Shown in pieces: positions 1 through 36,824 of a stretch of DNA of 36,824 nucleotides (positions within the stretch are counted from its first letter, which is position 1; each line of letters starts with the position of its first letter). Location of the stretch: contig JACRDU010000136.1 of the NCBI GenBank assembly GCA_016218495.1, forward strand, positions 1 to 36,824, in the 5' to 3' direction. Made by a program: the position numbers and the translations under genes. Source of the stretch: Elusimicrobiota bacterium. Lineage in GTDB: Bacteria; Elusimicrobiota; Elusimicrobia; UBA1565. The notes beneath the pieces are model-generated. The model saw only the letters and a list, made by a program, of their open reading frames with translations, was not told the DNA's origin and ran no database searches.

Positions 1-2
1 AG

Positions 3-131
3 TTTCTTCTGCGCGGGTTGGCGAAGGTCCGAGCGGAGTGGTCGCTGATCGCGATGGGACACAACCTCATGAAGCTCTGGAAAGCGGCGTCAACCGGTCC
101 TCCGCGGGTTAAGCGGGCGCTTGCGGCGTGA
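3..131 (+). CDS. Transposase C-terminal end, IS1182-like (partial at window edge)
   Basis: Reading from base 3 gives 42 codons ending at TGA 129-131. The peptide contains LRGLAKVRAEWSLIAMGHN followed by LMKLWKAA. This resembles the extreme C-terminus of IS1182-type DDE transposases, where an arginine-rich RGL.KV..EW helix precedes a conserved HNL.KL segment. Only the last part is in the window, so catalytic residues cannot be seen. An insertion sequence therefore ends close to the left edge of this window. The family call rests on a short peptide and on memory of the family. The frame being open to the window edge and the motif match make a real coding end likely. Confidence 0.65.
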   Translation, partial: FLLRGLAKVRAEWSLIAMGHNLMKLWKAASTGPPRVKRALAA

Positions 132-178
132 AAAAGCGAGGGGGATCGTGAGAAGAGAAGGACGCGGCAGCTCTCGAC

Positions 179-230
179 GAGCCCGTCGACCTCAGTTGAC
201 CCTCGTTTCGGCCGTTACTCGGACGGGCTC
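179..230. repeat. Inverted repeat downstream of the transposase end
   Basis: GAGCCCGTC at 179-187 is perfectly complementary to GACGGGCTC at 222-230, with a 34-base loop. It lies about 50 bases after the transposase stop. It could be an insertion-sequence end structure or a hairpin. It has no T-tract and is too loosely spaced to be a convincing intrinsic terminator. Confidence 0.3.
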
Positions 231-248
231 CTAGGGCGGTGGGATGCG

Positions 249-563
249 GTGGATGTGCTGGAGCCGCGTCCAGTGGGCATCTGGTGGGCGGTCCCCCAGA
301 AAGAAGGTTTGCTCATCGGCGACCTGGACCAGGAGGGGGCGGGCTGGAAGGCCGGACTGAGACCCGGGGATCTCCTCACGGCGGTGCATGGCAAGGCGGT
401 ATCGAGTCAGGAGGATTTTTTTAGGCTTCGTGGCGAGTTCCAGGGCCTGAAGTCTGGTGATCGCCGCATCTTCTCAGTGACGCGCGCGGGCACGGGGAAG
501 GCGGAGGAAATGGATGTGGCGGTGGAATTGGTGAGGCAGTGGAAGCCCGTGCGACGTAATTGA
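249..563 (+). CDS. Short PDZ-domain protein, probably a truncated remnant
   Basis: The 104-residue product is almost entirely one PDZ domain: a carboxylate-binding-type loop (GIWWAV), the segment GAGWKAGLRPGDLLTAVHGK typical of PDZ modules in HtrA, Ctp and site-2 proteases, and a final beta strand. PDZ domains bind C-terminal or extended peptide segments; alone the domain has no catalytic role. No signal peptide or second domain is present. The GTG start at 249 is the first available start, but the frame is open back to 132, just after the transposase stop. I infer that insertion of the mobile element may have removed the 5' part of a longer PDZ-containing envelope protein. It could instead be an independent small gene. 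No ribosome-binding site is obvious. Confidence 0.5.
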   Translation: MDVLEPRPVGIWWAVPQKEGLLIGDLDQEGAGWKAGLRPGDLLTAVHGKAVSSQEDFFRLRGEFQGLKSGDRRIFSVTRAGTGKAEEMDVAVELVRQWKPVRRN

Positions 564-755
564 CGCTCTCTTAAGCAATGTCCTGCTCTCTGGGCATGAG
601 ACCATTCGGCAGCCCTGCGCAGCTCGAAGACCGTCGCCTCCTTATCGCTCCGTCCATCGACCGCCACCGCCACTTTATCCCCCAGCTATGCCTGGGGAAC
701 TTCAACCGGACAGGCGTGGGTAATGGGATAGGCTCTTAGCCTCCATCACGGACCC

Positions 756-1376
756 CTATTCCGCCGCGCCGGCCTGTTTGGCGCAGACCCAGTACATGTA
801 CGCATAGTTGAACGGGTCGCTGACGGAATTCGTCCGGTCGTAGGTGTCATGCCCCGCGATGAACTCATGGATAAGGGTCGATTCGTCGAGGATCCTCATC
901 CAGTGGCGGCCGGTCGCCTCCACGAATCCCTTACGCGCCAGGGTGAGAGACGCTTCCGGACCGACCTTCTGGTCTCCGTAATATTGCTGCTCGATGAAAA
1001 GCCCATCAAACCGGCGATAGTCCATGACCCGGCCGTCACCGCCTTCGTTCCAGCCTCGGAAGCTGTAGAATTCCCTGCAGCGCCAGCGTCCGCCCGTCAG
1101 GATCCGAGCCGCCCTCTCCAGTTCCATGGGGGCGTCTGCGGTCGGCGTGGGGGCCGCGGCGAACCGCCGTCGGACCTCGTCTATGAACGGATTGCCGGAT
1201 GGCCAGAGCCGGTCCTCGCCGCCCTTCTGCGCCGCCATGCGCTTCCCCATTTCCTTCGCTTCCGTTATCTGCGCACCGAATCCGCTGGCATCGAAGGAGC
1301 TGCTCTGCCCCCAGACGAGCCCCGGTATGAGCGCGAACGCCAGTACCGCCGTCCCTGCCTTCAGGTTCATCTTCAT
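756..1376 (-). CDS. Secreted protein of unknown function, paralogue of the 4404-5042 product
   Basis: The product has 206 residues. I chose the ATG at 1376 because GGAGGG lies eight bases upstream and the product then begins with a classical signal peptide (MKMNLKAGTAVLAFALIPGL, cleavage near VWGQ). Longer upstream starts would bury that signal. The mature part shares a colinear set of motifs with the 4404-5042 protein: FIDEVRRRF, a W.CR.F segment, FDG(L/I), (S)L.L.R.G, GR.W.R(I/V), a TLI(H/I)E segment, and a final VCA(K/V)Q. The conserved cysteine pair (W.CR and VCA) could form a disulfide. I do not recognise the family. The gene faces away from the pilin-like gene at 1662 and has about 285 bases of shared upstream region. 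Confidence 0.8.
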   Translation of the reverse strand: MKMNLKAGTAVLAFALIPGLVWGQSSSFDASGFGAQITEAKEMGKRMAAQKGGEDRLWPSGNPFIDEVRRRFAAAPTPTADAPMELERAARILTGGRWRCREFYSFRGWNEGGDGRVMDYRRFDGLFIEQQYYGDQKVGPEASLTLARKGFVEATGRHWMRILDESTLIHEFIAGHDTYDRTNSVSDPFNYAYMYWVCAKQAGAAE

Positions 1377-1577
1377 GTTTTTCTCCCTCCGCATCGCATC
1401 TTTGTGCCCTTCGAAGTCAGTATGCTTGCAGTCCCGGGGCAAGTCCTGGGCATCGGGGGAAGGACCGGCCCGGGATTCGGACCAGGCGGGCCGTGTCGCC
1501 GAAAGGGCGGAATAGCAACATGTCTTGTTACTGGGATTCGTCCGCCGCTCGGGGTCAGGGCCAGGATGGGCTCAGCA

Positions 1578-1606
1578 TTGCGCCAGGCCGGCGTGCCTGA
1601 CATAAT
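1578..1606 (+). promoter_or_regulatory. Candidate sigma-70-type promoter for the 1662 operon
   Basis: TTGCGC at 1578-1583 and CATAAT at 1601-1606 are separated by 17 bases. Transcription would start near 1613, about 50 bases before the ATG at 1662. Both boxes match the consensus at four to five of six positions in GC-rich surroundings. Confidence 0.4.
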
Positions 1607-1661
1607 CCTCACACACGCCTCATCGGGGTCTGACTCCGGTGCGATATGCTATAGAACAGGC

Positions 1662-2003
1662 ATGAGGAAAGAGGGGGGCGCGGTCCTGGTCTATGTCCTG
1701 GTCGCCACGGTCCTCGTCGGGCTTGTCGCCGCAGCGGTCTCCCGGACCGCGTTCAGCGGCCGGGTGCTCCAGATGCGGGCCGAAGCCCAGGGGCGGGCGC
1801 GGTTGCTGCTCCTTGGGGCGCGGGCGCGCGCCGAGGCTTGCCTCTTCGACCCTGTCGACGCAGGCCGTTCATGCGCGCCGACGGCGGCCCAGAGGGCTTG
1901 CCTCCCCATAGAGGCCGAGGGGAGGCGGGTCGAGTTCAGCTTTGAGGGCAGCCAGCCGGAATGCCGGATTAGGATTTCATTGGCAGCGGCGCAGGTGCGA
2001 TGA
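1662..2003 (+). CDS. Prepilin-like / PilX-N-like membrane-anchored protein
   Basis: The product has 113 residues. The start is the ATG at 1662; the same frame is open far upstream, but that part reads as the antisense of the 756-1376 gene. The N-terminus is MRKEGGAVLVYVLVATVLVG: a short basic leader with a GG, then one hydrophobic helix of about 20 residues, then an amphipathic helix rich in Arg and Ala. This is the arrangement of minor pilins and PilX-type proteins, where the helix is cleaved by prepilin peptidase and packs into a type IV pilus or pseudopilus. The C-terminal part has three Cys residues (ACLF, SCAP, ACLP) plus one near the end, suggesting disulfides. The glutamate usually at position 5 of the mature helix is not obvious, so assignment to true pilins is tentative. 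It is 15 bases upstream of the next gene. Confidence 0.65.
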   Translation: MRKEGGAVLVYVLVATVLVGLVAAAVSRTAFSGRVLQMRAEAQGRARLLLLGARARAEACLFDPVDAGRSCAPTAAQRACLPIEAEGRRVEFSFEGSQPECRIRISLAAAQVR

Positions 2004-2018
2004 TGACGGGCATCGTGT

Positions 2019-2909
2019 ATGGCTAGGGACATCCACATCCATATCCGGATAGGCCGCAGGACCCTCATCGGAGCCCTGGCCGGCGCCATACTCCTGGGGG
2101 TCTGCTTCGAGGTCGTGTCGCAGACCATGGAACTGACCACCTACTATCCATCCCCGGTCGGAATCTACCGGAAGTTGGTCACGGTGCTGGATGCCGTCTT
2201 GGCGCGCGACGGCGGGCAGGTCCTGATCGGGAATCCCGAGAAGCCCGTGGCTTCAATCGGGGGCAGGCAGGTCAAGATGATCTCGGTCGGCACCCTGGTC
2301 GTCGACGACGTCTACCTAGCGAACCCGGTCTTCGGTTCTCCGCGCTGGGCCAGCCGGGAGCCGGTCGAGCTGGATTTCTCCTCGCCCGGGACCTATGTCT
2401 GGATAGTGCCGACCGGGGTGACGGAGGTTTCGGCGGAGCTCTGGGGCGGCGGGGGCGGCGGGGGCGGGGACAACAGCACCGGCGGCGGGGGTGGCGGCGG
2501 AGGGGGCTACGTCAAAGGAGTCGCCGCCGTGGTCCCGGGATCGACGCTCCAGATTGTGGTCGGAGCCGGGGGGAGCGGCGGGGGCGTCGCGGGCTGCTGG
2601 CATTGCGGCGGGGGGGACGGTGGAGACGGGCAGGCATCGCGCCTCCTCGGCTTGACGGCGTACGGAGGCGCTCACGGCAAAGGGGCGTTCGCGGGGTTCG
2701 GAGGGCAGGGCGGGGGCGGCCAAGGCGGGGACGTCAGGTCCGGGGCCGCTGGCCAGGCCGGGACCGTCTACCTCGGCTCGGCTGCCGGCGGCGCCGCCGC
2801 GGCGGGTGGGGCGGGGGGAGGCGGTTCGGGCGGGAAGTCTCTGGGCTGGCCGGCCCCCAATACCGCGGGGGGGGAGGGTGGGGGTGGGAGAGTTTTCATC
2901 CGGTATTGA
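2019..2909 (+). CDS. Membrane-anchored glycine-rich surface protein with ELTTYYPSP motif
   Basis: The product has 296 residues. Residues 1-12 are basic/His-rich, 15-35 form one hydrophobic helix (signal anchor), and directly after it comes MELTTYYPSPVGIYRKL. A TTYYPSP.G.Y..L segment after an N-terminal helix is something I associate with pilin-like and surface proteins of Elusimicrobiota and Omnitrophota. Residues 40-110 are a short beta-rich stretch. From about residue 118 a YVWIVPTGVTEV..ELWG segment opens a glycine-rich domain containing long Gly runs, of the kind found in phage tail-like and adhesive surface proteins. It ends GGRVFIRY. It follows the prepilin-like gene by 15 bases and so is probably cotranscribed with it. 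Function is inferred as surface display or adhesion. Confidence 0.75.
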   Translation: MARDIHIHIRIGRRTLIGALAGAILLGVCFEVVSQTMELTTYYPSPVGIYRKLVTVLDAVLARDGGQVLIGNPEKPVASIGGRQVKMISVGTLVVDDVYLANPVFGSPRWASREPVELDFSSPGTYVWIVPTGVTEVSAELWGGGGGGGGDNSTGGGGGGGGGYVKGVAAVVPGSTLQIVVGAGGSGGGVAGCWHCGGGDGGDGQASRLLGLTAYGGAHGKGAFAGFGGQGGGGQGGDVRSGAAGQAGTVYLGSAAGGAAAAGGAGGGGSGGKSLGWPAPNTAGGEGGGGRVFIRY

Positions 2910-4236
2910 AGCGGCGGGTTCTGTTCGGGTCAATTGCCGGAGGAGATTCGGCATCCTCCTGACCATTCTCCTGGCGGCCCCGAATTCGGTCGCGGGGCAG
3001 GCGGCAGGAGGGATGCGAAGTCGGGGAGATTCGGCGCGCGGTTTGAAGGACTCCGCAGCCTCGGTCCAGGATTACGTCGTCGGGATCCGGAGGCGCCTGC
3101 ATGCGAATCCGGAGCTCCGGTTCCAGGAGATTCGGACGCTGGCGTACATCAAGGAGGAGGCGCTGGCGATCGCCGGGCGCATGTCCGGGGCTTCTAAAGG
3201 TTCGGGGATGAGCCTTGCGCTGCGCGAGCTTGCCGGAGGTCTGGTGGTGGACCTCACGGTCGACCCGTCTTTCGACCGCCTCCTCTTTCGTGCCGACGTT
3301 GACGCGCTTCCCGTGCAGGAGGCGACCGGCCTCCCGTATGCTTCCGCCGTCCCGGGCGTCTCGCACGCCTGCGGCCACGACGCCAATGCGGCCATTCTGC
3401 TCGGTGCGATGAGGGCCATCGCGGGGGGCGCGCTCAGGCCTGGGTTCAATATCCGATTCGTCTTCCAGCGCGCGGAGGAGAATCCCCTGACGGAATCAGG
3501 CGGCGCCATGCTCGTGCGTGAGGGGGTCCTGTCCGGGGTCAGCCGGGCCTTCGCCTTACACATCAATACCGAGGGCAAGGCCAGGTCGGGGCAGTTCAAG
3601 ACGCGGGCGGGGCGCTTCTTCGCCAATTCCGGCCGGGCCCGGATTTCCCTCGAGTGCGCGGGAGGCCACGTCGCCAAACCTGAGGTGGGATCCAACTGCT
3701 CCGATGTCCTCTTGGATATCGGCACGGGACTCCGGAACTTCGCCATCACACACCTCGGCCCACTCGAGCCCATCTCCCTTGTGCCCGCCGCTCTATCCTC
3801 GGGAGCGTCGGGCGTCTCGAACGTCCGGCCGTCCCAGGCCGAGTTGTGGTTCGCTTTCCGTCACTTCCTGGCGCCGGAAAGGACCGCCGCCGCCAGACAG
3901 GCTTTTCGGGCCCGGGTGGAGGCGATTGTCTCGGCGTATCCTGACGCGACCGCTCACGTGGAGTTCTACGATGGTCATCCGACCCTGGTCAACGATCCCG
4001 AGGCGACGCGGTCCGTATCCGACATGCTTGCGCAGGCGGGGGAGGACGTGGCGGAGTCCGAGCCCGTTTTTGGAGGAGAGGATTTCGCCCACTATTTGGA
4101 GAAGGTCCCAGGCGTGTTGGTTTTGCTCGGGGCCTATCAGGAAGGTTCCGGCGGGAGCCACACCGCGTCCTTCAACCCCGATGAGCGTGCTTTCCTGAAC
4201 GGCGTCCTCTTTTGGCTCCTGCTCGCGGCCGGCTGA
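2884..4236 (+). CDS. Exported M20-family amidohydrolase / metallopeptidase
   Basis: This is a zinc-dependent hydrolase of the M20D amidohydrolase type (hippurate/N-acyl amino acid hydrolase-like). Visible motifs: RRRLHANPE at the start of the catalytic domain, the metal-ligand region LLFRADVDALPV, HACGHD (His161, His165, Asp166), the Glu-Glu pair (198-199), ALHIN (His226), and near the C-terminus GGEDFAHY and SHTASF. All the usual metal and catalytic residues are present, so it should be active. A hydrophobic stretch (GILLTILLAAPNSVAG) indicates export to the periplasm. The start is uncertain: GTG at 2884 (or 2878) follows a G-rich purine stretch and overlaps the previous gene by 26 bases. 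ATG 3013 has a better GGAGG but would remove the signal peptide. The frame is 450 residues from 2884. Confidence 0.82.
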   Translation: MGEFSSGIEAAGSVRVNCRRRFGILLTILLAAPNSVAGQAAGGMRSRGDSARGLKDSAASVQDYVVGIRRRLHANPELRFQEIRTLAYIKEEALAIAGRMSGASKGSGMSLALRELAGGLVVDLTVDPSFDRLLFRADVDALPVQEATGLPYASAVPGVSHACGHDANAAILLGAMRAIAGGALRPGFNIRFVFQRAEENPLTESGGAMLVREGVLSGVSRAFALHINTEGKARSGQFKTRAGRFFANSGRARISLECAGGHVAKPEVGSNCSDVLLDIGTGLRNFAITHLGPLEPISLVPAALSSGASGVSNVRPSQAELWFAFRHFLAPERTAAARQAFRARVEAIVSAYPDATAHVEFYDGHPTLVNDPEATRSVSDMLAQAGEDVAESEPVFGGEDFAHYLEKVPGVLVLLGAYQEGSGGSHTASFNPDERAFLNGVLFWLLLAAG

Positions 4237-4403
4237 GGCCCCCGGGGCCCCGGTAACGGACTTGGTTATTAGGCCGCCTTCGCGCTAACGCCTCCGGTTT
4301 GGACCGACTGCCCTCCGGCGCTTGCCCCCATGGCCCTCACGACGTCCGGATGTTCCGGGTAAGCTCCGGGGGAAGGCGAAGGAGACGGGCGGAGGGAGGG
4401 ACC

Positions 4404-5042
4404 ATGGCACCCAAGACGGCGCGCAGGTTGTGGGCGACGGTGGCGGCAGGGATGTTTCTGGCCTCGGCCGGAAGGGCTCAGGGCTTCGAGCGGGCGCTCG
4501 ATAGCGCCATCCTCGAGGTCGGCAGGCAGGGGAAGGCCTTGCGGGCGCGTGCGGCTGCGCAGACGGCAATGGGACGACCGGCCCCTGCTCCGGCTCCGAA
4601 TGCTTTCATAGACGAGCTTAGGCGCCGGTTCTCCCAGGCGCCGGTCTTCGACCCGGATGTCCCGGGAGACCGCGACGGCCTCGCCGACATCCTGCGCGAT
4701 AGCGAATGGTCCTGCCGGACCTTCACGGTCCTAGGCGAGGAACTGGGTGGGGCGGAACGCTTCCGCTTCATCCTTTTCGACGGGATTTACCTGGCCGATG
4801 TCAGCTCCGGGCCGGCGTCGTGGGAACACAAGTACAGCCTGGTCCTGACCCGGTCGGGGCTCTCCTCATCAGGGGAGCATGGGCGGGACTGGGTCCGGGT
4901 CATCGGTCTCGAGACCCTCATCATCGAGCATTCCGTTCCGGTTCATCTCGGGACTCCGGAATGTCCTGGGGCCGTCGCGGATTCCAGCCGAAAGGCGCTG
5001 GGCTACCGGGTCTGCGCCGTCCAAGAGAAGGGGCGTCCGTGA
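4404..5042 (+). CDS. Secreted protein of unknown function, paralogue of the 756-1376 product
   Basis: The product has 212 residues. The ATG at 4404 is preceded by GGAGGGAGGGACC and opens a signal peptide (MAPKTARRLWATVAAGMFLA, cleavage near GRAQ). The mature protein has the same motif order as the minus-strand gene at 756-1376: FIDELRRRF, a W.CR.F segment, FDGIYLAD, SLVLTRSGL, GRDWVRVI, TLIIEH and VCAVQ. Two conserved Cys positions are shared, and an additional Cys lies at PECPG. The family is unknown to me. It is 167 bases after the M20 gene and about 40 bases upstream of the promoter of the giant gene. It could therefore end the 1662 transcript or be transcribed alone. Confidence 0.8.
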   Translation: MAPKTARRLWATVAAGMFLASAGRAQGFERALDSAILEVGRQGKALRARAAAQTAMGRPAPAPAPNAFIDELRRRFSQAPVFDPDVPGDRDGLADILRDSEWSCRTFTVLGEELGGAERFRFILFDGIYLADVSSGPASWEHKYSLVLTRSGLSSSGEHGRDWVRVIGLETLIIEHSVPVHLGTPECPGAVADSSRKALGYRVCAVQEKGRP

Positions 5043-5081
5043 GCACGGCTTGCGCTAACGGCAGAATCTGTCGGGAGAGAC

Positions 5082-5109
5082 TTGAATTATTCGCACCCAG
5101 GCCTATACT
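5082..5109 (+). promoter_or_regulatory. Probable promoter of the giant adhesin-motor operon
   Basis: TTGAAT at 5082-5087 and TATACT at 5104-5109 are 16 bases apart, in an AT-richer island within very GC-rich sequence. Initiation would fall near 5116. AAGGAAGG at 5113-5120 follows immediately. This is the best sigma-70-like site I found in the window. It sits directly before the run of overlapping plus-strand genes ending at 28032. Confidence 0.55.
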
Positions 5110-5138
5110 CTTAAGGAAGGAATCGCAACCTCTTCGTA

Positions 5139-7730
5139 ATGTATTTCCCGGGGTCCCCAGGTATCGTTGGCATGGTGAGAACCGCCCTGCGTCGCCGCTT
5201 CTTGGGTGTCGCCGCCGTCGTGTTGACGGCGATTCCCGGCTGGGCTGCCATCGCCCCCGGCCGGGTCACCGACCTCTCCGTCCAGGCGATGGCATCGACC
5301 GGTCTGGGCGCCGGTTCGATGAGCGTGACCCTGGACTGGACCGCGCCGGGCGCTGAAGGGTACTCTGGCGCCCTGAGCGGCTTCTTCTCCGTGCGCTGGT
5401 CGACGGTCCAGCCCATAACGAGCGACCTGCAGTTCCAGAACGCGGCCTTCGCGCAGGACGCGGCGGCGGCCGGTGTGACGCCGGGCAGCCGGCAGTCGAT
5501 GACGATCGCCGGCCTGGACTCCTCGGCCACCCACTATTTCGTCTTGAAGTCCACCGACGACGAGGGTCTGACCTCGGTCTTGTCGCTGGGAGCCACCGCG
5601 CCGAGCTATGTGCTGCGCTCTACGTGGTCGGCGGATTCGCGCGTCATGGCGCTGGGGGACCTCGACGGGGACGGCGACCTCGACGTCGTGGTGCAGGACG
5701 CCGGGCTCGACTTCGTGCTGCGGCGCAATCCCGACGGGGGCTTCACGAGGTTCCTGCTATCTGATAACAACGGCGCGGGGATTGCCCTGGGAGACTACGA
5801 CAACGACGGCGACCTGGACATCGCGGTGGCGGCGGGGAACAACACTCAGTCCTATGTCGCCCGCAACCTCGGGCAGGGGACTTTCTCCACCTTCACGCTC
5901 ACCGGCGCCGGGAATGCAGTGGGCGCCGTCTGGGGCGACTTCGACAACGACCGCGACCTGGACCTGGTGCTGGCTTATGACGACGCCGCGTCGCGCCTGT
6001 ATCGCAACGGCCTGCCCACGCCGTTGAGCTTCTCCCGCGAGGACCTTGCCCTGTCCGGCAGCGGGACGGCGGGGGTGGGCGCCGCCGACTTCGACAACGA
6101 CGGGATGCTCGACCTCGTCCAGGCGAACCGTCTCGGAGCGGGCGTGGACAGCTTCCTGATGCGCAACGGCGGGACCTCTCCCAGCATCCGGGTGGAACTG
6201 CGCGGCAGCCGCCGCGCCTCGGACGCGGAGGGAGGGTTGTCGGTGGGCGACCTCGACGGCGACGGCGACCCCGACGTCATCGTGGCGAGCGAGGACGGGG
6301 GCACGATACAGTCGCTGCGCAACGACGACACGGCCCTAAACGCTCCGACGGCCCCATCGGCCCTGGCGGCCTCTTTCTCGGAATACGGGTTGTTTTCGAG
6401 CTCGGGGGTGCTGACGCTGTCTTGGGGCCTGGGAGCCGACGCCGACGAAGCGGCCGACAACCTGCGCTACCTGGTGCGGGTGGGGAGCGAGCCGGGCGGG
6501 CGGGGAATCATCTCGCGCGCCCCGTACGCCGGCGGCGACGGCCATAATGCAGGCTGGTTCCAGCACCCGGACCGAATATCTTCAACGACGGCGCAGGGGC
6601 GGTACCTGGTCCTATCCAAGGGCGCATCGGTCTACTGGGACGTGGTGGCCTTGGATCGCATCCTCCGTCGTTCGGCTCCGACCGGCGAAGCGCAGGTCTC
6701 TCTTGTCGCGCCCCGGGTCGTGACGGACCTGCGGGTTGCCAGCATCGTTTCCACCGGACTCGGGGCCGCGTCGCTGACGGTGACCCTGACCTGGACGGCC
6801 CCCGGCGACGACGGCGCCGACGGAGCCCTGAGCGGGCTCTACGACCTGCGCTGGTCCGCGACTGCTCCGTTGACGGGCGCCGCCGCCTATTCCGCCGCGC
6901 CGTTCCAACTGCAGCGGGCGACCAGCGCGGTGACGCCCGGCACCTTGCAGTCTGTCTCCTTGAGCGGTCTCTCGGCCCTGACTTCGTATTACTTCGCGCT
7001 GACCACCAAGGACCAGGTGGGGGTACGCTCGGACCTGTCGAACCCGGCGACGGCGCCGGCGTATGTGATTCCGCTGGCGCTTTCCGGCCAGTTCCTGGGC
7101 GCCCTCTGGGCGGACTTCGACGGGGATGGGGATCTCGACGGCGTCCTTAGCGGGAACAACCTCGTCTTGCTGCGCAACCTCGGGGGCGGGGTCCTCTCGC
7201 AATCCAACATCGCGGTCGGCGGCACCCGGCGCAGCCTCGCGGTCGCCGACTACGACAACGACGGGGACCTGGACCTGGCGGTCTCAAGCTCGGCGTTCTT
7301 CTACGAAAACGCGGGGGATGGGACCTTCGTCGCGAAATCCACGGAGGTCATCGGGGTCGCCTCGGCGTGGGGGGATTACGACAACGACGGCGATTTCGAC
7401 CTCCTGGTCTCCCGGGACGGGGAGAATTTCATCTACCGGAACCAGGGGGGGGGGTCTTTGACCGGGTGTCGATTCCGGGGACGCCGGCAGGCAACACCGG
7501 GGTGGCCTGGGGGGACATCGACAGCGACGGCGACTTGGATGCGATGTTCGGGAACAACGGCGGAGGGACGGCGTACCTCCTGCGCAATGACGGCAGTGGC
7601 GGTTTTACTGTCAGCGACCCGGGAGCCAGCGGCTGTCAGGCCCAGGGCGGCGCGGGATTCGCGGACCTCGACGGCGACGGTGATGCCGACGCTCTTCTGC
7701 CCTGCAACAACTGGCTGTACCGATATCTGA
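5139..7730 (+). CDS. Giant FG-GAP/Fn3 surface protein, N-terminal part (frame broken at a G10 tract)
   Basis: This is the first reading frame of a gene that continues in another frame to 20323. Genuine sequence runs to the ten-G run at 7445-7454; the rest of this frame to 7730 is out of phase. The start is ATG 5139, or ATG 5172, which gives a tidier signal peptide (MVRTALRRRFLGVAAVVLTA...WA). After the signal come an Fn3 domain (about 5256-5600), five FG-GAP/VCBS blades with Ca-binding DxDxDGDxD loops (5650-6330), a linker domain, a second Fn3 (6712-7075) and three blades of the second propeller. In the frame as given, the cell would make an 863-residue secreted fragment lacking the C-terminal sorting domain. 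FG-GAP propellers are typical of integrin-like and adhesive surface proteins. Confidence 0.85.
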   Translation: MYFPGSPGIVGMVRTALRRRFLGVAAVVLTAIPGWAAIAPGRVTDLSVQAMASTGLGAGSMSVTLDWTAPGAEGYSGALSGFFSVRWSTVQPITSDLQFQNAAFAQDAAAAGVTPGSRQSMTIAGLDSSATHYFVLKSTDDEGLTSVLSLGATAPSYVLRSTWSADSRVMALGDLDGDGDLDVVVQDAGLDFVLRRNPDGGFTRFLLSDNNGAGIALGDYDNDGDLDIAVAAGNNTQSYVARNLGQGTFSTFTLTGAGNAVGAVWGDFDNDRDLDLVLAYDDAASRLYRNGLPTPLSFSREDLALSGSGTAGVGAADFDNDGMLDLVQANRLGAGVDSFLMRNGGTSPSIRVELRGSRRASDAEGGLSVGDLDGDGDPDVIVASEDGGTIQSLRNDDTALNAPTAPSALAASFSEYGLFSSSGVLTLSWGLGADADEAADNLRYLVRVGSEPGGRGIISRAPYAGGDGHNAGWFQHPDRISSTTAQGRYLVLSKGASVYWDVVALDRILRRSAPTGEAQVSLVAPRVVTDLRVASIVSTGLGAASLTVTLTWTAPGDDGADGALSGLYDLRWSATAPLTGAAAYSAAPFQLQRATSAVTPGTLQSVSLSGLSALTSYYFALTTKDQVGVRSDLSNPATAPAYVIPLALSGQFLGALWADFDGDGDLDGVLSGNNLVLLRNLGGGVLSQSNIAVGGTRRSLAVADYDNDGDLDLAVSSSAFFYENAGDGTFVAKSTEVIGVASAWGDYDNDGDFDLLVSRDGENFIYRNQGGGSLTGCRFRGRRQATPGWPGGTSTATATWMRCSGTTAEGRRTSCAMTAVAVLLSATREPAAVRPRAARDSRTSTATVMPTLFCPATTGCTDI

Positions 7731-10700
7731 ACCAAGGCGGCGGTTCGATGGTTCAGGCTTCCTTCGGCTTCAACGCCGACGGCTTGGCGTTGGCCGACTT
7801 CGACGAGGACGGCGACATGGACGCAGCCTTCGTTCCGAATGCCAACGCGCCGTTGCGTTCGGGCCTGCTCCGCAACGACGGCGCCGGCGGCCTGACGGCG
7901 CAGACCTTCGCAGGTTCGAACTACGCCGGCGGGGCTTGGGGGTTGGGCCTCAGCGCAGGAGACTACGACGGGGACGGCGACCTCGACCTTCTGGCCGGCT
8001 ACACGTCGGGGGCGGAGGTGATTCGCCACGACGACGCCGGCCCGCAGGGCCATTCCCCGCCAGGAGCGCCGTCCACCGGATTCGGGGCGCAGTTCGAGGA
8101 ATACTCGGTGGTGTCCTCCTCGGGGCTGCTCTCGCTGCTGTGGGACTCCGCCACAGATTTTCAGTCTCCCGCCTCCCAGCTCGAGTACTATGTGCGCCTG
8201 GGGACGACGGCCGCAGGGTCGAGCACCAGGCTGAAGGTCCCGCTGCGGTTCTCGTGGGACGGCGCGGCTACGGCCCGCTCGCAGCTCTACTCCACCCGCC
8301 TCTCGCAGGCTCAGCGCGGGCTCAAGGTCGCGATGCAGCGGGGCGTCACGGCCTATTGGGCCGTCGTGACCGAGGATGGCAACATGCAGCGCTCGGCGCC
8401 TTCCGCCGAGCAAACGACCTACCTCATCCCTCCTCGTGCGGTGACGGACCTGCAGGTGAGCGCGATTAACTCCACGGGCTTCGGGGCGTCGATGATGAGC
8501 GTGACCTTGACTTGGACCGCTCCAGGGGAGGACGAGGGGGGCGGCACGCTGGGCGGGGCCTACGACATCCGCTGGTCGTCGGTCGCGCCTCTGGCGAGCC
8601 TGTCCCTCTATGCCGCGGCGCCGGGCCAGCTCGTGGTCTCGACGAGCGGGGTGGCGCCGGGGAGCCGCCAGGCGATGGCCGTGAGCGGGTTGTCGGCGCT
8701 GACGAGCTGGTACTTCGCCCTGACGACGAAGGACTCCATCGGGATGCGCTCGGGGCTGTCGAACCAGACGACGGCGGTGACGGGCATCTTCCGGGTTACG
8801 GTTTCCACATTGCCGAATTCGTACCCGGTTTGGGCGGATTTTGACAACGACGGCGACCTGGACCTATATGTCGGAAGACCCAATGTCGGCGGGGGTGGTG
8901 GGAATTATTTCCCTTCTTACGTATTCCGCAACGATGGGGGAGTCCTGACGACCACATTCCCCGTCGCCGGCCAGCTGATCAATGCGGGGATGCCTGCTGT
9001 CGCAGATTTTGACAATGACGGTTTGTTGGATGTATTCGCCACGCACATCAATTCGGCCGGCGATTCGTACCGCAGTCAACTCTTGTTGAATCGGGGCGCA
9101 TTTCAACTCCAGAACGTCCAGAACATGAATACGGTTTGGGATTATGCCGCAGCGGCGGCCGACTACGACCGGGACGGAGATTTCGATGTGGCCGTGGTGA
9201 GGGAGGCTGCTGGTATCTATGGCATTATCCTTGCCAACAATAGCGGCAATGGGACGATGACCTATATCAACAATCCCGCATGGCTGACTGATGGGAGGTA
9301 TGGAACCGCTTGGGGCGATGTCGACTCTGACGGGGACCTGGACCTGGCAATCCCGTTCGACCAGAATCGGCAACTGATGATTCTCCGTAACGATATTCCG
9401 CAAATCTCCACATTCACCTGGTCCCAATTCGCCAAAAACCATTACAACCAGTCATTCGCCTGGAGGGACTTCGACGGCGACGGCGACCTTGACTTGGCTT
9501 CAGCGGGAGAGGGGAAATGCTCCATCTTCAGGAACGACGGATTGCCGGAACCGAGCGAGTTCGTGCTGGGGACCGACCCCGCCGCTTTACGGCTCGCCTG
9601 GGGCGATTTGGACGGCGACGGCGACTCGGACCTGCTCTGCGGTTCCAGCTGGTTCCGCTATGAGTCAGGAACGACGTTCACCCAGATCGCCATCACTGGG
9701 AACGTCGCGGGGTCCGCGTCGTTGGGAGACTACGATGACGACGGCGACCTGGATATGGCCATTGCGAACTCCAACGGGGTATACCTCCTCCGGAACGACA
9801 CAGAGGTGGGGAACTCCACGCCGACCGCGCCCGCCGCGGGCTTTTCCGCGTCGTTTTCAGACTACGGGGTAGGGGCGAGTTCTGGACTGTTGACGCTCTC
9901 GTGGGGGGACGGGACGGATTCCGAGACAACGAATCCCCAGATGTTGGAGTACTTCGTGCGCATCGGCACGAACGGCCCGGGTTCGGGCACCTTCTATCGT
10001 ATCCCAGCTCGCTACTCTTTGGGGAGCATGGGCGGCAGTTCGTATCTTTACAGCACCCGCCTGTCCACCTCCCAGCGCGGCATTCGCGTCTCGGTGACTA
10101 CGAGCAGCGTCGTCTACTGGGCAGTCGTCACCGAGGACGCCGGCTTCAAGCGTTCTCCCGAGTCGGCGGAGCAGAACATCTCCCTGGTCGGCCCGCGCGC
10201 CGTCACCGACCTGTCCGTCTACTCCATCGTCTCCACCGGCCTGGCCGCCTCGTCGACGACCGTCACCCTGACCTGGACCGCCCCGGGCCACGACGGCGAC
10301 CAGCTCAACCTCACCGGCTCCTACGACGTCCGCTGGTCCAGCACCGCCCCCATCACCAGCACCATGGCCTATGCCCAGGCGGCCTTTGCCACAACGGTGG
10401 CCACCTCGGCGGTGACGCCCGGGGCGCGGCAATGGGCCAGCATCCCGTACCTGGACGCGGCCGTCACCTACTACTTCGCGCTCACGACGAAAGATGACAT
10501 CGGCGTGCGCTCTGGGCTGTCGAATCCGACCACGGGCCCCGCCTACGTCGTCGTAATCCCCTCAGGAGGAGACAGCAAGGGCGCGGCCTGGGGCGACTAC
10601 GACGGGGACGGCGACCTCGACGTCTTGGTCGCCAATGACGCCAACCAGGACGAGGTCCTGCTGCGCAACGACGGGGGGGCGTTCAGCGTCATCACGATCG

Positions 10701-11940
10701 GCTCCACGGGGGGACAGTCCCATTCCGTGGCTTGGGGCGACATCGACAACGACGGCGACCTCGACGCCGTCGTGGCGAACTGGGCGGAGAACGCCGTCCT
10801 GCTGCGCAACACGGGGGGCGCGCTCAGCCCTGAGGCCATCCCGGGCTCGTCGAGCTCCGCGACGGCGGCGGCCTTCGGCGACTTCGACATGGACGGCGAC
10901 CTCGACGTTCTCATATCGGCCGTGGGTGATGAGGTCCTGCTGCGCAACGACGGGGCCGGCAACTTCACGGCCGCCGTCTTGACCGGGACCGGGGGGAATT
11001 CCAACAGCGTCGCTTGGGGGGACTACGACAACGACGGCGACTTGGATGCCCTGCTGGTCAATTTCACGGACGGGGGTGACCCGGTCGGAGATGAGTTCCT
11101 GCTCCGCAACGACGCAGGCGTCCTCGTCAAGGTGGCGTTGCCGGGGACCGGGCACAACAGCAGCGCCGGGGCTTGGGGCGACCTGGACGGCGACGGCGAC
11201 CTCGATGGGCTGGTCGTCGGCGCAAACGACCCTTATGTCCTGCGCAACGACGGCGGCGGGGCGTTCACCAAGCTGGTCTTGAACGGCTTGGGCGCCAACG
11301 ACAACGCCTTGGGGCTGGGGGATTTCGACGCCGACGGGGACCTGGACGCCTTCGTCTCCGCGGTGAACGGAGCGACCTATATGCTGCGCAACGACGGCCT
11401 CCTGAGCTTCTCGAAGCTCTTCTTGCGCGGCGGCGGCACGGACGGCTGGCGCTTGTCGGCTTCGGTGGGAGACTCCGACGGGGACGGCGACCTCGATGTA
11501 TTCGTCAGCGGAGGGGCGGGCGGCTTCAACGAGCGCGTATTCGTCAACCGCACGGACGCTACCCATACGCCCCCCAGCCCGCCCGTGGCCGGCTTTGGGT
11601 CCTCCTATTTCACCGAATACTCGGCCACCTCCTCCTCAGGCGTGCTGACCTTGACCTGGTCCGACGGGTCGGACGCCCAGACCCCTGACCCGGACCTGCT
11701 CGAGTACCTGGTGCGCCTCTCCACCATCGATGTAGCGGGTTCGAGCAGCGTCTACAAGGTCCCTCCCCGCTTCGGCAACGACGGTCTGGGCGCCTCTTCC
11801 CTATATAGCACCCGCCTGGGAGGCGGGCAGCGCGGTCTGCGCCTGGTCATCCAGAAGGGGTCCACCGTGCATTGGGGCGTCACCACGGTGGACCCGCAGG
11901 GCCAGCGCTCGGCTGAATCGGCCGCGCAGACCTTCTCCGC
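5256..11940 (+). repeat. Four tandem Fn3 + FG-GAP propeller modules in the giant protein
   Basis: Each module starts with an Fn3 domain beginning R(A/V)(V/)TDL.V and containing VTLTWTAPG and YYFALTTKD. It continues with blades carrying D-x-D-x-DGD-x-D Ca loops, then a linker domain (SSSGLLTLSWGD; LEY.VR.G; YWAVVT). By eye I count 5, 7, 7 and 7 Ca loops in modules I-IV (26 in all). Modules II-IV therefore look like complete seven-bladed propellers, while module I may have two degenerate blades. Fn3 starts are near 5256, 6712, 8434 and 10195. Confidence 0.8.
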
Positions 11941-14900
11941 CGTCGTCCCCGCCGCGCCGACTCTTTCCTTGGTGGACCTCGACGCCCTCTCGACCAGCTC
12001 CACGGCCTGGGTCAGGGCCTCCTGGACCGCCGCCGCCGGGGCCTCCTATTACGATGTTCGCTGGGCCACCTACTCGCTGGCCAGCCCGGCGCTCTACGCG
12101 CTGGCTTCCTATCGAAGCACGAGCTCGGCGCTGTCGGCCGACCTGTCCGTGCCTCCCGGCAGGACCTGGTACTTCGCCGTCACAGCCGTCAGCGCCCAGG
12201 GACTGCGCTCGGCCCCTTCCAACTCGATATCACGGCACGCCGCCGGCCTGGAGGTGCGCACCACCGTCGTATCCCCCGCGCAGGAACTGCAGGACGTGAC
12301 GACGGCCTACCTGCGCCTGGACCTGCGCTCCACCGGCGATACGTTCTCGTGGCAGACGCTGGCCGTGGCCAAGCGCGGCCTCCTAGACGACGCCTCGGTG
12401 TCGGACGTCGGCCTCTACCTCGACGCCAACAGCAACGGGGTCTTTGACGGACCCGGGACCGACGGAAAAATCACAGCCAACGCCGTCTTCTCCTCAAGCC
12501 AGGTAGTCCTGAGCATCTCCGGGGGGCGGTTGATTACAGCGGCCCAGGCGACCTTCTTCCTGGCTATGACGCCCAGCACCAGCTTCCTCCCCGTGGCCGG
12601 GGCCACGGTGTCGCTCAGCCTCTCGGGACAGTCGTTCACGGTGAAGGGTCTGACCGGCCTGGGTTATTCTCCGGCCGCCGGAGTCCTGGCTCCCGACCTG
12701 CCCGGCCTGGCCTTCGACGGCTCCGATGACACGGTGACCCGCGCCTATGACGCCGGACTCGACTTCGGCCCGGCGCTGACCTTGGAGGCCTGGTTCCGCT
12801 CCACGGCCACCCACGCTCAGACCCTCGTGTCGCGTTCGGCCGCGGCCGGCGCTTCAGGAGTGGCCCTGTCGCTCAACGCCGGGGGCTGTGCGGGCGGCGG
12901 CCTCAAGTTCTCCTATGGGGGAGCCGCTGCCTGCGCGGCCGGATTGGGGGCCGCCGACGGGCTCTGGCACCACGCCGCCGGCGTCCACGCCGCCTCCGGC
13001 GCCCTGCTCTTCCTCGACGGCCTGCCCGTGGCCACCGGCACGGCGGCGGGGTCGCTGTCCAGCGTGGGTTCGGCCATGGCCGCCGGGCGTCATCCCGCAG
13101 ACGGCGCACCCCTCCTGGGCGAGCTTGACGAGGTCAGGTTGTCCTCCTCGGCGCGTTACGCCTCGGCCTTCGTCCCGACCCATCGGAACTCCGCGGACGC
13201 GGCTACGGCGGTGCTCTGGCACTTCGATGCGGCGGACCTCGATGGCACTCAGGCGGGCGATGCCTCGGGCAATGCCCGTCACGGGACCCTTTCAGGAGGG
13301 GTCGCCGGGGCGGCGCGTTCCGGGGCCCTAGCCGTCCTCGACAAGCCAGACACCCTCTTCACGCAGGCCGCCAGCCTGCTGCCGGCCACGATGCTGCGCT
13401 CGGACCAGAACCAGGCGGCCTTCAGGCTCAAGCTCTGGACGGACGGCGACGCCGTCGTCGTCTCGTCTTTGGCGGTGCGCCGGGTGGGCGGGGCGGACGG
13501 GGACCTGAGCGCGGTCCGCCTGCACCGCGACGACGGCGACGGGGTCTTCTCGGCCGCCACGGACCCCAACCTGACCCCCGGCCAGAGCTTCGTCAGCGGC
13601 TCGGCCACCATACCGTTGGCCGGGGCGGGCCAGGCCCAGACGGTGTTCGCCGCCACGCGCACCTACTTCCTCGTCGTCGACGTGTCTCCCTCGGCGAACT
13701 CGGGCAGCACGCTCTCGCTGCGTCTGGAAGGCGCGGGTTCCTTGGGGGTTTCCGGCACGACGGACACGGTTTCCGGCATCAATCTGCCCTTTGAGACCGC
13801 CGTCAGCACGGTCTTCGCCAGCACGGCCAGCGTCACCGTCTCCCTGGCCACCGGCACCTGGGTGAGCGTCTCCTCCGTCATCGCCTTCGCGGACTTCCCG
13901 GCCAGCACGACCTACCGCTACGTCCTCGACCACGCCGCGCAGACGACGGTGGTGCTCGGCGACACGCAATGGTCGGCCGGGGCGGCCACCGTGCCGTTTT
14001 CGACCTCGGCGGCGGATTGGTACCTGCACGCGCGCAGCTTCGACCAGGCTTCCACCCCCGGACAGCAGACCGACCTCGGGCCGTTCTGGGTGGACCGGGA
14101 CGAGCCCGCCTCCTCCGCTTTCGCCGCCCTCTCCTCGACGGGCGGGGCCAAGGCGGAGGCGCAGTTCATCGACACGACGACGGCCCAGGTACGCCTGAGC
14201 GTGACGGACGCCCTGAGCGGCCTGGCGGTGTCGAGCGCCGGCCTGACCAGGCTCGGCAACGGCAACGACGTAGGCCCCGGGGCGGGGGGCTACGGGGTGC
14301 TCTATTCGACCGATGCCGGAGCTTCATGGGCCGCGGCTTCTACGGCCGTCTTGGTCCAATCGGGCCAATTCGTCTCGGCGATCGGCGCCTTCCGCGACGA
14401 ATTGTACCTGGGGCTGGCCTCGGCACAGGGGGTCCGGCGCAGCACGGACGGCCGCAACTGGGGCGGGGCGTTCGGAATCGGCCTCGGGGAGGTGCGGTCC
14501 TTCGCCGAATACCGCGGAAGGCTCTATGCCTCCGGCGCGGCGGGTGTAGTCGCGTACACATCCGACGGCACGAACTGGCAGAACAGCCTCTCGCCGCCGT
14601 CGGAGGGCACCGCCTGGGGTCTGGCCGTCCATGGCGGGGGCCTCTACGCTGCGGCCAGCTCGACCGACAACACCCAAGGCAGGGTCTATCGTTCGACGGA
14701 CGGCGCTGCTTGGACCATCGTCTCGACGGTCACCGGACAAGGCTTCCGCGCGCTGCTCTCCGCCAAGGGGTTCCTGCTGGGCGGGACCAGCGGAGGCAGC
14801 CCGGGGGTGTGGTCCTCGGCTGACGGCGTCTACTGGCAGCGCACCCTCGCCGCGGCGGAGGACGTCTATACCGTTATCGAGCACGGCGGCTATGTCTTCG

Positions 14901-17900
14901 CGCTCACTCCGAGTTACGTCTATCGGAGCAGGGACGGGCTTGCTTGGCAGTTGCTCTCCCAGCCCGGGCACGACATCATCACAGCGGCCTCGGCCGGAGG
15001 CCTGCTGTACGGCGGATCGAGCAACGGAGCGCTGCGCGTCAGTCCTGACGGCGTCCGCTGGGCTGCGGTGGCCGGCATCAGCGGCTACCTCGACGCCACC
15101 GCAGCGGCTTATGGCCGGGTCTATGCCGGGGGCGCGGCCGGGACCTTCGAAGTAACCCCCCTGCCCGCCGCGCTCACGGGGACGGATGGAACGACAGCCG
15201 CCCAGACCCTCTCCGCCACCCTGCCCCTGGCCCACTCGACCAATACCACGGTCTGCGCCGGCTCCTGGGATTGCGGCGCGACGAACATGGTCGTGCTGAC
15301 CGCTTCCGACCGGGCCGGGAACACGCGGGTGTCCGGCCCGTACGCCGTGCGGGTCGACACCACCGCCCCTGTCGTCGCGATGACTTCCCTGGGGCAGGTG
15401 TCGGGCGGACTGTTCGCCACCGCCCAGGCTTCCGACTCCCCCGCCGGGGTGAGCGCCTACTCCTTCCAAGCCTCCACCGCGGCGGATTTCTCCGGTACCG
15501 TGTCGAGCACCCCGCTGACGGCCGTGTCGAGCGCCGTCCTGACGGGCCTGAGCCCCATCAGCACCTACTATGTGCGCGCGGCCGCCCAGGACGCGGCCGG
15601 AAACATCGGGACCTCGGTGGCCCTGTCCACCTTCAACGCCGGCATCATCCTGTCCGTCTCGACCAGCGTCGCCCCCGGAGCGCTGCTGCAGGGGACGAGC
15701 GCGGCCTTCCTGCGCCTGACCCTGTCCGTTCCGCCCGGAGACTCGGTGCTGCTCAGCAGCGTCGCCGTGTTCCTGCTCGGTACGGCGACGGACGGGGACA
15801 TCCAATCCATCGAGGTCTGGAACTCCTCGGGCGCTCCTCTGGCCTCGGCCGCGCCTTCCGGCGGGACGGCCCTGGTCGCTCTGGGCGCCCAGGCCCCGAC
15901 CTTGACCCCCGTGGCCCTGGACCTGCTCGTGGCGGTGCGTGTGTCGCCGGCGGCCGGGGTGGGCAAGACGGTGGGCCTGCGCTTGGCGGCCTCCGGGCTG
16001 GGCGCGCGTTCCGGCTATGGAGCATCGGGGGTCTTCCCGGCGGATTCGTCCCTCGCCTCCATCCAAGATGGTCCCAGCGTGCTGAGCGTCACCCCTTCGA
16101 ACCTGGCTCCGGCCATCGTGCCGCCCGGCACGGCCGACGCGCTGGCGCTGCGCCTGGCGATGACGACGGACCAGGGCACCTCCGTTTTGAACCGCCTGGT
16201 CCTGCGCCTTACGGGGACGATGCCGGAGGGCAAGGTCACCGCGGTCAAGGTGCGGCGCGACTGGAACAACAACGCCGTGGTGGAGGAGCAGGACGTCGTC
16301 CTGAACGGGGTCGCCGGGTCCTTCATCGCCGGGGTCTCCACGCTGACGCTGGACGCGGCCCAGGCCCATCGCCTGGTCAGCACGGCGCCGGCGGGCCTGC
16401 TCGTAACTTTGAGCCTGGCTTCCGATGTGAACCCAGGCGACACGTATCGGGTCATACTGGATACGGCGGGCTCGGTGGGCGTGGAGACCTCCTCCGACAG
16501 CGTCGTGCTCTCCACCTTCCCCTTCTTCTCGAGCACGGTCACGGTGCAGGGCAGCAACGTGCTGGGCGTGGCGTTGGCCGACGAGGCCCCGCAGACCCTA
16601 GTCCAGGGCGAGTCGTATACGATGGTCCGCGCCACGCTGACGGTCGACAACGGGCTGGCCCAGGTCGACCGCGTGGCGCTGAGCCGTCTGGGAACGGGCG
16701 TCGACGGGGACGTCTCAACGGCGCAGGTCTACCTGGACGCCACGGCCGACGGCGGGGCGTTCAACCCGCTGGAGGATCCGCTGCTCGGGGAGACGGCCCT
16801 CTCGGCCGGCGCCGCGTCGGTCTACCTGACGACCACGACGGTGAACGCCGGGGCGCCCCGCGTGCTCCTGCTGCGCCTAGGCCTGAGCGCGTTCGCCAAC
16901 GCGGGCAACACCGCCGGCCTGCGCCTGCAGAGCGACGCCTTCCGCGCGCTCAGCCTCCAGACCGCGGTGGTTTCGTCCTCCTTCTCCACAAGGGTCTCCT
17001 CGATCGCGGCCGTGGTCAATACGATGCACCTGGAGGTGCAGGACCAGTCGCCGGGGGCCCTGGTGCAGGGAGCGACGAACCAGGCCATGCTGCGCCTCAT
17101 CTCGCGCAGCGACAAGAACGCCTTCGTCTGGAGCGGGCTGACCGTGACGCGGCTGGGCAGCGGGTCGGACGCCGACGTGGCGGCCGTGCGCTTCTACAAG
17201 GACTCGGATGGAAACGGCCAGCTCCAGCCGTCGGTCGACACCCAGCTGACCAACGGCACCTATACCTTCACCGCCGGGACGGCCCAGCTGGCATTCTCCC
17301 CCACGCAGACCGTGCTGGCCGCGCGTTCCACCTACTTCGTCGCGCTCGATGTGTCCGGTTCGGCCGTCCCCGGCGGGACGCTGGGGGTTTCCATCGCGAC
17401 CACCAGCGCCTTCATCGTCACTTCTCCGAACCAGGTCTCCACCGCGGCCGTGCCGGCGCAATCGGCGCTGGCCCCGGTCTCTCAGTACCCGAACACGGTG
17501 ACGCTGACGACGACGTCGATCGCGCCCGCCTCCGCGGACCCCGGCCAGCGCGACGTGGGCCTGGCGCGTCTGGACCTGCGCACCGATGTTTCAGCGGCGA
17601 GCTTCCTCTCGCTGCGCGTGGACCGCTCGGGTTCCTTGACCGATGCCGAGGTTTCCGGCGTCAAGCTCTATGCGGACGTCAACGGCCTGGGGACCTTCAA
17701 TTCCCAGGCCACGGGCCAGTTCCTGCTGGTCACCCCGGCCACGATGACCTTCGCCTCGGGCTCCGTGGTCCTCCCGTTGGGCGCGCAAGGGGCTTTGGGC
17801 ACGGCCGCGAAGACCTATTTCCTGGCCGTCGACCTCTCCTCGGCGGCCACGCCGGGACGCACGCTGGGGGCCGGAGCCCTGGACCGCACCTATGTGTCGG

Positions 17901-20323
17901 TCGGCGCCCCCAATACGGTGGCCCCCACCTCCTTCTCCATTCCAGAGCTGACGGTGGCCACGCCGCCATCCACGCTCTATCTGCAGGCGTTCTCATCGGC
18001 TCCGGCGGCGGCTCAGCAGGGCGACTCCGGCGTGGTCATGATGGCGGTCCGGACCTGGATGGACCGGTTCAGCGCCACCCTGGTGCAGCTGTCTTTGACG
18101 CGCAGCGGCACGGCTTCGGATTCCGACGTGACGCGGGCGCGCCTGTACCGGGACGACGGGGACGGGGCCTTCAGCACGGCCACGGACGTGCAGGTGGCCA
18201 GTGCCGCCTTCTCCGGCGCAATCGCGGCCTTGACGCCCCCTGTGACGGAGACGGTGACCACCAGCACCAAGGCCTACTTCGTCGTCTACGACTTCTCGGC
18301 GACGGCGACGGCGGGACGGACGGCGGGCGCCTCGGTGGCCACGCCGGGCGCCGTCGTCCTCGGCGCCCCGCACTCGGCCTCGCCGGGGGCCTTCCCGCTG
18401 TCCTCCACCCAGACCCTGATTTCCGCCACGGTGTCGGGCCTGAGCGTGCAGTCGCTGGACCGCGCTCCCGCAACCGTGCTGCAGGCGGCCACCGCCCAGC
18501 ACATGCTGACCCTCACCCTGGCGACCACCCAGCATGCGCTGCTCCTCAACGGGCTGACGGTGACTCGCCTCGGGACGGCGGGTGACTCGGACATCGCCCG
18601 ACTGCGCGTCTACCGCGACGACGGCGACCAGGCCTTCGAGCCCGAATCCGACTCCGAGGTCTCATCGGCGGCGAACCCCTTCTTGTCGGGGACGGCGCTG
18701 GTCTCCTTCACCCCGGGCCTGTCGGTCGGCGTCACCCCGACGCGGCTCTTCCTGGCCCTGGACGCGGCGTCCTACGCCGTGGCGCAGAGGACGGTGGGCT
18801 TGTCCGTCTCTTCGACCTCCGCCCTCCAGGTCCTCGCGCCCAACTACGTGGTGGACTCGGGCTTCCCGGCGGCGAGCAGCCTCTCGGAGCTGCGCAAGAT
18901 CCCGGACACGCTGACCGTGACCGTCTCCACGCCCACTTCGGGCGACCTCATCCAGGGTCGCAGCGCGGCCATGGTCCGCGTGCGCGCCGCCGCATCGCGG
19001 GACAAGACCGTCATGAGCTCCTGGCGCCTGACGAAGCTGGGGACCCTGCCGGACGGCGACGTGGCCGGTTTGAGCGTCTACCGGGACGACGACGATGACG
19101 GAACGGCGGGGGCGGCGGACCTCTTCTTGGGGAGCGGCACCTTCTCGGCCGGCGCCCTCACCGTGGCCTTCTCGTCGGCGCAGACCGTGGGCCGCTCGAC
19201 GGTTTCCTTCTTGGCCGTCCTGACGCTGTCGGCCAACGCCACGGTGGGGGCCTCGTTGGGGCTGGCCGTCCAGGACGCGGCGGCCTTCGCCGTAGCTTCC
19301 CCCGACGCCGTCTCGGGCCCCGGCCTGCCCTTCCAGACCGGCGTCGTGCTCGTCCTCGACGCCAAGACGCCGACCCAGCCGACGCTCCAGTTCCCCGATG
19401 GGGCTGCCAACGGTTCCTTCGAGCGGATGCGCTTCGTCTGGACCTCCACCGTGGCGCTGGGATCCCTGGCCTCCGCCGAGTATGCCGTCGGGACGACCCC
19501 CGGCGGGACCCAGGTGAAGGCCTGGACGGCGATGACGGCGACGCCGGCCGAGGTGGTGGTCACCGGGTTGTCGCTGGTGAGCGGGACGAGCTACTACGTC
19601 TCCGCCCGCGCGACGTCCAGCTTCGGCTTCACGAGCCCCGTTGGGATGAGCGGCGCCCAGCTGGCGGACTTCACGACGCCGGCGACTCCGGCGCCGACGG
19701 CCTCGGTGGGGGCGTCCAGCGTCCTGCTCAACTGGAGCGCGGTGGCCTCCGGACCATCCGGCATCATGGGCTACCTGGTCGAATACCGGATGGTCGACCG
19801 GCTGGTCTGGATAAACGCCAAGACCGGGGCGGCCAGCGGTTCGCGGGCCTCGGCCGCCGGAGCGACGCCGGCCGCCCTCAGCGCCGTGGACCTCGCCGGC
19901 CCGCCCTTCCTCGTGACGCTGCCTAACGGCTCGGTCATCCTGCGCGTCACCGCCGTCAACGGCGCCGGACTGCTGGGGGTGCCCTCCGGGGAGATCAAAC
20001 TGCAGGTCGGGCCGCTGCCCGCCGACGGGGTCAGCAACGTCTCGGCCTTCCCTAACCCGTTCGACTCGCGCAAACGCGGGGTCAACATCGCCTACGCGCT
20101 CAGCCATGCCGCCGAGGTCACGCTGGAAATCTACGATATCTTCGGCCGCGAGGTGCTGCGCAAGTCGTTCGCGGCGGGCGGGGCGGGCGGCCAGGCCGGC
20201 GCGAACGTCGTGACCTGGGACGGCACGGCCGACGGCGGCGGCAAGGTTTCGATGGGCGTCTATCTGTGCGTGATCCGTTCCGGCGGGGCCAAGGTCGTGC
20301 ACAAGATAGGGGTGGTGCATTGA
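7367..20323 (+). CDS. Giant FG-GAP/Fn3 surface protein, main C-terminal part (continuation of the 5139 gene)
   Basis: Genuine sequence begins at about 7454; the first codons of this frame, from 7367, are a shadow of the upstream frame. Joined to the first part by one added G, the product has about 5,060 residues. Order: the rest of propeller II, Fn3, propeller III (7 blades), Fn3, propeller IV (7 blades), Fn3-like linkers to 12240, a 156-residue repeat domain (copy 1), a LamG-like domain, copy 2, an Asp-box propeller, an Ig/Fn3-like stretch, copies 3-10, two Fn3-like domains, and a C-terminal FlgD/T9SS-like domain. There are almost no cysteines and no transmembrane helix, which fits a secreted, Ca-stabilised, cell-surface fibre. 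The stop TGA 20321-20323 shares its last base with the ATG of the PorV-like gene. Adhesion is inferred. Confidence 0.87.
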   Translation: MGGLRQRRRFRPPGLPGRGEFHLPEPGGGVFDRVSIPGTPAGNTGVAWGDIDSDGDLDAMFGNNGGGTAYLLRNDGSGGFTVSDPGASGCQAQGGAGFADLDGDGDADALLPCNNWLYRYLNQGGGSMVQASFGFNADGLALADFDEDGDMDAAFVPNANAPLRSGLLRNDGAGGLTAQTFAGSNYAGGAWGLGLSAGDYDGDGDLDLLAGYTSGAEVIRHDDAGPQGHSPPGAPSTGFGAQFEEYSVVSSSGLLSLLWDSATDFQSPASQLEYYVRLGTTAAGSSTRLKVPLRFSWDGAATARSQLYSTRLSQAQRGLKVAMQRGVTAYWAVVTEDGNMQRSAPSAEQTTYLIPPRAVTDLQVSAINSTGFGASMMSVTLTWTAPGEDEGGGTLGGAYDIRWSSVAPLASLSLYAAAPGQLVVSTSGVAPGSRQAMAVSGLSALTSWYFALTTKDSIGMRSGLSNQTTAVTGIFRVTVSTLPNSYPVWADFDNDGDLDLYVGRPNVGGGGGNYFPSYVFRNDGGVLTTTFPVAGQLINAGMPAVADFDNDGLLDVFATHINSAGDSYRSQLLLNRGAFQLQNVQNMNTVWDYAAAAADYDRDGDFDVAVVREAAGIYGIILANNSGNGTMTYINNPAWLTDGRYGTAWGDVDSDGDLDLAIPFDQNRQLMILRNDIPQISTFTWSQFAKNHYNQSFAWRDFDGDGDLDLASAGEGKCSIFRNDGLPEPSEFVLGTDPAALRLAWGDLDGDGDSDLLCGSSWFRYESGTTFTQIAITGNVAGSASLGDYDDDGDLDMAIANSNGVYLLRNDTEVGNSTPTAPAAGFSASFSDYGVGASSGLLTLSWGDGTDSETTNPQMLEYFVRIGTNGPGSGTFYRIPARYSLGSMGGSSYLYSTRLSTSQRGIRVSVTTSSVVYWAVVTEDAGFKRSPESAEQNISLVGPRAVTDLSVYSIVSTGLAASSTTVTLTWTAPGHDGDQLNLTGSYDVRWSSTAPITSTMAYAQAAFATTVATSAVTPGARQWASIPYLDAAVTYYFALTTKDDIGVRSGLSNPTTGPAYVVVIPSGGDSKGAAWGDYDGDGDLDVLVANDANQDEVLLRNDGGAFSVITIGSTGGQSHSVAWGDIDNDGDLDAVVANWAENAVLLRNTGGALSPEAIPGSSSSATAAAFGDFDMDGDLDVLISAVGDEVLLRNDGAGNFTAAVLTGTGGNSNSVAWGDYDNDGDLDALLVNFTDGGDPVGDEFLLRNDAGVLVKVALPGTGHNSSAGAWGDLDGDGDLDGLVVGANDPYVLRNDGGGAFTKLVLNGLGANDNALGLGDFDADGDLDAFVSAVNGATYMLRNDGLLSFSKLFLRGGGTDGWRLSASVGDSDGDGDLDVFVSGGAGGFNERVFVNRTDATHTPPSPPVAGFGSSYFTEYSATSSSGVLTLTWSDGSDAQTPDPDLLEYLVRLSTIDVAGSSSVYKVPPRFGNDGLGASSLYSTRLGGGQRGLRLVIQKGSTVHWGVTTVDPQGQRSAESAAQTFSAVVPAAPTLSLVDLDALSTSSTAWVRASWTAAAGASYYDVRWATYSLASPALYALASYRSTSSALSADLSVPPGRTWYFAVTAVSAQGLRSAPSNSISRHAAGLEVRTTVVSPAQELQDVTTAYLRLDLRSTGDTFSWQTLAVAKRGLLDDASVSDVGLYLDANSNGVFDGPGTDGKITANAVFSSSQVVLSISGGRLITAAQATFFLAMTPSTSFLPVAGATVSLSLSGQSFTVKGLTGLGYSPAAGVLAPDLPGLAFDGSDDTVTRAYDAGLDFGPALTLEAWFRSTATHAQTLVSRSAAAGASGVALSLNAGGCAGGGLKFSYGGAAACAAGLGAADGLWHHAAGVHAASGALLFLDGLPVATGTAAGSLSSVGSAMAAGRHPADGAPLLGELDEVRLSSSARYASAFVPTHRNSADAATAVLWHFDAADLDGTQAGDASGNARHGTLSGGVAGAARSGALAVLDKPDTLFTQAASLLPATMLRSDQNQAAFRLKLWTDGDAVVVSSLAVRRVGGADGDLSAVRLHRDDGDGVFSAATDPNLTPGQSFVSGSATIPLAGAGQAQTVFAATRTYFLVVDVSPSANSGSTLSLRLEGAGSLGVSGTTDTVSGINLPFETAVSTVFASTASVTVSLATGTWVSVSSVIAFADFPASTTYRYVLDHAAQTTVVLGDTQWSAGAATVPFSTSAADWYLHARSFDQASTPGQQTDLGPFWVDRDEPASSAFAALSSTGGAKAEAQFIDTTTAQVRLSVTDALSGLAVSSAGLTRLGNGNDVGPGAGGYGVLYSTDAGASWAAASTAVLVQSGQFVSAIGAFRDELYLGLASAQGVRRSTDGRNWGGAFGIGLGEVRSFAEYRGRLYASGAAGVVAYTSDGTNWQNSLSPPSEGTAWGLAVHGGGLYAAASSTDNTQGRVYRSTDGAAWTIVSTVTGQGFRALLSAKGFLLGGTSGGSPGVWSSADGVYWQRTLAAAEDVYTVIEHGGYVFALTPSYVYRSRDGLAWQLLSQPGHDIITAASAGGLLYGGSSNGALRVSPDGVRWAAVAGISGYLDATAAAYGRVYAGGAAGTFEVTPLPAALTGTDGTTAAQTLSATLPLAHSTNTTVCAGSWDCGATNMVVLTASDRAGNTRVSGPYAVRVDTTAPVVAMTSLGQVSGGLFATAQASDSPAGVSAYSFQASTAADFSGTVSSTPLTAVSSAVLTGLSPISTYYVRAAAQDAAGNIGTSVALSTFNAGIILSVSTSVAPGALLQGTSAAFLRLTLSVPPGDSVLLSSVAVFLLGTATDGDIQSIEVWNSSGAPLASAAPSGGTALVALGAQAPTLTPVALDLLVAVRVSPAAGVGKTVGLRLAASGLGARSGYGASGVFPADSSLASIQDGPSVLSVTPSNLAPAIVPPGTADALALRLAMTTDQGTSVLNRLVLRLTGTMPEGKVTAVKVRRDWNNNAVVEEQDVVLNGVAGSFIAGVSTLTLDAAQAHRLVSTAPAGLLVTLSLASDVNPGDTYRVILDTAGSVGVETSSDSVVLSTFPFFSSTVTVQGSNVLGVALADEAPQTLVQGESYTMVRATLTVDNGLAQVDRVALSRLGTGVDGDVSTAQVYLDATADGGAFNPLEDPLLGETALSAGAASVYLTTTTVNAGAPRVLLLRLGLSAFANAGNTAGLRLQSDAFRALSLQTAVVSSSFSTRVSSIAAVVNTMHLEVQDQSPGALVQGATNQAMLRLISRSDKNAFVWSGLTVTRLGSGSDADVAAVRFYKDSDGNGQLQPSVDTQLTNGTYTFTAGTAQLAFSPTQTVLAARSTYFVALDVSGSAVPGGTLGVSIATTSAFIVTSPNQVSTAAVPAQSALAPVSQYPNTVTLTTTSIAPASADPGQRDVGLARLDLRTDVSAASFLSLRVDRSGSLTDAEVSGVKLYADVNGLGTFNSQATGQFLLVTPATMTFASGSVVLPLGAQGALGTAAKTYFLAVDLSSAATPGRTLGAGALDRTYVSVGAPNTVAPTSFSIPELTVATPPSTLYLQAFSSAPAAAQQGDSGVVMMAVRTWMDRFSATLVQLSLTRSGTASDSDVTRARLYRDDGDGAFSTATDVQVASAAFSGAIAALTPPVTETVTTSTKAYFVVYDFSATATAGRTAGASVATPGAVVLGAPHSASPGAFPLSSTQTLISATVSGLSVQSLDRAPATVLQAATAQHMLTLTLATTQHALLLNGLTVTRLGTAGDSDIARLRVYRDDGDQAFEPESDSEVSSAANPFLSGTALVSFTPGLSVGVTPTRLFLALDAASYAVAQRTVGLSVSSTSALQVLAPNYVVDSGFPAASSLSELRKIPDTLTVTVSTPTSGDLIQGRSAAMVRVRAAASRDKTVMSSWRLTKLGTLPDGDVAGLSVYRDDDDDGTAGAADLFLGSGTFSAGALTVAFSSAQTVGRSTVSFLAVLTLSANATVGASLGLAVQDAAAFAVASPDAVSGPGLPFQTGVVLVLDAKTPTQPTLQFPDGAANGSFERMRFVWTSTVALGSLASAEYAVGTTPGGTQVKAWTAMTATPAEVVVTGLSLVSGTSYYVSARATSSFGFTSPVGMSGAQLADFTTPATPAPTASVGASSVLLNWSAVASGPSGIMGYLVEYRMVDRLVWINAKTGAASGSRASAAGATPAALSAVDLAGPPFLVTLPNGSVILRVTAVNGAGLLGVPSGEIKLQVGPLPADGVSNVSAFPNPFDSRKRGVNIAYALSHAAEVTLEIYDIFGREVLRKSFAAGGAGGQAGANVVTWDGTADGGGKVSMGVYLCVIRSGGAKVVHKIGVVH
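7445..7454 (+). repeat. G10 homopolymer at the frame break of the giant gene
   Basis: Ten consecutive G residues encode part of a Gly run between blades 3 and 4 of the second propeller. With 10 Gs the upstream frame runs out at 7730. With 11 Gs (or 8) it reads continuously from RNQGGG into VFDRVSIPG and on to 20323. The protein similarity (blade spacing, LLRN motifs) continues without loss across the tract, so the two frames were once one gene. The tract may be a slipped-strand phase-variation site, a site of ribosomal slippage, or a sequencing error. Confidence 0.85.
12704..13323 (+). other. LamG/concanavalin-like domain within the giant protein
   Basis: The segment opens with GLAFDGSDDTVT and continues with LTLEAWFR, a Cys pair around the GLKFSYGG strand, LWHHAAGVHA, LFLDGLPVA, GELDEVRLSS and ATAVLWHFD, closing at DASGNARHGTLSGG. 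This is the usual order of LamG-like jelly-roll domains, which bind glycans or proteins. It interrupts the repeat-domain array between copies 1 and 2. A carbohydrate ligand is only inferred. Confidence 0.72.
14290..15165 (+). other. Asp-box (BNR-like) beta-propeller within the giant protein
   Basis: Six evenly spaced segments of the form S.DG..W occur: STDGRNW, TSDGTNW, STDGAAW, SADGVYW, SRDGLAW and SPDGVRW. Each is preceded by a YxS/YRS strand and separated by about 40-50 residues. A preceding STDAGASW may be a seventh. Asp-box propellers occur in sialidases and in non-enzymatic binding proteins. No sialidase catalytic arginine triad or FRIP motif is evident, so a binding role is more likely. 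Confidence 0.65.
20026..20320 (+). other. C-terminal FlgD/T9SS-like sorting domain of the giant protein
   Basis: The last ~98 residues contain VSAFPNPFDSRKRGVNIAYA, VTLEIYDIFGREV, a GG-rich turn, VVTWDGTADGGGKVSMGVYL and a final VVHKIGVVH. This is the pattern of the FlgD Ig-like / type IX secretion C-terminal domains: PNPF, (I/V)YD..G(R/K)(E/V), W(D/N)G.D..G..(V/L).(S/A)G(V/I)Y. In Bacteroidota, such domains are recognised for export across the outer membrane with PorV. A PorV-like protein is encoded immediately downstream. Confidence 0.78.
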
Positions 20324-21876
20324 TGCCCTCCATGCGCCTGCTCCTCGCCGTCCTGGCCTTCGCGGCCCCCGCCGCGGCGGAGGGCGGCCGCCCGGGCGGG
20401 GTGTTCGATTTCGCCGCGGCAGGACGGGGCGCGGCGATGGGAGGGGCCTTCGTGGCGCTGGCCGACGACGCGTCATCCCTGCACTTCAACCCGGCCGGGC
20501 TCGGCCGCCTGCAGGGACAGCACCTCTCCCTGCTCCATGCCACGCTCTTCGAGGGGGCATCGCTCGACCACCTCGCCTACGCCCGGCAGGGCCGTTTCGG
20601 GGGGCTGGGCGCGCAATTCCTGCGCCTCTCCGTCGGAGGCATACCCGGCCGCGACGAATTCAACAACCCGACCGGCGGGTTCGACTACCAGGAGCAGGCG
20701 GTGACGCTCGGCTACGGCACGCCGCGCTTCCTCGACGGCCGGCTATCGGTGGGCGGCTCGGCCAAGGTGCTGCAGCGCGCTCTGGGGGGCTTCTCGAACC
20801 GCCTGATCGGCATCGACGTCGGCACTCAGTACGAGGGCCGCTGGCGCGAGCGGCGCACGCGCCTGGGCCTGGTGGCGCGCAACCTCGGCGCGCTCAAGAT
20901 GGGGGACACCGACGACCGCCTGCCGCTGGACGTGCGCGTGGGGGCGGGTTTCGAGGTGCTGCGTGGGCTGACTCTGGGCGCCAACGTCTCCTCCAACCTG
21001 GAATTCGAGTTCGGGACGGAGTACGCGCTCGGCCCCGGGGCGCTGCGCGTGGGGCTGCAGGACGGCCGACCCACCTTCGGCGGCGGGGTCCGCTTCCTCA
21101 AGCGTTGGTCCTTGGATATGGCGCTCTCGAACCACAGCGTGCTGGGGATGACGAACCTGGTCTCCCTGGGCTGGCGCTTCGGCGCCGAACGCGCCGAGGC
21201 CAAGGTGCGCGCCACCTACAAGGACCTGGCCGCCTCAGCCGACCGGGCGCTGGACGCGAAGCGCTACCGCGCGGCGGCCGAGCTCTACGAAAGGGCGACC
21301 CGCTCGACGCTGGCCGACGGGGACGCCCAGCGCGCCCGGGACCTGGCCCGTTACGGCCGTCTCAGGGCCCTGCTCGCCGAGCTGAAGCTGGACCTGACTC
21401 CGGAGGGGGAGAAGACCCTCGAGCTCGACGCGGAGTCCGCCGACACGGCGCTCAAGGGCGTCAAAGCGCTGATGGAGGGAGAGGAGCGCAAGGCCCTGCT
21501 CCTCGCGCAGGCCGCCTACGGGGCGGACTCCGGAATCGGGGTCTACAAGGCCCTGATGGACGCGGTGGCGCGCCTCACGTTCCAGAAGCCCCGGCCCGAC
21601 GAGCTCTTCCCGGTCAAGACGCTGGTGCAGGCCAAGCTGGGCAAGGCGCACGAGGCCTTCTTGGCGACGCGCTACGACGAAGCGTCCGAGCACTGTCGTG
21701 AGGCGCTGATGCTGGAACCCGAGTCAGCGCTGGCGCACGAGCGCCTGGGCTCGCTCTATTTCGCGATGGGCCTGCGCGCCAAGGCCATGGCCGAGTGGCG
21801 CGAGGCGATGCGGCTGGACCCCGGCAACTCGGCGCTGAAGGATTTCATGCGGCGCATCCTGGAGGGAAAACCATGA
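20323..21876 (+). CDS. PorV/PorQ-like outer-membrane protein with C-terminal TPRs
   Basis: The product has 517 residues. The ATG at 20323 shares one base with the stop of the giant gene (TGATG), implying translational coupling. Residues 1-20 are a signal peptide (MPSMRLLLAVLAFAAPAAAE). Residues 22-290 carry the hallmarks of the PorV/PorQ (UPF0164) beta-barrel family: AAGRGAAMGGAFVALADDAS and LHFNPAGLGRL, followed by alternating beta strands. The C-terminal 200 residues are helical with TPR-like repeats, the last two around EAFLATRYDEA and LGSLYFAMGLRAKAMAEWR. PorV of Bacteroidota delivers CTD-bearing cargo to the surface. Here the co-encoded giant protein is the obvious candidate cargo. TPRs are not part of classical PorV and may dock a periplasmic partner. 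The 3' end overlaps the next gene by four bases. Confidence 0.85.
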   Translation: MPSMRLLLAVLAFAAPAAAEGGRPGGVFDFAAAGRGAAMGGAFVALADDASSLHFNPAGLGRLQGQHLSLLHATLFEGASLDHLAYARQGRFGGLGAQFLRLSVGGIPGRDEFNNPTGGFDYQEQAVTLGYGTPRFLDGRLSVGGSAKVLQRALGGFSNRLIGIDVGTQYEGRWRERRTRLGLVARNLGALKMGDTDDRLPLDVRVGAGFEVLRGLTLGANVSSNLEFEFGTEYALGPGALRVGLQDGRPTFGGGVRFLKRWSLDMALSNHSVLGMTNLVSLGWRFGAERAEAKVRATYKDLAASADRALDAKRYRAAAELYERATRSTLADGDAQRARDLARYGRLRALLAELKLDLTPEGEKTLELDAESADTALKGVKALMEGEERKALLLAQAAYGADSGIGVYKALMDAVARLTFQKPRPDELFPVKTLVQAKLGKAHEAFLATRYDEASEHCREALMLEPESALAHERLGSLYFAMGLRAKAMAEWREAMRLDPGNSALKDFMRRILEGKP

Positions 21877-23447
21877 GGACTCTGGCGATTCTGCTCACCG
21901 CGGGCCTGGCCTGCGGCAGCGCATCGGCCGCACCCGAGGGCACGATCCACGACGATGAGACCCGGCTTTCGACCGCGCTGCAGGAGCGGGCGCAGGGGGC
22001 CCTCGACGGCGTTTTCGGCAGCGGCCGCGCCTCGGTGCAGGTGCGCGCCGACCTGGCGCTCTCGCCGGAGGCCAACGCCTGGCTGGCCAAGGCGCTGCGC
22101 CCCCCGACCGCCCCGGCGGCGGGGGGGGAGGACCCGGCGAAATTCAACTGGGCTTGGATGGGGACCGTTGCGCCGACCGAGCGGGACTTCGTGCTGCCGG
22201 GGTTCCCGGACGAGAAGAAGCGCGCGCAGAAGGCCGAGCAGGCGACGGCGCCCGCCCAGCGCGATTTCGTCGACCCCGGCCTCGTTCGCACCTTCGGGAC
22301 CGAGGTGCTGCGCCTGAACGCGCGCGTTACGCTGGATTCGAACCTGCCAGACGACGCCGCGGCGAAGGCGGAGGCTCTGGTCCGGGAGGCCATCGGGGCC
22401 GCGGATTCGCGCGGGGACAAGGTCAGCGTGGAGCGTGTTCCCATGCCCCGCCCCTGGGAGCTGGTCCTGCGTCGCCCCGACCTCGCGGCCGCCATAGCCC
22501 AGCGCTTGGTCATGGCCCTGCTCGGGGCGGTCTTGGCCGTCGGCCTGGTGTTCTTCGGGCGCAGCCTCGAGAGGGCCGTGCGCGGCGCCGCCGAGCGCCT
22601 CGGGCAGGCATTGCAGCGCTCGGCCGAGCGGTCGTTGGACCTGCGCATCGGGGGTAAGGCCGGCTTGGAGGGTTCCGGAGGGCTGGGCGCGCTGGGCCTC
22701 CAGGCGCTGGAGGCCCGTTCTGCGGCCGAGGCCGGGGGGAGCGCCGCGAAGGAATCGGAGCCGGACGCTCCTCCGGTATTCTCCATCGCCCCCGAGGAGG
22801 CCCCGAAGTTGGCCCACCTCCTCGGCGACCAGCCCGCGCAGCACGTGGCCCTGGTCGTCCCTTACCTGGCCCCTGAGACCCGCGAGGCCTTCCTGGCCCT
22901 GCTCGGCGCCCCGCGCGCGTCCGAGGTGCTGGGGGCCATGGTACCCGTCCGGTATGTGGACCCGGACCAGCTCAAGACCCTCCAATCCGAGCTCGAACGC
23001 CGCATAGACGGGGTGATGGGGGGCGTCGAGCAGGCCGCCCAGTTCCTGACCACCTTCCCCAGCCGCCGGCGGGCCGAGTTGCTGAAGCTCCTGCGCGAGC
23101 GGGATGCCGAGTCGGCGGCGCAGCTGCGCCAGCGGGTGCTGCTGCTCGAGGACCTGGAGAAGTTCGTCCCCGACGAGCTGGCGGTGCTGACCTCGACGTT
23201 GAGCATCGATGACCTGGCGGCCGCCAGCGTCGGCATGCCGGAGGGATTCGTGGCGGCGTTGGGCGAGTCCCTGCCGCGCCGGACGGCGGCGATGTTCCGG
23301 GAGTCGGCCTCGCTGCCGCAGGACCCCGATAAGAGCGCGGCTGCCCGAGAGGCTCTGCTGGCCAAGGCGGAGTCGCTGATCGCCGAGGGGCGGCTGAAGC
23401 GGCCGCCGGTCTCCACGGTCAGGCTGGGAAGCGAGATGAAACCGTAA
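21873..23447 (+). CDS. FliF-FliG-like fusion: signal peptide, FliF C-terminal region, TM helix, FliG domains
   Basis: The product has 524 residues, with ATG 21873 in an ATGA overlap and GGAGGG eight bases upstream. Residues 1-20 are a signal peptide. Residues 37-60 (GALDGVFGSGRASVQVRADL) resemble the FliF segment ending in a VQV.ADL strand. Residues 140-190 match the conserved FliF C-terminal region, including LNARVTLDS and the diagnostic RGDKVSVERVPM. Residues 212-229 form one transmembrane helix. Residues 303-510 are FliG-like: LLGDQPAQHVALVVPYLAPE (compare FliG HPQT..L.YL.PE), RRIDGVMGG..QAA..L, RQRVLLLEDL, and LPRRTAAMFRE. FliF builds the MS ring and FliG the torque ring of flagella. Here the N-terminal RBM rings are absent and both functions share one chain. 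The stator genes follow. Typical FliG charged torque positions are not obviously kept. Confidence 0.82.
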   Translation: MRTLAILLTAGLACGSASAAPEGTIHDDETRLSTALQERAQGALDGVFGSGRASVQVRADLALSPEANAWLAKALRPPTAPAAGGEDPAKFNWAWMGTVAPTERDFVLPGFPDEKKRAQKAEQATAPAQRDFVDPGLVRTFGTEVLRLNARVTLDSNLPDDAAAKAEALVREAIGAADSRGDKVSVERVPMPRPWELVLRRPDLAAAIAQRLVMALLGAVLAVGLVFFGRSLERAVRGAAERLGQALQRSAERSLDLRIGGKAGLEGSGGLGALGLQALEARSAAEAGGSAAKESEPDAPPVFSIAPEEAPKLAHLLGDQPAQHVALVVPYLAPETREAFLALLGAPRASEVLGAMVPVRYVDPDQLKTLQSELERRIDGVMGGVEQAAQFLTTFPSRRRAELLKLLRERDAESAAQLRQRVLLLEDLEKFVPDELAVLTSTLSIDDLAAASVGMPEGFVAALGESLPRRTAAMFRESASLPQDPDKSAAAREALLAKAESLIAEGRLKRPPVSTVRLGSEMKP

Positions 23448-23464
23448 CAACGAGGGGCTATTGA

Positions 23465-23494
23465 ATGGAACGGATGCCCACGGACCTTAGATGA
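23465..23494 (+). CDS. Possible 9-codon leader peptide coupled to motA
   Basis: ATG 23465, with a GAGGGG purine stretch upstream, encodes MERMPTDLR. Its stop TGA (23492-23494) overlaps the motA ATG at 23491 as ATGA. motA itself has only a weak ribosome-binding site, so reinitiation from this mini-ORF could load motA. This is suggestive only; a 9-codon frame can arise by chance. Confidence 0.25.
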   Translation: MERMPTDLR

Positions 23495-24255
23495 CCCTTC
23501 TGGGCCTGATTATAGGCGTGCTGGTCTTCGCCTTCGCTCTGAGCCAGGGCGGGGCGACGCGGGCTCTGGTCAACCTGCACGGCCTGATCATAGTGGTCGG
23601 CGGGAGCTCGGCGGCGCTGATGGTCAACTCCTCGGGGGCGGAGATCATGGCGGCGCTGCGCGCCTTCTTCTCGCTGTTCCGCAGCCCCGCCATCCCCGCG
23701 CCGGAAGCCACCATTCCCCTCCTCACGGCCATGTGCCGCGACGCGCGGCGCGCCGGCCTGCGGGCGATCCAGGACTCCGGGCAGGGGCACGGGGACGGCT
23801 TCATGGCCCGGGCGCTCGACATCGCCCTGGCCGCCGGGGACGTCCAGACCGCGCGGGAGGCCCTGGAGCGCGAGCTCAACGTGCTCCGGGCGCGCCACCG
23901 CGAGGTCGGCAACGTCTTCCGTACGCTGGCCGTGCTGTCCCCGATGTTCGGACTTCTGGGGACGCTGATCGGCATCATCGGCGTCCTGCGCGACCTGACG
24001 GAGGCGGAGGTCCTGGGACGGGCCATGGCCGTCGCCGTCTCATCGGCCCTCTATGGGATCGCCATCGCCAACCTCATCCTGGTCCCGGCTGCGGGGAAGC
24101 TGCGCTCGCGGAGCCTCGACGAGCTGCTCTCCAAGGAACTCATCATGGTCGGCGTGCTCGACATCGTATATTCTCAGAAGCCTCCGGCCCTGGTCGAGCT
24201 GACGCTCCAGGCCTTCGCGGGGGCGCGCCGCTCCAGCGTCCCCGGGGCGGCCTGA
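23491..24255 (+). CDS. motA: MotA-family stator channel protein
   Basis: The product has 254 residues. There are four transmembrane helices (about 3-19, 30-46, 148-166 and 180-202) with the large cytoplasmic loop between helices 2 and 3, the MotA/PomA layout. Helix 3 contains LSPMFGLLGTLIGII with Pro151, and helix 4 ends in LILVPAAGKL with Pro199. These are the two functionally important prolines of MotA. The long charged loop (AREALERELNVLRARHREVG) would face the rotor. MotA assembles as a pentamer around a MotB dimer and couples ion flow to rotation. The FliF-FliG-like rotor is encoded 43 bases upstream and motB overlaps by one base (TGATG). ExbB/TolQ/ZorA relatives are alternatives, but the MotB partner and the short C-tail favour MotA. 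Confidence 0.88.
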   Translation: MTLLGLIIGVLVFAFALSQGGATRALVNLHGLIIVVGGSSAALMVNSSGAEIMAALRAFFSLFRSPAIPAPEATIPLLTAMCRDARRAGLRAIQDSGQGHGDGFMARALDIALAAGDVQTAREALERELNVLRARHREVGNVFRTLAVLSPMFGLLGTLIGIIGVLRDLTEAEVLGRAMAVAVSSALYGIAIANLILVPAAGKLRSRSLDELLSKELIMVGVLDIVYSQKPPALVELTLQAFAGARRSSVPGAA

Positions 24256-24935
24256 TGGCGCTGCAGCGCGACCGCGAGGAGGAACTGGAAGCCCTGCTCA
24301 ACCGGGGCAGCCTGTGGGCGATCACCTACGGCGACCTGATGAGCTTCCTGATGATCTTCTTCCTGATCCTATTCGCCATGGCCATAAAGGGCCGGGCGGG
24401 GATGGCGGAGGGCCTCGGCGCGCTGCAGCGGCAGTTCGGCGGCGAGCGGACCTCCTCCGCGCTACAGAGGCTGGAGGACCGCAGCCGGGAGCTGGCGGTG
24501 GCCGACGACCTCAAGACCAAGCTCTACGGCCGGGGGCAGCAGGAGTTCGTCACCGTCAACGTGACCGAGCAGCGCATCCTCGTCACGATGCCCGACCCCA
24601 TCCTGTTCGACTCCGGCGCCGCGGCCCTCAAGGCGCAAGCGCACCCGTTCCTGGCGGAGTTCTCCGAGATCGTGAAGACGCTGCCGAACAACATCGTGGT
24701 CGAGGGCCACACCGACGACCGCGCCGTGCGCGGCGGACGCTTCGCCTCGAATTGGGAGCTCTCGATGGCGCGGGCGGCCAGCGTGGTCGGCTATCTCGTG
24801 CGCGAGCAGGGCCTCGACCCGCGCCGGGTATCCGGGGCGGGGTTCGCGGAGTTCCGCCCGGTCGCCTCCAACGACACCCCGGAGGGCAGGGCCGCGAACC
24901 GCCGCATCGAGATCAGCATGCTGAGGAGGGAGTAG
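24255..24935 (+). CDS. motB: MotB-family stator protein with OmpA-like peptidoglycan-binding domain
   Basis: The product has 226 residues. One N-terminal helix (about 20-43) is introduced by WAITYGDLMSFLMIFFLILF. Asp27 lies at the ion-binding position conserved in MotB and PomB, so an ion-conducting stator is expected. After a short linker (45-95) comes an OmpA-like domain: LFDSGAAALK, VVEGHTDDRAV, NWELSMARAASV, RVSGAGFAEFRPV, and NRRIEI. This domain binds peptidoglycan and anchors the stator. The ATG overlaps the motA stop by one base, and the TAG stop overlaps the next GTG start. The start and length are typical for the family, at the short end. Confidence 0.9.
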   Translation: MALQRDREEELEALLNRGSLWAITYGDLMSFLMIFFLILFAMAIKGRAGMAEGLGALQRQFGGERTSSALQRLEDRSRELAVADDLKTKLYGRGQQEFVTVNVTEQRILVTMPDPILFDSGAAALKAQAHPFLAEFSEIVKTLPNNIVVEGHTDDRAVRGGRFASNWELSMARAASVVGYLVREQGLDPRRVSGAGFAEFRPVASNDTPEGRAANRRIEISMLRRE

Positions 24936-25939
24936 TGGCTGCGGGCTCCTCCGATGACGCGCTGGCCTCCCTTATCCGAGCCCTGAAGGGGGACAAAGGC
25001 GTCGCGGAAGGCGCTCCGCCGGCCCCGTCTCCGGCTCCCGCCCCGGCGCCGGCGCCGCCCGCGGCGGCCTCCCAGAGCCCGCCCGCCGCGGGCCTGGAGA
25101 CGTTCCTGATGAGGCGCCTGGAGGGCCTGGAAGGTCAGCTGCGCGACGAGCGGGCGCGGGCTTCCGCCGCCGAGGCGCGCATGGCCGAACAGGACGCGGC
25201 GCGAGCGGAGGCCGATGCCGAACTCCGCCGCACGCTCGACGCGATGCGCCAGGTCCAGGCGGAATCCCATTCCCGCGGGAGGGTGGAGGCGTTGGAGTCC
25301 AGGCTCGACGCGATGCACCAGGCCATGATGGAGATGCTGCGGCGCATCGAGGCCGGGCGGGCGGAGGCCCGTCCTGGCGCCGACCCGGCCGCCCGCGCCG
25401 TGCAGGACTTGGTGCTGCCGCTGCTGGAGCGCCTCTCGCTGCGGATTTCGGAACTGGCGCCGCGGGTCGAAGCCACGCACGGCGACCAGAAGAGGGCTCT
25501 GACGGAGCTCGCCGAGGCCCGCAAGGACGCGGAGTCGGCCTTCGAGGCCCTGCGCCAGGAAGCGCGCAGCCGCGAGGACCGCCTCTTCACCCTGTCGGTG
25601 CAGGCGCGCCGCGAGAGCAAGGAGGCGATGGCCGTCGTGCGAGAGGTCACGGCCGCCCTGGCCGAGGCCGTCGCCGGATTCGCGCGAGAGGCCGGCGAGG
25701 CGCGCGCGGGTTGGGAGAAGGCCCGCCTGGCTCTGGACCAGGCGCGCGAGGCGGCGGAGGCCGCCAGCCGGACCTTGGCTAGCCTCGCCCCGCGCGGGGC
25801 CGCGCTAGAGCAGTCGGCTGCGCTGCTGGCCAAGATCGAGACGGTCGAATCCTCTTTGGCCGAGGCCGGGCGGCGCCTGGCCGAGAAAGACGCGGCCGTG
25901 GCCAGGCTTTCGCGATTGCTGGGAGAAAGGTTAAAGTGA
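24935..25939 (+). CDS. Proline/alanine-rich coiled-coil protein of the motor operon
   Basis: The product has 334 residues. The GTG start at 24935 overlaps the motB stop (TAGTG), with GAGGAGGG six bases upstream. Residues 1-22 are a short helix, 26-58 a Pro-Ala-rich linker (PAPSPAPAPAPAPPAAASQ), and 60-330 almost continuous predicted coiled coil rich in Glu, Arg and Ala. There is no signal peptide and no transmembrane helix, so it should be cytoplasmic. No enzyme motif is visible and I do not recognise a family. Its position between MotB and the kinase suggests a scaffold or rotor-associated rod for the FliG-like machine. It could equally be a cytoskeletal or polar-positioning protein. Confidence 0.8.
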   Translation: MAAGSSDDALASLIRALKGDKGVAEGAPPAPSPAPAPAPAPPAAASQSPPAAGLETFLMRRLEGLEGQLRDERARASAAEARMAEQDAARAEADAELRRTLDAMRQVQAESHSRGRVEALESRLDAMHQAMMEMLRRIEAGRAEARPGADPAARAVQDLVLPLLERLSLRISELAPRVEATHGDQKRALTELAEARKDAESAFEALRQEARSREDRLFTLSVQARRESKEAMAVVREVTAALAEAVAGFAREAGEARAGWEKARLALDQAREAAEAASRTLASLAPRGAALEQSAALLAKIETVESSLAEAGRRLAEKDAAVARLSRLLGERLK

Positions 25940-25958
25940 CGCGGGCTCCCGCGTCGCT

Positions 25959-26972
25959 ATGACCCTCTTCAAGCGCCTGCTCCTGCTCCTCTTCGCGCTG
26001 ATGGTGCTTCCGGTCCTCGTGACGGTCGGCTGGTTCCTACGCGCCGGCGAACGCGGACAGACGAACGCCCGGCGCATGCATTCCCTCGTCACGGTGACGG
26101 CGGCGGGCTTGGTCGAAGGCGCCATCGAGGAGGTCAACGATTCTCTGCGGTTCGTGGCCGACTTGGAGCGTGCGGGGGGGACTTCCGACGAGCTCCGCGC
26201 GGTCCAGACCAGCGTGATGACGCACCCTTCGCTGGCCTTCGCCGGGGTCTACGGGGCGGACGGGACTCAACGGCTGCGCGTGGGACGCCAGGGGCTGCTG
26301 GATGGGGACGGCTCCCCATGGCTGCGCCTCGGGGCCGGGGAGGCTGCTGGTTCCGGGCGGCTGGCGACGCTGGGCCTGATCGAGGAGTCCGGTCGGCCTC
26401 TGCTGCTGGTGGTGCATCCGCTCTCGCGTGGCGGAGGCGTCTTGGCGGCCTTCGACATGTCCGGGCTCTGGAAGCGCCTGGCTCTGCTCAAGCCCGGGGG
26501 GGGGGCGAGGGCGGGTGCTCCTGTTGGGGACCGACGGGACTCCGCTCAAGGGCTTCGCGTCCGGGACGCAGCCGCTGCCTGTCCCGGCGGAGTCCGCAAC
26601 GGAGGGCGACTTCGCGGCCGCGGGCATGATCGGCGCCTGGACGACCGTGCCGGGGCTGACTTGGCGGATTGTCAGCCTCCAGCCCGTGGCGGTGGTGGGG
26701 GTCTCCCAGGACGAGGTCCGGGGCTCGTTGGCCCTGTTCCTGCTGGTGGTGGCCGCGCTGGCCGCGGGGGCGGCCGCATTCACGGCGCGCGCGCTCAGCG
26801 ACCCCTTGCTCGCGCTAGCCTCGGCCGCCGACGGCGTCAGCGCCCAGCGCTTCGACCGGCGCGTGGCGGAGGCGGGGTGGCCCGAGGTGCGCCAGGTCGC
26901 CCGGGGCTTCAATCAGATGATGGAGCGGATGGCCTTCTTCCAGCGCGCCCAGGTCGACAAGCAGCTCGATGA
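25959..26972 (+). CDS. Sensor histidine kinase, N-terminal sensor part (frame broken at a G10 tract)
   Basis: Genuine sequence runs from ATG 25959 to the G10 tract at 26496-26505; the rest of this frame is out of phase. It begins with an inner-membrane helix (LLLLLFALMVLPVLVTVGWF), followed by about 150 extracytoplasmic residues with a Cache-like look (helix with NDSLRFVADLER, then a FAGVYGADGTQRLRVG strand pair and LLLVVHPLS). This would be a periplasmic sensory domain. The start lies 19 bases after the coiled-coil gene, with no strong ribosome-binding site. Joined by removing one G, the full kinase would have 690 residues. As given, the product is a truncated sensor without a kinase domain. 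Confidence 0.8.
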   Translation: MTLFKRLLLLLFALMVLPVLVTVGWFLRAGERGQTNARRMHSLVTVTAAGLVEGAIEEVNDSLRFVADLERAGGTSDELRAVQTSVMTHPSLAFAGVYGADGTQRLRVGRQGLLDGDGSPWLRLGAGEAAGSGRLATLGLIEESGRPLLLVVHPLSRGGGVLAAFDMSGLWKRLALLKPGGGARAGAPVGDRRDSAQGLRVRDAAAACPGGVRNGGRLRGRGHDRRLDDRAGADLADCQPPARGGGGGLPGRGPGLVGPVPAGGGRAGRGGGRIHGARAQRPLARASLGRRRRQRPALRPARGGGGVARGAPGRPGLQSDDGADGLLPARPGRQAAR

Positions 26973-28032
26973 GAAGACCCGGCTCGACGGGATCGTCGCC
27001 GCGCTGCAGGATGGGATCGCCTTCATAGGCTTGGACGGCCGCTTCATGTTCCTCAACGATGCCGCTCGGACGGCGCTGGGCCTTTCGGACCAGCGCGTGG
27101 TGGGCCTGACGCTCGACGAGGTCTTCGAGGACCCGGTCATGCGCGACGCATTGGTGGGGCTGATGGCGGGCTGCTTGTCGGGGGCGCAGTTGGAACGGCC
27201 CGTGCTCAACAAGGCGGGGGGGCGCATCGGCATCTTCTCGTTCCGGTCGTTCCAGGTGCGGCGCGAGGCGGCGGTGCTCGGCGTGCTGATCGTCATGCGC
27301 GACGTGACCCTGGAACGCGAGCTCGACGACACCAAGAAGTCCATCCTCGAGACGGTGACCCACGACCTGCGCAGCCCGCTGGCGTCGATCGGCGGCTATG
27401 TGGACATGTTCGTCCAGGGCATGATGGGGCCGGCCTCGGAGAAGCAGGTGTCACGCATGAAGATCGTCCTCGAGTCGGTCGCCCAGCTCAACGAGCTCAT
27501 CAACACCATCCTCGACGTCTCGAAGTTCGAGTCCGGCACGATGCGCCTGGACCTCAAGCCCGGGCCCGTCGACCCGATCGTCGAGCGCGTCTTCGAGCTC
27601 TGCAACATCCAGGCCCAGGCCCTCGGCGTGCGCATGGAGAACAAGGCCGCCGCCGGTTTGCCGGAGGTCCCGCTGGAGGCTTCCCAGATTCAGCGCGTCA
27701 TCATGAACCTCGCCACCAATGCGCTGAAGTTCACTCCCGAGGGAGGGGTCGTGACGCTGTCCGCCGCCCGCGAGGAGGGGGGCGGCATCGTCGTCAGGGT
27801 CGCGGACACGGGTTTCGGCATCCCCAAGGACAAGATCGACCGCATGTTCACGAAGTTCTTCCAGGTCGAGGAGACTAAGGAGATGGCGCGCCGCAAGGGG
27901 ACCGGGCTTGGGCTGACGATCTGCCGTCAGGTCGTAGAGGCGCACGGCGGGAGAATCTGGGTGGAGAGCGAATGGGGCAAGGGCAGCGTCTTCTCCTTCA
28001 CTCTGCCGGCGGCGGGCCGCGAGGTCGGCTAG
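26428..28032 (+). CDS. Sensor histidine kinase, HAMP-PAS-HisKA-HATPase part (continuation of the 25959 gene)
   Basis: Genuine from about 26506. After the end of the sensor domain comes a second membrane helix (LALFLLVVAALAAGAAAF), a HAMP domain (SDPLLALASAADGV...F), and a PAS domain (ALQDGIAFIGLDGRFMFLND). Next is HisKA with the phosphorylatable histidine in THDLRSPLASI (about His468 of the joined protein), then HATPase_c with its N-box NLATNALKF, ADTGFGIP and GTGLGLTICRQVVEAHGG. All kinase motifs are intact. It ends the motor operon and overlaps tail-to-tail with the REC-metallo-beta-lactamase gene, its likely partner. The signal sensed is unknown. If expressed alone it would be a soluble kinase fragment. 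Confidence 0.85.
   Translation: MAEASWRPSTCPGSGSAWLCSSPGGGRGRVLLLGTDGTPLKGFASGTQPLPVPAESATEGDFAAAGMIGAWTTVPGLTWRIVSLQPVAVVGVSQDEVRGSLALFLLVVAALAAGAAAFTARALSDPLLALASAADGVSAQRFDRRVAEAGWPEVRQVARGFNQMMERMAFFQRAQVDKQLDEKTRLDGIVAALQDGIAFIGLDGRFMFLNDAARTALGLSDQRVVGLTLDEVFEDPVMRDALVGLMAGCLSGAQLERPVLNKAGGRIGIFSFRSFQVRREAAVLGVLIVMRDVTLERELDDTKKSILETVTHDLRSPLASIGGYVDMFVQGMMGPASEKQVSRMKIVLESVAQLNELINTILDVSKFESGTMRLDLKPGPVDPIVERVFELCNIQAQALGVRMENKAAAGLPEVPLEASQIQRVIMNLATNALKFTPEGGVVTLSAAREEGGGIVVRVADTGFGIPKDKIDRMFTKFFQVEETKEMARRKGTGLGLTICRQVVEAHGGRIWVESEWGKGSVFSFTLPAAGREVG
26496..26505 (+). repeat. G10 homopolymer at the frame break of the kinase gene
   Basis: Ten G residues follow AAGCCC. With 9 (or 12) Gs the frame passes from LALLKPGGG directly into RGRVLLLGTDG, continuing the sensor domain and kinase. 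With 10 it is out of frame. This is the second ten-G run in the same operon, and the only other one of that length I saw. Phase variation or sequencing error are both possible. Confidence 0.85.
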
Positions 28033-29222
28033 AAGGCCGCTTCGTCCCCGGGGCGGGCCATGGTGACCCGCAGCCCGGCGAACTCCCGGAACAGCTCGGC
28101 GCGGGCCGCGGCCAGCGCCGCGTCCAAGGCGGCGTCGTCGTAGCGCGCGTCCATGTGGAACAGCATCAGCGCCCGGACCCCTTCGCGTCCTGCCAGCTCG
28201 GCGATGACGCCCGGCCAGCTGTGCCCGCGCATGGAGCCCGCGGAAGCTTCGTCGAGGAACCGCGCATCGTGGACCAGCAGGTCGGTCCCACGCACGAAAG
28301 CGGAGAACTTCTCGAGGTAGTCGGTCTGCTCGTCGCGCTCCGGCCGCAGTTCGTTGTCGGGGCAATACACCAGCGAGTGGCCCTGGAGCACGACCTTGAA
28401 GGCCATCGTGGCGCCGGGGTGGTAGGTCAACATCGTGGCGACCCGGACGTCGGGTCCGAGGCCCATCCAGTTCTCGGACAGGTCGAAGAGGCGGATGCGG
28501 CCGCCCGCCAGGTCCGGGATCCGGCTGCGCACGACCTGGGCCAGCGGGGACTGCGTGTCGCTCGGCCCGGCGATGGAGATGGAGGCGCCCTTGGCCGCCG
28601 CTTCCGCGAGGACCGACAGGCCCTCCAGGTGGTCGTCATGGTAGTGCGAGAGCAGGACCCAGACCTCCCGCCCCAGCAGCTCCGCCTTCCCGCGCAGGCT
28701 CAGCAGCCCGCTCCCCGCGTCCAAGACGATGCTCTTGCCCTCCAGCGGCACCCAGAGGCAGCAGGTCGGGAGGCCGGGCTTGCCGGGTCCGCGCGAGCCC
28801 AGTACCCGCGCCTTGAACGCGGGCGGACGGGCGGGGGCATCGGCGACGGCATGGGGCTCGGGCGCGCCGAGGACCTTGCGGACGGCCTCGCGGATGCTGG
28901 CCACGCTATAGGGCTTCTCGAGGAAGGCGGCCGCGCCGAGCCGGAGGGCTTCCGCCTTTTCCTGCCCGAAAGACTTGCCGGAGGCTATGATGACGGCCGT
29001 CCCCGCGGTTTCGGCCTGGCCCTTGATCCGGGAGCAGAGGCTCAATCCGTCGCAGCCCGGCATCATGATGTCCAAAAGGACGAGTCGCGGCTTCGCGCGG
29101 CGGATGACGTCGAGGGCGTTCGTCGCCTCGTGGAACGCCTCCGAGGTGTAGCCGAGCTCGGTCAGCAGGGTCCGGGCCATCCCCGCCGCGTAAGGGTCGT
29201 CATCGAAGATCAGGATGTCCAT
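28029..29222 (-). CDS. Response regulator fused to a metallo-beta-lactamase-fold domain
   Basis: The product has 397 residues. Residues 1-118 are a CheY-like receiver: acidic pocket FDDD (7-9), phosphoacceptor Asp51 in LLDIMMPG, Ser81 and Lys103 in EKPY. From about 137 comes a metallo-beta-lactamase fold with LLSHYHDDHLEGL (HxHxDH at 193-198). Further candidate metal ligands occur in TYHPGA, LVHDARFLDE, RGHSWPG and LFHMD, the layout of RNase Z/PhnP-like hydrolases. The output is therefore probably a phosphorylation-controlled hydrolase (phosphodiester or similar) and not DNA binding. It converges with the kinase gene, overlapping by four bases, so it is a natural candidate for the kinase target. 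The substrate cannot be read from sequence. Confidence 0.85.
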   Translation of the reverse strand: MDILIFDDDPYAAGMARTLLTELGYTSEAFHEATNALDVIRRAKPRLVLLDIMMPGCDGLSLCSRIKGQAETAGTAVIIASGKSFGQEKAEALRLGAAAFLEKPYSVASIREAVRKVLGAPEPHAVADAPARPPAFKARVLGSRGPGKPGLPTCCLWVPLEGKSIVLDAGSGLLSLRGKAELLGREVWVLLSHYHDDHLEGLSVLAEAAAKGASISIAGPSDTQSPLAQVVRSRIPDLAGGRIRLFDLSENWMGLGPDVRVATMLTYHPGATMAFKVVLQGHSLVYCPDNELRPERDEQTDYLEKFSAFVRGTDLLVHDARFLDEASAGSMRGHSWPGVIAELAGREGVRALMLFHMDARYDDAALDAALAAARAELFREFAGLRVTMARPGDEAAF

Positions 29223-29264
29223 CCCGCGGGTATGCTAGCAAAGGAGGGAGGGGGGGGCACCGCC

Positions 29265-30206
29265 TCACGGACGGTTTTCTGGGGTGGGGCAGGGCACGGA
29301 GGGGTCGAGCAGGGTCCGCGACGTCTCATCTAGCGGCCAGATCTGGCCGCTGGCGGCGTCTACCTCGAACTCCAGCGTCTTGCCCGCGTACGCCCGGGTG
29401 GCGGTGAAGCGGAAGCGCTTTCTGCCGGTCGGGCCGTCCGACGCGTTTGGGACTGTCCAGCCCACGACTGTCTCGATGTCGCCGTTGCACTTAGGAAGCG
29501 GGAATCTGAGCAGGAATTCGAACGGGTCCACCGGAGCGTCCGATTCGAGAACCGCCGCCGTCCGTCGCGGGAAGGCCGCCTGCCAAGGCCGGAACGACAT
29601 CAGGGCGAGGAAGGCCAAGGCTCCGCCGCCCATATACCACGCCAGCCCGCCGGGCAGCGGCGGGAGAAGGACCGGGGGCGTGTCGGGGACGGCTATGCCG
29701 AAACGCTCCACCGCCCGCTCCAGGCGGGATGGGCCGCGCAGGCCGCTCAAGGCTTCCCGCACACCAGGAATCGCGCGAGCGAAGCGCCAGTTGCGTCTCT
29801 GGCCGGTGTCCCGGCCTTCCTGGCAGAGCAGGGTGAAGCCGTCCAATTGGCGCAGGCCCAGCAGTTCGTCGGTGTTCATCGGGCCGCGGACGCGGCCTCC
29901 GAGGCGCACCCAGTAACGCGGTCCGGCAGCGGGCGGAGCCGGCGGGGAGGCCGGCGACGCCGCGGCCTTAGCCGGAATCGGGGGCGGGGACGGGGACGCC
30001 AGGCTGGCGCGCAGTTCGCGGAACGAACGGGCGAACGACCAGTTTTTCCGTCGGTGCGGGTCCCGCTCCGCCGGACAGACAAGGGTGCTCTCATCCAGCG
30101 TGCATGCCTGCGACGCCTCGGCGACCGAGAGCGGACCCAGGGTCTTGGGGCCTACCCGGATATAGAATTTTCTGTGGGCTCCCGCTTTGTCGGTCATCCG
30201 CACCAT
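29265..30206 (-). CDS. Membrane protein with two GYF-2-like domains
   Basis: The product has 313 residues from ATG 30206 (ATG 30197 is also possible). It has two copies of a short domain, about residues 13-65 (FYIRVGPKTLGPLSVAEA ... NWSFARSF) and 96-150 (YWVRLGGRVRGPMNTDEL ... NWRFARAI). Each has a Y/W..R.G....GP....EL start and an RRNW.FAR end, like GYF-2/"DUF4339" domains that bind proline-rich or other partners. A Pro-Ala linker (SPSPPPIPAK...) joins them. One hydrophobic helix (about 190-207) follows, then a C-terminal beta domain of about 100 residues. The paired domains are probably cytoplasmic. Function is unknown. The gene is divergent from the receiver gene at 30296. Confidence 0.75.
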   Translation of the reverse strand: MVRMTDKAGAHRKFYIRVGPKTLGPLSVAEASQACTLDESTLVCPAERDPHRRKNWSFARSFRELRASLASPSPPPIPAKAAASPASPPAPPAAGPRYWVRLGGRVRGPMNTDELLGLRQLDGFTLLCQEGRDTGQRRNWRFARAIPGVREALSGLRGPSRLERAVERFGIAVPDTPPVLLPPLPGGLAWYMGGGALAFLALMSFRPWQAAFPRRTAAVLESDAPVDPFEFLLRFPLPKCNGDIETVVGWTVPNASDGPTGRKRFRFTATRAYAGKTLEFEVDAASGQIWPLDETSRTLLDPSVPCPTPENRP

Positions 30207-30295
30207 AGGATAGTAGGCGGCGAGGGAGAATGCAAAGCGGTTGCCGCCTTGTAGAGGATGGGATTCTCTGCTAACCTTCCTGAGGGGACAATCTC

Positions 30296-30661
30296 ATGGC
30301 CAAGATCATGGTTGTAGACGACGACCTCCAGTTCTGCGGGATGATGATGGACGTCCTGCGCGCGGTCGGGCACGAAGCCTGCTTTGCCACCGACCCGGGG
30401 CACCTCTACACCCAGCTGAATGGGTTCGCCCCGGACCTTGTGGTCCTCGATATGCAGATGCCGGGCGGCGGCGCGCCGATGGCGAAGAAGGTTCTGGAGA
30501 AGAACCCGGCCCTGCTCGGACTGAAGATCCTGTTCCACAGTTCGATGCCCGTCGACAAGATGAAGCATTGGTTCCCGGAAGCGCCAAATCATCGGTATGC
30601 GCTCAAGGGGATGCCCGTGTTGGAACTGCGTAAGCTCGTCGAAGAATTCCTGGCCGCCTGA
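30296..30661 (+). CDS. Stand-alone CheY-like receiver protein
   Basis: The product has 121 residues; the ATG at 30296 follows GAGGGG nine bases upstream. It is a single receiver domain: VVDDD at 6-10, phosphoacceptor Asp52 in VVLDMQMPGGG, Ser82/Ser83 in FHSSM, and Lys104 in ALKGM. No output domain is present. Such proteins act by binding a partner when phosphorylated or as phosphorelay intermediates. A partner among the nearby kinase/motor genes is plausible but not shown. It is not FliM-type CheY by any visible feature, and no FliM is encoded here. Confidence 0.85.
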   Translation: MAKIMVVDDDLQFCGMMMDVLRAVGHEACFATDPGHLYTQLNGFAPDLVVLDMQMPGGGAPMAKKVLEKNPALLGLKILFHSSMPVDKMKHWFPEAPNHRYALKGMPVLELRKLVEEFLAA

Positions 30662-30674
30662 CGCCCGGCGTCAG
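30658..30674 (+). terminator. Short GC-rich hairpin overlapping the receiver stop codon
   Basis: CTGACG-CCCGG-CGTCAG is a 6-bp stem with a 5-base loop beginning just before the TGA stop at 30659-30661. There is no T-tract. It may help 3'-end formation; confidence is low. Confidence 0.3.
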
Positions 30675-31055
30675 CGCGGATGGTCGCGCACGACGCGGCC
30701 CAGGCCTTAGGCGGCTTCCTCCGCCGGATGTCCACGGCTGAGGCTCCCAAACACTTACGTCCTGTCAGTAGAGCAAAGACCTGAAGTTCAGCATCTCCGC
30801 CGGCCCCGTTACGCCGTTTTTGCGAGGAGATGAGGCACAGGTAACCCTCCCTGCTCCGCCGGCGGGGGCACCGGCCGGCAGGCGAGCCGGCGAGCGGGAC
30901 ATGTTTGACGCAGAAGGAGAGGTCACGGGACATGTGACTAGAACCGGGATGACGATAACCGTCCCCATCGGGGCCCCTTGCGGCGGCGCCAGTGCCCCTC
31001 TCTCCCAGGCCCCGGGCCAGGTGCTGGGCTATCCTGGGAGGAGCAGGGATCGACC
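30662..31055. other. Intergenic region without a recognised gene
   Basis: About 394 bases between the receiver gene and the protease gene. It holds several GC-rich palindromic stretches (GCCGGC repeated near 30858-30892) and a short T-run near 30824. Open frames on both strands here have no ribosome-binding site and no domain-like sequence. A TTGACG at 30905-30910 has no convincing -10 partner. I see nothing firm in it. Confidence 0.5.
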
Positions 31056-32087
31056 ATGGAACTCGCACGAATCGGGACCCGGGCCGCCGCAGCCATAGCT
31101 CTGAGCATCGCGCTCGCCGCGCAGTGTCCGGCGACGCCCACGGTCGGCCCCGCCGGGGAGCTGCTCTGCGGCCTGATGGGCTGCGTCTACGGCGCCGACG
31201 ACCGGCGCGAGCCCCATGAGGTGCGCAGCGAGCAGGTCCGCCGGTGGGCGGACTCGACGGTGGCCCTATTCGAGGCCGGCATGGTGACGGAAGACCCGGA
31301 GAGCGGGCAGGCGACGTTGACCACAAAGCCCTTCCTGGTCGCCCCTGTAGGTTTGGCCGGGCAGGTTGAGCTCTGCGCCGAGGAGCCCTACCGGGGCCAG
31401 AGCAAAGGAGCGTTCTGCTCCGGAGCTCTGGTGGGAGAGGACCTCATCCTGACCGCGGGGCATTGCGTGGAGAGCGAGGACGAGTGCCGCAACGGCGTCA
31501 AGTTCGTCTTCGGCTTTCGCGCGGAGGAGGGCGGTCAGCCTCCCGCGCAGGTCCCGGCCGGCGAGGTCTACGGCTGCTCGCGCCTGCTGGCCAGGATGGA
31601 TGTGTGGGCGGGACCCGATTACGCCCTCATCCAGCTGGACCGTCCCGTCCGCGGCCACGCGCCGCTGCGCGTGCGCCGCTCGGGAACCCCCCCCGTCGGG
31701 AGCCCTCTGACCGTGATCGGGCATCCGCTGGGCCTGCCCACGAAGATCGCGGGCGGGGCCTCCGTGCGCACGGCCGCGGAGAATGGATTTTTCGCGGCCA
31801 ACCTGGACGTCTACGGGGGCAATTCCGGGAGCCCGGTGCTCAACACCGTGACGGGCGAGGTCGAGGGAGTCGCCGTGCGGGCGATCCCGACCTTCGTCTA
31901 TGACGAAGAACGCGGCTGCGCGAAGCGGGGGAGCCGCATGGATGACTACAAGCAAGGCACGGAAGTCAGCCTGGTCGACGGGCTGAGGCCGCTCTTGCCG
32001 GCTCCCCGCCGCCCCCGGACGGGGGCAATCTCAGCGCTGGAGCTCCCTTCCGCCGGGCGGGTCTCCTTCGACGGAGGCCCGCGATGA
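31056..32087 (+). CDS. Secreted trypsin-like (S1) serine protease
   Basis: The product has 343 residues. The ATG at 31056 is preceded by GGGAGGAGCAGG and opens a signal peptide (about 1-23, AAAIALSIALAAQC). The catalytic triad is visible: His136 in LILTAGHCV, Asp188 in PDYALIQLDRP, Ser257 in YGGNSGSPV. Cys121 and Cys137 would form the usual His-loop disulfide. Upstream, a segment with YGADDRRE and ADSTVALF is a pro/first-strand region, seen in my recollection in Elusimicrobiota secreted proteases. It is longer than minimal trypsins, with a C-terminal extension of about 60 residues. It acts outside the cytoplasm; the substrate is unknown. It overlaps the next gene as ATGA. Confidence 0.88.
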   Translation: MELARIGTRAAAAIALSIALAAQCPATPTVGPAGELLCGLMGCVYGADDRREPHEVRSEQVRRWADSTVALFEAGMVTEDPESGQATLTTKPFLVAPVGLAGQVELCAEEPYRGQSKGAFCSGALVGEDLILTAGHCVESEDECRNGVKFVFGFRAEEGGQPPAQVPAGEVYGCSRLLARMDVWAGPDYALIQLDRPVRGHAPLRVRRSGTPPVGSPLTVIGHPLGLPTKIAGGASVRTAAENGFFAANLDVYGGNSGSPVLNTVTGEVEGVAVRAIPTFVYDEERGCAKRGSRMDDYKQGTEVSLVDGLRPLLPAPRRPRTGAISALELPSAGRVSFDGGPR

Positions 32088-32866
32088 GGGCCGTGTTCGC
32101 CTTGACGGCCCTGCTGGCCTCGAACGCCGTCGCCTCCGACGTTCCTCCCATCGGCGCGGAGGGCGCCCTGGACGCCGGCACCGCCGTCGCCGCGCCCCCG
32201 CTCGGCCCCGCCGATAACGCGCTTTACGAGGAGATGGCGCCGTGGGCCGACAAGCTGGTCCAGGCCGAAGGCGAGCGCGCCGCGCGCTACGACGCCTATC
32301 GGGCCTCGCCCGGGGAGGCGGCGGACCGAGGGCTGGAGGCCGCCATCCGTGGGTGCGACTACTATGCCCAGGTCTGGCGCTCCATCGTCGAACCGGCCCT
32401 GGACTTCGCCGGCTCCGACCCGAGGGTCAGCCCCATGCTGCGCGTGTTGAGCCGCCGCCTCGCTCCGCTCTCCGAACGCCTGGCCGCGCTCAAGGCCGGA
32501 CAGGCGGCGGCGGCCCGGGCGCTCAAGGACGCCCGCGACGCGGCCCGGGCGCAGGCGGCGAGGCTCTATGAGGACGACCGCAAGGCGGTGGAGGAGTTCG
32601 CCCTGACCGGAGGCGGCTTCGCCGCGGTCCAGGCCGCGGTCCCGGAAGACCGTCGGGCCTCGGAGGAGTACATGCGCTGGGTCCGCTCCGCCTTCTCCGC
32701 GACCGTCAAGTGGGCCAGGGCCGTCAAGGTGTCCGAGAGCTGGGAGGAGGAGCGCGAGCTCGTCGAAGGCGAGTACGTCAGCGGCGCGGGGCTCGTCCAG
32801 GCGCTCGTCGCCAAGAAGCTGGCCCATCCGTTCCGGGCCGGAGCCGTTGTTATCGTAAATCCATGA
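32084..32866 (+). CDS. Exported helical protein of unknown function
   Basis: The product has 260 residues, starting with ATG 32084 in an ATGA overlap with the protease stop, so cotranslation with the protease is likely. It has a signal peptide (MRAVFALTALLASNAVAS). The mature part is Ala-, Arg- and Glu-rich, mostly alpha-helical, with a coiled-coil-like central region (about 130-165), and ends in a hydrophobic strand (AGAVVIVNP). There are few cysteines and no enzymatic motif. It may be a partner or inhibitor of the adjacent protease, by context only. Confidence 0.75.
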   Translation: MRAVFALTALLASNAVASDVPPIGAEGALDAGTAVAAPPLGPADNALYEEMAPWADKLVQAEGERAARYDAYRASPGEAADRGLEAAIRGCDYYAQVWRSIVEPALDFAGSDPRVSPMLRVLSRRLAPLSERLAALKAGQAAAARALKDARDAARAQAARLYEDDRKAVEEFALTGGGFAAVQAAVPEDRRASEEYMRWVRSAFSATVKWARAVKVSESWEEERELVEGEYVSGAGLVQALVAKKLAHPFRAGAVVIVNP

Positions 32867-32891
32867 GCCGGAGTCGTAACTGGGGGGAACG

Positions 32892-34277
32892 ATGAGAATC
32901 AGATCCAAGGTCAGCGTCGTCGCATTGACGGCGCTGCTGGCCGTCCCCGCCTCGCCCCAGTTCCGCGCGGCCTCGGGAGCCGGCACCAAGGCTTTGAGCG
33001 CATTCTGCGCGCTGCCGGCGGCCGCGCCGGAGCGGCTCATCGCCGCTTCGCGGGCGATGGGCGGCCTCGCCTCCATCGCGGATTCGGCCGCGGTCCGATT
33101 CCCCGAGGTCAGCCCGGGAGCCTGGCTCCGGGATGGGGTGGGGGCGGTCGTCGCTTCGCGCGTGCAGGCCGCGGCGGCCCAGGCGCATGATTCCAAGCAG
33201 GCGAAGGCCGCGGCCAGGACGGCCGCGCTCGACGCCGTCTCCGAACTGCGCGACGCCGTCCTCGGGGCCCTGGCGGACTACGAGAAGTCCTTGCCCCAGG
33301 CCGACCGATGGGCCTCGGAGGACCCCATAGGCTGGGTCATGGCCACGAGCCGGCTCGCTACGGCGCAGCGCCGTTTCGAAGCGGTGCTCAGCGCCGATGA
33401 GCGGTTACGGTTCTCGTCCGTGCTCAAGAGGGGGCGCGCGGTGGCGAGCCGGATGCGGGCGGAGCGGACCCTCGAAGCCGCCCGACGAACTGCGCGGGGC
33501 CTAAAAGGCCCCTGGGGCAACGGTTTGACCGAGGCCGTCCTGAGCGGGGACCTAGGCGCGTTGTCCGCGCGGGCTGAACACGCCGGGCCGAGCGTTTTCC
33601 TCGGAGCCCTGGCTTCGGCCAAGGCCGTCTCGGGCCGCAGCCTCACCCCCGAGCAGGCCCGAAGGGCCGTGGACGGCGCGCAGTCGTGGGCCGTGCTCAG
33701 GCCGGCGCGCAGCCAGCTCAAGGCGCTGGCGATGGCGGCGGAGTTGGGACGCCGGGAACCCTCGGCGGCCGAGCCCGCAGCCCGCATCCTGCGCATCGCC
33801 ATCAAGTACGATGATGAATTCGATGCCGGCAGCGCCTACACGTACGCCCGTCGGCTGCTGCGCTCCGTGACGGCCGTGCGCAGAGGGCACCGGGCCGAGG
33901 AAGACCTCATCATCCGGAGATTCCTGGCCCACGCCGCTGGCCTTTTGGCGGCTTCGCTCGGCTTCCTCCTGGGTTCTCCACTCCTGGTCTGGGCGGGGAT
34001 TCTCTCGGCGTTCATCTCAACGGCCGGCATCTTCTTCGGCTTTGACCATCCCTTCGGACGCGCGCGCCAGGGACTGTCATCGCTGGCCGCCGCTGCCGCA
34101 GTTCGTCTGAAGGACATCGGGTACGGGCATTTCCTCTTCGGCACGGCGCTGACATTCCTCGCCTCCGTCCTGGTAGCGACGCTGGCCTGTCACGTGCAAG
34201 GCGCGTTGCTTGCCTGGATCGGAGTCTCCGGACTGTTCGGGATGGTCCTATGGGCGGCACGGCCCGGGAGGGGATGA
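32892..34277 (+). CDS. Exported or membrane helical protein with C-terminal TM helices, unknown function
   Basis: The product has 461 residues. ATG 32892 follows GGGGGAAC. The N-terminus is a signal peptide or anchor (KVSVVALTALLAVPASPQ). Residues 30-335 are Ala/Arg-rich helices without a recognised domain. The C-terminal 120 residues contain four hydrophobic segments: LAASLGFLLGSPLLVWAGIL, a second directly after it, FLFGTALTFLASVLVATLAC, and LLAWIGVSGLFGMVLWAA. It is therefore probably an inner-membrane protein with a large soluble region. It follows the previous gene by 25 bases, completing a three-gene run with the protease. Confidence 0.72.
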   Translation: MRIRSKVSVVALTALLAVPASPQFRAASGAGTKALSAFCALPAAAPERLIAASRAMGGLASIADSAAVRFPEVSPGAWLRDGVGAVVASRVQAAAAQAHDSKQAKAAARTAALDAVSELRDAVLGALADYEKSLPQADRWASEDPIGWVMATSRLATAQRRFEAVLSADERLRFSSVLKRGRAVASRMRAERTLEAARRTARGLKGPWGNGLTEAVLSGDLGALSARAEHAGPSVFLGALASAKAVSGRSLTPEQARRAVDGAQSWAVLRPARSQLKALAMAAELGRREPSAAEPAARILRIAIKYDDEFDAGSAYTYARRLLRSVTAVRRGHRAEEDLIIRRFLAHAAGLLAASLGFLLGSPLLVWAGILSAFISTAGIFFGFDHPFGRARQGLSSLAAAAAVRLKDIGYGHFLFGTALTFLASVLVATLACHVQGALLAWIGVSGLFGMVLWAARPGRG

Positions 34278-34489
34278 TGAGGAACGCCGCGCGCTCACAG
34301 GACCGGTGAGGGAACATGCGGATATACAACCCTTCCCGCATAGGCCGATTGCCGCCCCAAGACTTCCCGGGCGCTCCGCGTTGTGGGAGGGAGGCGGTGC
34401 TATCTTGGCGTTTGAAGTGGGCCGGACTGGGGCGGCTGAGGACGTCCAGAGCAGATTTGGGAATGAAACTAGTCGGATGGAGGCAGGGA

Positions 34490-35266
34490 ATGGCTAAGAG
34501 AAGGATGGCCTCACTTCCCGTCGCCGCGGCGCTGGTCATGGGATCGGCCGTGTGTTTGGCGGGAGCGCAGGTGCTGGAGCAGGCGGCGACGGAGGCGCTC
34601 AGCAAGGATGGGGCCATCATGGTCCAGACATCCCAGTTGAATCAGAACCTGGCGGAAAGTGCCGCCAAGGCTCGCGAGGCAACCGAGCGCGCAGAGCGTG
34701 AGCGGCGGGGGGGCGGGCACGGAGACCAAGGCCGGGACCACGACCGGGACCGCGACCACGGCCGGGACCGCGACCGGGACCGCGACCACGGCCGGGACCG
34801 CGACCGGGACCACGGCCGGGACCACGGCCGGGACCACAACCACGACCGTGACCACGGCCGGGACCGCGGCCGCGATGACGGCCGCTGGGAGCGCGACGGC
34901 CTGAGCGGCAACGACTGCTGGGCCCGCTTCTACGACCGCAACGACAACGGGCTCGGCGAGCTCTTCGGCGCCTGCAGCCTGGACTTCAAGGCGGAGGTCG
35001 CGCCCTTCACTCGTCCCTATCTGCGCGTTTGGGCCGAAGGCGACGGCAATCGGCGCGAGCTCTGGTCCGGAACCCTGGACTATCATGGTTCCCCGCGCTT
35101 CTGGGACGACAACCGCGACGGGCGCGGAACGGTCCAAGGACGCGTGCGCTTCGACTTCGAGCGCTGGCGCGGCGAGAGGTGGGATGCGGACGTGAGCGTC
35201 TATGCCGAGGCGGGCGGCGTCCGCCGGAGGATATGGCAGGGAGAGGCGCGGTCCGGCCGGCACTGA
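34490..35266 (+). CDS. Exported protein with an Arg-Asp-His-rich repeat and C-terminal beta domain
   Basis: The product has 258 residues. I chose ATG 34490 because GGAGGCAGGG lies directly upstream and it opens a signal peptide (MAKRRMASLPVAAALVMGSA, cleavage near AGAQ). An upstream extension of the frame to 34316 looks non-coding. Residues 27-75 are helical. Residues 81-130 are a low-complexity repeat of RD, HGRD and DRDRDHGRD units, strongly zwitterionic. Residues 140-258 form a Trp-rich beta domain with two Cys (NDCWARFYDRNDNG; GACSLDFKAEV). Metal binding by the His/Asp repeat is possible but not established. I do not recognise the family. Confidence 0.78.
   Translation: MAKRRMASLPVAAALVMGSAVCLAGAQVLEQAATEALSKDGAIMVQTSQLNQNLAESAAKAREATERAERERRGGGHGDQGRDHDRDRDHGRDRDRDRDHGRDRDRDHGRDHGRDHNHDRDHGRDRGRDDGRWERDGLSGNDCWARFYDRNDNGLGELFGACSLDFKAEVAPFTRPYLRVWAEGDGNRRELWSGTLDYHGSPRFWDDNRDGRGTVQGRVRFDFERWRGERWDADVSVYAEAGGVRRRIWQGEARSGRH
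34730..34879 (+). repeat. Hexanucleotide-based tandem repeat encoding RD/HGRD units
   Basis: About 150 bases built from GGGACC, GCGACC and CACGGCC units, with near-identical blocks such as CGGGACCGCGACCACGGC repeated. It encodes residues 81-130 of the 34490 gene. The units are short and in-frame (multiples of three or six), so length changes would not break the reading frame. Confidence 0.8.
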
Positions 35267-35294
35267 CGGCCGGACTGTAGGGAACGGCCGCTAT

Positions 35295-35336
35295 GACGTC
35301 CTGGGGCGCCGGCCGCGAGCCGGCGTCCCAGGCGTC
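35295..35336. terminator. Strong hairpin between convergent genes, possible bidirectional terminator
   Basis: CTGGGGCGCCGGC (35301-35313) pairs with GCCGGCGTCCCAG (35319-35331) over 13 positions, with one G-T wobble and a 5-base loop. The stem continues outward by one more pair and, after a one-base bulge, four more pairs (35295-35298 with 35333-35336). It lies between the plus-strand gene ending at 35266 and the minus-strand uridine kinase ending at 35372. It has no T-tract, so intrinsic termination is not certain. Confidence 0.5.
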
Positions 35337-35371
35337 CGGTCGGCCAGGAGCAGTTGCGCAAGATCCCTTAG

Positions 35372-36007
35372 CTAGCGCAGGTGGTCGCGCACGATGCGCA
35401 CCAGGCCTTCGGTGGCCTTCTCCGGGATCTCCTCGCCTTCCCAGTTGATCGAGAAGTGGGCGTTCCGGTGGGTGGGCTTCACGAAGGTCTCGTACATCGG
35501 CAGCACCGTGGTGATGATCTGGTGCTTGGCGCCGTCGACGTCGCGGCCGCGTTCGGAGATGTCGCGCGCCATGCGGCGCAGCACGGCTGTCGCGATGCCG
35601 GTCGACACGAAGACCTTGTAGTCGTAGAGGGACAGCAGGGCCTCCGGGTAGAGCGCATAGAGGCCCTCGACCACAATCAGACGCCGCGGCGGGAAATCCG
35701 TCGTCTTGGCCTTGCGGGTGTGCGTCTTGAAGTCGTAGACCGGCTGCTTGATGCGCCGTCCGGCCAACAGCGCCCGGACGTGCGAGACCGCCAGGTCGAT
35801 CTCCAAGGCGTCGGGGTGGTCGAAGTTGTAGGCCGCGCGCTGACCGATGGGGAGGTGGGCCAGCGGCCGGTAGTAGTGGTCGAGGGAGAAAATCACCCCT
35901 TCGATGCCGGCGCGCGACCCCGCCTCGATGACCTTGCGCGCGAAGGTGGTCTTTCCCGAGCCGGAGCCTCCGGCGATGCCGATCAAGAACGGCCGCTTGG
36001 GCGTCAC
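35372..36007 (-). CDS. udk: Uridine kinase
   Basis: The product has 211 residues, the normal length for the enzyme. It phosphorylates uridine and cytidine in pyrimidine salvage, in the cytoplasm. Motifs: Walker A GIAGGSGSGKTTFA (residues 9-22), the nucleoside-binding SLDHYYRPL, YNFDHPDALEID, the KQPVYDFKTHTR segment, IVVEGLYAL (Walker B-like) and the lid region RRMARDISERGRD. All expected residues are present. It starts with GTG at 36007 and lies 15 bases after the upstream minus-strand gene, with which it probably forms an operon. The family relative phosphoribulokinase is less likely given the length and motifs. Confidence 0.9.
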   Translation of the reverse strand: MTPKRPFLIGIAGGSGSGKTTFARKVIEAGSRAGIEGVIFSLDHYYRPLAHLPIGQRAAYNFDHPDALEIDLAVSHVRALLAGRRIKQPVYDFKTHTRKAKTTDFPPRRLIVVEGLYALYPEALLSLYDYKVFVSTGIATAVLRRMARDISERGRDVDGAKHQIITTVLPMYETFVKPTHRNAHFSINWEGEEIPEKATEGLVRIVRDHLR

Positions 36008-36022
36008 CGGCCTATGATAGCA

Positions 36023-36824
36023 CTAGGGGCGCGAGGCGAGGTAGGCGCGCATCTCGGCCTCGAGTTCCCGGGACAGGGGTCCGCGCGCCTTCTCGATTCG
36101 ACGGATCATGTCGCCGGCGTCGCGGCCGGACGGCCGCGAGAACGGGTAGCGCGTCTCGTAGACGTCGCTCTGCCAGGGCAGGATGAGCGCGGCCCGGCGG
36201 CGCGGGTCCTGCCCCAGGGCCGTCAGGTTCCCCGGCTTCTGGGCGGCGGTCAGGTCGAAGACGGCCAACGGCGTGATGAGGAAGCTCCCCGGCTCCTTGC
36301 GGTCGACTACCTTGAGGAACACATGGAGGACAGGTTCGCCGGGGCCGTCGAGGCGCCCCGGCTCGAGCACGACGTCTATATTGGGATGGCCCGGGAAGCG
36401 CCGGCGCAGGTCATCGCGCAGGGCCTCGCGGGCCGCCAGGGACACCGGCCCGCAGGCGGCGAAGCTGTCGGGCTTGTCGTGGTCCATGCCGAACTTGGCG
36501 ATGGTGAGGCGCTCCAGGCCGGGAGCGACGTCGCCGAGGTAGGACGCGACGCTCTGCGGCGTGGCCGGGCCGTAGACCGACGTGCGCGCGGCGTGCTTGC
36601 GGCCCTCCATGGCGGCCAGGATGCGCTCCGCGCCGTCGTTGAAGTCCTCGTCGCTCATCGAGCCGATCTGGGAGGGGGACAGGCCGCCCATGACGGTCTC
36701 TACGGCGGCGGAGAGCTCCTTGAGGTCGACGGCGGTCTTGCCGTCGGCGGCGGCCGTCGCCGCGGGGTCGGCCGAGGCGCGCTCCGGCGCCGCCTGCGCC
36801 GCGGGGGGCGGCAGGCGCTGGGCC
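36023..36824 (-). CDS. Unknown protein, C-terminal part (5' end outside the window)
   Basis: The frame is open from the right edge to the TAG at 36023-36025, giving at least 266 residues. An internal ATG at 36691 exists, but the in-frame sequence upstream of it is a Pro/Ala-rich linker (QRLPPPAAQAAPERASADPA) followed by a helix (DLKELSAAVETV) that continues into it, so the true start is probably outside. The rest contains a DDLRRRFPGHPNIDVVLEPG segment, a VLHVFLKVVD strand and an RYPFSRPSGRDAGDMI segment. I do not recognise a family. It is the gene upstream of uridine kinase, 15 bases apart. Confidence 0.65.
   Translation of the reverse strand, partial: AQRLPPPAAQAAPERASADPAATAAADGKTAVDLKELSAAVETVMGGLSPSQIGSMSDEDFNDGAERILAAMEGRKHAARTSVYGPATPQSVASYLGDVAPGLERLTIAKFGMDHDKPDSFAACGPVSLAAREALRDDLRRRFPGHPNIDVVLEPGRLDGPGEPVLHVFLKVVDRKEPGSFLITPLAVFDLTAAQKPGNLTALGQDPRRRAALILPWQSDVYETRYPFSRPSGRDAGDMIRRIEKARGPLSRELEAEMRAYLASRP

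Follow-up and report, generated by a model that had tools for sequence, protein, structure and literature searches.

A flagellar-type rotor and stator clustered with a PorV-type carrier suggest an undescribed machine for surface proteins in flagellum-free Elusimicrobiota

In an Elusimicrobiota bacterium of the order UBA1565, we find a compact cluster of seven genes that combines a single-chain FliF-FliG rotor and a MotA-MotB stator with a PorV-type outer-membrane barrel and a giant surface protein. This suggests a machine, not described so far, that moves or exports surface proteins in many flagellum-free members of this phylum. The cluster lies in a window of 36,824 nt, i.e. the whole stretch of DNA that was analyzed (JACRDU010000136.1, assembly GCA_016218495.1). 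Its sequence argues strongly for a minimal flagellar-type rotor and stator without a flagellum, and the whole is probably best explained by a non-flagellar, ion-driven rotor-stator unit that would work via PorV on a surface protein. To our knowledge, the FliG-MotAB torque unit has been described only inside flagella, and the origin of this unit, or its working alone, is a long-standing question.

The seven genes extend from 5139 to 28032, all on the + strand, in the order giant protein, PorV, FliF-FliG fusion, MotA, MotB, coiled-coil protein and histidine kinase, and all are present as the initial annotation had listed them. Its overlaps of 1-4 bases and other gaps below 50 bases agree with the measured junctions, which are -1 for giant-PorV (TGATG), -4 for PorV-fusion (ATGA), -1 for MotA-MotB and -1 for MotB-coiled coil (TAGTG), with +43 between fusion and MotA and +19 between coiled coil and kinase. 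A sigma-70-like promoter was not matched within 19800-29400, which is weak evidence in a sequence of 69% G+C. Convergent with the kinase gene, the - strand encodes at 28029-29222, as judged by eye, a protein with a response-regulator receiver and a metallo-beta-lactamase-like part. Chance neighbors or a misassembly are ruled out, as dozens of assemblies separately show the same order, among them a circular chromosome; the cluster must be regarded as more than a chance arrangement because its order recurs across the phylum.

The rotor gene (21873-23447) encodes 524 amino acids in which Pfam recognizes FliG_M (3e-8), FliG_C (1e-7) and YscJ_FliF_C (1e-7) in one chain. A signal peptide precedes a periplasmic alpha-beta domain into which a loop is inserted, and a single transmembrane helix at 211-229 leads on to a cytoplasmic part made of helices. 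Foldseek matches the AlphaFold2 model (pLDDT 78.6) to FliG of Salmonella and Thermotoga, with E-values down to 4e-10, and to the RBM3/collar (S-ring) domain of FliF, with E ~1e-3 and a probability of 1.00, and a profile of the fusion relatives matches T. maritima FliG at 1e-56. Because of these domain, model and profile matches, the predicted protein is read as an S-ring domain, one membrane helix and the FliG middle and C-terminal domains. The earlier designation "FliF-like" therefore holds for the RBM3/collar domain, but the protein lacks RBM1, RBM2 and the first FliF helix; FliG_N was not found in the fusion above cut-off. As the fusion is found in this one-chain form throughout the phylum, an assembly artefact is ruled out. 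The window's genome carries four fusion loci and a contig-edge fragment of a fifth (L151, G000:C69, 1-585), which is followed by a TPR lipoprotein-like gene. On another contig of this genome (L150, G000:C33, ~9717-10678), three tandem FliG_C-like ORFs of ~90-100 amino acids occur without FliG_M or a FliF part.

The stator genes are of the flagellar type as well. MotA (23491-24255) matches MotA_ExbB at 2e-19 and PomA of the PDB at 9e-31, its best NCBIfam model is PomA, and the NCBIfam models for TolQ/ExbB score far below those for flagellar PomA/MotA. MotB (24255-24935) consists of a transmembrane segment with a YGD aspartate, a plug (MotB_plug, 3e-9) and an OmpA peptidoglycan-binding domain (3e-18), and the membrane aspartate motif is kept in 73 of 74 homologues. 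In flagella, MotA R90 contacts FliG D288-D289 and MotA E98 contacts FliG R281 (PMC12505986). With the interface columns mapped to E. coli numbering by ourselves, via PomA and Thermotoga FliG, the D288-equivalent position is acidic in 68 of 86 FliG sequences, a count that ignores kinship, while the E98 and R281 equivalents are mostly lost on both sides of the interface. Among 66 loci that have a single MotA and a single FliG, base and acid are both kept in 48, both lost in nine and mixed in nine. This paired charge pattern fits a co-evolving MotA-FliG interface, and it follows the paralogue types, so that each sequence is not independent evidence. Neither torque charge is left in B-type rotors, and torque via the known salt bridge thus cannot be general.

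Which flagellum could this motor serve? Neither the window's genome (G000) nor its circular relative (G044) contains FlhA (PF00771) or a FliF with RBM1-2 (PF01514), and FliM/FliN (PF01052) were found in none of the 54 genomes of the order, with four flagellated control genomes being positive. The circular chromosome of this order, CP096137, carries the fusion in the absence of FlhA, FliM/N and full FliF. In the phylum, FlhA occurs in only 5 of 341 genomes, and full FliF turned up solely alongside FlhA, i.e. in the flagellated Elusimicrobiota; a 2019 paper had described flagellar genes as absent in Elusimicrobia. A complete flagellar set elsewhere in the genome had been named at the outset as one of two refuting results, and none was found in the window's genome. 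In one genome (G166), FlhA, full FliF and the fusion occur together, and because of this coexistence mere decay of a flagellum does not account for the fusion.

The FliG module was detected in 156 of 341 genomes and 71 of 100 genera of the phylum, with many small genomes of family f8 lacking it. A pattern scan for the fusion, which used an alignment of the core type and is the one scan that covered whole genomes beyond the phylum, returned named matches only from Elusimicrobia, Endomicrobia or bins labeled "bacterium". Among loci with enough flanking sequence, as collected with a FliG-only profile, PorV lies upstream of 79 of 83 related fusions, and MotA and MotB follow downstream in 65 and 67 of 74, respectively. 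The order whose absence in all relatives would have spoken against the initial annotation is thus found across the phylum. The loci without MotAB include several Endomicrobia-like ones, in which two very long genes of a coiled-coil type follow the rotor. In a set of 16 genomes that was picked by hand, includes one clade of small genomes and yields counts that ignore kinship, the seven fusion-positive genomes contain 17 full-length flagellar-type MotA genes versus 17 FliFG loci, and 16 of these 17 MotA genes are on the same contig as FliFG, within ~6 kb. None of the nine fusion-negative genomes of the set has a full-length flagellar-type MotA (best match 43 bits).

The protein that almost always accompanies the rotor is a PorV-type barrel with a C-terminal TPR domain (20323-21876), recognized by NF033709 (PorV_fam) above cut-off at 7e-30 (6.7e-30). 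Its AlphaFold2 model (pLDDT 85.5) shows 14 strands followed by helices, and the top Foldseek matches are the T9SS translocon chains 6h3i_F and 8gl6_F. The TPR tail comprises about 210 residues (~288-513) and, as judged from strand parity in the model, should face the periplasm. A C-terminal tail of at least 208 residues is present in 80 of 81 motor-linked PorVs; as a rough control, 99 of the 148 PorV matches listed from 20 genomes lie in frames below 480 amino acids, which are too short for it. In the C-type, the one PorV found lacks the tail, and a separate TPR protein in the cluster resembles the PorV tail (2e-11). The window's genome has about 27 PorV genes, few of which are motor-linked, and because of this number the adjacency to the fusion is not a matter of chance. 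Taken from sequence, the coupling of the rotor to PorV appears well supported.

The giant gene is less constant. It encodes a secreted surface protein with FG-GAP (FG-GAP_3, 5e-75), Fn3 and laminin-G-like domains and a FlgD-Ig/T9SS-like C-terminal domain, the FlgD_ig match being just below the 27-bit cut-off (7e-6, 26.3 bits), and it reaches ~5060 amino acids when read across a frameshift. The gene occupies 5139-20323, its best start being the ATG at 5139 and not at 5082 as had been annotated, and the supposed single open frame turned out to be two, 5139 to ~7450 and ~7440 to 20323. This frameshift falls on a run of ten G at 7445-7454, and the kinase gene is frameshifted at another such run at 26496-26505; the window contains no other G10 run. 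In a congener (G001), the giant frame is open for at least 5113 amino acids and the kinase is one intact frame of 684 amino acids. The two frameshifts could reflect either a homopolymer error of sequencing or assembly or a phase-variable tract of adhesin and sensor. Because a sorting-domain protein lies upstream of the fusion in only 48 of 77 loci with enough sequence, the giant is an accessory of the motor locus that is absent from many loci. The machine of rotor, stator and adhesin that the initial annotation had envisaged stands with regard to a flagellum-free rotor-stator clustered with PorV, but the adhesin as a cargo that is rotated or transported, and gliding or predation as the result, are conjectural. 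At the window locus, its position and C-terminal domain make the giant the likely cargo.

At the other end of the cluster, a proline-rich coiled-coil protein without family match above cut-off (24935-25939) is followed by a frameshifted sensor histidine kinase with N-terminal transmembrane segment, HAMP, PAS, HisKA and HATPase domains (25959-28032). In the FliG tree, the type of the window groups with a sister type whose rotor chain unites HisKA and HATPase domains with FliF and FliG. In L031:8429-10873 and its relatives L036, L040-L043 and L051-L056, kinase, FliF S-ring domain and FliG form one chain, and about a dozen genomes encode this architecture of 809-944 amino acids as a single open frame. 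The joint between kinase and rotor contains a signal-peptide-like stretch, and an internal re-initiation at this joint may be an alternative to the single chain. In the other rotor types, separate kinases adjoin the rotor. The coiled-coil counterpart of L031 lies between rotor and MotA, and MotB is followed there by a gene whose product has a C-terminal DNA-binding domain of the response-regulator type.

How might these components work together? Domains, gene order, co-occurrence and the lack of a flagellum come from sequence and structure prediction, and it is from these that we infer the ring, its torque, the coupling, the movement and the role of the kinase. Peptidoglycan-anchored MotA5-MotB2 stator units would act on a FliFG ring in the inner membrane, with the torque being taken up by the C-terminal torque helix of FliG. 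The periplasmic face of this ring would then work on the TPR handle of the outer-membrane PorV, which would carry a sorting-domain protein, i.e. the giant FG-GAP/Fn3 protein at the window locus. Thereby the motor could either extract PorV with its cargo from an SprA-like translocon or drive PorV and cargo over the cell surface in adhesion or gliding, and the histidine kinase, in the cluster or fused to the rotor as in the sister type, might sense or tune the motor.

The known systems resemble this arrangement only in part. With the flagellar motor it shares the FliG middle and C domains, the FliF RBM3/S-ring domain, a PomA-type MotA and a MotB with aspartate and peptidoglycan-binding domain, but its rotor is one chain, FliF RBM1-2, FliM/N, export gate, rod, hook and filament are lacking, and the cluster includes an outer-membrane PorV and a surface protein. 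Like the Agl-Glt system of Myxococcus, it uses a MotAB-family motor without a flagellum, and we know of no FliG-type rotor described for AglRS. In contrast, the MotA of the cluster is of the flagellar type and has a FliG of its own, and AglRS belong to a generic ion-transporter clade together with TolQR (PMC12505986). The T9SS and SprB gliding of Bacteroidota, where a motor in the inner membrane transmits proton-motive energy through the periplasm and adhesins are driven by this same chain (PMC10994853), have in common with it the PorV-type barrel, a putative FlgD-Ig/T9SS-like cargo domain, a giant adhesin and the proton-motor logic. SprA-like proteins are also encoded elsewhere in most relatives, with partial, sub-cut-off matches to TIGR04189 in 35 of 38, mostly in proteins of ~1800-2100 amino acids (e.g. 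L145:2483-8035, 1850 amino acids and without Pfam match), and none was found in the MAG of the window. Unlike in Bacteroidota, GldM (GldM_1st, PF12081) was found in none of 38 genomes, flagellar-type MotAB and a FliG-based rotor are present instead, and the motor-linked PorV has a TPR tail.

What else, then, could the cluster be? That it is an ordinary flagellar FliF/FliG/MotAB set is hardly conceivable, since its homologous parts are all that speaks for it and the missing FlhA, FliM/N and FliF RBM1-2 in its own genome and in the circular relative rule it out. The remains of a lost flagellum, kept for sensing by a kinase that reads the rotor load, or without any mechanical work, would agree with kinases adjoining or being fused to the rotor and with the small, gut Elusimicrobiaceae-like genomes without motor. 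This is nonetheless improbable, as the motor is retained phylum-wide in conserved order, with as many as 4-5 paralogous loci in a genome and a conserved MotB aspartate, and as a true flagellar set (FlhA and full FliF) exists beside the fusion in G166.

A more serious, though still unlikely, competitor is a motor that energizes export only, replaces GldLM and pulls PorV with its cargo off the SprA-like translocon without any cell movement. The failure to find GldM in 38 genomes, the SprA-like partial matches in 35 of 38 and the near-constant PorV neighbor are in line with this, and for Bacteroidota it has been proposed that energy input forces PorV and substrate off SprA (PMC10994853). However, few PorVs are motor-linked, one would not expect a general engine of export to be optional or to occur in 4-5 copies, and SprA-like proteins also occur in the motor-free genomes G010, G020 and G027, which weakens the idea of an obligate T9SS engine. 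As motor-free genomes keep these proteins, export in general can probably do without the motor, and this favors a specialized role, for example in moving or deploying certain surface proteins. A FliG-MotAB machine that across Elusimicrobiota moves PorV-anchored proteins, including giant adhesins, for gliding, and that has in one type the kinase within the rotor, is a tentative reading that we hold to be quite possible, somewhat short of probable, and gliding as such is unproven.

No description of such a system was found in the open text of PMC, a scope outside of which preprints and most subscription papers lie, and a 2026 review on gliding contains no mention of FliG, FliF or Elusimicrobi-. 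Since the cluster belongs neither to the flagellum nor to the T9SS by its gene content, the system would be categorically new, with a function that is read from its genes. If the proposed mechanism is true, it would represent a flagellum-independent use of the FliG-MotAB motor in a phylum with few flagella, and it may point to surface movement in bacteria that are not known to move. Built from a single rotor chain and a pair of stator chains, it would also be a tractable minimal motor. In the sister type, the kinase would be covalently part of the rotor, as though reading or setting the motor state directly, and with this fusion one might therefore examine directly how the state of a motor is reported.
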